This document shows positions 1 through 64,000 of a stretch of DNA of 64,000 nt, one piece after another; the stretch's first letter is position 1, and every line of letters starts with the position of its first letter. The stretch spans positions 124,001 to 188,000 of the forward strand of contig OY759225.1 in assembly GCA_963662175.1 (NCBI GenBank), given 5' to 3'. A program made the position numbers and the translations under genes. Below the pieces are notes generated by a model. It saw only the letters and a program-made list of their open reading frames with translations. It had not been told where the DNA came from and did not search any database. The stretch comes from Aradus depressus (taxonomy: Eukaryota; Arthropoda; Insecta; Hemiptera; Aradidae).

Positions 1-201
1 TGAGTTTTACTTGAGTATGAGGCAATTTTTACTGAATAACTCTATTAATGGAAATCCGATGAAATGTAGTGAGAATAACCATCATTGGGTAGATAACTTC
101 ATCATGATTTAGGCTTATCGCAAAAACTAATTTAAGCCTAACAGAAAAACTGAATATTAGAAAGAAATATATGGATCAGCTCACCTTTTATTTTTCCCCA
201 G

Positions 202-291
202 GCATCGTCTAATTCCAGTTTGACTGCCCGTGTTCAACATTTAGAAGGTCTTCTTTTTACACTGGGATTACAACGTCAAAATTCATATTAA
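202..291 (+). CDS. Terminal coding exon of an unrecognised plus-strand gene
   Basis: A strong splice acceptor (pyrimidine tract ending TTTTTCCCCAG at 191-201) is followed by 29 sense codons and TAA at 289-291. The C-terminal peptide ends LFTLGLQRQNSY and includes LTARVQHLEG, which looks like a short helical tail. An AATAAA lies at 359-364, about 70 bases after the stop, as expected of a last exon. The upstream exons lie left of the window, so the product cannot be named. It could be a chance acceptor plus a short open frame, but acceptor, frame, stop and poly(A) signal agree. Confidence 0.45.
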   Translation, partial: ASSNSSLTARVQHLEGLLFTLGLQRQNSY

Positions 292-578
292 CCTAAATCA
301 GACAGAATATTAAGTATGGAATTAATATCTAGCATAATTTGTCTACATGAAGTTTCTAAATAAACATTGAAATTAGATACTTCAAATGAAAACACTGTTT
401 AGGGAATAACTGCCCATAACAAGAAGCTAGAATTTAATAGTAATCTCATACGCTTTATAAAATTATCAGATATAGTATCAAAAAGGCAGTTTCTCATAAC
501 CAGTCCTCTAATCAATTAACAAAAACGTAAGAACAACGTTTTTGGATCAAATAACATTGACGCAAATCAAAACCGATG
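292..578. other. 3' flank of the terminal exon; no gene
   Basis: AT-rich sequence holding the candidate poly(A) signal at 359-364. Nothing else is recognisable. It ends at the breakpoint where the duplicated condensin intron begins. Confidence 0.4.
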
Positions 579-843
579 AATCATTCATTAAAACGATTTT
601 CAGATAAAATTCAGTTATTTAGTAAAACTTATATCTTATTATATGATGGCTAAATATCGAATGATTAGGCCAAATGTGTATTTTTTTTTTTGTTTTTTGA
701 GGGGAACAATTTTTAAAATGGTTGTGGGTTAGAAAATATTTCAAGAAGAAGTTTGCTTTATTTATTTTCACAATAGGTCCCCGGTTCTCAACTTAGAAGT
801 TGCAAACAAACAAACTCGTAGCATGCTCCCTTCGCTCATTCAA
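579..843 (-). repeat. Left copy of a duplicated ~265-bp intron segment
   Basis: This segment is nearly identical, in direct orientation, to 59929-60192. The visible differences are one base in a T run and a few substitutions. Read on the minus strand it follows the donor of the exon at 880-958. The second copy leads into the acceptor of the exon at 59677-59919. It is therefore almost a complete copy of one short intron, not a dispersed transposon. Confidence 0.85.
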
Positions 844-879
844 TTATCTTCCAAAATGGGTGCATAATGTCCAATTTAC

Positions 880-958
880 CTGTATAGCTTTGTCGATGAA
901 GGTCTGTCCATGGTTGTACTGGCTGACCAGGACGGCTAGCACCGTGGCCATGGCGTCT
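880..958 (-). pseudogene. NCAPD2: Condensin I subunit D2 (NCAPD2-like), displaced HEAT-region exon
   Basis: On the minus strand CCCCTCAG is followed by one base and 26 codons, ending CAG before a GTAAAT donor (879-874). The peptide includes AMATVLAVLVSQYNHG and ends IDKAIQ. It matches the N-terminal HEAT region of condensin subunit D2, at the stretch just before the exon at 59677-59919. Both exons meet in phase 0 (CAG/GTAAAT and TTTCAG/TTG). Condensin D2 is the HEAT-repeat subunit of condensin I, which compacts mitotic chromosomes in the nucleus. The exon itself is intact but sits 59 kb out of order, so it cannot be spliced to its neighbour from this locus. Confidence 0.75.
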
Positions 959-2647
959 CTGAGGGGCTTATTAACACACGCCTAATGTATTTATTAAAAT
1001 AACCATTAATTTGTTTCTTAGGCTCCTCTGGGATACTTCTGCCATGTCGCTTCATATCTTCCGGCGTGAGGAGTCTTCGTACTGAGAATATTTCGGGGTG
1101 AAGACACCTCTGGAAGAACTGCCGGAAGAAGGGATTCTTTAATACTCCAATTAGAACGATTCAGCGTTTAAACCTTTTGGAAAATACAAGTTGACGACCT
1201 CGGAAGATATGAAATGAGTTAATATATTTATGTAACATAGGATCTGAGAGGGCGGATAGTGAGTCAGAGAGCAGCCTACCTTCACCTAGATACTCAGCTC
1301 CCACATTCATGTTTCTTCTTTCATTAGGTAGGCGGATAAAATGAACTAACATTTGTTGAGTAATGAAAAAATAAGTATACAAGTCTAAAAATATTATTTA
1401 TTAAATAAATTTATTTATCAAAACCGATGAATAAGAGCGCACTTTACTGGGAAGGTTTCTACTAGGTTTCAAACCAGTGTTGTCAAGAATGACGAAGATG
1501 CAACGAACCGTTTAATCGCAAAAAATATTATGGCAAGTACTTTCAAAGAGACAAATTAATGTTACTACTTCTAATTAAATTACATGATTTTAGAGACATA
1601 CTAAAAGTTGCAATTGCCTTTAAAGTGATGTCACTTTCACCTTCCCCCCCCCCCTTCAATAGTCTTAATCAAGAGTTGTTGAGCTGTTTCTTTTTTTGAA
1701 AGAAAGAAGAGAGAGAAAATCTTTCAAAAGTTTTTAATAAATAATTATAACCAAATTAATAACAAAACATTGCAGTTTCTAATAAAGTGTTTCTTGTTAT
1801 TAATGTTTTCTTGTAAGCACAGCTTCCGGCTAGCCGTAAAGGCGCATCATTGTGCACATCCCCCCAGTAATGGCTGGGAAATCTGAGGGCACCCCATGTC
1901 CATATTTATGCTAGTAAACAAATATAACCAAAAATGTTAAGCTAGCATATAGATTCCAGACAAGAATCCGGGCCCACACTTCCAGACCCAGCCTCGGATT
2001 CACCCACGATTTCAGACCTGGAGAAAGGTTCTGGACAGGGTTTGGAACCCTCAAATGAGGTAGGAGCCAGGAGGAGTTTAGCCTCAATATCACAGATCGG
2101 AGAACCCTCAAAAGTGCAAAAACAGAAGCCAATAATCCACCAGATAAAGAAACTGAAGATTTAGAGGGAGAGCGAAAACTGACATGTGAGTCACAAATGC
2201 GGGGGTTCAAAGACCCTCAAAAGAGAAACAACTGAAGGTATGTTCCAGCAAATAAAGATTTCGAGAGTTTAGCAGGAGAGCAGAAACTTAACGTTTAAGT
2301 TTCGATATAGCGTTTTTAGTCTTTAATTTTAGTCATTAATGCGGAAATAGAGGCTTCAACCAGATAAGATGATATACAAGCATAAGTGAAGGAGACGATT
2401 TGTTCTGGTTGCATTTAACCAAAACAGACAAAGAAGGAATGTAGAATACGGGATCCTTCAAATTCAAACTTCAGCGTTATCGTTTCTCCTTGGATATTTG
2501 GAGTGTATTTTTTCATATATCTTCATTTCGTAACCAAATACAGTTTTAAAGTGAGTTGGAAATGATTTTTGTTTCAATTGAGAAACGTTTCATTTTGATT
2601 TTTTTTTAAATTTTGTATCATTTCTCATTCAATAGCAAGTTGTTTTT
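959..2647. other. Region without a confirmed gene
   Basis: Mostly AT-rich non-coding DNA. On the minus strand about 1170-1015 there is a coding-like stretch containing FFRQFFQRCLHPEIFSV and LLTPEDMKRHG, with no clear donor; I do not recognise it. A second minus-strand open stretch lies at 1161-1310 (includes GRLLSDSLSALSDP). A poly-C run lies at 1645-1654. None of these is strong enough to call. Confidence 0.3.
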
Positions 2648-2796
2648 ATATTTATTTACAGTGCCGGTCGTGACGTGCCAACGTGTAGACGCTGTCGTGT
2701 TGCTTCGGCATTTATCTGTGATTATTTCATTACAGTGCAGTGAAAATCAAACAATAACTAAACTTAAACTATCAAAACTTAAAATTGAGTAAATTC

Positions 2797-4023
2797 ATGA
2801 ATGGGTCCGTGGCCACAAATCATGCAAATTTAATGTCAGATGAAAACACAACGACAAATGCCAATATCAACATGGAAGAATCACCCAATGAAAACTTTAC
2901 ACCCGTAGAATCAAATAGAAAACGGGATCGGGAACACACACCACCAATTTCCCCATTAAAAAAAAAACAAATAAAGTCAAATAGATATTATACTGAACCA
3001 AAACCTTTAGTTACTAAAAACCGTTATGAACCACTCATGAACATTGAACCCGAAAATTCCAAGATTGTCACTAATAAAATTCCCCCCATATTTCTGTGCA
3101 ATGCCAACAATTTTAAGGAAATAATTAAAGATGTCAGTGCAATATGCGAGGACAAATTTATAACCAAATTATGTGGTCACAAAGTAAAGGTTATGTTAAG
3201 TAATCAAGAAGACTTTCGTGCACTCACCTCTTTTTACGACAAAGAAAAAATAGAGTATTACACTTATGCCCTAGACAGAAAAAATGACCTGACTGTCATA
3301 ATTCGTGGAGTTCCGTACAGTTTTAGTGATACGGAAATTAAAGATGAACTGATAAAAAGTTATCCAGTCCTATACGTTCGAAGGATAATAAATAAAGACA
3401 ATTTTCCAACTCCATTGTTGTTGGTTACTCTAGAAAACAACGAAGCGGGTAAAAAAATATTTAATTTAGATAAATTACTCTATTCAATAGTTTCTGTGGA
3501 ACCTCAGAGAAAATCAAAAAATATACCAATGTGCACGAACTGTCAGAGGTACTTTCATACTAAAAATTATTGCAAATTACCCAGCCGATGTGTTAAATGT
3601 TTGGAAAACCATCATTTTTCGAAATGTCCATTAAAAGAAAAAGAGCTGGCACAATGCGTTAATTGTAAGCAAAAGCACGCCGCAAACTACAAAGGTTGTC
3701 CCTACTACATCCAATTAAAAAAAAGCACCCACTCACCTTATGATAACAGCAAAGAAATCCCAACTTCATCTGCAGCACAAAAACGAAGAAGGCCCGAACG
3801 CACTTTTTCACAAGTACATGAAAACTATACTTATGCCTCCTTATTACAAAATAAAACACAAAACACAAATGAAAACAACTCTTCTACCAACATTTCAAAC
3901 TCAACTCCATCTGACCCTCTGAAAAACATCCTGAACCTCCTGTTGGACATACTTCGGCCATGTTTACCAACATTGATAACAGCTCTCACAAGTTACCTCA
4001 CCCAAATGTCAACATCTCCTTAA
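2797..4023 (+). CDS. Jockey-type ORF1 (gag-like RNA-binding protein)
   Basis: An open frame of 408 codons starts at the first ATG (2797). ORF1 proteins of this clade bind element RNA and form the ribonucleoprotein. The N-terminal ~100 residues are polar and probably disordered. The middle holds the conserved block around VIIRGVPYSFSD. Three C-terminal zinc knuckles follow: C-x2-C-x4-H-x4-C at CTNCQRYFHTKNYC, then CVKCLENHHFSKC and CVNCKQKHAANYKGC. This order is typical of Jockey-clade ORF1 with a pre-C2HC domain. The frame has no lesion, in contrast to ORF2 30 bases downstream. Confidence 0.9.
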   Translation: MNGSVATNHANLMSDENTTTNANINMEESPNENFTPVESNRKRDREHTPPISPLKKKQIKSNRYYTEPKPLVTKNRYEPLMNIEPENSKIVTNKIPPIFLCNANNFKEIIKDVSAICEDKFITKLCGHKVKVMLSNQEDFRALTSFYDKEKIEYYTYALDRKNDLTVIIRGVPYSFSDTEIKDELIKSYPVLYVRRIINKDNFPTPLLLVTLENNEAGKKIFNLDKLLYSIVSVEPQRKSKNIPMCTNCQRYFHTKNYCKLPSRCVKCLENHHFSKCPLKEKELAQCVNCKQKHAANYKGCPYYIQLKKSTHSPYDNSKEIPTSSAAQKRRRPERTFSQVHENYTYASLLQNKTQNTNENNSSTNISNSTPSDPLKNILNLLLDILRPCLPTLITALTSYLTQMSTSP

Positions 4024-4053
4024 TCCGATTCCCTCAACTATCGATTTAGAACA

Positions 4054-6728
4054 ATGAACGCACAAAGTCTTCCAACCTTTAGAAACTTAATGTTTTTAAA
4101 CTGGAATGCGAATGGAATAATATCCAAGCGTCAGGAACTGTTAATATTCATGCAAGCAAACAATATAGATGTGGCGTGCATCACCGAAACCCATTTAATC
4201 GAGACTCAAAAATTTACGATGCCTGGATACGCTGTTTACCGACATGATAGGGCTGTGCGTTGGGGAGGCGTCGCTATACTGGTGAAAAAATATTACCAAC
4301 ACAATGAAATAATTTTACCTAAACTAGATGCAATTGAGGCAGTGGCTATCAGCCTGAAGACTCATCCAAAAATTCACATAATAGCTGCTTACAGACCCTC
4401 AAACAAAAAGTTTTTTGAAAGGGATATTTTACTACTGTTTAATCAGCTTCCGAACTTGTTGCTAATTGGTGATCTCAACTGTAAGAATACTGTATGGGGT
4501 TGTCGAAAGTCAAATCCAAATGGGACACGTCTCTATGATTTAATTTCAGACCATGGAATAAATATTTTCACCCCAGAAGAGCCTACTTTTTTTAGACAGG
4601 GCAGGCAACCTGACTTATTGGACATTGTGCTTGCCAAGAATGTAAACTTTCCTATTTATTCTAAAACTGAAACTGCGTTAGGCTCTGATCACTTGCCAGT
4701 CACTATTCAGTTCCGAGCTCCAGTAGAAAAGGTCCCCTTCAAAGAAAAACTCATAACTGGGAAAATTGATTGGGAATGTTTCCAACAACAAGCAAATTCC
4801 CTCTGTAAAATTAAACGTGTACTCCATACTACAGCGGAGATAGTGAAATTTTAGAATTCTTGGAAATTATTAAAAAGTCAATAACTGAGGCAACTGTGAA
4901 GAAAATGCACCCTCCCAGGAAGGCTCACGAAAAAATCCCCCAGCACATACTGGACCTGATTAAAGAAAAAAATAGGATTAGGCGATTATGGCAACGAACC
5001 AGACTTCCCACAGACAAGTATAAATTAAACAATTTAGTGCACAGATTAAAACTCGAATTGGATAACTACAGATTTGAGAAATACCAATGACATCTGGCAG
5101 ATGTTCACCCAGGGGATGGTTCCTTGTGGAAAGCTACCAAGCAGCTGTTAAACAAAACCACTTCCATCCCTAGCTTGAACAGTAATGGTCATATTATATC
5201 TTCCAATTCCGAAAAATGTGAGGCCTTTGCTGCGTATCTGGAGAATATTTTTTCATCGGGGCAAACGCTCGCTCAGGCAGAATCCGAAACGCTCAACTAT
5301 TATGCTGCAAAAATTTCTTCTGCTGAGTTGCCGATAAAATATATAATACCTCAAGAAGTTTTGAATATAATTAAAGAGTTAAAAACTAGGAAAAGCCCAG
5401 GACATGACTTACTCCCCACGATAGTGTTCAAAAAGCTATCCAGTAAACAAATTGCACATCTGGTCTCAATATTTAATGGTTGCTTGAGGCTAGGGTATTT
5501 CCCGCAAACCTGGAAGCAAGCCGAAATTATTCTCTTACATAAACAAGGCAAAAATCCAAGAAATATTGATAGTTATCGCCCTATTAGCCTTCTTCCGATT
5601 CTTGGAAAAATATATGAAAAGTGTCTCAAAACTCGACTACTCGAATATGTAAGTGACGACATCCCGGATTTTCAGTTTGGGTTCAAAAGTAAACATTCCA
5701 CAAGTCACCAACTAACCTGTCTTTCCGAACACATAATTCGCGGCTTTGAGAGCAAAAAACATACCCTCATTGCCTTTCTGGATTTTGAACGTGCCTTTGA
5801 TAGTGTTTGGCATGTAGGACTAAAGGTAAAACTGAAAAAATTAGGACTGCCATTGTACTTATTTAGGACACTCTGTTCTTTTATGGATGATAGGACATTT
5901 TCTGTGCGGATTAACAATGATAGGTCGTCTTACAAGAAGATAACAGGAGGTACGCCACAAGGCTCTGTGCTATCTCCGACTTTGTTCAATGTTTACCTTC
6001 ATGACATTCCCACAAATGACTCGTCAGTAATCGGTATGTTTGCGGATGACACTATTGTTAGCTCACAGGATTCCGATATACATAAAGCCCGAGATGATCT
6101 TCAAGCAGCTCTAAATAATCTACATGTTTACTTTAAAAAGTGGAAAATAAAAATAAATGAAGCAAAATGTCAGGCAAAAGTGTTCACGTTGCGAAGACCA
6201 CAAAGCCCACGTGAGATCACAGTTAACAATAGCCCGGTACCCTGGAACCCACCTGACAGTGCAGTGAAGTATTTGGGAGTGTATCTGGACCAGCGACTAA
6301 CCTGGAACCTGCATATAAATAAGAAACTGACGGAGGCGCATGCCAGATTGGCCATCCTGTTTCCTCTCATCAACAGAAAATCTAAACTAAAGCCTGAATG
6401 TACCCTCCTCCTGTACAGGGCTATTCTTAGACCGCTACTCCTGTACGGTTGTGAGGTGTGGGGTGCAGCGTCAAATTCAAAAATGAAGAGAATACAAACC
6501 TTCCAAAATAGGGTGACGAGGATGGCAGTGGACGCCCCCTGGTTCGTTCGAAACTCCCAGTTACACAGGGAGCTACACCTTGAGACCATAGATGACTTCA
6601 TCAGGAGGAAATTCAGAAAATATCATGATAACTTACCATCAGTTAAAGGTGCTAGAAGGTTTAAGTTAGGGGTTCGTTCCGAAACACTTCGTTTAAAACC
6701 GCGTCTCATTCAGGACATTATATTATGA
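4054..6728 (+). pseudogene. Jockey-type ORF2: AP endonuclease plus reverse transcriptase, inactivated
   Basis: The N-terminus has apurinic-like endonuclease motifs in order: LNWNANGI, ITETHL, LLIGDLNCKN and SDHLPV. The reverse transcriptase follows with YRPISLLPILGKIYEK, FLDFERAFDSVWH, GTPQGSVLSPTLFNVYLHDI and the catalytic FADD box, then the thumb region (KYLGVYLDQRLTW). In active elements the protein nicks the target and primes cDNA synthesis there. Two lesions are visible: a frameshift near 4812-4820 and an in-frame TGA at 5088-5090 just before the reverse transcriptase part. The remaining 534 codons after 5124 are open. Confidence 0.92.
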
Positions 6729-7014
6729 ACTTTTACTATCAGTTTTCCCTCCTTAAATTGTTCATTATGTTACTGCTACTCCAGCCATCTATATGTTTTA
6801 AATATCTGTTCATTTTATACTTTTTTCTGTTTTATTGATTAATTGCTTAAACATACTTTAAGGGGTAAATGTATCCCAAAAGTTATTTTCATTTGCCAAA
6901 TGTTACTAACGCATAGATTTTCAATTATGTAATTATACCATGAAAAACAAATTCATGTTGATCTGGTAAATAAAGAATTTTATAAAAAAAAAAAAAAAAA
7001 AAAATATTTATTTA

Positions 7015-7467
7015 ATTAAAGTTTCATACTAGGTACTTTCCCAGTTATACGAAGTCTAGAAGAAATTATGTAACCGATCAGGAATTCGAAGTTGAGTTTT
7101 CACATTTGAATCCAAAAAAGAAAAACAAAAACTCTAACAACTGCCAATGTAATGAATGTATCGACACAAAATTTAATAAGAGGATTCACAAACCTATATG
7201 TAAGTAAACTATTGAATTTTAGTCACAATAGACGATTGGTTTTGGAGGGAGAGCGAAACCTTAATTGAATAATTCGTGTTCGGGAAGGACATTGCCGATA
7301 ATTCACTGACGACGTTTTTCATTTTTGGTATGAGGGGGGGGGGGGGGGGGGGCATGAAGTTTCTATGAAGAACATGGAACATGAGACCGATTACATAACT
7401 TCCTCTATACCTACTTGGTAAAGCTGGGAAAGTAAAAATGTCTGCTTGACCCATTTTAACGTCGTTA
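7015..7467. other. Spacer with fragments of a dispersed repeat
   Basis: Contains copies of a dispersed motif with TACTTTCCCAGTTATACG and GATTACATAACTTCC, also seen near 17.4, 38.5 and 61.0 kb. There is a run of about 20 G at 7333-7352. No coding region is supported. Confidence 0.5.
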
Positions 7468-8257
7468 AGCCTCGTTTACACGAGGCCAGTTGGGAGGAAA
7501 GTAACTTGGTCCAAGTTACTTCCTCCAAGTAGAGTCTGGCAGTGCAATGGCAAGTTGTGTTCCACACGTGTTTCAGTCAGTTGCAAGTTAAGTGCCAAGT
7601 TGGGTGTGTAAAATGGGAAAGGTGGAAAGGAAGAAGCGCTGTAAAAGGGCAATTAAAGATGTTTCGGGAGTGTTAAGTACTTATCTTGAGGAGGAAATCG
7701 AAAGTTATCTTGAACGGTGTAATAATCAGAAGGTATGGCAAAGAGGATGGATCGGTAGAAGAGCTACCCATGGAGGATCGGCAATGCTGTTGAAAGAACT
7801 TCGTTCGGAAGACCCAAGTGAATACAAGGCGTTACTGAGAATAACGCCAGATTTGTTTGATGAATTGCACTGTCTCATTAGAAATGAGATACAACGGCGT
7901 GATACTGTGATGAGAGAAACCATATGTTCAAAAGTGAAACTTGTCATCTGTTCATTCCACTTGAGATGCGACATCTTACACTTTTTTATTGAATGAAAGT
8001 AAACGTAAACTAAATTCAAATGACGATAAATAGATAAGAATCACACAAATACACAGAACTGATGACACTTGCCAAATGATGCTGGCAGACTGACCAAGTA
8101 GTTGTTTACACTGAGCAGGTACAGTTGCCCTTGTCAGGCAGGTTACTTGCTCGCAGTGGAGGGGGAAGGCAAGCTGCCCCAAAATAGAACCCCGGCCAAT
8201 TAACTTGCCTTGCCTGACAAGTTGCACGCCAAGTTGACTTGGCCACCAAACGAGGCT
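7468..8257 (+). mobile_element. Non-autonomous PIF/Harbinger DNA transposon
   Basis: Terminal inverted repeats begin AGCCTCGTTT at both ends, and the element is flanked by a TTA target duplication (7465-7467 and 8258-8260), the usual size and sequence for PIF/Harbinger. The left end also folds on itself (GCCTCG...CGAGGC, 7469-7486). Subterminal AAGTTACTT and CAAGTTGACTTGG motifs recur at both ends. The 790-bp length is far below an autonomous element, and the transposase inside is cut short. Confidence 0.82.
7613..7996 (+). pseudogene. PIF/Harbinger transposase, N-terminal fragment (HARBI1-like)
   Basis: 127 codons start at ATG 7613. The segment from WIGRRATHGGSAML through LLKELRSEDPSEYKALLRI and TPDLFDELHCLI to MRETICSKVKL matches the N-terminal part of HARBI1-like transposases. 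It ends where the family usually continues into the LATG region, so the DDE catalytic domain is absent. The terminal peptide CDILHFFIE is probably out-of-family sequence joined by an internal deletion. It cannot encode an active transposase. It lies wholly inside the terminal repeats. Confidence 0.8.
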
Positions 8258-8260
8258 TTA

Positions 8261-9300
8261 GGCAACATTTAGGAATTGAAGAGTAGATGAATAGTTCAAG
8301 GCTCCCTATTCAAAAGGAATAGGGAAATCCTAAAAAAAAATTTAATTTCGCCGGAGCTTCCTAATTATTGGACAAGCACATGATAGGGAAACGGAGAACA
8401 AAAATAAAGGTGAACAAAATAATAATATTATAATACTGAGAACAATGTAAAAAATATATTTAGGTATATGTATATTCAATGACGCAAAAAAAGAATAGAT
8501 CTTGTTAATCAAAACTAAACTAAAAATTAACTTGATTTTAAAAATAAATTCTTATCAAAACATGTAAAAAAAAATTGGGTAAATAATTATTATATATTAT
8601 CGGACATATCGGATCTATAATAAAAACAAACAGAATATCAATTCTTAAAACAAAAAGAAAGGTATCTATATATAAATTTATATTGTTAAAAAATAATCAC
8701 TGAAAGTAATATAATAAAAAATATAATCGACTGTGGACTTGGTACATCGAAAGTAGTTCCGTAAGAAACAATGTTTGAATACCCCATATGTAATTAAAAC
8801 TGAAAATATTAACGTGAGCTCACGTTAAAAATGATAAATTTCCTTGTGTTGACAACAACAGAGTGGTGAAAATAGTGAAATTAAAGTTCAAACAAAAATG
8901 ATGATCTTCGAAGGATGATGGAACCCGAAGAACGGTGAGATCAGAAGAACGAAGCTCGTTGGACGAACGAAGACCAAGCTGAACGGGGACACTGGCAGAT
9001 AGCAAGTTCAAAAAAAGGAGTTCGAGAAAACCAAAAAAAAAGAAGGAGGGCCGTAATAAAATACGGCAATAAATAAAAACTTTAAACAGGTCCACTCACA
9101 GGCAACTACAATCAGTAACAAAAATTTTCGGACAATTTATAATTTTGTTTTTCTTTTGCAGTTACACATAGTTATATGGCAAAATATTTAATTCAAGCAA
9201 AGTTTTAAATTTCGAGATCATCAATCATTTCAAAACTCCGTAAAACAATTAATTAAACATTTACAGCTAATAGGAACTTTTGCATTAATAATTGAAGACA
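8261..9300. other. AT-rich region without a gene; perfect 20-bp palindrome
   Basis: No supported gene. A perfect palindrome TTAACGTGAGCTCACGTTAA lies at 8809-8828. Two Tc1-like end motifs follow: AAAATTTTCGGACA near 9120 and AAAATTTTCTGGACACC near 9317, which probably belong to the transposon relic that follows. Confidence 0.5.
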
Positions 9301-9474
9301 AGAAATTCACGTAACAAAATTTTCTGGACACCTGTTGTTTGTTTTGTAAACAAATGCGACTCTGATCATGATCTTTAATCCCTTCTCAACCAACCGCTAA
9401 TACCGAACAAATGAAGTGTGTTTATATACTTCTATTACTGCATTCAGTAGTTATTTGTATTTCCTGCTGTCAAG

Positions 9475-9911
9475 ATGGGTCGAACATCTTTTGAAGTTCA
9501 ACAGATAATAATTTTTAATTATGAAAAAGGATTAAGTGTCCGCAAAATCGGTGGTATGGTAGGCTGGAGTAAAAGCATCGTAGCCGATGTAATTCGAAGG
9601 TATAAGCACGAGGATCGGATAGACTTGAAATCTTCCTCTGGCCGTCCAAGAGTATTAAACGACCGAGAAAGGTGTAGCGTTGTCCGGAAAATTAAAAACA
9701 AGCCCTCGAGGAGTGCACCTCAGATCGTCGCCGAGGTATACAGAGAAACGGGAAAGAAAGTTCACCCACAAAATGTTCGAAGAATTCTAAAAGAAGCAGG
9801 ATATAATGGGAGAGTACCAAAAACCGTTTGTGAGTGAAAAAAATATAAAAAAAAGATTGAGCTTCGCAAAAGAGTTCCAGAATCATTCAGAAATTTTTTG
9901 GACTAATGTCA
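9475..9911 (+). pseudogene. Tc1-family transposase, N-terminal DNA-binding fragment
   Basis: From ATG 9475 the peptide shows the paired-like double helix-turn-helix of Tc1 transposases: IIIFNYEKGLSVRKIGG, IVADVIRRYKHE, the GRP hinge motif SSGRPRVLND, then APQIVAEVYRETGKKVHPQ and VRRILKEAGYNG. A frameshift in the A-rich stretch near 9820-9830 moves the reading to the frame continuing through NIKKRLSFAKEF to IFWTNVI at 9911. The frame is then cut by unrelated repeat sequence just before the first catalytic aspartate region. The whole DDE domain is missing. Confidence 0.85.
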
Positions 9912-10781
9912 TTCATCTGCGAGGTAAAATAATCTTAAGCACTCCGTCCTTCGGATGGGATGTTAAGCGATGGTCCCGAGCCTGTACGATGTCAGGTCAA
10001 AGCGTTTGAGCTCTCACATAAACACACGCATGCAATTGATCTCTGATGTTCACACGATTACAAAATTTTTAGTACATATTATTATGTATACATATATTAT
10101 ATGTATAGGGAAGTAAACAAAAGTAAAGTAATAGTATATGTATACATATATTACATGGAAGTAAACGGACATGATCTGGAAACATTTATTTGTCGAAATA
10201 TCGGAGAAAAAACGTTTAAATTAGAAAAAATGGGTACTTAGTTTCTTTAGAGGGAAGGTGGAGGGTCAGGGGGGAGTAGGGAGAAGGGACGGTTTCTGCC
10301 GAGGGTCAGCGCTGCTGTCGCTCTCTTCCAACGTCATATCACAAAAATCTAGTTTTCTGACATTACATGACCTGAGATTTCTTTTTATGTTGTGAAGAGT
10401 TACAAGATACAAGAATATTTTATTATTGCGGTTTGTTCTATTGCAAGCAAAGTTGAAATCACCATGACCTGATAATATTTGAGACGTCCAGTGATTATAA
10501 CCTTATTAAAATGAACTTTAATTACTGTGAACAACTTTTTGCTACTGTGCATTTAATTTTCAGGGAATTTTTATCCACTTAGGGTCTATAGCTGAGATGG
10601 TACAGGCTCGGGACCATCGCTTAACGTCCCATCCGAAAGAACAGAAAAAGGACCCTTGGCCGGGGCTCTGAGTGGTCATTGAAAGAGTCAATGCCCGGAT
10701 AAAATAACTAACTAATCCATTTATGTATTCAGAAAGTATCATCTAGTATCCTCTTTATGCTGTTACCATGTCTAGCTAGCC
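9912..10781. other. SINE-like fragments and non-coding DNA
   Basis: Two pieces of the dispersed GGGA(T)GTTAAGCGATGGTCCC module lie at about 9950-9995 (plus) and 10600-10640 (inverted), the second followed by GCCCGGATAAAATAACTAAC. TATACATATAT dinucleotide-rich sequence lies at 10080-10160. No coding region seen. Confidence 0.5.
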
Positions 10782-10930
10782 ATGACAGGTGGTAGCAGGG
10801 ACCACTTTCGTCCATCACTAGCTCCAAGGCTCGGCTCCCCTCTCTTCCCATCCAGATACCATAAAGTTATCTCCCGGCTCCACAAGACATCACACCGCAC
10901 ACAGATACCCCACCGCCATCATGATCATAG
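10782..10930 (+). CDS. Candidate first exon of an unknown gene (weak)
   Basis: ATG at 10782 opens 49 codons ending AG before a consensus donor GTAAGTAC (10931). The peptide is basic and His-rich (for example HRTQIPHRHHDH) and matches no family I know. The stretch is clearly richer in GC than its surroundings. No partner exon was found downstream, so this may be a non-coding or fortuitous open frame. Confidence 0.22.
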
Positions 10931-11090
10931 GTAAGTACATTTTAATTATTATTGTAGCCTTCCGGTTATACGGAAGCGGATAATCCGCTTGATCTCTGAG
11001 GATCAAAAAAAAAAGTAGTCAATGTACTTCCCTACTCTGAAATAATCAATTGAGTTTTTGCTCTTCAACTGAAACCAATCCACCGATTAG

Positions 11091-11516
11091 GCTGAAATTG
11101 TCTGATGTCTAACTTAAGGACTTATGAATTCTCATACAAATTTCCGTGTGGATATATTAATTACATCGGCAGCTATGGGCCTTTGTGTTAAGCCCCTTCT
11201 CTAATCCCCCCTCATTCCTTTGGCCATTTGGCTGAAATTGTCTGATGTCTAACTTAAGGACTTATGAATTCTCATATAAATTTCCGTGTGAATATATTAA
11301 TTACATCGGCAGCTACGGGCCTTTGTGTTAAGCCCCTTCTCTAATCCCCCCTCATTCCTTTGGCCATTTGGCTGAAATTGTCTGATGTCTAACTCAAGGA
11401 CTTATGAATCCTCATATAAATTTCCGAGTGGATATATTAATTACATCGGCAGCTACGGGCCTTTGTGTTAAGCCCCTTCTCTAATCCCCCCTCATTCCTT
11501 TGGCCATTTGGCTGAA
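11091..11516. repeat. Tandem repeat, three copies of 140 bp
   Basis: The unit starting GCTGAAATTGTCTGATGTC recurs at 11091, 11231 and 11371, with a partial fourth start at 11511. Copies differ by only a few bases. Each carries ATTACATCGGCAGCTA and GGCCTTTGTGTTAAGCCCC, also found singly near 17.4-18.1, 38.5-39.2 and 60.8 kb. The array is a local amplification of a dispersed repeat. Confidence 0.9.
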
Positions 11517-13002
11517 AATCTTACGGGGTTCTGGTTACCTTATAAAGTTCTCTCATATACATAGTATGTGAACATGATAATTCCCGATAGAATATATAAT
11601 TAATATATATGTTATGTGTAGAATTTAGCATATTATTATATTTTTTTATTACTTGGAGGTGAGACACATATACATCAGATTTAGTAACGTAATGTCCCAC
11701 TCTCTACTTGTACTTGTATTAGATAGAATCAGTTCTATGTGAGATTTCTTGTAGAGAAGTCTGAGAGTGAGTTTCTTTTGGTGGTTCTATGGTAGAGTCT
11801 ACTGATTGAATTAATTTCTAACCGATTATTTCCATATTAGATAAGTGAACATTATCTGTTGTTTGGATAAAATAAATTGTTTTTAAAAACAGTGTCGGTG
11901 TAGAAAAGAACTTAACTTATGTACCTATATATTCTATCGGGAATTATCATGTTCACATACAAAATAACAGACAGACAGACAGGAAGTTTTACTTATTTTT
12001 TAATAATAATATTTATTTCCGTTCTTCGAGTCTTACTTCGAGGTCATATCGCCTACTACCAGAGTGCTGGTGGATGGGCCCGGTTCTACTATGGGAATCC
12101 TAAATTTTTACTCACCTAGGGTAGAGAGAGATCTTTAAGAAGTACTTGACATCTTACAAGTTCAGGACATAGCTTGTCACATCCGAAGGACGGCGTGCTC
12201 AAAGTTTCTTCATCTCTCAGATATAAAAGCTAAGGGCTAGGTCGGATTTCAAACCCGGGATCTTGAGCTCAGGAAATAATAATAGTAATAAGCACAATAC
12301 AGTTTTAAATTATATTTTAAGTTGTGTTCAATTCTTCGCCAATCTATTGGCGTATAGGGGTATAGGGGAAGTTATGTATAGTCAGAAGTTCGATGTTGAG
12401 TTTTCACAAGAATATCATATTTTCCGACGCCCTGTTTCCAAAAATGAGAAAAAATGTTTTTCTAAACAGGATGACTCTCTATAGAAAATATATGTCGACA
12501 GGAAATTTTATATAAGTTTCCAGAATCCCATAGGAGAGGCATCTGTTTGATTTTCAGCCAAGGAAAGTGGGGCTTAGCACAAAAATCCCAATAACTGCAC
12601 CCGAACTAATGAATATATTGACACGAAATCAGTTGACAATGTGATTTGTTGATCAGTATGTGGGACTTGTGACAACCTTGGCCCGATACAGTTGACCTAC
12701 TGCACTATGACAGAGGGGAGTGACAGTATGTCTAGAAGGAACTCATTCGTGGGGCTTCAACTACAAAGGACAGGAGGTTCGAGGCCAGTTACCTTGGCTA
12801 AGGGTCTTTAAAGTACCTAACAGCTAAATAGTTCGTCACTATTGCTTAATGTTTGGTCCGAAGGACGACGTGCTCAAGGTTATTTTCCACTTCCCAATTA
12901 AAACAATTAAGTCTAGATTTCCAACTCGCGATCCTGAGCTCATTAGACACCACATGAAAGATAAAATAAATGTTTATTTGGTTTGAACTAATATTGTCAA
13001 TT
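11517..13002. other. Non-coding repeat-derived DNA
   Basis: Contains pieces of the dispersed family with CGAAGGACG(A/G)CGTGCTCAA (12183-12205 and 12860-12880) and a tRNA-B-box-like GGTTCGAGGCC near 12777. TTATTATTT-type simple sequence is present. No supported gene. Confidence 0.5.
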
Positions 13003-13260
13003 GGACTTGAAAAATAAAATAAAACTTGTTTATTTAATATATTGTCTAATTTCACTAACTATATATAGTTAGTGAAATTAGACAATATATAACTAGATAT
13101 AGTTAGTGAAATTAGACAATATATAACTAGATATAGTTAGTGAAATTAGACAATATATAACTAGATATAGTTAGTGAAATTAGACAATATATAACTAGAT
13201 ATAGTTAGTGAAATTAGACAATATATTAAATAAACAAGTTTTATTTTATTTTTCAAGTCC
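13003..13260. repeat. Perfect ~60-bp inverted repeat with a 34-bp tandem array as its loop
   Basis: The left arm (13003-13064, starting GGACTTGAAAAATAAAATAA) is the exact reverse complement of the right arm (13199-13260). Between and overlapping them are five copies of a 34-bp unit containing TTAGTGAAATTAGACAATAT. The whole could extrude as a long hairpin. It has no coding capacity. Confidence 0.9.
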
Positions 13261-13384
13261 ATTTGAATTATTTCACAATATCTCTGCAATAATGTCAGAT
13301 TTCATTAATATTGTCAAGACAGAAATATAGAATACAGGTGGGCTTTGTGCTACTGTTTTCACACTTTTTCTGGAAAACACATTA
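13261..13384. other. Spacer
   Basis: Holds remnants of the CACATTTTCTGGAAAACACATTA repeat. The TTA at 13382-13384 is the target copy for the next element. Confidence 0.4.
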
Positions 13385-14619
13385 GGGGCTGTTCACAAAC
13401 TACGTCACACGCCGGGTGGGGGGGGGGGGGGGGGGGGGTATAACTTATGTGATGATTGTGACGGTGGGGAGGGGGGGACTAAACAAAAAAATGACGTCAC
13501 GTTTATTATTACACTTTAAAATAAGAGCGTAGAAAATTTTCTAAAAATTAATTTCATGGAATTTTTTTTAACGTTAGTATGTTAATAAATTCAGGTTATT
13601 AAAGTAAAATAACATATTTAAATAAAATACATTTTATGTATAAAATATTGTACATATATTCAACATATGTATTCTACATACGTTATATTTCGATGTGCGT
13701 CAACAAAACAGTAATTTTTTATACCGACAAAAGTTAACCTGACGGCGACAGTCTTTCGGTCAATTCAGAAAACGGAGAATTTTCTCGACTTTTCCTGAAT
13801 TTGACATTGCAAAAAACTTTGTACCCTGAAGTTTTCAAGGAGCACAAGGAAGTTCCTTATGATATAGGATGCCCATCTGTGCAAGGAGACATAAAGCGGA
13901 AGACTCGCAAAAAGTGTGGCGTATACTTGGGGTCTTTGACATATTTAAAACGTCACTCGAAACAGTGCAAGACGGAGGCACCGGTAGTTAAAGTTAGACC
14001 GATTCGGGTTGCAGCTTGACGTCAACGAGAAATGTTGGCCATCATAAAATACATCGAGGATCAAGAAGCCGAGTGGTTCGATGACGACATGATAGATAGT
14101 AATAGGGAAATACCTGAACCTTCTGACAATGATCAATCTGAAATACCAATCATAATCATTGGGAGGAATCGTAATATTGCTCAGTCTTTTTTCATGATAT
14201 GGATTATCTCGCTTGAATAATCGAAATGTTAAATACTTAAATCGCTGTTCTTTTATTTAATTTATGAATACAGATGAATATAATATGTATGTTGTATTTA
14301 TGATAAATTGAAGTTGTATTTATGATAAATTGAAGTTGTATTTATGATAAATTGAAGTGGTATTTATGATAAATTGAAGTTGTATTTATGATAAATTGAA
14401 GTTGTATTTATGATAAATTGAAGATTTATTATTTTTATACAATTTAGTACTTTTCTTTAAAAAAAAAATTTCAGTTTAAATTGGGGGGGGGGGGGGGGTC
14501 ATGAAAAAATGACGTCACTTTTAGGGGGGGTAAAAAATAAATGTGACCAATTGTGACAAGGGGGAGGGAGGAGGTTAAAAACACCTCAAAATTGCGTGAC
14601 GTAGTTTGTGAACGGCCCC
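13385..14619. mobile_element. DNA transposon with GGGGC(T/C)GTTCAC ends and TTA target duplication (Zator-like?)
   Basis: The inverted ends GGGGCTGTTCACAAACTACG and GGGGCCGTTCACAAACTACG differ at one base. TTA flanks both sides (13382-13384 and 14620-14622). A run of more than 15 G follows closely inside each end, with CGTCAC motifs next to it. A 22-bp unit (GAAGTTGTATTTATGATAAA) is repeated about six times at 14300-14430. The ends and 3-bp target site recall Zator-type elements, but that superfamily call is uncertain. At 1,235 bp with no transposase core it is non-autonomous. Confidence 0.75.
13801..14019 (+). pseudogene. Short ORF inside the transposon with a partial zinc-finger motif
   Basis: About 72 codons, interrupted by a stop at 14017-14019. 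The frame at 14032-14220 follows with an acidic stretch. The motif KKCGVYLGSLTYLKRHSKQC looks like a degenerate C2H2/C2HC finger. The first codon is TTG and no ATG precedes it, so translation is doubtful. It may be the remnant of the transposase C-terminus or captured host sequence. Confidence 0.4.
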
Positions 14620-14622
14620 TTA

Positions 14623-15384
14623 GGACAGCAATGTCGACAGATAGGCAGCAACCAGAAACGATGATAGTCAACCATACACAGATTTAGATATATTGGGAGG
14701 GTTGTTGTGTACACCTAGGGACCTAAGCATCAAACGCTCTTATCCCTTCCCAATTGGCTGTACAGCGGCAGACCGAAATGTTACCTACCCAAGTTTAGTT
14801 ACATAACGTACGACTAATTATCGAGTACCTGTAATCGAAAAGTCCTGGACCATCGCCTACCATTCCATCCGAAGGACGAGGTGCTCAAGATTAAGGCAGC
14901 AATGTTGGTGGATAGCTAATGACCAAAAACGATGATAAATAACCGTAAGTTAGTAACTTAGTTATTTAGATTCATGCCCGGACTTCAACTACGAGGGACA
15001 GCGTGCTCAAGTTTTTATCCCTTCCCAGTTACTTTGACTAAGAGTCTTTAACGAGTACTTGACGTCTAACAAGTTCGTCACCATCATTTAAGTCCGGTCC
15101 GAGGGACGACGTGCTCAACATTTTTTATTTCATTTCTCAGTTAACAAAACTAAGAGCCCTGTCCAGATATCCGACTCATGATCCTGAGATTATTGACACC
15201 ACATGGAAGATAAAATAAGTTTCCATTTGGTTCGAACTAAAATTGTCAAGAAAGAAATATTGAAAATATTGTGGTACTGTTTTGACATATTTTCTGAAAA
15301 ACTCATTAAGAGAGCAAAATCGGTCGATAGGCAGCAACCAGAAACGAGGATGGTCAACCACAGACAGATTCAGATATATCGGGA
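14623..15384. other. Dispersed-repeat fragments
   Basis: Several partial copies of the module with ATCGCTTA / CCATCCGAAGGACGACGTGC (about 14865, 15095) and of AGGCAGCAACCAGAAACGA. No gene. Confidence 0.5.
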
Positions 15385-15830
15385 AAGTCCCATCCGAAGG
15401 ACGACATGCTCAAGGTTATTTTTAACCTAAGTGAAATTTCACCTACCCAGGTTTAGTGACGTTAGATACGACTCATTAACGAGTACCTGACATTCGAAAA
15501 GGCCCGGGATCATCACTTAGTCCCACCCGAAGGACGACGTGCTCAAGGTTATTTTTAACCTAAGTGAAATTTCACCTACCCAGGTTTAGTTACATTAGAT
15601 ACAACTCATTAACGAGTACCTGACATTCGAAAAGGCCCTGGATCATCACTTAGTCCCATCCGAAGCACGACATGCTCAAGGTTATTTTTAACCTAAGTGA
15701 AATTTCACCTACCTAGGTTTAGTTACATTAGATACGACTCATTAACGAGTACCTGACATTCGAAAAGGCCCTGGATGATCACTTAGTCCCACCCGAAAGA
15801 CGACGTGCTCAAGGTTATTTTAACTTCCCG
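15385..15830. repeat. Tandem array, ~134-bp unit
   Basis: The landmark CGAAGGACGACGTGCTCAAG (with variants) occurs near 15394, 15528, 15661 and 15795, spaced 133-134 bp. Each unit also contains TTAACCTAAGTGAAATTTCA, ACCTACCCAGGTTTAG, GACTCATTAACGAGTACCTG and GATCATCACTTAGTCCC. The same unit reappears at 23.8-25.3 kb. Confidence 0.85.
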
Positions 15831-16320
15831 ATTAAAATAGCTGACCTAAGTGCCTCGGCTAGAATACAGGTGGGGCTTTGAGGTAGTGTTTTCACATATT
15901 TTCTGAAAAACACATTAAGAGAGCAATGTTGATAAATAGGTAGCAACCAGAAACGAAGATGGTCAACCACAGACAGATTCAGATATATCGGGAAAGTCCC
16001 AACCGAAGGACGACGTGCTCAAAGTTATTTTTAACCTAAGTGAAATTTCACTTAGCCAGGTTTAAATAAGTTAGATGCTTAGTTACCGTGATTCATTCCC
16101 GGGCTTCAATTACGAGGGACAGCGATCAGAAGGACGACGTGCTCAAGGTTATTTTTAACTTCCCGATTAAAACATCTGACCTATGTGCCTTGGCTGGATT
16201 TCCAAGTGTCCATCTTGAGCTCGATAGACTCCATACGTAAGATAAAATAAGCTACCGTTTGGCATGAAGGAAAAATTGTCAAGGAAGAAATATTTTTTTT
16301 CTTTTGATTTTATAATAAAA
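15831..16320. repeat. Degenerate copies of the same repeat family
   Basis: Partial units with GGACGACGTGCTCAA at about 16010 and 16135, GATTAAAACATCTGACC and the end motif GAGCTCGATAGACTCCAT. They show the module was spread and locally rearranged. Confidence 0.65.
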
Positions 16321-16900
16321 CTAGCAGTAATACCCGGCGTTGCCCGGGGAGACTTTGACTTTTCTCATAATATCTCTCGTTCGAATCCATTTCAATTCTT
16401 CAATAGTACATTCATGATGTTATAATTTTCAATTATTCATACGGAATAACGCTTATAGTCCTTCAACGGCAGACATTCCAGCTAGTAAGTTTTTAGGACC
16501 CCTGGGCACCATGGCTAGTACGCGCCATTCAACGGCGGAAACCACAGCTAGTGAATACTTAGCATCAGTGGACGTCCTAGCCAGTGCGTACTTGAGAACG
16601 CTTGTGACCACCAGATTGATTAAAACATAGACTTCAACCATTCTGGAGCTAAAACTAATTTATTCAAAAAGATTTCTCATTAATCGTTGCAATGGTTTTC
16701 GAGTTACAAAGATTGCGTGAGTGGATGCTGGGATGGACCAGGGGTTGATTAAAAAATAGACCTTAACCTTCCGGTAGATAAAACTTATCTATTCAAAAAG
16801 ATTCCTCATTAATCATTGCAGTGGTTTTTGAGTTACAAAGATTGCGTGGGTGGATGCTGGGATGGACCAGATATTGAGGTACTAATACGTCTATAACCTT
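16321..16900 (-). mobile_element. Helitron 3' end (minus strand) with internal minisatellite
   Basis: On the minus strand the sequence ends in a GC hairpin CCCGGGCAACGCCGGG, eight bases, then CTAG followed by host T, the hallmark Helitron 3' end. Inside are imperfect ~38-bp units with CTAGCTGTGGT-like cores (16460-16630), which also occur at 23355-23579 in the opposite orientation. The 5' terminus was not found, so the right boundary is approximate. No Rep/helicase gene is present. Confidence 0.65.
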
Positions 16901-18336
16901 CCACAGACGATGACGAACAAATTAAAAAAACAATTAATGAAATGCATGAAGCCGTTGGTGAGTTATAGCGGTACAAGGCACAGACATTTTCAGCTTTGTA
17001 TATATGATGTATGGCATCTCTTTAGAAATCCAAATGAAAAGTTTGTTAATTTAAATTTTTTTAAATTACGTTAACTTTCTTAAAAATGTTATATATTATA
17101 TTTTTTTAAGGCCCTTTTCGAAAATTACTTTAGAAATCAAAATTTAGTAAAAGACCAGAGATACAATTTCTACAGGAAATGTGGTAATTTATTGTTTATA
17201 TTATTATTATTTCATCATTATTAATTTATTTATAATTATATATTTTTCATTTATTTTACACAATTTCTTTTTACCACAGAACATAGCAACATGAAATTTT
17301 ATATTTAAATTCAAAACCACATAAGCAATGCACCTATTAATTTTCCGCGAAACCGGTTAAAGGGAAGGAGTGTATCAGAGAAGGGGGCTCGACTCACATA
17401 AACTGACAACTGCCGATGTAGGTAATTAATGTATCGACATAAAACTTAGTATCAGGATTCAGTAGGGACTATGCAATTCAAATACATATCGCCCAAATGA
17501 GGTTGGTTTTGGAGGTTGAGCGAAAACGTAACTGATTAATTCGTGGTGGGGTAGTACATTGTCGGTGATTCACCGGCGACTTTGTTGTTTTGTTGTTTAG
17601 GTCTGGTGGAAGAGGACCCATGTTGGACACCATCAACGTCATTCATTACAAGATGTTACCATTGACTGGCACACTTCCTGACTCTGACAACAATGTTCCA
17701 TGGATAATCCCCAAAAATATATTGAAACCTTTCTTTCTATTTTCTTATTAAGTTTTCATCTTCTATTCCAATATAACGTTAAAGAAGACGACAGTGAATC
17801 TCCGACAATGTACTTCCCCACAACGAATTAATCAATTAACTTTTCGCTTCCCTCCAAAATCAGTCTACCGTTTGTGCTAATATTCAACAGTTGACTTACA
17901 TAGGGGCTCCTTAATCCTCATACTGAATTTTGTATTGATACATTCATTACATGGGCAGTTATTGGGATTTTTGCAATGAGCCCCCACCCCGGAACTACCC
18001 TCTCCCCTCAGCCGATATCACTGAAATTTGACAGGATATGTCCTCATTGGATTTTAATTTTAAATACGAAATTTGATGTTGATACATTCATTACATCGGC
18101 AGTTATTGGAATTTTTGAATTGAGAATCTCTTATCTATCCGTTCTCTTCCCGTTCGTTCTGACTTACATAACCTTCTATTAGTCCGTAGGTTTTTTTTTT
18201 GATTTGTGTATGTTGGTACCAAGATGGAAAAAACAGAATTTGCTAACAAAACCGACCTCGGGACAATTTTTGGCAGCCGAAAGACCAAGAAATTTTACAA
18301 CGTTTTCAGTTGTTTTCGAAATATCTCAAAAACTGT
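16901..18336. other. Non-coding; dispersed repeat fragments
   Basis: AT-rich DNA plus several copies of the ATCGGCAGTTATTGG / TTGATACATTCATTACAT repeat (17410-18120). No credible coding region. Confidence 0.5.
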
Positions 18337-21015
18337 CGACTTTAGCGACTTTTTCCCCATTTAATATTTTAGAGAGGATAACATTCTCTACAATTTGCAT
18401 TCACACAACTTGTTTGTAGAATGAATAGTGAGCGCGCTACAGCTTCCCAAACATTGACAATTTCAATCTATTCATGTTCCCCCAACCCCCTCCTCCGCCT
18501 CCTTCCCCCTCTCTCGCCTCCGCCCCCCTGACCATCACACTCACTCTTCTCTCCTGACTATTGCAGTTCTAGAGATAATTATTAAACTTGACAATACATT
18601 CTATCCTGATGATTTACAGACAAAGAAGCAATATTTGAATGAACAAAAACATTGGGGTGATAGGTTATAAGCAACAACTCTAGATATCAGTGTACAAAAG
18701 GTATATTGTTAATAAAAAACAAGTAAAGCAAATAACATGAAATGGTTAGTAGAATAAATCAGTAATAATTATTCATCATTCATCAGTGATAAATCAGTAA
18801 ATAAAATAGTTAACATGATTGTCATGAATAACAACGAAATTGAACATGCTGGTTTCATATTAAAAATTTGCACTTTGAAAGTAACAACATTTTGGTAGGT
18901 AACAGAATCATAGGAGAGAAACATACAAATTGGTTAGAAATAACATTAATTCCATTACCTTCTTCGATTACGTTTCGAAGGCCCAGGTTCTTCTTCACGT
19001 TCTTTGTTTGGAGGTAGAAATACGCTTTCGTTATCAAGGCCTTCGTTTCGGGCACCAAAAGCTGGTGGAACAGGTCCTCGTAATCTTCGCTTTCATCCAA
19101 AGACGAAATTGGTACAGAATTTTCGCACATCATGCCACTTCTGTGCTTACAAATGCTGGAGCATTGAAAGAGCAGGCTCTAGTGCACCCTATTTTGCAAG
19201 AACACAACACACTGTTAAGAAGAGACTCGGGCGCTAGATCTCTTGTTGTTTGAACAGGCATCAGACCTTCCCTGCTGCTCGCCCAACCCCACTCCTTTGG
19301 GTTGATCTAGTTACCCCACCAACTTTGAATTTGATGAAAGCCGTAGGAATGGTATCGTGCAGCATCGCAAGTAGGTGGTAGTCGTGCGACATTGATTCGT
19401 CTGTTAGACACTGATTTTGCGAACAAGTTAAATCGTAAAGTGTTCAAGGATTGGTCTGGGGTGATGTCGCCTGGGTAAAAGGTTTTCAGAATCTGCTCTC
19501 CAGCTTCAGCTATGTCGTCATGACTGCTTTTTGGATCCATAAATACTTCCTTCATTTCAGGAGATTTGTCGACAATTTTGCACAATTTCATCTTTCACCA
19601 AAGATGGCCGATGTGGTATCACATCCACTAACTGCATGGACCGAACCTACATGATTTAGTCGAGTAGAACACATCCTCAGCACTCCTTTCCCAGGCTTGA
19701 GAAAGAACAAGTTGCTGTATGACTGTCCTAACCCTGTCAGCAGCACTAGCAGATCGATATCCTCCCCAACTGTGAAAACATTTTCATGTTCCTTGGCCTT
19801 TGAAATGGCAGTGTTTACGATTAGTAAGTCAGCATCCTCTTGACTTCAATGTCACTCTTCAAAAATCTGTTTTAAGCAGTTTGATCACGACTCTTGTTAT
19901 GGTCATTTACCAAAAACTTTTTTTGAGCAACTTGATTGATCATGCTTCTCGAAGATTACTTCATGCGCCGCAATCGCTCAGATCTCTTTGTGCCAGTATG
20001 TGCAAGATATCCATCAAATACAACCACAGCCTTGGGTCCGTAATTTCTTATCAGATATGAAGAATAACTCTTGGCTAAGGAAGCATTGCAAGGGCAAATG
20101 ACTTTATGTAGGTGGTATCCTCCATCTACAACAGCAAAATGTATTTCCCCTGCCATTTCATTGTAGTCTAGGGGGTTGAAAGCCGTATACAATGATGATT
20201 AAGTGCCTTTCCTCATGCCTTCTTCGGTGAAAAGAGACATAGGGTGGGGCGCAAGTTCGTTTGTGAAAAACTGTTGTTACAAGGTTACAATTTTCTCTTT
20301 CCTTTTAAACGCCATCTTCTTGAAATTACCATGATCGACCATTTGTGAAACCCTTTCCATGCCAAATGACAGTTGACGTCTACTCCTCCAATAATACCAC
20401 TGCTTAATGACATTATGCAAGGCGGGTTGTTGTAAAAGCCACTCCCGCAATTTATTGGAGTCACCAGCGTCTCGGTCCACACGAGAACATCGCATATCCA
20501 CATGTTCCTCTGATGTTTCATAATGTATACCACATCATGAGAAAAATTCTGCATGAATACCATGGCCAGAGCCCATTTTGCCAAAACACTCTGAAATCCC
20601 GCTCCCACGTGACGTGTTACACCTCCACGGGCATTCATATTCTTCATTAGTGTTTGTTTGCTCAATGGTTTGACCGGACCAGTACTTGTTGGAGCGTCTT
20701 ATGGTGAGCGTTTTATAGCTTCTTTGTCGGTAAATCATGAGGATAGAATGTATTGTGAAGTTTAATAATTATCTCTAGAACTGCAATAGTCAGGAGAGAA
20801 CAGTGAGTGTGATGATCAGGGGGGTGGAGGCAAGAGAAGGGGAAGGATGCGGAGGAGGGGGTTGGGGGACATGAATAGATTGAAATTGTCAATGTTTGGG
20901 AAGCTGTATCGAGCTCACTATTCATTCTACAAACAACTTGTGGGAATGCAAATTGTAGAGAATTTTATCCTCTTTAAAACATTAAATGGTATAAAAGTCG
21001 CTAAAGTCGACCGGT
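18337..21015 (-). mobile_element. DNA transposon with ~300-bp terminal inverted repeats
   Basis: The left end (18337-18640) and right end (about 20713-21015) are inverted copies of each other. Matching landmarks are GTCGACTTTAGCGAC, CTACAATTTGCATTC, GTAGAATGAATAGTGAGC, CAGCTTCCCAAACATTGACA and CCTGACTATTGCAGTTCTAG. The arms have diverged by substitutions and small indels. Between them on the minus strand lie scattered pieces of one decayed protein. I could not define the target duplication. The superfamily is not clear from the ends. Confidence 0.75.
18855..20738 (-). pseudogene. Decayed ORF of an unnamed, repetitive arthropod protein family
   Basis: Read right to left, fragments appear in a consistent order in several frames: NMWICDVLVWTETLVT, then a block ending CHLAWKGFHK and FKRKEKIVTL, then GEIHFAVVDGGYHLHKVIC, GPKAVVVFDGYLAHTGTKRS with ERLRRMK, and finally TPDQSLNTLRFNLFAKSV with VARLPPTCDAARYHSYG and QIQSWWGN. 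This order (VVDGGY, VVFDGY, ERLRR, LPPT-AA-HS, QIQ-W) is one I associate with a multi-copy arthropod protein without an agreed name. Many frameshifts and stops separate the pieces. Its position between long terminal inverted repeats suggests it is the element's own gene. Confidence 0.6.
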
Positions 21016-21037
21016 TTACTATCTAAAATGTAGTTGT

Positions 21038-21578
21038 TGTAATTTGGTTATGTAAGTCAAACTGGGTGACAATTTTAAAATAGGGTAAAAGAACACGTTT
21101 CAGAAATAGGCTTAAACATTGACACAACACACCTCAGTGAAATTAAATCGAAAAAAATTTAATTTTTACAAATTTTTAATTGGGATTTTCAGATTCTTCC
21201 GGAAAAAACTAGGTTTTCCGGTATTTTTAGTTTTCTTGTATGAGCAATAGTTTCCGAGATATTGGTCTTTGAAAGTTGAGTTTCATCTAAAATCAATTGG
21301 GAGTGGATTCATAGACATCTCAGCCCGCAGACCGGGCGAAGAGTGGGGGCCACCCCCCCCCCCCCCCCCCTGCTCAATATCCTGGCTACGCCCCTGTCAA
21401 TTTCACATGTATCTTTTCATATTGAACCAATTATGTACTCTTATACTTCCCCAGTTATACTCCATACTTTAACTTTCTAAGGGAACTTCATTTTTAGCCG
21501 AGATATTTTGAAACACTTAATAAAAAATAAAGAAAAATGTATGCTTAAAAAAAATATATATATATTGTCTATTTCACC
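21038..21578 (+). repeat. ~530-bp dispersed repeat, copy 1
   Basis: Matches 25438-25964 in direct orientation, from TGTAATTTGGTTATGTAAGT to TATTGTCTATTTCAC, with scattered substitutions and small indels. It includes ACTAGGTTTTCCGGTATTTT and CATAGACATCTCAGCCCGC. A run of C (21355-21370) in this copy is shorter in the other. Its right side continues differently, so the copies share a body but not a flank. Confidence 0.85.
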
Positions 21579-22130
21579 AAATATATATATATGGGAGTAC
21601 TTTCGGTATTGCTAACATCTTCAGAGGCGATGTTGACACTTTCGCTACCTCGCATCTCAGACGTTGTCACGCTCATTTCGCTACGCATCGGAGTTGCACG
21701 CACCCGATTTTTTAAAGATACATTCAATATTAATGATGGACTGATATACTGTTGTGCTTCTAAAACGTGCATAAATCAGTTACAAGATAAACGAAGAACA
21801 AAATTGTCAATAATAAAGTAGATCCGTCTAGCGTTGTAGAACACATAAAATCTATATTTATATATACCTCATTTACAAGTCATTATACTCGAGAACATAA
21901 CCCTCACCGCAATCCTCGTCCGAACAAGGCGGTTACACTGTGCGCGTTTTCTGATATTCTGATAGTACGTTTCTGCCGCCCAGCTAAGATGGACAAACTT
22001 AATGATTTATTTTTCTTGAAAGTCCTTTAATAAAGTTATTGTTGTTAATTATTGGAAAAACAGAGCATGTGAACCAGTTATTTTTTAGTAGAGACGACAC
22101 ATCGAACCCCACATCAAAATAAAAAATTGT
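21579..22130. other. Region without a confirmed gene
   Basis: ATATAT simple repeat at 21555-21595, then sequence with an open minus-strand stretch (21569-21772) that I cannot assign. No splice sites frame it convincingly. Confidence 0.35.
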
Positions 22131-22136
22131 ACTTAC

Positions 22137-22269
22137 TGGTAGGGTTGAGTTCTGTAGCAACTTTCTCCCACATTTGCCGAGAAATACCTCTGTTATGATA
22201 ATTTTTGTCTCTCATATCCCACAAACACCTGTTCCCGTACACAAGACTTATCAATTTATCGTTATCCAT
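22137..22269 (-). CDS. First exon encoding a MADF-type DNA-binding domain
   Basis: On the minus strand ATG (22269-22267) opens 44 codons that end at a consensus donor ACCA/GTAAGTAC. The peptide has the MADF pattern: DNDKLISLVYGNRCLWD, then NYHNRG and MWEKVATELN, that is the L-I-x-V, W/Y-D, N-Y and W-x-x-I/V-A positions. MADF is a Myb/SANT-related domain of insect transcription factors. It is also the accessory Myb-like protein of PIF/Harbinger transposons, so a transposon origin is possible. The next exon was not found in this window. Confidence 0.6.
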
Positions 22270-22770
22270 GGTGAAATAACTAAATCACTCAAAATTCAAC
22301 GCACGAAAACACGCAAAACAGACGCAGGTCGCACGAAAAAATCAAACTTGTTTGAACGCTCAACTGGTTCTGACTACGTCGTGCATGTTCTGACATCATT
22401 TCAGGTGAACTCATTTTATCATCAGTCAGATAAAGTAACTCAACATTTCATAAAAAGTCGGCATATATTGTGATCAATTAAAAATTATCTTATTTCATTT
22501 TACAAATTATCTAATTTTTTTACATCATTTCAGGTGAATGCATTTTATCATCAGTCAGATAATGTAACTACAGTATTCAAAGTTACTGCATTTGACACAT
22601 CTTTCTTGTGATTTCACATAAAGCCAGAATTCAATTCAATTTCTTTATTAGCCCTTAGGAAATACATCTTTAGGCAAGGGGTTCGGCCTCATATATACAT
22701 TTTTGAACATTAAAAAAATAAAAACAGAATAATAAAATACAAAGAAATAAAACATAGCTCTTAATCCATA
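22270..22770. other. Non-coding, with a 132-bp tandem duplication
   Basis: ACATCATTTCAGGTGAA(C/T) followed by TTTTATCATCAGTCAGATAA occurs at 22392-22436 and 22524-22568. The sequence from 22625 onward (CAATTTCTTTATTAGCCC) looks like the reversed 3' end of a retroposon. Confidence 0.5.
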
Positions 22771-23706
22771 TCTATATAATAAAAATGACTCGCTAATTTT
22801 GCTAAGCGCAAAACTCGAGAACGGCTCGACCAATTCGGCTAATTTTTTTTTCAAATATTCGTTGAAGTCCGAGGAAGGTTCTTATGAAGAGAGTTCCTAG
22901 CGGTCAACTGGAGGGGAGGGGGGGGGGGGGGAGGGCTAAACACAAAAATTGCTCTAGCGCATTAACGGATGGACGGATTATCATGAAATTTCACATGTAG
23001 AATTCTTAAAAGCCAAGTTAAAAAATAGGCTATGTGGCGTTCATAAATTTTGAACGGTAGGGGGGGTTGTGAGGGGGGCCTAAATATAAAGATGGTGCTA
23101 AGTCATTAACGGATGATCGGATTGTCATGGAATTTCATATGTAGTATTCTTAAAGGCCAAATAAAAAATAAGGTGTGTGATGACACAAAATCGTGAACGT
23201 GAGGGGAGTTGTGGGGGTAGGCCTAAATATGAAGATAGTGACCGGTCACGGATGATCCAATTGTCATGGAATTTCACATGTAGAATTTTTAAAGGCGAAA
23301 TAGAAAAATACACTATGTGACATCTCAAAAATTTGAACGGGAGGTGGGGTTGCTGTGGTGCCCAGCGTTTCTAACTACGTACTAGCTGTGGGGTCCGCCG
23401 TTGCAAATCACATACTAGCTGTGGTCACAAGCGTTCTTAAGTACGCACTGGCTAGGACGTCCAGTGATGCTAAGTATTCACTAGCTGTGGTTTCCGCCTT
23501 TGAATGGCGCGTACTAGCCATGGTGCCCAGGAATCCTAAAAACTTACTAACTGGAATGTCTGCCGTTGAAGGACTATAAGCGTTATTCCGTATGAATAAT
23601 TGAAAATTATAACATCATGAATGTACTGTTGAAGAATTGAAATGGATTCGAACGAGAGATATTAGGAGAAAAGTCAAAGTTCCCCGGGCAACGCCGGGTA
23701 TTACTG
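22771..23706 (+). mobile_element. Non-autonomous Helitron
   Basis: The 5' end TCTATATAATAAAAATGACT, followed by CTCGAGAACGGCTCGACCAA, is characteristic of insect Helitrons and is preceded by host A. The 3' side carries the hairpin CCCGGGCAACGCCGGG at 23684-23699 and TATTACTGCTA, where the expected CTAG is not complete. The body has three degenerate ~180-bp repeats with AACGG(A)TGGACGGATTATCATG-like cores, G-rich runs, and the minisatellite shared with 16.5 kb. No Rep/helicase gene. Confidence 0.7.
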
Positions 23707-25437
23707 CTATGTGGAATATAAGTGGGGTTTGAGGGACCGTTTTGACATATTTTCTAAAAACAAATTAATACAGCAATGTTGGTAGATACGCAGCATCCAG
23801 AAACGAAGATGGTCAACCAAAGAAAGATTCAGATGCATGGGGAAAGTCCAATCCGAAGGACGACGTGCTCAAATTTATTTTTATCTTCTCGATTAAAACA
23901 TCTGACCTAAGTGCCTTGGCTAGATTTCTAAGAGGCGATCCTGAGCTCGATAGACTCCATATGTAAGATAAAATAGGTTACCGTTTCGTTCCAACTAAAA
24001 TTATCAAGGAAGAAATGTGGAATATAAATGGGCTTTGAGGGACCGTTTTGACATATTTTCCGAAAAACAAATTAATACAGCAATGTAGGTAGATATGCAG
24101 CATCCAGAAACGAAGATGGTCAACCAAAGAAAGATTCAGATGTATCGGGAAAGTCCAATCCGAAGGACGACGTGCTCAAAGTTATTTTTAACCTAAGTTA
24201 AATTTCACCTACCCAGGTTCAGATACATAACATACGACTCATTATCGAGTACCTGAAAGGCCCTCGATCATGGCTTAAATTCCAATCCGAAGGACGACGT
24301 GCTCACAGTTATTTTTAACCTAAGTGAAATTTCACCTACCCAGGTTTAGATACATAACATACGACTCATTATCGAGTACCTGACATACGCAAAGGCCCTC
24401 GATCATCGCTTAAAGTCCAATCCGAAGGACGACGTGCTCAAATTTATTTATATCTTCTCGATTAAAACATCTGACCTAAGTGCCTTGGCTAGTTTTCTAA
24501 GAGGTCATCCTGAGCTCGGTAAACTCCATTCTTCAAATTTCTCGCTTTTTAACGGTTTTTAGATTTATTATTTGTTAAAACTGATAGAGAACAACCGGGA
24601 TATCTGAATCCTACACAAAAATCGAAATAAAAATGTTATTCGAAATAAGTCGGGCTAAATCCCCTTCTTCAAATTTCTGGCTTTTTAACGGTTTATAGGC
24701 TTAATATTAGTTAAAACTGATAGACAGATTCAGATATATCGGGAAAGTCCCATCCGAAGGACGACGTGCTCAAAGTTATTTTTAACCTAAGTGAAATGTC
24801 ACCCCCAGGTTTAGATACATAACATACGACTTATTATCGAGCACCTGACATACGAAAAGGCCCTAAAGTCCAATCCGAAGGACGACGTGCTCATATTTAT
24901 TTTGATCTTATCGATTACACCATCTGACCTAAGTGCCTTGGCTAGATTTCTAAGAGGCGATCCTGAGCTCGATAGACTCCATATGTAAGATAAAATAGGT
25001 TACCGTTTCGTTCCAACTAAAATTATCAAGGAAGAAATGTGGAATATAAATGGGCTTTGAGAGACCGTTTTGACATATGTTCTGAAAAACAAATTAATAC
25101 AGCAATGTAGGTAGATATGCAGCATCCAGAAACGAAGATGGTCAACCAAAGAAAGATTCAGATGTATTGGGAAAGTCCAATCCGAAGGACGACGTGCTCA
25201 AAGTTATTTTTAACCTAAATTAAATTTCACCTACCCAGGTTCAGATACATAACATACGACTCATTATCGAGTACCTGAAAGGCCCTCGATCATGGCTTAA
25301 ATTCCAATCCGAAGGACGACGTGCTCAAATTTATTTTTTATCTTCTCGATTAAAACATCTGACCGAAGTGACTTGGCTAGATTTCTTTCGGGCTAAATCT
25401 TATTCTTCAAATTTCTATACGGTTTTTAGATTTAATA
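23707..25437. repeat. Nested tandem duplications of the CGAAGGACGACGTGC family
   Basis: A ~300-bp block starting TGTGGAATATAA(G/A)TGGG occurs at about 23712, 24016 and 25037. Within and between the copies are seven or more CCGAAGGACGACGTGCTCA landmarks, several with ACCTACCCAGGTT(C/T)AGATAC and CTCATTATCGAGTACCTG. The arrangement is duplication inside duplication, with segments shared with 15.4-16.2 kb. No coding content. Confidence 0.8.
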
Positions 25438-25964
25438 TGTAATTTGGTTATGTAAGTCAAACTGGGAGACAATTTAAAAATAGGGTATAAGAACACGAAT
25501 CAGAAATAGGCTTAAACATTGACACCACACCTCAGTGAAATTAAATCGTAAAAAAATTTAATTTTTACAAATTTTTAATTAAGATTTTTATATTCTTCAC
25601 AAAAAAAACTAGGTTTTCCGGTATTTTTAGTTTTCTTGTACGAGCAATAGTTTCCGAGATATTGGTCTTTGAAAGTTGCGTTTTATTTAAAATCGTTTGG
25701 GAGTGGATTCATAGACATCTCAGCCCGCCAACCAGGCGAAGAGTGGGGGCGACCCTCCCCCCTGCTCAAAATCCTGGCTACGCCCTGTCAATTTCACATG
25801 AATCTTTTCATATTGAACCAATTATGTACTTTCATACTTCCCCAGTTATACTCCATACTTTAACTTTCTAAGGGAACTTAACATTTTTAGCCGAGATATT
25901 TTGAAACACTTAATAGAAAATAAAGAAAAACGTATGTTTAAAAAAAAAATATTGTCTATTTCAC
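25438..25964 (+). repeat. ~530-bp dispersed repeat, copy 2
   Basis: Direct-orientation partner of 21038-21578. Its right flank runs into a Helitron-type 3' end (26026-26061), so this copy may be part of a Helitron body. Confidence 0.85.
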
Positions 25965-26020
25965 AAGATGAAGATTTCACAGAAGAATTGAATAGGATTC
26001 GAATGAGAGGTATTAGGAGA

Positions 26021-26061
26021 AAAGTCACAGTTGCCCGGGCAACGCCGGGTATTACTGCTAG
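26021..26061 (+). mobile_element. Helitron 3' terminus
   Basis: GC hairpin CCCGGGCAACGCCGGG followed by TATTACTG and CTAG, then host T. This is an intact Helitron end in plus orientation. The matching 5' end is not certain; it could be 22771, if the intervening DNA is internal, or lost. Confidence 0.7.
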
Positions 26062-27004
26062 TTAACAAATAAATATAATTCTTGTAAAACTGTTTTCTAT
26101 TTTTGGTCCTTTAATTTTCAACGCCATTACTATGTAGAGCATGTATTGGGCTTATTATTGTTGCAAAGGGTCTTGTGAGGTTGTGGGCTGTCAATGTTTC
26201 TCCCGGTTACTTTTTTCTTAATTGGCTGAAGGCTGGAAGTGGTGGATGACGCCAGCTCGGTCTCCGTTACAGACATCTCAGCTGTCCACCCTGCTCAACA
26301 GGTAGGACACTCTAGCCAGACTTTCTCTACACAGCCGTATCTGCGATATTATTCTCGTCCTCTCGATGTTAAAATTTGAAAAAATTAGGGAATATTTGGA
26401 TTTAAAAAACACATATTCTGTGAAAATTTGGTGAGTGTCACTCAAAAATAACATTCAAAAAATCCATTTTGGATTTTTTAAAATTCGATGAAAAATCGAA
26501 TTTAAATCGGAAGATAATAAAAAAATACTATAGAGGTGTATTTGAAGCATAAGAACTTAAAAAAAAAATCGACAGTTGCATACTTGCAACAACCTGAAAG
26601 AAAAAAAAAAAAATCAAAATTGCCTTTTTATTTTTTTTCTCATCGAATAATGGGAGTTGGGAGCTGAAATTTTCAGGAAAAATGTTTTTTTACATGTGCA
26701 AACTGTCGGTCAATCGCCCATTCGAAAATCGTTTGGGGCAGTTTTCGCACTCTTATCCGGCTAGACCCCTCCTTAAACGTACTGCTCAAACATGGGTATG
26801 TGACATCACCCAACACTCCTCTCCAGTGTATGCCAGACCTTGGACCCGTGCGGATCTACAAGCTCGAGCCTACTCACTATAAGTCGTATTTATATATATA
26901 TATTTTTTCTTTTTTTTCTATATAGTTATTTCGTAATTTAATTTTTAATTTTTTGGTTTCTTGCGATACTTACTACTGTAGTTTCTGGTAGTTTTTAATT
27001 TGGA
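26062..27004. other. Non-coding and 5' leader of the next LINE
   Basis: Mostly unrecognised AT-rich DNA with runs of A and T. The last part (about 26880-27004) probably belongs to the 5' UTR of the retrotransposon whose ORF1 follows. Confidence 0.35.
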
Positions 27005-27819
27005 ATGACTTCTGAAAGTGATGGGAGGGATATCCCTCCCGACATTGGCAAGGGTGATGAAATGGAGAGTGTAAGTTTGGTCGAAGTAAATGGATGTGAT
27101 ACGGAGCTGAATATTTCTAATAGCAAACCAGAAGGAAATGAAAAACAGATTAACAAAGATGATAGTAAACATTTTAACCCCAGATCATACGAATATTTTG
27201 ATGAAGGCCCATTTTATGTCTTCATTGAATCGAAATCCACAGATAAAAATATAGGAAAATTACATCCAATGGCTTTAGGCTCTCTTATTTATAAGGGCGT
27301 ACCTGGAGTACAAAAAAATATTTTACAAATAAAATCTATCGGTCGAAACAGAGTGAAGGTGGAACTTAGTAATTACGAAAGTGCCAATCTACTTATCAAA
27401 ACTGTAAATAATTTGCTAGCCTATGCGCCTAATTTTATGTTAGAGAAGAAAGGCATTATTCGTGGAGTTTGTCAGGAACTATCAGACGAGGACATATTGA
27501 ACCTTCTTAAAATCGAGAGATCTGTGCGTCACTGCAGTGTTGTAGGGGCTCATAGACTTTTTAGGAAGGAAAATAAACAATTAGTTCCCACCCAGATGAT
27601 TTTATTAACGTGACAGGTTTTACCGGAAGTAGTTAGTATACTTTATGTGAGATGTGAAGTTATGCCCTACGTACCAAGAACCCAACAATGTTACAAGTGT
27701 CTCCGTTGGGGGCATGTATATCGGAATTGTAAAAGTGCAGTCAGATGTTCGAAATGTGGAGACGCTCATGACAAACAAGATTGTACGATCGTGGGAATAA
27801 GTATTTGTGAGTCGAAATG
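27005..27819 (+). pseudogene. LINE ORF1 (gag-like) with one nonsense codon
   Basis: ATG 27005 opens 202 codons to a TGA at 27611-27613. The same frame continues open to TGA 27819. The first part has the RRM-like gag pattern GPFYVFIESKSTDKNIGKLH and GVPGVQKNILQIKSIGRNRV. After the stop come two zinc knuckles, CYKCLRWGHVYRNC and CSKCGDAHDKQDC. This order is typical of I/Jockey-group ORF1 RNA-binding proteins. No ORF2 follows, so the element is truncated at its 3' side. Confidence 0.85.
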
Positions 27820-28913
27820 ATTCCGGGAAATGACATTTCCACATGTTCTAATTCTTTGTCCATTCTTTCATTGAATATAAATGAAGGATCTTCTGTTGAT
27901 GATTGTGGCGAAACAGTAGTTGAAGATGATTGAGAAAGAAATTGAGGGTTGAAATTCACTGCTTTTTTTTGATGAATCATCAGTATTTTTATTTTCGACT
28001 GGTCTGCTCAAAGAAATACGACACTGATTGCACAATATGTAACGTTTTTCCCAATTTTTTTTGTAGCGTCCGCATCAAATTGCGTAGAAATAATATTTTT
28101 ACATCCTGTTGTATTTCATAAAAAAAGCATCACAATTGATGATTTTGCAGTACTGTCTGTAGCTCTGGAACGGCTTATCCGATTTTCATTGGGGTTGAAC
28201 GAAAATGTGCATTTTGGAGGGTAAAAAAATTGAAATAAAGCCTTATGATCCAATTTGAAATTCTTGATTAAATTTCGTTATATGTTCAGTTGAGGTAAAT
28301 TATAGAGGTGAGCTTGAATCGTGGGACACCCAATATATTATAGTTCGTCTATTATTTATTTTTAATTATTTTCAACACCAATAAAATTAGGCTAGTTTAA
28401 TACAATTTCATTAGAATTTTCTTATGTAGATATATTTAATATATTTAAAAATATAAGTAAATATATATATTTAATCAAATGTATATATTTAATAAAATAT
28501 ATATATTTAATCAAATATATATATTTAAACCTATATATATATATTTAATCAAATATATATATATTTCATCAAATATAAACATTTTTTAAAAATTTACGAT
28601 ATTGACAAACCTGACTTGAGTCTGTTTATCCTATCCTAACCTTCACTGCTCTTAGTCTAGTCCTGTATTTGATACTTTAGGGTTATTATTTCATTATGTT
28701 TATTTCGTTTTAAAATATCGTGCATTATTGTATTAGTGATTGTTTAAAATGTTGCCAAGTTCCATTATTGTGCTTAAATCATTTTAATTTTATCGTTTAA
28801 ATAACAATGAAACCGTGTGTTCAAAAAAAAAAAAAAAGAATTATTATTTAATTGTTGTTAAAAAATGTGAATATTTATTGTTGATGAATTTTTTTTTAAA
28901 CATGTTAATTCAG
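27820..28913. other. Non-coding AT-rich DNA
   Basis: Contains an ATATATATTTAATCAAAT-type tandem stretch at 28430-28575. No gene is supported. Confidence 0.45.
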
Positions 28914-29623
28914 TTGTTAAAGAAGTTAGTGAATTTCTAGAGCAATGTCACTGCGCAAAACTAATTCTTTTCTGAGTAGTAATTCAAACTCCAATATTTT
29001 TTCGAAAGAAGGCTACATGGAGTGCCCGGAAAATAACGATGTAGTGCCTCATAAAGTTGATGAAACTAAGAATACTCAAACCCAACAAACTGAAACATCA
29101 AAAGTTGGTAATTTTTCAAATGGTTCTATGTTGACAGACTTGAATGCAATCAATTCAAATCAAGTTAAAAATGGTACGAAGCACGGTTGTCGAGGTCCTA
29201 TTACACCAGAAGATGCACTGATACACTTTAGTAGCTCTCTGACAAGGTATGAATTTTGTGAAATAACTGCTTATCCGGAAATTTATTTTTTGGGTCACCG
29301 GGCTAAAAAAATTCAAGGAGTTGTTGGCGGACCAAATAATTGCAGTTATAAAACAAGATAAGGATAACACAATGAATATTATTCATATGTTTGATCATTT
29401 TGTATTCAGGAATCATATTTGTATAACTTTTGAACTTCTATCAATTAATTTGTACGAATTGATCAAAAAGAACAAGTTTCAAGGGTTCAGCCTACAGTTG
29501 GTCCGAAGATTTTCACATTCTCTTCTCCAATGTCTAGATGCGCTTTATAGAAATAAGATTATTCATTGTGATATGAAACCCGAGAATGTCTTAATCAAGC
29601 AACCAGGAAGAAGTGGAATTAAG
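28914..29623 (+). pseudogene. DYRK-family protein kinase fragment lacking the ATP-binding lobe
   Basis: An acceptor (TTAATTCAG) ends at 28913 and ATG lies at 28945. The first part carries the DYRK N-terminal homology box: [29 protein letters not shown] and GGPNN. It then jumps to the kinase domain after the hinge: [32 protein letters not shown] and the catalytic loop [11 protein letters not shown], ending GRSGIK before a GTGAGT donor at 29624. In DYRK2/4-type kinases about 60 residues with the glycine loop and catalytic lysine separate these parts. They are missing here and the two halves are in different frames (join at 29340-29346). DYRKs are Ser/Thr kinases that autophosphorylate a tyrosine; this copy cannot bind ATP normally. 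Confidence 0.85.
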
Positions 29624-29681
29624 GTGAGTTTTAACATTTAAAAGCTTATTATACTTTTGATAAAACTATAAAATATCCCAC

Positions 29682-29712
<31 letters not shown>

Positions 29713-30640
29713 TTTTTTTAATTGTTGTTAATCAAGCAATAAAGCTAATCATTACTTGATTCTATTTGATTGTTGGTCACGCCATCCGGAGTTGCCTTGT
29801 GGATCCTTTTCGAAAGCAAAAATGTGCTCCCTATGTCTAGGTCATGTGACGCAGGAAAATCTATCAGCCTCTGATTACAGTGTTTGTTACATATCTGTTA
29901 ACTTGACAGTTATTGTTTTAGTGCAAGGTTTGGTTAGCAGATGTGAATATCTCTAACCGAGTGCCTCTTTAGTCCTGGATCTCTATGGTTTCTCTGAATG
30001 TACCTATTGTCCCCTCAAATAGAGAGTTGTTCATGATCCACTCTCTAAGTGCTATTTCCGACCTTAGTGTATCTTGATGCGAATGTTTCTTAACTCAGCC
30101 TCGTCTCAGCTGTTTAAATCTTGAGATGGCTCCAATGAAACTTTAAAAAAATAATTACCTCTCGAAAATATTTTGTATTTTAAAATATTCACCCACTTGT
30201 TCATCTATTTTCTAGTTAATAGTTGTTATTTTATGTCGTATAGTATCTTTTTACACTATTATTCATGTTGACAGGGCATGGAGAAGGGATGGACATAAAA
30301 CAAGAGGAAGAAGAAACCTGTCTCTCTATCTCGTAAGTTATTTTCAGGGTATCGCCACTTTATAAGATCAGCGCGGTTCATCTAAAATTATGTGAATTAT
30401 GAAAATATTAGTAATGGATGTGTACTTAATGTTTCTGCCAAAGAATCTAAATGTCAATTTTCATTATTGTTTTCTTTTTCAAGCATCAGGTATACATTAT
30501 TTTGATCTCAACATGCTTATTTCAAATTGGTCCCATATTTTTCAAGGTAAATTAGTATTTTTTTACCCGAGATCGAATATCTCCGTGGGTTTCCTGGATA
30601 TTAGGCCTAACGCAAATGTTGTTAATTTGTGGCTTTAAAA
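29624..30640. other. Intron-like and non-coding DNA
   Basis: Begins with the donor of the kinase fragment. An AT dinucleotide run lies at 29686-29711. No exon continuing the kinase (the activation-loop part) was found. Confidence 0.45.
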
Positions 30641-30644
30641 AACT

Positions 30645-30955
30645 TTGCTTAGTTTTTGTTGGTGTCACACTTTAGCAACCCGCTTTGGTGCCGTGTTTGA
30701 GTATCTCAAGCTACTTCAGTCCGAAGAAAGTGAATTTTCCTGGTTCGGGGCATCTTAGGAATAAATAGCATCTCCTTTAATATCAAACATGTGTCTGAAT
30801 GTGTCTGTCGCTTTGAAGAGTGTTTCTATTATGCAAACTATGTCTATGTTGTGTCGTGTTAGGAAGTTACTGAAAGACTGCTGCTATGCTTTCAACCCAT
30901 TTGCGTTCCAATTTAGGATTGTTAAATTTTGATCAACTGTAGAGTTAGATCTCAC
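30645..30955 (-). pseudogene. Jockey-type ORF2 endonuclease start, degenerate
   Basis: On the minus strand TILNWNANGLKA is followed by FLTRHNIDIVCIIETLFKAT, the first two motifs of the AP-type endonuclease. Stops interrupt it and the rest of ORF2 is absent or unrecognisable. It follows the ORF1 remnant at 31070-31554 in the right order for one minus-strand Jockey element. Confidence 0.7.
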
Positions 30956-31069
30956 CATAATTAGAAGAAAGTTTGTTATTGAGTAGTAGGAAATGAAGTA
31001 TTTAATTTGAGAATGAAAGGTTTATTTAAACTTATTAGTAGGTTTGTCAAATAGGTCTAATGAGGGGTC

Positions 31070-31554
31070 TTCTTTTTTGAGGTTAGGCTGATGAGGGGTG
31101 CTTTCTGGGGTCTCCAAGGGTTTGATTTAGCTTCAGAGGGGGTGTTTTCCTGTGAGTGTGGAGGATTTTCTGAGACTGGTTGGGAAGTAAGTCTAAGCTA
31201 GATTTGCATTTGTTGTGTCATGATTGTGTGTTGGCATGTGTTTTCTGTGGGTGATTCGTGATTGAAGTTTTAAGAAGGTTTCACAGTCTCTATAATTGGC
31301 GGGGTGGCTTCCACCACAGTTGTGCATGATGGGCAAGTTGTCAAGGAGGCAGAAGTTGTTGCTATGTCCCACTCGCTGGTAATTCGTGCGCTACACAATG
31401 CGTTGGGACCTCTGACGCGGTTTGACAGTCGCTATAGTGTAAAAGAGACGGGATAATGGAGAATTGCCTTCCTCTCAGGGGTGTTCTGGAGCTAGCACAC
31501 AGCGGAGTGGGGCCTTTGTCCTTGTTCAGTAGTCTTGTTACACTGAGGACTGCG
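31070..31554 (-). pseudogene. Jockey-type ORF1, C-terminal part (minus strand)
   Basis: Includes the last zinc-knuckle motif CGGSHPANYRDCETFLK and a basic tail (ITHRKHMPTHNH). The right part (31390-31554) is one half of a tandemly duplicated ORF1 segment. The Gypsy-type element is inserted at its right border. Confidence 0.75.
31390..31554. repeat. Duplicated Jockey ORF1 segment, copy A (left half)
   Basis: Together with 35336-35406 this forms a ~236-bp unit almost identical to 35455-35690. The LTR element splits copy A but not copy B. Confidence 0.85.
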
Positions 31555-31686
31555 TGAGATGATTTAATTTAAATTATATCACATGATCTCCACTATATCA
31601 TATGTTACACTTTTATATTTATTCAGTTTGATTCTCGTTTCAATATGCCAAATAAAGCCTTCGTTCAGAAAAGGTTTTTCATTTCA
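31555..31686 (+). repeat. 5' LTR (132 bp)
   Basis: Contains an arthropod-type initiator TTCAGTTTGA at 31622-31631, 25-30 bases after an AT-rich box, and AATAAA at 31651-31656. Promoter and polyadenylation signals thus sit within about 35 bases, leaving a very short R region. Confidence 0.9.
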
Positions 31687-31706
31687 ATTTATTTGGCATA
31701 TTGAAA
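31638..31706 (+). promoter_or_regulatory. 19-nt complementary pair: LTR segment and primer-binding position
   Basis: TTTCAATATGCCAAATAAA in the 5' LTR (31638-31656) is perfectly complementary to 31688-31706, which begins one base after the LTR, where a tRNA primer-binding site normally lies. No tRNA complement was recognised there. This matches the layout of self-primed LTR elements such as Tf1, in which the RNA 5' region folds back as primer. Confidence 0.7.
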
Positions 31707-31709
31707 ACT

Positions 31710-33932
31710 ATGGAAAAATTATTTCGCCCGGAACGTCTCCAACTCGTCCCTAATGAAGCCGCTGCAGCTCAAAAGTGGACTCATTGGTTCCGGACGTTGC
31801 AGAGCTTCGTGAAGGCCTTGAAGGTGGAGGAAGATCAGAAGCTGGAGCTGCTCATCAATTACATCTCCCCGAGCGAGAGTGAGCAGTACGACCGGGCCAT
31901 CGCTATCCTTGAGGCGCTTTACGTGAAGCCCCGCAATGAGATATTTGCGAGGCATGTCCTAGCCACTCGACGGCAGTTAACAGGTGAGGACATTAACCAA
32001 TATTCTTAAGAACTATTTCTGCTTAGCAAAGACTGTAATTTCAGAGCAGTCTCTGCTGAGCAGAATAGAAACGAATATATTCGTGACTCTTTTATCAGTG
32101 GGCTATTGTCACCTCATGTCCGACAACGCCTTCTCGAGAATTTTTCCCTCTCGCTCGAAGATGCTATTCGACAGGCCCTGTCATTAGAGATGGCTCAGCA
32201 GCAAGCCGATGTATACGCTTCTTCTGGCCCCATTATAAATAAATTATCCAAAGATGACCTTTCCGAGGAGTCCCAAGAAGATGGGTCGCCCACCTCGGCT
32301 GCTACTGCACCCAAATGCTTTTTTTGTGGGCGAGGCAGGCATCCCCGCGTGAAATGTCCAGCAAAGAATGTTACCTGCCATAAATGCGACAAACGGGAGC
32401 ATTATGCGGCGGTATGCAAATCTTCCGATCGACCTCGAAATGTAGTTGCTTCCACCCTGGCTGCTGCTCCTTCCTCTCTTCTGAAGTCAACTGTGAGAGT
32501 CAAGGTGGATGATCAACTGGCTGATGCGGTGGTGGATATCGGTAGCTCAGAGAGCTTCATCAGCAGAAGGTACGTAACATCGCACAAACTTCGCATTTTT
32601 CCTGCTCAGGGTACTGTTTCCATGGCCGCTTCCTCATTGAAATCCTCTGTTAAGGGGACATGCAGGGTCAATCTTTCACTCATGGGTCATTTACATATGA
32701 ATGTAAGTCTAGCCGTTCTCGAAGGCTTATGTGCTGATGTGATTGTTGGGCATGACATTTTGCAGCTCCACGCCAAGGTTGAGGTTAACTTCGGGGGTCC
32801 TAAAGAACCTCTCTCTATCTGCAGTCTAACAGCTGCCAGTGTGCCTCCAGTCTCATTGTTTGCCAATCTGGTGTCTGATTGCAGACCTATCGCCACAAAA
32901 TCTCGTAGACTCACTAGAGAAGATGCTGAATTTGTTAGGCGGGAAATCACCAAACTCTTAGAAGACGGTATAAGAGAGGAGAGTCAGTCTCCGTGGCGAG
33001 CCCAAGTTTTGGTCACCTCTAGCATGAATCACAAAAAGCGGATGGTGATCGACTATTCTCAGACAATAAACCGATATACCCTCCTCAATGCGTTTCCCCT
33101 TCCCCGGATTGAGGATTTGGTGCAAGCAGTATCAAACTATGAGGTTTTCAGTTCAATTGATCTCCGTTCCGCCTACCATCAAATCCCAATCCAGGAGTGT
33201 GAAAAGAAGTACACCGCCTTTGAGGCTTGTGGGAGGTTGTATCAGTTCCGAAGGATACCCTTTGGTGTGACGAATGGGGTTGCGTTTTTTCAGCAAGCTA
33301 CCGATAACATAATCCGCGCCGAGGGCTTGGAAGCCACTTTTGCTTATTTGGATGACCTGACTGTCTGCGGGAAGAGTCAGGAGGAGCACGACTCCAATTT
33401 AAGAAAATTCTTAGAAGTAGCTGAAAAATACAATCTTACTCTGAACAGGGACAAATGTAAGTTCTCAGCGCGCGCAATAAACATTCTAGGTTATACTGTT
33501 TCTAACAGATGTATCAAGCCGGACCCTGAGCGGCTTGGACCGCTTCTCGACCTTCCACCCCCACGGGATGCCGCTACTCTTCGCAGGGCCATGGGTATGT
33601 TTTCTCATTATTCGAAATGGATCAAAGGGTTTTCCGAAAAGATACGACCCCTCGCTCAGTGTAAAACGTTTCCCATGCCTCATGATGTTCTGAGTAATTT
33701 CGAAGCCCGGAAACAAGATATAGGAAAATCGACTGTGAGTACTATTGATGAGAACACTACGCTTATTGTCGAAACTGACGCCTCCAATTTTGCTATTGGG
33801 GCTACCTTGTCGCAATCCGATAGGCCAGTGGCGTTCTTCTCCAGGACTTTGTCTAACTGTGAGCAGCATCACTCGGCGGTAGAAAAAGAAGCCTATGCCA
33901 TCATTAAGGCTTTACGCAAGTGGAGACATTAA
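31710..33932 (+). pseudogene. gag-protease-reverse transcriptase-RNase H of the Gypsy-type element
   Basis: From ATG 31710 one frame runs through gag, interrupted by TAA at 32007-32009. Two zinc knuckles follow (CFFCGRGRHPRVKC and CHKCDKREHYAAVC). The aspartic protease site reads VVDIGSSESFIS. The reverse transcriptase has FSSIDLRSAYHQIPI and the YLDD box (FAYLDDLTVC). RNase H begins at VETDASNFAIGATLS. A TAA at 33930 ends this stretch inside RNase H; the frame continues open beyond it with LITDQRSVAFMFD. Gag and pol share a single frame, so no programmed frameshift is visible. Confidence 0.92.
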
Positions 33933-35184
33933 CTTATGGGTCGACATTTTAAACTTATTACTGATCAGCGGTCTGTCGCTTTCATGTTTGACATGAAGCA
34001 CTCTAGTAAAATAAAGAACGAAAAGATATCCCGATGGAGACTGGAGCTCTCCCCTTTCAAATTTGACATTATATACCGCCCGGGGAAAGATAACTAGGCA
34101 GCGGATGCTTTGTCTAGGGTGTGCTCTACACTAGAGGGATTAGGCGGCAAGAATTTGTACAATCTACATGTCGAATTGTGTCACCCGGGTGTCACCCGAT
34201 TCTACCATTGGATGCGAACTAAGAACCTACCATATTCGGTGGACGATGTCAAAAGGTTGACAGCTACATGCCCTCAATGTGTGGAGCTGAAGCCCCAATT
34301 CTACAAGAATGAAGGCAAGCTAATCAAGGCCACCGCTCCGTTCGAGCGCCTCAACATAGATTTCAAGGGCCCTTTGCCATCTACCTCGCTACACCCTGAC
34401 GGTGATAGATGAGTTTTCACGGTTCCCGTTTGCCTTCGCCTGTGCTGATATGACAGCCTCCACTGTAATAAAAAACCTGCAACAATTGTTCTCCATTTTT
34501 GGTTTCCCATCGTATGTGCATACTGACCGAGGGACCTCCTTCATGTCACAAGATGTGAAAAACTTCCTTCACCGCCAAGGAATAGCCACTAGCCGCACAA
34601 CACCCTACAACCCTCAAGGCAACGGCCAGGTCCAAAGGTACAACGGCATAATTTGGAAGACGATGACCCTAGCTCTCCGTTCCAAAAGGCTGAATGTGGA
34701 CCGGTGGGAATCAGTCCTATCAGAGTCGCTTCATTCCATTCGCTCCCTCCTCTGCACAGCGACTAATGAAACCCCTCATGAGCGCATGTTCAGACATCAA
34801 CGTAAGTCGTACTACGGGGTATCGCTACCCTCCTGGCTAAGCTCACCTGGTCCCGTACTTATAAGAAAGCATGCTAGAGCAAGCAAGTACGAACCACTGG
34901 TTGAAGAAGCGCATCTCATAGAAGCCAACCAGGACTATGCGCATGTTAGGTTGCCCAACGGCACCGAGTCTACTATATCAATCCGGGACTTGGCTCCAGC
35001 TGGACCGACGGAAGCATTCCCTGAGAACTCTAAACAAGCACAGAGCGAGCTGGAGACTGCGGGGAGTCCTGTTGAAGACACATGGAGGCAGCCCCCAAGT
35101 CCGCTCCCCGAGGCTAACCAGCCTCTCCTCAGGCGCTCTACCAGGGCCCGCCGACCTCCCAGCTACCTGGCTGATTACGTCTGA
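33933..35184 (+). pseudogene. RNase H end and integrase of the Gypsy-type element
   Basis: After two stops (TAA 33930-33932 and TAG 34095-34097, within the DN-AADALSR motif) the integrase zinc-binding region appears (HPGVTRFYHW, CPQCVELK). The core follows after a frameshift near 34385: VIDEFSRFPFAF, VHTDRGTSF, and a DDE glutamate region around PYNPQGNGQVQRYNG. The last ~100 residues include the C-terminal domain with YAHVRLPNGTES and a basic tail RRSTRARRPPSYL. The second frame ends at TGA 35182-35184, 20 bases before the 3' LTR. Confidence 0.9.
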
Positions 35185-35203
35185 TGCTCCCAGCGAGGAA
35201 GAA

Positions 35204-35335
35204 TGAGATGATTTAATTTAAATTATACCATATGATCTCCACTATATCATATGTTACACTTTTATATTTATTCAGTTTGATTCTCGTTTCAATATGCCAA
35301 ATAAAGCCTTCGTTCAGAAAAGGTTTTTCATTTCA
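35204..35335 (+). repeat. 3' LTR (132 bp)
   Basis: Identical to the 5' LTR except for two positions near its start (TATACCATATG versus TATATCACATG). Confidence 0.95.
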
Positions 35336-35400
35336 CTGCGTATGTCGGGGTTAGTTCGTCTTGTATTTCGGTTTCAGTCAGGGAGTATGGAACCCCACGA

Positions 35401-35454
35401 ATAACAACTGCTCATCCACTGACCACTGCTCACCCACCGCCCACCCACTGCTCA
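35401..35454. repeat. Short imperfect repeat between the two duplicated segments
   Basis: Imperfect copies of CCACTGCTCACCCA fill the junction between copy A and copy B, as expected for filler DNA at a tandem-duplication joint. Confidence 0.6.
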
Positions 35455-35690
35455 CCCACACAATGCGTTGAGACCTCTGACGCGGTTTGACAGTCGCTAT
35501 AGTGTAAAAGAGACGGGATAATGGAGAATTGCCTTCCTCTCCGGGTTCTTCTGGAGCTAGACAGCACACAGCGGAGTGGGGCCTTTGTCCTTGTTCAGTA
35601 GTCTTGTTACACTGAGGACTGCGTATGTCGGGGTTAGTTCGTCTTGTATTTCGGTTTCAGTCAGGGAGTATGGAACCCCACGAATAACAA
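35455..35690. repeat. Duplicated Jockey ORF1 segment, copy B (empty site)
   Basis: Carries the same sequence as copy A without the LTR element, with a single CTGCG at 35619-35623. It is an internal empty site confirming the target duplication. Confidence 0.88.
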
Positions 35691-36159
35691 CGGAAAGTTT
35701 CCTGTCCTCAGGGTTCAGGGAAGTTTAGTATTTTACGTTATTTGTTTGGTAAAATTTGGTCAGTTTCCTAAATTCTTCAGATGTCATAAGGGATATTTTT
35801 ATTTTTTTGTGGCGTTGTTTTGTTTCGAAGGGAGAGGTTGTGATACTTTTAATGTCTGTCAATATTTTTTGTAAATCGTTAGTGTGTTGGTCGGTGATGA
35901 GTGCTGCGAGTGGCGCGAATGTGTTGTGCGTGGGTATAGTGAAATGGATAGCGTTCCTGTTCCTCTTGGGCTGGGTGTGGCTGGTCCCCGGCGAGGACTC
36001 TCCGCCGTCCAGCTGCATGGCTGTCTCCGGGAGAGCTGGGAACTCCGTGCCCTCTTCTGGAGGTGTTGGTCTCTTTGGCTGGCTCATTAGTTGGGGTGAG
36101 TTAGGCTGATCTGTGTTACCTGAATTCGGGAGTCGTTTTGAGGTTATCTGGTTGTCCAT
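35455..36159 (-). pseudogene. Jockey-type ORF1, N-terminal and central part (minus strand)
   Basis: ATG at 36159 (peptide MDNQITSKRLPNSG) opens 144 codons with the usual polar N-terminus, ending NNVKY at a stop near 35725. The same frame goes on with the conserved VIRGVPYSLTETEI and NKDKGPTPLC blocks, which parallel those of the plus-strand element at 2.8-4.0 kb. Further stops interrupt it. This is the 5' part of the minus-strand Jockey copy whose 3' parts lie left of the LTR element. Confidence 0.8.
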
Positions 36160-36165
36160 TTTTCA

Positions 36166-37214
36166 TGTTGCTCGGTTTTTCAGTCAAGTGGACGTTGGGC
36201 TTCATTCTCACCCGTCACACTTGGGTTGCAAACTATTTTCTTGGACATCAATTAATTAGATCTGAAGTTGTGAATGATGTTGGTGTATTTTTCGATACAA
36301 AATTAACTTTTAAATATCATATTATAACTTGTTCTTCACTAAAAATGCTTGGTTTTATTCTTGGGAACAGTAAACATTTCTCTTCCATTAATACAACTAA
36401 AATTCTTTTTACTTCATTTGTCCGCTCTCTTGTTGAGTCTGCTTCCTCTATATGGTCTCCTTATAAGGTTACCTATATTCTTACTGTTGAAAAAGTACAA
36501 CAAAAATTCATTCGATATGTTGCATTTAAATCAGGATCATCTGTACGTAATATCGACTATAATATCTTTCTCTCTTCTCTTAAATTAGACATTCTTGAGT
36601 CAAGACGAATCAAAGTCAATTTACCATTTTTTTCCAAATTGTTAAACAATAAAATTGACTGTTCGGATCTACTTTCACTTGTAAATTTCAATATTCCCTC
36701 ACGTACTTGTCGTTCATTTCTCCCCTTCTCACTTAATTTTCATTACACTGATTATGGGTTCTATTCTCCCATAGATCGATTTCAAAGGCTTGCTAATAGT
36801 ATTTCTGATGAATTTGATTTTTTTATAGACAATATTAATACTATTAATTCAATTCTTTAAAAATGGATTTATAAAGCGTAATAGTCCTTTTTAAATGATA
36901 TAATAGTTGTACTCAACTCATATATTTATGTTGTTTTGTTTTTTACATTCTTCATTTATTATTATTTCTAGCTATTACTTACAAGTTTTTCTTTTATTCT
37001 ACCCATAATTATTAATATATTGTTAATTTTATAACCAAATTGTAGTAATATTTGAATGTTTGTTAATTAAAGTAAATTTAAAATAATTGTTATATTTGTA
37101 TCAAAATAATTTATTTTACTTTTTGTTTTATTTATGATGTATTTTATGAGGTTATTTGTAAACCATTTTATTTTATGTAATAATAGGGTTCACCTGTAGA
37201 AATAAATAAATAAA
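36166..37214 (+). pseudogene. 5'-truncated LINE: reverse transcriptase C-terminal part and 3' UTR
   Basis: An open frame to TAA 36858-36860 encodes only the region after the catalytic box: VGVFFDTKLTFKYHI, LFTSFVRSLVESASSIWSPY and KVQQKFIRYVAFK, the thumb and C-terminal part of CR1/RTE/Jockey-type reverse transcriptases. The 3' UTR ends in (AAAT)n at 37199-37214, a short-repeat tail rather than poly(A), as in CR1 and RTE elements. It abuts the 5' end of the minus-strand Jockey copy. Confidence 0.8.
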
Positions 37215-37740
37215 AGCATGGGGAGGTGAATTACCACCTCACCCAGGTACTCATGGGACACGGTGGGTTCCGGGGGTACCTCCACAAAATCGGGGCAGCA
37301 ACAACACCAGACTGCCCCGCATGCCTTGGTGAGACGGAGTCGGCGGAGCATGTCCTCCTCAAATGCCCCAGATTTGAGGAGGGAAGGAAAAATCTGGAGT
37401 ACAGCATGGGCGCCCCACTGACTGCTACCAGTTACGTGGACGCTATGCTGCGCTCCCAGGAGTCGTGGGATGAAGGCTGCGATTTTACAGCACTCATCAT
37501 GGGCGGGTTGGCCCTCCAGGAGAGGGCTGACAAGGAACAGTAGCGGCAATAAAACAGAAGAAGGGGCGTTACCAGCCACCCTTCCTCCCTTCCGCGAAGT
37601 AATGACAGACTGTCAGTTCCGCGGAAGGGAATCAGGATCAGCAAGGAGGGGGTTTTAGTGGGTATGGTGAATCGGCACGAGTCCCACACTATCCAGGGCT
37701 ACCTTCCCTGGATGTGCGTCACAGCATTTCTCCCTCCAAT

Positions 37741-37789
<49 letters not shown>
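37215..37789 (+). pseudogene. 5'-truncated R1-like LINE tail
   Basis: Encodes the C-terminal zinc-binding region of R1-clade ORF2: LTQVLMGHGGFRGYLHKIG, then CPACLGETESAEHVLLKCPRF, a C-x2-C-x8-H-x4-C pattern. Stop at 37541-37543, a ~200-base 3' UTR, then about 48 A (37742-37789). Everything upstream is missing. The long uniform A tail suggests a fairly recent insertion. Confidence 0.85.
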
Positions 37790-37793
<4 letters not shown>

Positions 37794-38238
37794 GTAATTT
37801 TGCTCACTTTTATAAATATAAATAACTTTTCAAAAAATGACAGTAAATATTAAACATTAAACTCTGAATAACATGAAAACTATAACATAGAAAACCTTCA
37901 TTAAAACCACTTTCAACTTTGGAGTGCATTCATAAATGAATAAAAAATCATTGAAATAGATACATCTATGTTTTGTATAAATCCACTTTTGAGAATCTCT
38001 ACAACGTTTACATACATCTATGTTTTGTATAAATCCGCTTTTGAGAATCTCTACAACGTTTACCGACGAAGGGCGTCGCTTGCTCTGTGAACTGGGATAC
38101 AGTGTGGGTTCTGTAAGTTATGCATGAATATATGTGTGTGCGCTGATAGTTTTAGGATAATTTCAGATGGTTTGTTTTAATTGCAGTGAATTCAACGTAA
38201 CGCTTAATTTTAATTTTTTTTTTTTTTTTTGTCCACAG
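37790..38238. other. Spacer, 49-bp tandem duplication and possible 5' UTR exon
   Basis: ACATCTATGTTTTGTATAAA with its downstream TTTTGAGAATCTCTACAACG is duplicated at about 37965 and 38014. The sequence up to GGGTTCT/GTAAGT (donor at 38113) may be a non-coding first exon of the zinc-finger gene that follows. Confidence 0.45.
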
Positions 38239-38325
38239 ATTCCGAAGAATGAAATATGTACACCAAAGAAGAAGGAGACGTTTATATTAAAGAAGAACCC
38301 GAACTTGCAACAAATGATGATTGCG
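38239..38325 (+). CDS. First coding exon of a probable zinc-finger gene
   Basis: A strong acceptor (T-rich tract and TCCACAG, ending 38238) and a consensus donor (GCG/GTAAGT at 38326) bound an 87-base exon. ATG at 38256 follows an in-frame TGA, fixing the start. The 23-residue peptide contains GDVYIKEEPE, a SUMO-site-like motif common at the N-terminus of insect zinc-finger regulators. It ends in phase 1 (G left over). That phase fits all three zinc-finger exons at 40887, 41846 and 45277. Confidence 0.6.
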
Positions 38326-40601
38326 GTAAGTCTGTTGTTCTCTCAATTTAACAAACCTCTTGTTTATTTACATCATTGATTAATGTTTTAGTTCCGCAGC
38401 TAAAGGGGAAGTTAGGTAATCGGCCAGAAATTCCATGCGGAATGAGTTTCAACGGAATTTGATGTTTCCGACCTGATTCCAAAAATTAAGAAAATATTAG
38501 TCGGTGAATCACCGTCAGTCGACCATTCGCGCTAATATTCAACAGTTGACTTACATAGGGGCTCCTAAATCCTCCTACTGAATTTCGTGCCGATACATTC
38601 ATGACATTATGGTTTTTGAATTGAGCCCCCTTGAAAATTAAAAAGTGTCGGCCTAATGGGGTTTTGAATTTACATAAGAACTTTTGTGTCGATACATTGA
38701 TTATAACTAGATAGATTTCTGTTAACCTGAATTAGAAGGAACCAATGGTAAAGGTTCTTTGTTTCGTGGCTTGCCAACTTTATCGAAGCAGATCCAAGCA
38801 CAAAAACTCTGGTCGTCACGCTTCCTCCTACTTCGTTTCTTTGTCTTTCCTACCAAGTCATACGGGGGGGAACTTATCTTATATAAAGTTTTCAGTGAAG
38901 TTTCATGTTTTCCGACCCCCTGAATCAATAAATGAAGAGAAAAAAAGTTGGTGAGTCATCGGCTTATGTACTTCCCACCACGAAATAATCTTAAAGCTAA
39001 GTTAGTTCTAAAACGCAATATTTAACTTACATAGTGGCTTCTGAATCCTCTTACTAAATGTTGTGTCGATATATTCATTATAATGGCAGTTATTAGATTT
39101 TTTCTGTTAAGCCATCCCCTAGGTCCCCCCTTTCCTTTGGTCGATTTGGCTGATAAACAATAGGTTTCGTCGTTATAGAGTTGTGGATTCGCATATAAAA
39201 TTTCGTGTAGAATATATTTATTCTATCGGAAGTTATGTGTTCACAGACAGACATTTTTTTTCAAATTTGGAATCTGGAGGTCGGAAAAAATGAAATTCCG
39301 TTGAAAACTCCGCATCGAATTATTGACCGATAGCTGATGACGTAAAAATTTTGTGTATGATAGAATGAATGTATCGATACGAAATTGTTTTGTATATGTG
39401 TATCCAGAACCCTCCAAGGACACCTGACCTAAAAATATGTAGGAAAAAACAAGAAGATCATCAAACTGAAGACAAGAAAAAGCAACATTTATAATTGCTG
39501 AAATTATAAAAATAATGGAAAATTACAAAGAAAGAAATTAAATCATATCGAAGGAACTTGAGTAATATTCAAAGAAAAACTTATATCACAAAATCAAAAG
39601 TATCATTTATTAATGAATAATTGAGTATTTTCGTTGGGACATAAGCCGATGTTAATTCTGCAATAAGAAGACTGAAAAAGGTGTATTAAAAAAGGCATTG
39701 AGAACAAAAAAGTAATTTTTTGACCAGATATATTTAATATTAAATACAAATCTATGAACGGTTTTATATTACATTTTATATTATTTTTAATATATTAGTT
39801 AAAATTAAGTGGCAATAAATATTTATCTATTTTTGTTTTCTTAACTTAGCGGTCGTTACTCAACTGTATGTTTAGAATAACAATTTTCTAACTCAGACAA
39901 CAAAAATATTGTATTGAAACGTCTCACACATAAGAAGATTGTGTTTTGAAAGAATTTAAATTTTCCGTTCCTAATTTTACAAACATTATCATTTCATTGG
40001 AGCTTAGAACACAAATGATGTTGTCATCTTGGAGATCTGTAATGAGCTCTTAGACAAGACAAAAAAAGTATGGTTCCAGTACATTAATTGTAATATAAAT
40101 ATTCCCATCGCTTCTGGAATATTTTGTATAAAATTGAGAAAAAAAAAAAAAAAAAATCGGAGATATTTCAGGAAAATGTTTTTTTGAGATATTTCCCAAC
40201 TTTTAGTAACAAAGATAATAAAAAAAAAAAGTTTTCTTAACGAACATTAATAAAAAATGTATTTTAAAAAAATTTTATTTTCAAAACCAGCTAAGTCCAA
40301 GAATTCATTTCTAAAATGAAGTCCACATATTATGATGAAAAGTATTGAATCTAATAAGGTAAATGTACCCATTATACCGTGACTTTAAGGATTTCGCGTT
40401 GTTTAAACAGACGATACAACTGAAATATCGATGTAATATCGATAATTATAAGCAAACAAAAATACTTTTTTTTCTACAAAATTGGATAAATTCTTATTTC
40501 ATTTTCAAACCCGGCTAAGTCCATTTATTTATTCTGGAAAGTGCTAAATCCAAGTTGTTTATTTTCAAAACCGGCTAAGTCCAAACATTTTTTGCGTTTT
40601 C
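38326..40601. other. Intron-like DNA with dispersed repeats
   Basis: Contains copies of the ATTCATTATAATGGCAGTTATT / GGGGCTCCT(A)AATCC repeat (38530-39240) and poly-A tracts near 40140 and 40220. Short AACCGGCTAAGTCCA repeats lie at 40290, 40508 and 40570. No exon seen. Confidence 0.45.
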
Positions 40602-40737
40602 TGTGTGTATTCACTTACAAAAAGTAGCCGGACTACAGAAATTAAAAGTTATTTCTATCAGCAATACGCCAACTATAGTGTTTATTATTTTTTTGAATAT
40701 GCATGCACCTGCAGAGTTGTTTGTTGTTTTCCCAAAG
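40602..40737. repeat. Duplicated segment X, copy 1
   Basis: TGTGTATTCACTTACAAAAA through GCATGCACCTGCAGAG recurs at about 41150-41285. In the second copy it is fused to the end of zinc-finger exon copy 1. Confidence 0.8.
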
Positions 40738-40886
40738 TTTAATGAATAAAAAAAAAATCAGCTAAATAAACACTTACTATATATCTATGGTCACAGGGAA
40801 TAAGTTGCTAAGTCGAAAAATGGACAAAATGATTCAAGAGTACTGTGGCTTTAAACCTTACATATGTTTATTTCCTTCTGTTTCAG

Positions 40887-41332
40887 GAGATATAGTTGGC
40901 TTCTTGCGGATGGTGTGTGTTCACTGTGGTCATACGTCAGCCAGCCTAGGCAGACTTAGGAAACACATTGTTTGGAGGCATATGAGAGCCGTCTGTCCAC
41001 AGCTGGACATATCATCGTCATCGGAAGGCAATAATGAAAGATCTTTGATTTTGAGTGTGCAGAAACCGTTCCAATGTTCATTGAGTAGATTCACTTCTGA
41101 ACTAGCTAGCAATTTGAAGACGCATATGTTGATATATACAGGAGAGAATGTGTGTATTCACTTACAAAAAGTAGCCGGACTACAGAAATTAAAAGTTATT
41201 TCCATCAGCAATACGCCAACTATAGTGTTTATTATTTTTTTGAATATGCATGCACCTGCAGAGTTGTTTGTTGTTTTCCCAAAATTTACAAAAGTGGACT
41301 TAGCCCGTTTTGAAACTAAGCCCTTCATATAA
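40887..41332 (+). CDS. Zinc-finger 3' exon, copy 1 (partly rearranged)
   Basis: Acceptor TTCTGTTTCAG ends at 40886. The frame continues phase 1 from the exon at 38239. The first C2H2 finger is CVHCGHTSASLGRLRKHIVW plus H. A second, degenerate finger follows (FQCSLSRFTSELASNLKTH). After IYTGEN the frame enters duplicated segment X and ends at TAA/TGA 41332 with 60 unrelated residues. So this copy has lost the third finger by rearrangement. C2H2 fingers bind DNA. Confidence 0.5.
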
Positions 41333-41845
41333 TTGTCCGGAAAATAATAATCCTAATCCATCCATGCAGACTAGGTGAGAAAATAACGGAAGAGCTGAAC
41401 TTTGTGGGGAGAAGTTGACATCTTGACAAATTCTCAGTTGATAATCTGTAAACAGAAAACGATATTAATAATACAATTAACAATATTTCAGAGGAAGAAT
41501 TATTATTTGTGTTGCTAATTACATGGTTTTTAATTATAAAAATAATGAGAAAAAAACAAGTGAAGTCTATGGATAAGAAGAAGAAAGGGCTTATAAATCT
41601 ATAATGAAGAATTTGTAAATATTTGTTGATTTTATAGTCAGAGAGTCATTATTTACCTACTAAACACCTAAAAAAAAATACGTTTTTAGGACTAATATCT
41701 TGAGATATTAGAGATTTAAGAAAGAAAAGTTTAATGAATAAAAAAAAAATCAGCTAAATAAACACTTACTATATATCTATGGACAAAATGATTCAAAAGT
41801 ACTGTGGCTTTAAACCTTACATATGTTTATTTCCGTCTGTTTCAG
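41333..41845. other. Intron-like DNA; duplicated leader of the second zinc-finger exon
   Basis: TTTAATGAATAAAAAAAAAATC to ATATATCTATGG (41730-41780) repeats the sequence at 40738-40790 that precedes exon copy 1. Otherwise unremarkable. Confidence 0.5.
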
Positions 41846-42219
41846 GCGATATAGTTGGCTTCTTGCGGATGGTGTGTGTTCACTGTGGTCATACGTCAGC
41901 CAGCCTAGGCAGACTTAGGAAACACATTGTTTGGAGGCATATGAGAGCCGTCTGTCCACAGCTGGACATATCATCGTCATCGGAAGGCAATAATGAAAGA
42001 TCTTTGATTTTGAGTGTGCAGAAACCGTTCCAATGTTCATTGAGTAGATTCACTTCTGAACTAGCTAGCAATTTGAAGACGCATATGTTGATATATACAG
42101 GAGAGAAGCCTTTCCAATGTAAGTTGTGCAACTACAGTTGTAGACAAACTAGCCTTTCCATGGTAAGTTGCGCCTTTTCAGTTGTAGAGCATCAACCAAT
42201 TTCAAGATGCATATGTTGA
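41846..42219 (+). CDS. Zinc-finger 3' exon, copy 2
   Basis: Starts after CTGTTTCAG with GC, giving the same phase as copy 1 and almost the same sequence through IYTGE. It then continues with the classical linker TGEKPFQC and a third finger start CKLCNYSCRQTS. The frame ends at TGA 42217-42219. A further finger-like piece in another frame (ASTNFKMHMLIHKGKKPF) lies just after, so this copy also carries an indel. The FQCKLC codons contain GTAAGT, which might act as a donor. Confidence 0.5.
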
Positions 42220-43314
42220 TACATAAGGGGAAGAAACCTTTTAATGTAAGTTGTGCAGCTATGGTTAGTCGGGTAAAAAGGCCGGAGCTGGCTCAAGAGC
42301 TCATGCGCAAGATGGCGGCCGCCACAGCCCCATGGCCTTGCCCCACGCTCCCACAACATTTCCTTTCCTTTGGCCTTGGTTTGTTAAATACAGTGTAAAC
42401 TCCATTTAACGTCACTCGCTTTAACGACAAACTCCCCAAACCATCGAAATTACTTGAATCTGGTTGGTTTACCTTGTTGTTCATACAATGATACACTCTA
42501 TGTAGCATCACACCCACTCTAAATAACGACAACAACACGTCATTACTAAGCAATAAACAGTATTTTCAAGTTGCAGAAATTAATAAGAACTGCAGCTGTG
42601 TATGTTCTTTTGTTTGTTATTTTGTTGCTTTATTGTCTACCACGTATTACCTCGACTGTCGGCATCATACGTACCGAAGATTCTAAGAAATTCGTTCTTT
42701 TGTTTGTTGTGATTACCTTGCACGTGTTTACCTCGGCTGCTAGACTTTTTGTATAACCGAGTTGATCCCACAGTATCCGAAGATATGAATAAAATACATA
42801 AGAAAATGCAATTAAAATAGTGCAGCAAAAAACGTTAGACGAAAATAACAGACTTTACGCAATAAGCGTTGTTATTTGTATCAATATTAATGTTTGTTGT
42901 TATACTTTATTAGTAAATACATATTATAATAGTAAAATACTATTAAATGTAATGTAATATGTATTGATTTTTGAGGAGTTTGGAGCCAGAGCGGAGCAAC
43001 CCACAATTTTTCGGAAAATGAGTTATTACCATCATGATGTTGGCATAGGTTCCTTTTTTTCAAAACGAGTGTGGATCACTTAGTTTCTTCACTTCAGTGA
43101 TAGATAGATAGCAGCACTTTAAGTTTAGTCCACAAGTATTTTGTGCATATATTTTCAAAGTCACAATGGATCATACGGCTTGGTCCACTCTGGTTCTTTG
43201 TCTACAATGAACAGCAGCAGCAAATTCAATGATTTAGTTAGTGTTATGTTTCTAACCAATAAAGGTTTATTTATGTGAATATGTTTATATCTAAAATATT
43301 TAGTACATAATATC

Positions 43315-43911
43315 ATGGCGAACGAGGATGGAGCAATGCATAGTGAACAAGAAAAAAGGACTGGTAACAACATCCATAAATTTAGAAAAGTAAGAGCACG
43401 CCTTAAAGGACAAATTACAAGGATAGAGAACTTAATTAAAATTAACTGTATTCAGAAAATTTCCGAAGTAAATGAAAGGCTTTTGAATCTGGAAGCTATA
43501 CGGGACAAATTTGCGACAGTTCAGGAAAACATAGAACTTTCAGTAGAGGATGAGAATTTACAGGAGGAACTCGAGGTAAGGTACGAACTAGAGGATAGGT
43601 TGGTGGCAGTGAAGGTAGGGCTACAGGATTTGGGATCCCTCATGTCAGAGTCAGAGAGCAGACGGGACGGGGTCAGATCTGAAGCAACCTCACAGGTTAC
43701 TTCTAGCTTGAACTTCGTACCTTTTCACGAGGAAGAGACTTTCTCTAATTTTATAAAACGGTTTGAAACTTTTATGTTTTTGAAGCAGCAAAAAGATCCG
43801 AAATTTATAATTTATACCTTTTTACAGGCATTGCCACCTAAACTTCACGAAAAATTATATGACATCGACTCCGGACGATCCCAGGGAGATAGCTTCAGCT
43901 ATTATCAATAA
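43315..43911 (+). CDS. Gag-like ORF (198 codons) inside nested inverted repeats
   Basis: ATG 43315 to TAA 43911. Residues about 22-90 form a helical region (RARLKGQITRIENLIK, LEAIRDKFATVQENIE) like the DUF1759-type N-terminal gag of BEL/Pao elements. Residues about 140-190 (VPFHEEETFSNFIKRFETFM, FLQALPPKLHEKLYD) look like the capsid part of Gypsy-type gag. The frame is shifted near 43865 and then ended by a palindrome; more gag-like sequence follows to about 44030 in another frame. There is no protease or polymerase nearby. It may be captured gag sequence or a relic. Confidence 0.6.
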   Translation: MANEDGAMHSEQEKRTGNNIHKFRKVRARLKGQITRIENLIKINCIQKISEVNERLLNLEAIRDKFATVQENIELSVEDENLQEELEVRYELEDRLVAVKVGLQDLGSLMSESESRRDGVRSEATSQVTSSLNFVPFHEEETFSNFIKRFETFMFLKQQKDPKFIIYTFLQALPPKLHEKLYDIDSGRSQGDSFSYYQ

Positions 43912-43930
43912 GTATTGATAATAGCTGAAG
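43893..43930. repeat. Perfect 18-bp palindrome with a 2-base loop
   Basis: CTTCAGCTATTATCAATA, AG, then its exact inverse. A third partial copy AGCTATTATCAATA follows at 43931-43944. The gag-like ORF stops inside it. Confidence 0.9.
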
Positions 43931-44492
43931 AGCTATTATCAATACTTACTTCAAGAATATTTAGAGCCTCAACCGAGCGTTTGGACGTCCCAACATAAAT
44001 TTATTTCTCGAACGCAGGAAACGCTTACGTCCTGATGTTTGGAAGAGAAGTGAAGACCCGACTGAGGATGAAGATCTGACCCGACTGAAGATCTTCACAA
44101 TCAAATCAAATTTGAGACTCAGTCCGACAAAAATGACAAACTTAACCAGGAACTGCACTTACATCAACAGAAAGCTGATGAAGTTAGGAACAGTATGACT
44201 GCAGATGCAAAGACTCCATTTATTGATGACGACACTACAGTTATTTCATTTGATTTATTCTAAATTCTTCACTATTCTAAAATTTCATATATAAATAAGT
44301 ATTTGGGGTCCATTTATGGAGATGACAAAATGTACTCAATTTTCAATTGCCATTTTCTCCCTGTTCAGTTTCAACCAGTTGGTCCGCTCTGGCTCCAAAC
44401 TCCTCATTTCTTCTCTTCATTTAACGACAACTCTCAATAACGCCGTAAAATGCGCAGTCCCTTAAGTGTCGCTATATAGAGTTTACACTGTA

Positions 44493-45276
44493 GTAGTTTA
44501 GTTTTACTCATAGTCACATCAACCAAGTTTTCGTGGTAAATAATGCGGTCTAAGAATTTAGCTTTTGCGATTAGTTTCCATGAGTTTTTTCATCGGATCG
44601 GACCAGTAACTAATTTCATATTCATGCGTTTACGGATGTTTTCCATTGTTTTTCCAAAGACGGCGTTATTTACAAGTTAACGATTGTAGCCACCGGTACT
44701 GTTTAAATTTCATGGCGCGATAAACCTTTGTAACACGCAACCCATGTTTAATAGCCTGCTTTAAATTAACATAATGTACAACGTACCACTTCCGAGAATT
44801 TAAATGTACAACTAATTTTGGGACATTACTGCCTGGCATTAGCTCTCTAATTACTACCCTTATCTCTCTCTGATTGACTGACTGACTCTGGGTAGGGATG
44901 AAGGGCTGTATATAGCCGGGACTAGTACTGACTGACTGTTGGCGAGAGACAAGGGCTGAATAGAAACCCCTTTATTGTCAAAAAAGAAGACGCCATAGCT
45001 TAACTCATTTGCGAAAAAATTTCGTACCCCATGGAGCAAGTTAAAGTACTTGAAAATAAATGAAACCCGTAAGCCTTATAACTCCGAAACATTTATTTAC
45101 AATAAACATTTTTTGCAGTCGCTCTCTCTTACTGACGGAGGCAATAACGCGTTCGGATTGACTAGCCTCTAATTCATTTTTTATTATCAAGTTGGTTCTG
45201 ACAAGATGCTGTTTTACTTTTTTCTTATACTTTTAATGATTCATATTCAACTAATTATCATATACCATTTTTTCAG
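44493..45276. other. Intron-like DNA
   Basis: No gene. Contains GACTGACTGACT short repeats near 44875-44940 and a pyrimidine-rich acceptor region at its right end (TTTTTTCAG at 45268-45276). Confidence 0.5.
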
Positions 45277-45416
45277 GAAAAATGCCTGCTATTGAGCCAG
45301 TCATAAATTGTCAGTCCTACCGATGTGTCACCTGCCAGTACTCGACGTACGAAGGAAACAGATGTGCGACCAACATACCCCTTCATCTCTCACCACATCA
45401 CTTGCCACAAAAATGA
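45277..45416 (+). CDS. Zinc-finger-like terminal exon, third alternative
   Basis: Follows TTTTTTCAG in the same phase as the two other finger exons. The peptide contains YRCVTCQYSTYEGN and later HLSPHH, a degenerate C2H2 finger with widened spacing, and ends at TGA 45414-45416. The short length and single finger fit an alternative last exon, but it could also be a decayed remnant. Confidence 0.4.
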
Positions 45417-48400
45417 CGAAATTTTGAAATTTTATAGACATTTCAAATGTTCAATATGTGATATATTTTTTTGTTTACTTATTTATTTAATTTATTATTT
45501 ACTTATTTTCATTTCTGTGTCTAAGATCTAATAACTGTTTGTGTACCTAATTTATGATCCAACTTGATGTATACATTTGTAAAGTTGAAAAACTATCACA
45601 ATAATATGATATATGTTTGTTATTTTGAAAATACATTTCTGTTTGTAGCAATTGCAAGTATGTGTTGCTAATTTTACAATTACCTTTATTGTTCCAATTC
45701 CAATTACATAGTACAATAAATGGTGTTTACATAAGGCTAGCATCCCGACGTTTCTTTGAGAGAGAATACTTGTTCAAATTTAGATTCAGAGTTTTATGTG
45801 AGAGTTGATTCTTTGAGAAATGTAGTTATTTTTAGTTACCAACTAAATAACTGTCAAAAATACTTTTTAAGGTGTTTTCCAGTTTCCAGCATAAGACTGT
45901 CGTTATATCAAAATACTGATTTTTTTCTTTATCATATTTATATATTGCTAAAATAAATAGAATGAAAAAAAAAAAAAAGTTTTAAAAGTTAAAATTCAAA
46001 TCTTTCAAAACTGATAACGAATAGACATCCTTGTTTTCTCCCGACACCCTTCAAGTTACCAAAGAAATGAAGGATGAAGATTTAACAGAAATGAATGAGA
46101 AACAGAAGAAACAAATTTGAGACTAAGAATGCAATGTAAAAGCCAAAGCAGAGTTAATCTACAAACAAACTACAGAACATGTGCATTTGAAAGAGGCAAT
46201 CAGTTGGTGTCTTGTCTGTTTATGAAGTTCTGAATCCACATACACGATCGTGTGTCAATATATCAGACATGTCCCTTCACAGGTCTCTAGAGGTGGTCGT
46301 TGTGAAGTTCTTGAAATGTAAATTAATCAGATGTTTGCCATACCTTACGTTACCTAAAGTCACTTTATTCTGATACATACTGTTGTGTGAATGTCGAAAT
46401 ATTCTATCTAACCTATTCTTCCTCCCAAGGAAAGGATGTCTGTTAAATTAAGAATGGAAAATTTAAATTCTTTCAAAACACTATCATATATGAAAGGTTC
46501 AATAAAATATTTTTGTTGTCAGTGTTACAAAAATGTTATTCTAATCATACAGTTGAGTAAGGAGAGCAAAGGGTTCAAAGGAAGTATAGGTATTTCAGAT
46601 TGTTTGAATTATTATATAAAAAAATAATGGATGAAAAGTGTATTATAAAAACTTCTCAATTGTGTGGCTATATAAAACTTTGCTATTAAAAAAAGTGGTA
46701 TGTGGTAATATATATTTTATATTAAATAAGTTATTTTTTTGTACTCAAGCCATTTATAAATATAGGTACCATTTTCCAGTTTCTTATTGCAGAATTTCTT
46801 CCAAGTTTCGAATGGATTGTTAAGAATTTTAACCTCCTCTTTGAATCTAGGCGGACATAAACATGGATGTCTAGACAAAAGTTCGTTATGAGAAATAATT
46901 ATCCATGTTAATTGATACTAACTTAATAAAGTACAATAACTGATATGCTAAGGTGTGTGTCCAGAGGATCTGTAAGTTATGAAGTGTGAGCAGCACAGGT
47001 CAGGATTAGGGGGGAGCTATTTCATATTAATAAACCATTTTTAAAAATAATTGGCTTCATATATTTAAAACAAATAAAAAAATAATATTATACAATTTTT
47101 AAAATATGTAAGAATCTATTTTCAATCAAGATCTAAATTGTAAATAAAAAATTAACACTGAAATGCATTGTTTGCGGTTGGTAAACAATAATGAAGATTT
47201 ATCGTGTCAGTTAGCACACTTATATAGGGATCTTTGTTTGTGATGTTTCTGATGAAGGGCTGTTGGAGTGCATATCGGTCGTTTGTATGATGAAATGTCG
47301 TGTATTCTCTGCATCAAGTGCTCTTTAATTTGAACATGTTCACAAATGTTTGTCCAAGGCCAGCCCAAGCTATAAGCCTATTCATGCTCGGGGTGAAACA
47401 TTCTCATAGGATCACTGCTTTTTACAAAAGTATTTGTTTTGGATCTCTCCTCACTTCTTTTTCAAGTACCAGATAAATGTGATCTCGAAATAAACTTATT
47501 TATTTCAAATGTGACCATATATACTTCTTAATGAGGCCTGAAACTATACTTTTTTCAATGATATATGAGTTTGCTCGAGAGCAATCTGTTGGACGCGCGC
47601 TGAGATATTGAATGTTGAAGTTTGACAAAGTGACCGTCCCATCCCTTCTTCTACCGTTAACGGCGTTGAAAATTATATTTTTAATCGGTAAGCTGTCCCG
47701 AACTACATAATTTATTGTTTTTTGATTGAACTAAAATCGACTCTTATAACTAAATTACTTTACGGAATCAAAATGAATGTTAAAAAAAATGCTGATAGGA
47801 AAAATGTTGATTTAGTTGTGAAACTTGAAAATTTAATGTCTCTTGAGTTTATGCAAGGGAGTGCTCGTTCAAAGATCTTTTTTAATTATAGAGACTCTAG
47901 TTTCAGTATTCATCAAGAAGAACATGTAATCTCATTTGAAATACCAAAGTTAGGTTCCAGATCCTGTATACCTAAAACTTGAAAGAAAATAAAGATTCCT
48001 TGGCAAAAATTAAGGAGGCGTCTACTACAATTATTTTTGTATAATAAAAGTAATGCAACACGCTATCCATAAATATGCCTGCAGCTTGGACTGAGCTGAG
48101 ACAAACATTTCTGAACTTCAAATATAGAGTTAGTGCAGGAGATACACCGATGTTCACTCCAAAAATCCTGTATAGATATATATATATATATATAACAACA
48201 AGTAGCTCGGTTTATCTAAGAGCTGAGGTAAAGTAATCCAAGTCATTAAGTTCTTCAGATATATCGCTGCTCGAGGATTCCAGAACACAAAATGATCGTG
48301 GAATTACCACTTCTAAGACAATATCAATAATACATTAAGTTTTCTTTATGCTTCTCACATTCAAGATAGAAGTCACATACTTTCTTCCATTCACTAGAAC

Positions 48401-48930
48401 TGATGTTCGGTTATTAGTTAGTTAATAGTTTTATATATTCAAATATTTATTGTGTTCGGTAACATAATCCTTTAGTGTAGCCCTATTCGGTTTAAATCGG
48501 CATATTAAGGAAGCAAACTTGGAGAAAAAATAAAAAGAACAATACTTACTTATAATATAAGTGAAGACAATTTTTATATTTAGTGATTTATTGTTAAATA
48601 TTTTGAGAAAGAGGTAAATTGTTTTATTGTTTAAGGAAGGATTGACCAACGATGCAATAGGAAGGACGAGATGAGGCTTGTGGTAGATGAAAACAAACTT
48701 GTAGAATTTCTGTCAAACTTTCTGCACTGAATGTGCCTTCTCCAGGGTCTGTATTGACATATATACTCGTACATTATTAATGAGTTGATGTATGCTAGAT
48801 TTGAGTATGGGGTGTGAACATTACAACTGTGACTAAACCAACAATAACCTTTATATTATATACACCTAAACAAATTAAAATATTATATCTAAACCGAAAC
48901 TAAATACAAACATATACAAAGGTACAGTAT
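45417..48930. other. Non-coding AT-rich DNA
   Basis: No coding region, splice-framed exon or clear mobile element is seen. Several AATAAA motifs, an A run at 45965-45979 and an AT run at 48176-48193 are present. Short open frames (for example 47722-47982) have no recognisable content. Confidence 0.5.
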
Positions 48931-50418
48931 CAGTCCAGCTCCCGCTGTGTACACAGGTATTTTGGTGCGCTCTGCCTTACTATTTTCTTTAGACTTTACT
49001 TCCTCAGTCCAGCTCCCGCTGTGTACACAGGTATTTTGGTGCGCTCTGCCTTACTATTTTCTTTAGACTTTACTTCCTCAGTCCAGCTCCCGCTGTGTAC
49101 ACAGGTATTTTGGTGCGCTCTGCCTTACTATTTTCTTTAGACTTTACTTCCTCAGTCCAGCTCCCGCTGTGTACACAGGTATTTTGGTGCGCTCTGCCTT
49201 ACTATTTTCTTTAGACTTTACTTCCTCAGTGCAGCTCCCGCGCTGTACACAGGTATTTTGGTGCGCTCTGCCTTACTATTTTCTTTAGACTTTACTTCCT
49301 CAGTGCAGCTCCCGCGCTGTACACAGGTATTTTGGTGCGCTCTGCCTTACTATTTTCTTTAGACTTTACTTCCTCAGTGCAGCTCCCGCGCTGTACACAG
49401 GTATTTTGGTGCGCTCTGCCTTACTATTTTCTTTAGACTTTACTTCCTCAGTGCAGCTCCCGCGCTGTACACAGGTATTTTGGTGCGCTCTGCCTTACTA
49501 TTTTCTTTAGACTTTACTTCCTCAGTGCAGCTCCCGCGCTGTACACAGGTATTTTGGTGCGCTCTGCCTTACTATTTTCTTTAGACTTTACTTCCTCAGT
49601 GCAGCTCCCGCTGTGTACACAGTTATTTTGGTGCGCTCTGCCTTACTATTTTCTTTAGACTTTACTTCCTCAGTGCAGCTCCCGCGCTGTACACAGGTAT
49701 TTTGGTGCGCTCTGCCTTACTATTTTCTTTAGACTTTACTTCCTCAGTGCAGCTCCCGCGCTGTACACAGGTATTTTGGTGCGCTCTGCCTTACTATTTT
49801 CTTTAGACTTTACTTCCTCAGTGCAGCTCCCGCGCTGTACACAGGTATTTTGGTGCGCTCTGCCTTACTATTTTCTTTAGACTTTACTTCCTCAGTGCAG
49901 CTCCCGCTGTGTACACAGGTATTTTGGTGCGCTCTGCCTTACTATTTTCTTTAGACTTTACTTCTTCAGTGCAGCTCCCGCGCTGTACACAGGTATTTTG
50001 GTGCGCTCTGCCTTACTATTTTCTTTAGACTTTACTTCCTCAGTGCAGCTCCCGCGCTGTACACAGGTATTTTGGTGCGCTCTGCCTTACTATTTTCTTT
50101 AGACTTTACTTCCTCAGTGCAGCTCCCGCGCTGTACACAGGTATTTTGGTGCGCTCTGCCTTACTATTTTCTTTAGACTTTACTTCCTCAGTGCAGCTCC
50201 CGCGCTGTACACAGGTATTTTGGTGCGCTCTGCCTTACTATTTTCTTTAGACTTTACTTCCTCAGTGCAGCTCCCGCTGTGTACACAGGTATTTTGGTGC
50301 GCTCTGCCTTACTATTTTCTTTAGACTTTACTTCCTCAGTCCAGCTCCCGCTGTGTACACAGGTATTTTGGTGCGCTCTGCCTTACTATTTTCTTTAGAC
50401 TTTACTTCCTCAGTCCAG
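48931..50418. repeat. 74-bp tandem array, about 20 copies
   Basis: Unit from CAGT(C/G)CAGCTCCCGC through GGTATTTTGGTGCGCTCTGC to CTTTAGACTTTACTTCCT. The outer copies are the type CAGTCCAGCTCCCGCTGTGT (first four, last one or two). The inner copies are mostly CAGTGCAGCTCCCGCGCTGT. Copies are otherwise nearly identical, implying recent expansion or homogenisation. Confidence 0.95.
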
Positions 50419-51062
50419 TGTTCAGTTATTTATTTATTTTTGTCGTATACTTCTAATCCTTTCTTGAACCTATCATCTTACTATACTTACTTCAATCTAC
50501 ATTTTCTTCATTTCTTTCATCGCCTATCTGGTATCATTATTTAACTTTTTTTTTTTTTTTCCTAATCATTATCAGTGTCACTCATTGTTATTTAAAATTT
50601 TTACAGTAAAAGGATGTAGGACTGCCCGTTGTTATTATTTCTAAGCCTCCCGATTTGAATCCATTTATTTAGTTATTGTTGTTTCGTTCGCTCCCCGTTT
50701 CAAACTGACCCCCTCCACCTGGCTCCTCCCCTCTCTCGTTCCTCCGCCGCGCCCTCCCCCCTCTACTTCATACTATCTCAATCTGTTCTACCTCTCGGCG
50801 TGCATTCATTTCATCCGTTATTCTTTCTTAGTTTTCTATTATAAGCCCTTTTTGAATTTTGTTTTTTGTTATTCTCCTTTTTCCTTCTTTACTTTACACA
50901 TATGTAAGAGGAAGTCGATGCCTAGCCTTGGTCTATTCATAAATATTTATATAATTTTTCTTGATGTTTTGTTGTCTTCTAATTTCTCTCCTTTACCTCC
51001 CTTCCTCACCCCTCCCTCTACTTTGTCTGTGTCCTTCCTCATCACCTCTCATGACATATAAT
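50419..51062. other. Pyrimidine-rich leader, probably 5' part of the next LINE
   Basis: TC-rich plus strand resembling the base composition of the LINE that follows. No ORF1 recognised. Confidence 0.4.
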
Positions 51063-53517
51063 AGCCTTCAATGTTGCCATGTTAATGCCCAGTCCCTGCC
51101 AGCCCATCACGATGAGTTCTCCGATTTCCTCCACTCAAATAGCTTCCATATCATCGGTATTTCTGAGAGCTGGCTCGAACCCTGGATCCCCTCCTCCTCC
51201 GTCTCTCTTCCTGACCACTATCTCTTCAGAAACGACCGGCTAGACAGACCTGGCCAGATTCCACCAAACTCCTTTATGGAGAAGTTTACCGACCTCCTAG
51301 AGTCCCTTTTGACCCCACCTTTGAGTCAGCTCTCCTCCGTCTGATTCCCCTCTATAGTTGCATCCCTGATCTCCGGTGACTTCAACTCCGACCTCCTGTC
51401 TCCAGCAGCTCCCAACTCCAAGTATCTCCTGGACCTCTGCTATTCTTTAAACCTTTTCATAGTTCCCTACGCCCCGACTCATCATACCCCTACTTCTCAC
51501 TCCTGGTTGGATCTCCACCTGGCTGACTCCCAACAGAAGATTAGTTCCTCCGCCCAACAGCCAGTTCCCTTCCTTTCTGTTCACGACCTTATCCAAATCT
51601 CCTACGACATACCATCTCCTCACCTTACTCCTAGATCTTTACTCCTCCGAAACCTGAAGTCCTTAACCTTCGAGACGCTCCAAGAGGACCTTGACGCAGC
51701 GGACTGGCAAGCTATCTTTGATCTGGCCTCAATCGACGAGAAGGTGAATACTTTCAACCAGATCCTCCTGAAGCTGCTCGACAAGCACGCTCCTCTGAAG
51801 ACGAGGCAGCTCAGACGATCCCCGGCCCCATAGATAACCCCAGAGATCAGGGAAATCATTAAGGAACGGGACTCTGTCCGAAGGAGGTTCTACCGATCCA
51901 AGTTGGACGTCGACTACTCTTCCTTCAAAGTCCTGAGGAATCGTGCCCAGTCGCTGATCAGGGCGGCTAAGTCAAAGTTCCTTCTGAACCTGATAGCGGA
52001 GGCACCTAACGCCAAGTCAAGATGGGCAGCTCTTCGGAAGCTCTCGTTAGGTTCCCCCGAAAACCCTCCTTCTCCTTCAACCTTCTCTCCCGACACACTT
52101 AATTCCTTTTTTGTCTCCCGTCCTATTCTTCCACTAGCGTCTCCAGCTGAGATTACATCCCCCCAGCCCTTCGATTCAAATAATTTTTTCTTTTCATATA
52201 TTTACCCTGACACCCTCCTAAAGATCATCCTTAATAGTAGCTCTAATGCCCTTGGCCCTGACGACATCCCGCTCCTCTTCCTTAAAACTTGCTTACCAGT
52301 CATACTCCCAGTCCTCTTACATATTTATAATTTCTCCCTTCAAAACTCCGTCTTCCCTTCCGCCTGGAAAGAACCATTTGTACTTCCTCTCAACAAAGTC
52401 CCTATTCCTGAAGCTCCTAAAGACTTTCGCCCTATCTCCCTTCTGTGTTCCACATCCAAACCTTTAGAGCGTATAGTTCAATCCCAAATCTCAGATTTCC
52501 TTCTTACCAACAAACTCCTCGACCCTTTGCAATCTGGTTTCCGACCCGGTTATGGGACTCAATCTGCTTTACTGAAACTAACAGAAGACTTCCGACAGGC
52601 CATTGACGCTAGACAACTTACTCTGCTAGTACTGTTCGACTTTTCCAAAGCCTTTGACTGCGTGGACCACTCCACCCTCCTCTCCAAGCTGGCCAGTCTC
52701 CCTCTCTCCAATAATGTCCTCCTCTGGCTTCAGTCCTACCTTGCAGATCGTCCCCAGTCCGTCAAATTCCCCAACTCTCCCGCCTCATCCTTGCTTCCTC
52801 TCCACTCAGGAGTTCCCCAAGGATCCTCTCTTTCCCCGCTCCTATTCTCCCTTTTCCTCTTGGATCTTCCTCCACACATAAAATTCTGTAAATACCACCT
52901 CTACGCGGATGATCTGCAGATTTATTTATCCTTTCACCCCTCCAGTTTTCCTACCGCATACTCGCAAATATCTGATGACATCAATTCCATATCCTCCTGG
53001 GCCAAACAGAACAAACTCCTCCTTAATCCTCACAAGACTCAAGCGATTATATTAGGTAACAAAAAACTTCTCAATAACTTAACTGACCCCCCTCTCTTAA
53101 CTCTGGACAACACCAACATTAACTATTCTAGCAGAGTAAAAAACCTGAGTATCATCCTCGACCAATCCCTTTCCTGGAAAGACCACGTATCCTATATTTC
53201 CCGTAAATCGTTCCAATCCCTTGCACAATTTAAACGTTCCCGTCACTCTCTTTCACAAAACTCCCGGAAGCTCCTCGTATCCTCCCTTGTTTTCCCCCAT
53301 TTTGACTACGGGTGCCTGGTTCATCCCCTCCTATCGCTCCTCGGCCTTCCACAATTCATTCCTTGTCCCTACAAAAACCATTCCTTTTGTTCAAGACCTA
53401 ATCCAACTTCACTTCACGGAACTCCATTCTGAACTGTATACCCATCCCAATCCATTCGCTCAGCGCTTGCCCTCATCCCGACAACCCTCCATGTTGCCTA
53501 AGAAGACGCTGGCCTAG
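51063..53517 (+). pseudogene. CR1-like LINE ORF2: endonuclease remnant plus reverse transcriptase
   Basis: One frame runs from CHVNAQSLPAHHDEF and IIGISESWLEP (endonuclease motifs 1-2) to about 53432. In-frame stops lie at 51342-51344 and 51831-51833. Part of the endonuclease after RLDRPG is deleted; ISGDFNSDL and HSWLDL remain. Reverse transcriptase motifs: DFRPISLLCSTSKPLERI, LFDFSKAFDCVDH, GVPQGSSLSPLLFSLFLLDL, HLYADDLQIYLS. The last stretch shifts frame near 53300-53430. The strongly pyrimidine-rich coding strand differs from the Jockey copies. No ORF1 and no poly(A) tail are seen. Confidence 0.88.
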
Positions 53518-53674
53518 CGATCTTCTGAGAACTATCTATAGAGATGCCAACACTGGCAGGCTTCTCCCTTTATTTTACATTTTATTTTATTTTCTGTTCA
53601 CTTCAAACCAATCATTCTATATTTCGTAGATAAGAAAAAAAAAAATATTTATTTTCGAAAAGAAAAGAAGCAAC

Positions 53675-53974
53675 CTTGATGTGAGGCTTGACGGGGGGGC
53701 GCCAGTGAAGACCTGTGTCTGTTGGAGCCGCTCTCCGAAAGATGGTATCGTCTCCACCAGGATCCCCAGTCCCTTCTCTGTGTAGGTCAGCTGGCTCAAA
53801 CAGAAGGACATCTTCATCCTGGGACTCTCGAAGTCGACTACACAGTCTGCTGACCAGCAGCTCGTTCTGTCCCTCTTTACCAATCATTCATCCTGGGACT
53901 CTCGAAGTCGACTACACAGTCTGCTGACCAGCAGCTCGTTCTGTCCCTCTTTACCAATCAGACTCAGTATAAAT
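53675..53974 (-). pseudogene. NCAPD2: Condensin D2 (NCAPD2-like), C-terminal HEAT exon with internal duplication
   Basis: On the minus strand TTTGTTGTCAG precedes an exon coding FILSLIGKEGQNELLVS and RLCSRLRESQDE, then later MSFCLSQLTYTEKGLGI and SFGERL. These parallel the last HEAT repeats of condensin D2. A 74-bp segment is tandemly duplicated (GGTAAAGAGGGACAGAACGA begins both copies) and brings an in-frame TGA at the joint. The second copy is then read in another frame. The exon joins the exon at 58390 in compatible phase. The end at 53675 (CAAG/GTTGCT) is a weak donor. Confidence 0.75.
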
Positions 53975-54058
53975 CTGACAACAAACAAGACATTTAATAT
54001 TCATGATTACAAAAACAACCAGTCACCTGATGTAGCAACGACGACGGAAGCAGAGAGG

Positions 54059-55204
54059 AATAGATAATTAAAATACACAATTTCTTTGTCAAACTTCACT
54101 ATATATTCTCAAATACTCAACTAGTTTCGCCGTGTTAAGGCATTATCAAGAGTCACTTACAAACTGACAGAATTGGTTGACAGGATAGAAGGTACAGTTA
54201 TGGAGGGGGTTTTTAGGTAATGACGGGGAATCCCTTGTTTTTGTTACTCTATACATTCCAATAAACAGATATTTACAAGATAATAATAAATATAAAATAA
54301 AAAGAAAGAATATATATATATATAAAATCTAATAAAGCGAATCTAACAGTAAAGTGTTGGTATTTATATAGGTATGACTCAGGAATTATATAAATGTAAA
54401 ATATAATAAATATTAAAGTGAATAAAAACAAATACATAGAATTTAAAGACAAATTAAAACATCAAATGAAAATATAGTATTCTCTGAATGTCAGTTGGCA
54501 AAAACATTTCCACAATCATCAGACTCTTAGCTACTTAAATTTTAAATTAAGAAGGGGGGAATGGTTCAGTTCTATTTGTTCATTTAGCATTACAATATCG
54601 TTATTTTTGTTCAGTTTATTTATTTCTACCGCTTCCAGTAAATTCAAAAGTGGACCTTTTTGGCAGATATGTATTATATTTGGTTTGTGTTGTGTGTCTA
54701 TGGTATGTCCTGTCTCTGTGAGATGTTGGTGAAATGAGGAAGTGTTGCAGTTTGTATTTCTTGTGTGTTCCCTGTATCTATTCTTAAAGGATCTCCCTGT
54801 CTATCCCGCGTACTTTAATATTTTACATTTATATAATTCAAGAGTCATACCTATATAAATACCAACACTTTACTGTTAGATTCGCTTTATTAGATTTTTT
54901 ATATATATATATTCTTTCTTTTTATTTTATATTTATTATTATCTTGTAAATATCTGTTTATTGGAATGTATAGAGTAACAAAAACAAGGGATTCCCCGTC
55001 ATTACCTTAAAACCCCCTCCATAACTGTACCTTCTATCCTGTCAACCAATTCTGTCAGTTTGTAAGTGACTCTTGATAATGCCTTAACACGGCGAAACTA
55101 GTTGAGTATTTGAGAATATATAGTGAAGTTTGACAAAGGAATTGTGTATTTTAATTATCTATTCCTAGAATGGAGCTTCACAAAATAAATCTGGAAACCA
55201 TAAA
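54059..55204 (-). mobile_element. Penelope-like element relic with long inverted arms
   Basis: Left arm (54056-54404) and right arm (about 54820-55166) are inverted copies of ~347 bp with few differences. Between and into the right arm lies a GIY-YIG endonuclease remnant on the minus strand. Each arm holds hammerhead-ribozyme-like core motifs, TTGATAATGCC and GGCGAAAC (minus at about 54123-54155, plus at about 55068-55100). A 13-bp repeat GGAAGCAGAGAGG at 54046-54058 and 55205-55217 may be the target duplication. The reverse transcriptase is missing. Confidence 0.75.
54531..54839 (-). pseudogene. GIY-YIG endonuclease domain of the Penelope-like element
   Basis: The minus-strand frame carries CKILKYAG, a TAG stop (54803-54801), TGRSFKNRYREH, then SSFHQHLTETGHTI and LLNLLEAVEINKLNK, ending at TAG 54533-54531. 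This order (Y-x-G-x-T-x-R-x-F-x-x-R-x-x-E-H, then G-H and L-E-x-x-E-I) is the Penelope-specific GIY-YIG endonuclease, which nicks the target in active elements. The only visible lesion in this piece is the nonsense codon in the core motif. Confidence 0.8.
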
Positions 55205-55217
55205 TTATTTGGAAGCA

Positions 55218-55413
55218 GAGAGGTATAGTGTAGAGTCGTGAGATCGATACCAGCCTAGGCCCTTAGGCTCTTTATCTGGGAGCCGTCCTATGTGTTGTCA
55301 GACCCCTCGACTAATTAAACCTAGTTAATCATCGGCAACGTACTTCCCCAGCGCGAATTAACTAAATTTTCACTCTTCCTCTGACTCCAATCTATCGATT
55401 TGTTTGAAGTTTT
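55218..55413. other. Spacer, possible SINE fragment
   Basis: TATAGTGTAGAGTCGTGAGA with GATCGATACCAGCC resembles a tRNA-like head, followed by GGCTCTTTATCTGGGAGCCG. Unconfirmed. Confidence 0.3.
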
Positions 55414-58070
55414 CTGACACCTCTACTATAGCTTGGCAACGTAGATGATAAAGTGCGAGTGCGCAACTCTCCCCGCGCATCTTATACCTCCATCTCTCCT
55501 CTCTGTACATCTCTACTATAGCTTGGCAACGTAGATGATAAAGCGCGAGTGCGCAACTCTCCCCGCGCCTCTTATACCTCCATCTCTCCTCTCTGTACAT
55601 CTCTACTATAGCTTGGCAACGTAGATGATAAAGTGCGAGTGCACAACTCTCCCCGCGCCTCTTATACCTCCATCTCTCCTCACTGTACATCTCTACTATA
55701 GCTTGGCAACGTAGATGATAAAGTGCGAGTGCGCAACTCTCCCCGCGCCTCTTATACCTCCATCTCTCCTCACTGCACATCTCTACTATAGCTTGGCAAC
55801 GTAGATGATAAAGCGCGAGTGCGCAACTCTCCCCGCGCCTCTTATACCTCCATCTCTCCTCTCTGTACATCTCTACTATAGCTTGGCAACGTAGATGATA
55901 AAGCGCGAGTGCGCAACTCTCCCCGCGCATCTTATACCTCCATCTCTCCTCTCTGTACATCTCTACTATAGCTTGGCAACGTAGATGATAAAGTGCGAGT
56001 GCGCAACTCTCCCCGCGCATCTTATACCTCCATCTCTCCTCTCTGTACATCTCTACTATAGTTTGGCAACGTAGATGATAAAGCGCGAGTGCACAACTCT
56101 CCCCGCGCATCTCTCCTCTCTGTACATCTCTCCCACAGCTTGGCTACGTAGATGATAAAGTGCGAGTGCGCAACTCTCCCCGCGCATCTTATACCTCCAT
56201 CTCAACGAAGATGATAAAGCGCGAGTGCACAACTCTCCCCGCGCCTCTTATACCTCCATCTCTCCTCTCTGTACATCTCTACTATAGCTTGGCAACGTAG
56301 ATGATAAAGTGCGAGTGCGCAACTCTCCCCGCGCCTCTTATACCTCCATCTCTCCTCACTGCACATCTCTACTATAGCTTGGCAACGTAGATGATAAAGC
56401 GCGAGTGCGCAACTCTCCCCGCGCCTCTTATACCTCCATCTCTCCTCTCTGTACATCTCTACTATAGCTTGGCAACGTAGATGATAAAGCGCGAGTGCGC
56501 AACTCTCCCCGCGCATCTTATACCTGCATCTCTCCTCTCTGTACATCTCTACTATAGCTTGGCAACGTAGATGATAAAGTGCGAGTGCTCAACTCTCCCC
56601 GCGCATCTTATACCTCCATCTCTCCTCTCTGTACATCTCTACTATAGTTTGGCAACGTAGATGATAAAGCGCGAGTGCACAACTCTCCCCGCGCATCTCT
56701 CCTCTCTGTACATCTCTCCCACAGCTTGGCTACGTAGATGATAAAGTGCGAGTGCGCAACTCTCCCCGCGCATCTTATACCTCCATCTCAACGAAGATGA
56801 TAAAGTGCGAGTGCACAACTCTCCCCGCGCCTCCTATACCTCCATCACTCCTCTCTGTACATCTCTACTATAGCTTGGCAACGTAGATGATAAAGCGCGA
56901 GTGCGCAACTCTCCCCGCGCGTCATATACCTCCATCTCTCCTCACTGCACACCTCTACTATAGCTTGGCAACGTAGATGATAAAGCGCGAGTGCGCAACT
57001 CTCCCCGCGCATCTTATACCTCCATCTCTCCTCTCTGTACATCTCTACTATAGCTTGGCAACGTAGATGATAAAGTGCGAGTGCGCAACTCTCCCCGCGC
57101 ATCTTATACCTCCATCTCTCCTCTCTGTACATCTCTACTATAGTTTGGCAACGTAGATGATAAAGCGCGAGTGCACAACTCTCCCCGCGCATCTTATACC
57201 TCCATCTCTCCTCTCTGTACATCTCTACTATAGTTTGGCAATGTAGATGATAAAGCGCGAGTGCACAACTCTCCCCGCGCATCTCTCCTCTCTGTACATC
57301 TCTCCCACAGCTTGGCTACGTAGATGATAAAGTGCGAGTGCGCAACTCTCCCCGCGCATCTTATACCTCCATCTCAACGTAGATGATAAAGTGCGAGTGC
57401 ACAACTCTCCCCGCGCCTCTTATACCTCCATCTCTCCTCTCTGTACATCTCTACTATAGCTTGGCAACGTAGATGATAAAGCGCGAGTGCACAACTCTCC
57501 CCGCGCATCTTATACCTTCATCTCTCCTCTCTGTAGACCTCTACTATAGCTTGGCAACGTAGATGATAAAGCACGAGTACGCAACTCTCCCGGCGCATCT
57601 TATACCTGCATCTCTCCTCTCTGTACACCTCTACTGTAGCTTGGCAACGTAGATGATAAAGCGCGAGTGCGCAACTCTCCCCGCGCGTCATATACCTCCA
57701 TCTCTCCTCTGTGTACACCTCTACTATAGCTTGGCAACGTAGATGATAAAGCGCGAGTGCGCAACTCTCCCCGCGCGTCATATACCTCCATCTCTCCTCA
57801 CTGCACACCTCTACTATAGCTTGGCAACGTAGATGATAAAGCGCGAGTGCGCAACTCTCCCCGCGCGTCATATACCTCCATCTCTCCTCTGTGTACACCT
57901 CTACTATAGCTTGGCAACGTAGATGATAAAGCGCGAGTGCGCAACTCTCCCCGCGCGTCATATACCTCCATCTCTCCTCACTGCACACCTCTACTATAGC
58001 TTGGCAACGTAGATGATAAAGCGGGAGTGCGCAACTCTCCCCGCGCATCTTGTACCTCCATCTCTCCTCT
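55414..58070. repeat. 90-bp satellite with a 586-bp higher-order period
   Basis: About 29 copies of a 90-bp unit containing CTATAGCTTGGCAACGTAGA and GAGTGCGCAACTCTCCCCGC. Because 90 is divisible by three, the minus strand is open over long runs and would encode 30-residue repeats (for example GESCALALYHLRCQ, AIVEMYREERWRYK). A shortened variant with CATCTCTCCCACAGCTTGG starts at 56101, 56687 and 57273, exactly 586 bp apart. The peptide is probably a by-product, as no start context or splice frame supports translation. Confidence 0.95.
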
Positions 58071-58389
58071 CTGCTACCTCCACGAGCCTATAGGCGGTAA
58101 ATGAAAGCTCTCACTTATTATCTAAATGCAGGTTGGGGATTTCTGTAAAAAAAAAGTTTAATAAAGCTGTTATAACCAGTATTTCATATAATGGTGTCTT
58201 AATTAACCATTGTTATGATATAAGAAAGGTAGATGCGTCATTCCTCCCTGTACCGGCTCGTGGCACCTCCTCTAGTATAGGTTATAGATATAGTTTTTAG
58301 TACTTTTACTTTAATAAAATATGTTAAATAGATTTATTTAAAATTAGATATGGAACCAGAAACTCCTTGATTCTTGTATCCAGACTTAC
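58071..58389. other. Intron of the condensin locus
   Basis: AT-rich, with the donor of the exon at 58390-58527 at its right end. Nothing else recognised. Confidence 0.5.
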
Positions 58390-58527
58390 TTGAGAATCCT
58401 GGAGAACTGGTCAAGGGGAGAGGCTCCTTCCTCTGAGCACTGGACAGACGGGAGATGATATCCGGCATCACGTTGTACAGGGTGTTCCCCTTCTGAGAGA
58501 GGTTAATCAGAAGATTTCGAACTCGCT
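58390..58527 (-). pseudogene. NCAPD2: Condensin D2 (NCAPD2-like), C-terminal HEAT exon with frameshift
   Basis: Minus-strand acceptor GTTGTGCAG, then VRNLLINLSQKGNTLYNVM and PDIISRLS, a signature stretch of condensin D2 near its C-terminus. After RLS the matching frame shifts and continues with EEGASPLDQFSRILK to donor AA/GTAAGT at 58389. That ending phase fits the exon at 53974. The indel near 58430-58445 is a coding lesion unless it is a sequencing error. In the protein family several hundred residues separate this exon from the one at 59677; they are absent here. Confidence 0.82.
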
Positions 58528-58619
58528 CTGCACAACATCATCAAAAAACTATGAATGTCCGAAAACATTGTTGCTTTTGATACAATGGAAAAACTAATAA
58601 AATAACTATAAATTGTCCA

Positions 58620-58700
58620 ATTCCACAGAAAAAAAATAAAATATATATATAGTGTACCGGTTTCGCCTTATGCCATCATCAATGTACTGATGAACTTTGT
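58620..58700 (-). ncRNA. Hammerhead-ribozyme-like motif of a Penelope terminal repeat
   Basis: On the minus strand TTGATGATGGCATAAGGCGA and GAAACCGGTAC follow each other: the CUGAUGA-like core (first base changed), a short stem II and the GAAA core. An ATATAT run follows. Such motifs are typical of Penelope-like element terminal repeats. Cleavage activity is not implied, since a core base differs. Confidence 0.5.
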
Positions 58701-58861
58701 AAAGTTCCATAGTAACATTTGTTTGCTAAGTTGGCATATTTATACAATTCTGATATTACCTGAGGCAGTGACTGTCGTCCTTGTAACCTCACCAGAATCT
58801 CAACTTCCGATATCACACCAAATAATAACAATACTGCACCATACAAATATAGGCACACTTT

Positions 58862-59094
58862 AAATAAGAAGGCGCCAGTAGGAAAAAGGTAGCGTGGTTG
58901 CCTACTGTGCTCAAGATGATAGGATTCAAAACCCGGTAGGACTCATAGGTTTTTTTTATCTGGGAAGTAAAAAAAAACTGAGCTTCGAATGGGACATTAA
59001 GCGATGGTCCCGAGTCTGTACGACGTCGTTGCTCTGGTAGTAGGCGATGTGACCTCGTAGTTAAAGCCCGGGCATGAACAATAATAACTAACCA
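58862..59094 (+). mobile_element. Candidate tRNA-derived SINE
   Basis: A head with GGTAGCGTGGTTGCC (A-box-like) and GGATTCAAAACCC (B-box-like) 25-30 bases apart, as in tRNA-derived SINEs. The body carries GGGACATTAAGCGATGGTCC and ends GCCCGGGCATGAACAATAAT with a TAACTAAC-type tail. Body fragments are scattered through the window (9.95, 10.6, 12.8, 14.9-16.2, 23.8-25.3 kb), so this may be the fullest copy of the dominant local repeat. Confidence 0.5.
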
Positions 59095-59676
59095 TTATGC
59101 TGTAGAAACCAAAAGAGTTCATTATTCATGGAATGCTACAAGTATACAATTTAAAGTATTCTTAAATTTAAAAAATACTGTTACATATAGAATGTTTATA
59201 CTAATAGAATTATTGTTCGAAAACTAGATTTTTATACACTTTACTCTCCTTTATGTATCGGTACAAGTATATCAAATTTATTCATGTTTTGAACGTTTAA
59301 AAAAAAATTATTGTACATACAAGAATAAAGAAAAACTATTCTCAACACTGTGATTTCAAAACTCCTTTGAAAAAAAAATTAACTCACTCGATTTTAATCC
59401 GAACATCCTAATTCTTTTTCTTTCATGAAAACTTGCATTTCCGAATTATTGTTATTGTACCCTTTCCCTGGATTGCATCAAAAATACAGATTTTATATAA
59501 TCTAATCAAAAACATCTCTAAAACAACTATTTGTCTACAAACGTGGTGAGGCGTGATATATCTCTACTACCTAGCTTGTGTCCCTAGTAGTGAAGACTGA
59601 ACAGAGATGAGCTGCAACGCTGCACCCTAACAGCCATGTTTCACCGGCTAGTCTCTATCCTGGGAAGCCAACTCAC
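59095..59676. other. Intron of the condensin locus, no exon seen
   Basis: The missing middle of the condensin gene should be coded between 58527 and 59677, but no HEAT-like exon is present in this interval. Confidence 0.6.
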
Positions 59677-59919
59677 CTCATGGGTAAGACATCTGGAGAG
59701 GGTGTTGACGGAGGACAAGAGGAGCTCCGGATGGCTCTCAGCTATGGCAGTGATGAGAGCAGCCCCTGCCTTCCCCAGTCCTGGCACCTCTTCCTCCCGA
59801 ACAGCCTCCGACAGTTCTCGAAGTAGCTTGGTCAGGAGGGTCGTACACTTGTACTCCACCGCCAGCAGCAACACTGTGCACGTAATAGCAGACACTGTGT
59901 GCTCGTACTGTTTCATCAA
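59677..59919 (-). pseudogene. NCAPD2: Condensin D2 (NCAPD2-like), N-terminal HEAT exon
   Basis: An 81-codon exon between acceptor ACATTTCAG and donor GAG/GTGAGT, phase 0 at both ends. Peptide landmarks: LMKQYEHTVSAITCTV, CTTLLTKLLRELSEAV, GKAGAALITAIAESHPELLL and NTLSRCLTHE. These align with the part of condensin D2 directly after the stretch coded at 880-958. The exon has no lesion. Upstream on the minus strand lies the intron copy 59929-60192, but the preceding exon is missing. Confidence 0.85.
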
Positions 59920-59928
59920 CTGAAATGT

Positions 59929-60192
59929 AATCATTCATTAAAACGATTTTCAGATAAAATTCAGTTATTTAGTAAAACTTATATCTTATTATATGATGGC
60001 TAAATATCGAATGATTAGGCCAAATTTGTATTTTTTTTTTGTTTTTTGAGGGGAACAATTTTTAAAATGGTTGTGGGTTAGAAAATATTTCAAGAAGAAG
60101 TTTGCTTTATTTATTTTCACAATAGGTCCCCGGTTCTCAACTTAGAAGTTGCAAACAAACAAACTCGTAGCATGCTCCCTTCGCTCATTCAA
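59929..60192 (-). repeat. Right copy of the duplicated intron segment
   Basis: Direct partner of 579-843. Identity stops at 60192 after CTTCGCTCATTCAA, 37 bases short of where the donor of the 880-958 exon would be. Confidence 0.85.
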
Positions 60193-61389
60193 GGGTGTTT
60201 TCCTAGGAAACTTGCGAGAATCTGTCATGTAAAAACAATTTTAATATGAGGTGGTACGAGAATGGGAGTTGTATGCGGAGTTTATAGAGCAAGCCTGAGT
60301 GCCAGACTCGATCGAACGCCTGTTCGACGTCGAGAAAAACCCCAGCGCAATATTTTTTTCTTTTCTAAACTGGTGGCAATCTAATCTACCACGCGGTGAC
60401 ACTGGTGGATGGTAGAATGTGATTCCCGAAAGCCAAATTGATGGTTGGGGATTAAATTTTAAGAATTTACTATTGATAATAGATTATCTTTTTAGAAAGG
60501 TTTTGAAAGGACAGAAAGGAGGCTAATGGGGCGGTAAGAGGAGGGCTCATGTGCAGGTTTACCAGGTTTGAGGATCAATTTAACTGTGGAAAACTTCCAG
60601 AGAGGCAATTAAATAAATTAAATCTTACATATGAGTCACGTCAAGAGAGCCACCTTAAAAAAGTCACCGGTGAATCACCGTCTATGTACCTCCCCAGCAA
60701 GGATTAATCTAATATGTTTTCTCTATCCCTTCAAAGTCAATAGACCTCAAGGGCTAAAAACTCAATATTTGACGTATAAAGTGGCTTCTGAATCCTCATA
60801 ATATGTTGTCTCGACTCATTCATTACCCCCCTCTGATCCATCCACTCCTTCAGCTGATTCCGCTGAAAATCAACATGTGTCGTCCCTGTAGGACTTTGAA
60901 TTTTGAGCTCTGGACACATATATCAAATTTCGTGTCGATACAAATTTATCGTGTTATCAGATGCTCAGTCACACACAGCGTTTTGTTTTCCATTATTGGA
61001 ATCAGGAGGTCGGAAAACATGAAATTCTGTTAAAAACTCCGCATCGAATTTTTGCTCGATTACATAACTTCCCCTACACTACGTACAACTGGGGAAGTAA
61101 AAAATATATTTTCCGATTTGGCTCAAACTTGATGGGCGTTAGCTTCACTATGGCTGAGAACATGTCAGCAATGTTATGTGACACACCTCTCTGTCTCGAA
61201 ATTATTGAAAAGTACTTCTGGAAACATCTAAGGTAAAGTATACATGGGGAGGGGAGCCCGATCTCAGACCAATCACATTTAGCTCTCTCAACCTCTGCGG
61301 TGAGAGATTAGCGATCCCGTTGTCTGGGCTACTGCAGCGTGGAGGTGAGTGGTGCCACACGATGTGACGTACTGCCTGGACTTGTCCGC
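60193..61389. other. LINE-like trace and dispersed repeat; no gene
   Basis: 60280-60610 has minus-strand similarity in feel to a reverse transcriptase region (the plus strand reads as its complement), but it is too broken to call. 60660-61090 is a copy of the dispersed ACTTCCCC / CATGAAATTCTGTTAAAAAC repeat. 61100-61240 has an open plus-strand stretch ending at a GTAAAG. Confidence 0.35.
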
Positions 61390-63790
61390 TCCAACTATTT
61401 GTAACAAACTAATGTAATGTTTGAAAGGTACAACTCACCACACGAAGGTCTGTCTGCTCTGCGATGGGAGGCTCCCACAGCCGATCTAGGTTCTCCTCCA
61501 CTATCCCACTCCCACAGAGGGTACAGAATGCAGACTGCTTGCTAGAGCTCCAACTATTTGTAACAAACTAATGTAATTTTTGAAAGGTACAACTCACCAT
61601 ACAGAGGTCTGCTCTGCGATGTGAGGCTCCCACAGCCAATCTAGGTTCTCCTCCACTATCCCATAGAGGGTACAGAATGCAGACTGCTTGCTAGAGCTCC
61701 AACTATTTGTAACAAACTAATGTAATGTTTGAAAGATACAACTCACCATACGAAGGTCTGCTCTGCGATGTGAGGCTCCCACAGCCCATCTAGGTTCTCC
61801 TCCACTATCCCACAGAGCGCACAGAATGCAGACTGCCTGCTAGAGCTCCAACTATTTGTAACAAACTAATGTAATGTTTGAAAGATACAACTCACCATAC
61901 GAAGGTCTGCTCTGCGATGGGAGGCACCCACAGCCGATCTAGGTTCTCCTCCACTATCCCACTCCCACAGAGCGCACAGAATGCAGACTGCTTGCTAGAG
62001 CTCCAACTATTTGTAACAAACTAATGTAATGTTTGAAAGGTACAACTCACCATACGAAGGTCTCCTCTGCGATGGGAGGCACCCACAGCCGATCTAGGTT
62101 CTCCTCCACTATCCCACAGAGAGTACAGAATGCAGACTGCCTGCTAGTGCTCCAACTATTTGTAACAAACTAATGTAATGTTTGAAAGGTACAACTGACC
62201 ATACAGAGGTCTGCTCTGCGATGTGAGGCTCCCACAGCCGATCTAGGTTCTCCTCCACTATCCCGCAGAGGGTACAGAATGCAGACTGCCTGCTAGAGCT
62301 CCAACTATTTGTAACAAACTAATGTAATGTTTGAAAGGTACAACTCACCATACAGAGGTCTGCTCTGCGATGTGAGGCTCCCACTGCCGATCTAGCTTCT
62401 CCTCCACTATCCCACAGAGCGTACAGAATGCAGACAGCCTGCTAGAGTTCCAACTATTTGTGACAAACTAATGTAATGTTTGAAAGGTATAACTCAACAT
62501 ACGAAGGTCTGCTCTGCGATGGGAGGCACCCACAGCCGATCTAGGTTCTCCTCCACTATCCCACTCCCACAGAGGGTACAGAATGCAGACTGCTTGCTAG
62601 AGCTCCAACTATTTGTAACAAACTAATGTAATGTTTGAAAGGTACAACTCACCATACAGAGGTCTGCTCTGCGATGTGAGGCTCCCACAGCCAATCTAGG
62701 TTCTCCTCCACTATCCCATAGAGGGTACAGAATGCAGACTGCTTGCTAGAGCTCCAACTATTTGTAACAAACTAATGTAATGTTTGAAAGGTACAACTCA
62801 CCATACGAAGGTCTGTTCTGCGATGTGAGGCTCCCACAGCCGATCTAGGTTCTCCTCCACTATCCCACAGAGCGCACAGAATGCAGACTGCCTGCTAGAG
62901 CTCCAACTATTTGTAACAAACTAATGTAATGTTTGAAAGATACAACTCACCATACGAAGGTCTGCTCTGCGATGGGAGGCACCCACAGCCGATCTAGGTT
63001 CTCCTCCACTATCCCACAGAGCGTACAGAATGCAGACTGCCTTCTAGAGCTCTAACTATTTGTAACAAACTAATGTAATGTTTGAAAGATACAACTCACC
63101 ATACAGAGGTCTGCTCTGCGATGTGAGGCTCCCACAGCCGATCTAGGTTCTCCTCCACTATCCCACAGAGCGTACAGAATGCAGACTGCCTGCTAGAGCT
63201 CTAAGCATTTGTAACAAACTAATGTAATGTTTGAAAGATACAACTCACCATACAGAGGTCTGCTCTGCGATGTGAGGCTCCCACAGCCGATCTAGGTTCT
63301 CCTACACTATCCCACAGAGAGTACAGAATGCAGACTGCCTGCTAGTGCTCCAACTATTTGTAACAAACTAATGTAATGTTTGAAAGGTACAACTCACCAT
63401 ACAGAGGTCTGCTCTGCGATGTGAGGCTCCCACAGCCGATCTAGGTTCTCCTCCACTATCCCGCAGAGGGTACAGAATGCAGACTGCCTGCTAGAGCTCC
63501 AACTATTTGTAACAAACTAATGTAATGTTTGAAAGGTACAACTCACCATACAGAGGTCTGCTCTGCGATGTGAGGCTCCCACAGCCGATCTAGGTTCTCC
63601 TCCACTATCCCACAGAGCGTACAGAATGCAGACTGCCTGCTAGAGCTCCAACTATTTGAGACAAACTAATGTAATGTTTGAAAGGTATAACTCAACATAC
63701 GAAGGTCTGCTCTGCGATGGGAGGCACCCACAGCCGATCTAGGTTCTCCTCCACTATCCCACAGAGGGTACAGAAAGCAGACTGCTTGCT
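61390..63790. repeat. ~150-bp tandem array amplifying an exon end and its splice donor
   Basis: Sixteen copies, marked by AACTATTTGTAACAAACTAA at about 61390, 61548, 61698 and so on to 63648. On the minus strand each unit contains the exon 3' part (QSAFCTLCGIVEENLDRLW, then EQT), usually a GTGAGTTG donor, and ~55 bases of intron. Some units carry a 7-8-bp insertion CTCCCAC. Only the rightmost unit is attached to the upstream exon part. Confidence 0.92.
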
Positions 63791-63859
63791 ATAGCTCCAG
63801 TCCCAGCTACCATCCTCTCTGGAAGACTTACTTACTTTGTTCGTCCGTCCTTTCGTCTT
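63697..63859 (-). pseudogene. NCAPD2: Condensin D2 (NCAPD2-like), exon at the amplified locus
   Basis: The acceptor ATTTTGTAG ends at 63860. The exon codes a basic linker TKGRTNKVSKSS, then DWSYSKQSAFCTLCG and EENLDRLWVPPIAEQTFV, matching the condensin D2 region with the D-W and L-W landmarks ahead of the exon at 880-958. Its donor is changed: GTATGTTGAG, where most array copies read GTATGGTGAG. Without splicing the frame stops at TGA three codons after EQT. Confidence 0.75.
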
Positions 63860-63860
63860 C

Positions 63861-64000
63861 TACAAAATGAATAAGAACATAGTCTTTAGTGTACTAACTC
63901 AAGAGAAACGTTTTTTAAAGAGATTTTGTGATATAAAACATGGGAACATTCACTAAGATGACCGACCTCACCAGATGAGTTACGTTTCCGCAAGGGAAAA
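63861..64000. other. Upstream intron of the condensin locus
   Basis: AT-rich sequence before the acceptor. Further N-terminal exons would lie right of the window. Confidence 0.5.

Follow-up and report, generated by a model that had tools for sequence, protein, structure and literature searches.

Displaced condensin D2 exons in Aradus depressus as probable debris within a subtelomeric macrosatellite

Condensin D2 exons and a repeated intron

The window analysed here is a stretch of 64,000 nucleotides (C11:124001-188000) within the 698-Mb genome of Aradus depressus. Two pieces of a condensin D2 (NCAPD2) gene stand in it far apart, each beside a copy of the same intron. Was a single gene torn open at this locus, as an earlier note had proposed, or does the arrangement belong to something larger? 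On the minus strand, 880-958 (in exon n) translates as DAMATVLAVLVSQYNHGQTFIDKAIQ and 59677-59919 (exon n+1) as LMKQYEH...CLTHE. Joined in phase 0, the pieces match condensin subunit 1 (Ycs4; PDB 6qj3, residues 235-334) in an alignment that crosses the join and has a weak score (E = 0.011), and splice signals are present as a donor GTAAAT at 879 and an acceptor TTTCAG before 59919. In Pfam, the joined piece of 107 residues matched no condensin family; its best hit was RIX1, below the cut-off (E = 8.4e-4), followed by two weaker matches. When 115 residues were searched against a protein database, 62 candidates emerged, none with E <= 0.001, and Rfam at gathering scores gave 0 matches in the window. 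Comparison of 300-1100 with 59600-60400 by blastn produced a single same-strand match with 266 of 269 columns identical (E = 3e-139), and elsewhere in the window the 265-bp intron repeat gave only matches of 19-20 bases. These data bear out the earlier observations that the intron is present twice and that the two CAP-D2 pieces join in phase 0 while lying in reversed order; the copy ends, about 36 bases beyond the donor and 8-9 short of the acceptor, had also been placed correctly. A transposon identity of the 265-bp repeat was ruled out, as it is an ordinary intron of a condensin D2 gene on C7 (94.9% over 273 columns).

In that C7 gene (L061), the same two pieces flank one intron. All four matches reported for the middle exons fell on C7 (best E = 2.2e-9), the window being without these exons, and the 5′ part of the gene was likewise identified at the C7 locus. 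The left piece is homologous to the C7 gene as far as about 969 and no further, so that 880-958 is part of a truncated exon rather than the whole exon it had been taken for. Relative to the C7 gene, the repeat lacks some 60 bases from the 5′ portion of exon n together with about 270 bp of intron; because this sequence is missing, the CAG before 958 is not the real acceptor. Further pieces of the same gene lie on the minus strand at 58531-58439 and 53982-53701, as does an upstream exon in the array at 61.4-63.9 kb. A 90-bp array gave a PH_NF1 match (E = 3.8e-11) that resulted from adding up weak repeated hits, each too weak to pass by itself, and it was set aside. A functional condensin D2 gene would have all exons and a complete reading frame; the window copy is missing a stretch of about 800 residues and carries a stop and an apparent frame shift.

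Exon n differs from the C7 gene by two synonymous and no nonsynonymous changes, and for exons n and n+1 combined 5 of 5 changes are synonymous. Taken from these sequences, such synonymous-only divergence is not what one would expect of a purely neutral pseudogene. Variants among the array copies (11 full copies of exon n+1 and 15 of exon n) are, however, mostly nonsynonymous (five nonsynonymous and two synonymous changes).

Table 1. Features of the window. Positions refer to the window; Form A denotes units that have exons n and n+1 in normal order on either side of one intron.
Feature	Position	Strand	Evidence or remark
Macrosatellite unit, nearly complete	1..64000	.	Base 1 recurrence at C11:188518; window-matching starts/ends of other contigs
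Target-site duplication ATCAAAACCGATGAAT, 16 bp, left copy	566..581	+	Unfilled site with one target copy at L009 and L083; diverged at L061
Intron R, left copy	579..843	-	blastn match to right copy
835-bp insert: intron R / truncated exon n / upstream intron copy	582..1416	-	Contiguous ~844-bp Form A match, 98.3-99.8%
Condensin D2 exon n, truncated; includes 880-958	880..969	-	97.8% to C7 gene L061 3633-3722
Target-site duplication, 16 bp, right copy	1417..1432	+	Direct repeat of 566-581
C-terminal condensin D2 piece	53701..53982	-	Internal tandem duplication of ~74 bp gives in-frame stop
C-terminal condensin D2 exon	58393..58531	-	Apparent frame shift, judged by eye
Condensin D2 exon n+1	59677..59919	-	3 synonymous, 0 nonsynonymous differences from C7 gene
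Intron R, right copy, native position next to exon n+1	59929..60192	-	blastn match to left copy
Deletion junction, ~1,510 bp relative to Form A	60192..60193	.	L003 1765 vs 3275; identical junction on C9 (L062) and C6 (L064)
LINE reverse transcriptase remnant	60206..60608	-	RVT_1 E 1.3e-4 for 60206-60364, under Pfam cut-off
149-bp tandem array on upstream condensin D2 exon (DRLWEPP)	61361..63907	-	C7 gene has two such units

A repeat unit shared among chromosome ends

The first base of the window is found again at C11:188518, with 99.8% identity over 983 bp, which indicates head-to-tail repetition; the unit of this tandem subtelomeric repeat measures 64,517 bp on C11, and the window spans almost one unit. 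On C1, the nine spacings between ten pairs of exon n copies range from 63,281 to 80,197 bp. The duplication that brings the stop at 53701-53982 is missing from the preceding unit (L012), where this stretch is single, and the defect is therefore not universal among units. The unit also carries several retrotransposons besides the broken condensin gene.

Perfect matches to a 33-base stretch of the left exon number 371 in the genome (control, 0). Among 100 listed occurrences, 94 sit no more than 735 kb from a contig end, those at right ends in plus orientation (18 of 18) and those at left ends in minus orientation (74 of 76); the other six are internal, at 1.9 and 45.7 Mb on C7 and 16.4 Mb on C8. 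Strikingly, the array is seen at 21 of the 24 ends of C1-C12, the calls at the right ends of C3 and C10 depending solely on 2-kb matches. The stretches read at the right ends of C5, C7, and C9, and at both ends of C13 and C14, held no array. Telomere repeats were seen at the start of C1 only, among the contig ends read, and there the array lies internal to the telomere, separated by roughly 12-42 kb of other sequence from the last telomere repeats that were sampled. With gaps left out of the count, identity between copies from different chromosomes is 99.3-99.9%. The repeat thus combines a kilobase-scale head-to-tail unit, a location near chromosome ends, and homogenisation between chromosomes, as a subtelomeric macrosatellite does. 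For FISH, (TTAGGGATGG)n is the motif named as a probe alongside one for the macrosatellite unit.

Instead of a single gene torn open, the locus is a unit of a subtelomeric array with copies on many chromosomes. We conclude with high confidence that the window represents a single unit of a subtelomeric macrosatellite arranged in tandem, and that this unit holds a degenerate copy of the NCAPD2 locus. Its two misplaced pieces look like debris of an old condensin gene copy, the apparently working gene lying elsewhere.

Rather than being passenger DNA, such an array might itself be functional at chromosome ends, perhaps by serving as a platform for the end-confined meiotic kinetic activity of true bugs, a proposal that we consider very unlikely. 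The relevant passages of PMC3833732 call meiosis in true bugs telokinetic and treat the factors responsible for it as unsolved. Occurrence at 21 of 24 ends of C1-C12, homogenisation between chromosomes, and a telomere motif that points to true bugs would all suit an end role. Against it, 3 of the 24 ends, together with C13 and C14, gave no array, and the same passages suggest that euchromatic ends are more often active at metaphase I than ends with repetitive DNA, with the reverse at metaphase II (PMC3833732). Equally unlikely is the more specific idea that a shared 65-kb macrosatellite acts in meiosis by marking or building the kinetic sites confined to the ends of chromosomes that are otherwise holocentric, and that this candidate role keeps it uniform between chromosomes.

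Different causes of the two junctions

The Form A arrangement, with an intron of about 310 bp, was found at 11 of the 14 right-type sites read, a proportion skewed towards intact sites by the fetching of most of the 14 through an exon n match. One of these sites (L012) lies 1.2 kb left of the window, in the neighbouring unit. The check suggested earlier, for an intact copy in which a single intron separates the two exons, came out positive at these 11 sites and in the C7 gene. The remaining three sites (the window on C11, one on C6, and one on C9) share a 1.5-kb deletion that forms the right junction; exon n was lost with it, as was the 3′ portion of a LINE. The LINE reverse transcriptase reading extends onward in the Form A locus L003; no Pfam match was found for 60495-60608. 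Junction subtypes are reported for loci read individually.

At the left junction, flanking 16-bp direct repeats, which the earlier note had not mentioned, and a single-copy unfilled site were both found, the marks of an insertion with target-site duplication. The 835-bp insert is absent at L009 and L083, with unfilled sites on C11 and C12. Unfilled and filled targets differ in two bases (CGTAGAAT vs CGATGAAT), and L007 has the exact 16-mer on one flank only. When 551-600 was compared with shuffles of 860-5860, none of 300 reached 16 bp, and the best, 14 bp, arose once. No poly-A is present at the 582 end of the insert, and an A/T-rich stretch lies at the 1416 end. The left junction also occurs in four other loci (two on C6, two on C7) and in the next unit of C11. 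An initial model, in which two copies of the gene had decayed and each had received its own transposon insertions, was dropped once the unfilled site and the Form A loci appeared. Because the right junction is a deletion and the left a separate insertion with target duplication, the two differ in cause. The earlier idea of a tandem duplication with later deletions thus captured the tandem array and the right junction, but not the separate origin of the left piece or the subtelomeric position of the array on many chromosomes, neither of which is visible from the window.

These junctions also bear on misassembly, in which the assembler would have built them by way of the 265-bp intron that both have in common. 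Given how repetitive the array is, and how many contigs end inside it, errors in the order and number of units are possible. Yet both junctions are repeated base for base on separate contigs, the left on C6 and C7 and the right on C6 and C9, and a target duplication with unfilled counterparts is not expected as an assembler's invention; a local misassembly is not supported and is very improbable. The same slight probability attaches to integration, by homologous recombination at the intron, of a circular DNA carrying gene pieces: the direct-repeat order is consistent with it and circles could have seeded arrays at other ends, but it is not needed, given that deletion and target-duplicated insertion separately account for the flanks of the intron copies, that L012 has normal exon order, and that the left site exists unfilled.

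Proposed origin and comparison with known systems

For the macrosatellite, we propose that part of the NCAPD2 locus was transferred to the end of a chromosome, where the relocated copy may then have lost its middle exons and gathered retrotransposons. The unit would have multiplied through unequal crossing-over, and units may have been swapped among non-homologous ends via ectopic recombination or conversion. Such exchange would hold units about 99.5% alike despite the 5% intron divergence between array units and the C7 gene. A Form A unit would have been the source of the copied 835-bp insertion, whether the copying was done by retrotransposon machinery, the outer insert edge lying at an A/T-rich LINE tail, or by templated repair. 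The condensin pieces would be passengers of the macrosatellite, and we regard this explanation as a whole as very probably correct.

Apparent gene breakage thereby becomes an example of chromosome-end construction in an insect that, as a true bug, is expected to have holocentric chromosomes: very long, near-identical tandem units are common to many of the large ones. Since deletion, insertion, and unfilled subtypes are mixed across chromosomes, they offer natural markers for exchange between non-homologous ends. Automatic annotation might call hundreds of non-gene condensin fragments in the array.

Human D4Z4 and the yeast Y′ elements are subtelomeric macrosatellites or terminal repeats with units of about 3-7 kb. 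Like them, the present repeats lie near ends, are oriented with respect to the telomere, are common to non-homologous chromosomes, and have units with genes or their remnants; unlike them, they are spaced at 63-80 kb, and the unit comprises several retrotransposons and a broken condensin gene. The left junction resembles templated or retrotransposon-mediated insertions in its copied 835-bp segment, 16-bp duplication, and unfilled sites, and departs from that class in an insert end without a clear poly-A tail. In Triatoma rubrofasciata (Triatominae), the pertinent passages of PMC12604443 describe heterochromatic blocks at chromosome ends and propose subtelomeric ectopic recombination for their spread. 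The terminal satellites described there share with the A. depressus array a true-bug host, a chromosome-end location, and a proposed spread by ectopic recombination; if the short number in a name such as TrubSat001-166 (PMC12604443) is taken as unit length, the unit here is about 400 times longer than 166 bp.

A tandem unit concentrated at contig ends

In an assembly of 697,738,979 bases and 74 contigs, the window (C11:124001-188000) belongs to a tandem array: its first base is found again at C11:188,518 (99.8% over 983 bp), giving a period of 64,517 bp. The contig C1 holds ten pairs, with nine spacings of 63,281-80,197 bp between them. By its structure, the array is a subtelomeric macrosatellite. 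The C11 array was still recognizable by matching at 220 kb; none of the seven samples taken between 260 and 600 kb matched it. Non-LTR and LTR-type retroelement open readings form part of the unit (see table).

A 380-bp query returned 557 candidates in the genome; 40 of the 557 were scored, and all 40 had 100% identity. An exact 33-mer from the left exon occurs 371 times genome-wide (120 forward, 251 reverse; reversed control, 0); if each unit holds two exact copies, like those at the C1 left end, this would correspond by our estimate to ~185 units or ~12 Mb. Of the first 100 of these 371 places, 94 are no more than 735 kb from a contig end, and the remaining six are at C7:1,917,805, C7:45,703,102, and C8:16.38-16.42 Mb (four). 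Right-end places among these 100 are on the plus strand in 18 of 18 cases and left-end places on the minus strand in 74 of 76, an orientation that points those copies toward the contig end. The exceptions, C9:452,285 and 458,003, both reversed, are the innermost places listed in the C9 left-end array. The internal copies at C8:16383680-16421877, far from contig ends, are inverted (two plus, then two minus) and ~29 kb apart.

On C1-C12, all 12 left ends and 9 of the 12 right ends yielded array sequence. This total of 21/24 includes ends whose array sequence lies some tens of kilobases inward (both of C1, the left of C5 and C12) and the right ends of C3 and C10, based on 2-kb matches at 97.5-99.7%. 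The right ends of C5, C7, and C9 gave no array match in their final 2-10 kb, nor in a single 800-bp sample farther in. There was likewise no array match in the first 3 kb and last 2 kb of C14, and the same spans of C13 held only repeats 79-88% alike and no array; over C1-C14, the array was thus found at 21 of 28 ends. Eight of 10 small contigs sampled at their start match the unit; C15 and C16 are without a match.

The first 7,927 bp of C1 are CCTAACCATC repeats (100% match), the complement of the telomere motif TTAGGGATGG. Further telomere repeats occur in C1 samples at 20.5-24, 26-28, 36-38, and 48.0-48.8 kb, interrupted by sequence with reverse-transcriptase readings. Within these repeats, two loci, L010 (C1:7928-10000) and L038 (C1:31001-33000), carry a non-LTR retrotransposon that starts with poly-T and has long reverse-transcriptase readings (L010: RVT_1, E 6.4e-36), which we take to resemble the moth telomere-specific TRAS/SART elements. 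C1 samples at 52 and 60 kb matched neither telomere nor window; the earliest array copy among the matches listed is at 90.3 kb, and a 740-742 kb sample still matched. The TTAGGGATGG motif is FISH-confirmed in two Cimex species and predicted for other true bugs (PMC11354137).

Features of the window, with the evidence for each
Feature	Position	Strand	Evidence or description
Possible last exon of another gene	202-289	+	SSNSSLTARVQHLEGLLFTLGLQRQNSY, then stop; read by eye
Intron, left copy	579-843		
Left condensin piece (truncated exon n)	880-969	-	human probe, E 0.046
Retroelement open readings	2758-6728, 32010-35184, 51345-53432		non-LTR and LTR-type
Minisatellite array	48782-50561		74-bp spacing, ~21 copies
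C-terminal condensin D2 piece	53982-53701	-	human probe, E 3.9e-7
Inverted repeat	54056-54404 and 54818-55166		349-bp arms, 99% complementary
Minisatellite array	55327-58194		90-bp spacing, ~28 copies
C-terminal condensin D2 piece	58531-58439	-	human probe, E 2.6e-5
Exon n+1	59677-59919	-	human condensin D2 probe, E 4.2e-6
Intron, right copy	59929-60192		
149-bp tandem array holding upstream condensin D2 exon	61.4-63.9 kb (61361-63907)	-	units individually weak, E 0.5 and worse; ~15 units, each coding exon plus part of its intron

Condensin D2 pieces and the two junctions

The window was searched with a human condensin D2 probe, and every match was on the minus strand. An earlier note had held that two pieces, exon n and exon n+1, code adjacent condensin parts joined in phase 0; the translations agree, and a weak condensin subunit 1 match spans the join (PDB 6qj3, E 0.011). 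Its claim that the intervening intron is present twice is borne out, the copies being on the same strand and identical in 266 of 269 columns. Judged from sequence, the condensin D2 copy in the window is not a working gene, because an apparent frame shift and a ~74-bp duplication with a stop affect its C-terminal pieces, and the middle of the protein (~800 residues on the human probe) has no convincing match within the window. The duplicated stretch is present once only in L012, the preceding C11 unit.

Both exons with one intron, the arrangement for which the earlier note proposed a search, do occur. At 11 of the 14 right-type sites read (those at the exon n+1 locus), exon n+1, one ~310-bp intron, and exon n stand in normal order, a share inflated because most sites were fetched through their match to exon n. 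These Form A loci are L001, L003, L005, L008, L009, L012, L033, L034, L035 (twice), and L063; in L012, exon n lies at C11:122,755-122,844, ~1.2 kb left of the window. Upstream of exon n, L003 contains a LINE with a reverse-transcriptase reading, presumably jockey-like. The right locus of the window equals Form A minus ~1,510 bp, spanning the intron to inside the LINE. Of five fetched loci tested for this deletion junction, L062 (C9) and L064 (C6) share it identically (25/25 bases), L063 has the Form A arrangement, and neither L065 nor L066 extends to the site. Another deletion subtype appears in L012 at 8995 (C11:122995), as a jump from window 1120 to 63753. The exon n+1 region is partly duplicated with a ~215-bp period in L009 (2460-3107), L033, L034, L035, and the C7 gene (L061 2872-3054).

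At the left locus, two copies of ATCAAAACCGATGAAT flank an 835-bp segment copied from Form A. Its inner junction recurs in L002, L004, L006, L007, and the next C11 unit; the 16-mer is exact on both flanks in three of the four named loci and on one flank only in L007. L009 and L083 lack the insert and have a single target copy with two bases different, and the diverged C7 locus L061 is also without it. None of 300 shuffles reached 16 bases (best, 14), and the junction repeat is unlikely to have arisen by chance. The insertion may reflect a LINE-mediated event or templated repair.

A likely source gene on C7

A search with the middle of condensin D2 matched the genome four times, always within C7:46,154,100-46,179,876 (best E 2.2e-9), and two of these matches have a stop within the open stretch around the match. 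In L061 (C7:46,178,001-46,188,000), an upstream exon occurs twice at 149-bp spacing; the 149-bp exon repeat of the window has two units here (L061 5153-5538). Exon n extends 5' through SLVANCCYRVYENPEMSQANM and is followed by one ~300-bp intron and exon n+1; array copies of exon n end at about window 969, without ~60 bases of this 5' part. Exons n and n+1 of the window differ from the C7 gene by five synonymous and zero nonsynonymous codon differences, and the intron by 12 mismatches and two gaps in 273 columns. Among array copies (11 full exon n+1, 15 exon n; L062-L064 left out of the count), there are five nonsynonymous and two synonymous variants. Regions upstream of the C7 gene match window 5-574 and 1450-1732 at 78-92%. 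The C7 locus, read in part, is the likely source gene.

Spread of the array and comparison with other true bugs

With gap columns uncounted, left-type copies (those of the inserted-copy locus) are 99.55-99.88% alike in 10/10 pairs; for Form A copies the figure is 99.31-99.92% in 36/36 pairs, those with L035 compared on ~1,300 bases. The units are tandem and nearly identical, and their subtypes are common to different chromosomes. The array would have spread by unequal exchange within arrays and by ectopic exchange between chromosome ends. No comparable macrosatellite unit was found for true bugs in a limited search of the literature, and we make no claim of its being unpublished. For Triatoma satellites, ectopic recombination in subtelomeres has been proposed (PMC12604443). 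In true-bug meiosis, kinetic activity is confined to the chromosome ends, and the responsible factors are called unsolved (PMC3833732); it is tempting to speculate that the array is tied to this end-restricted activity.
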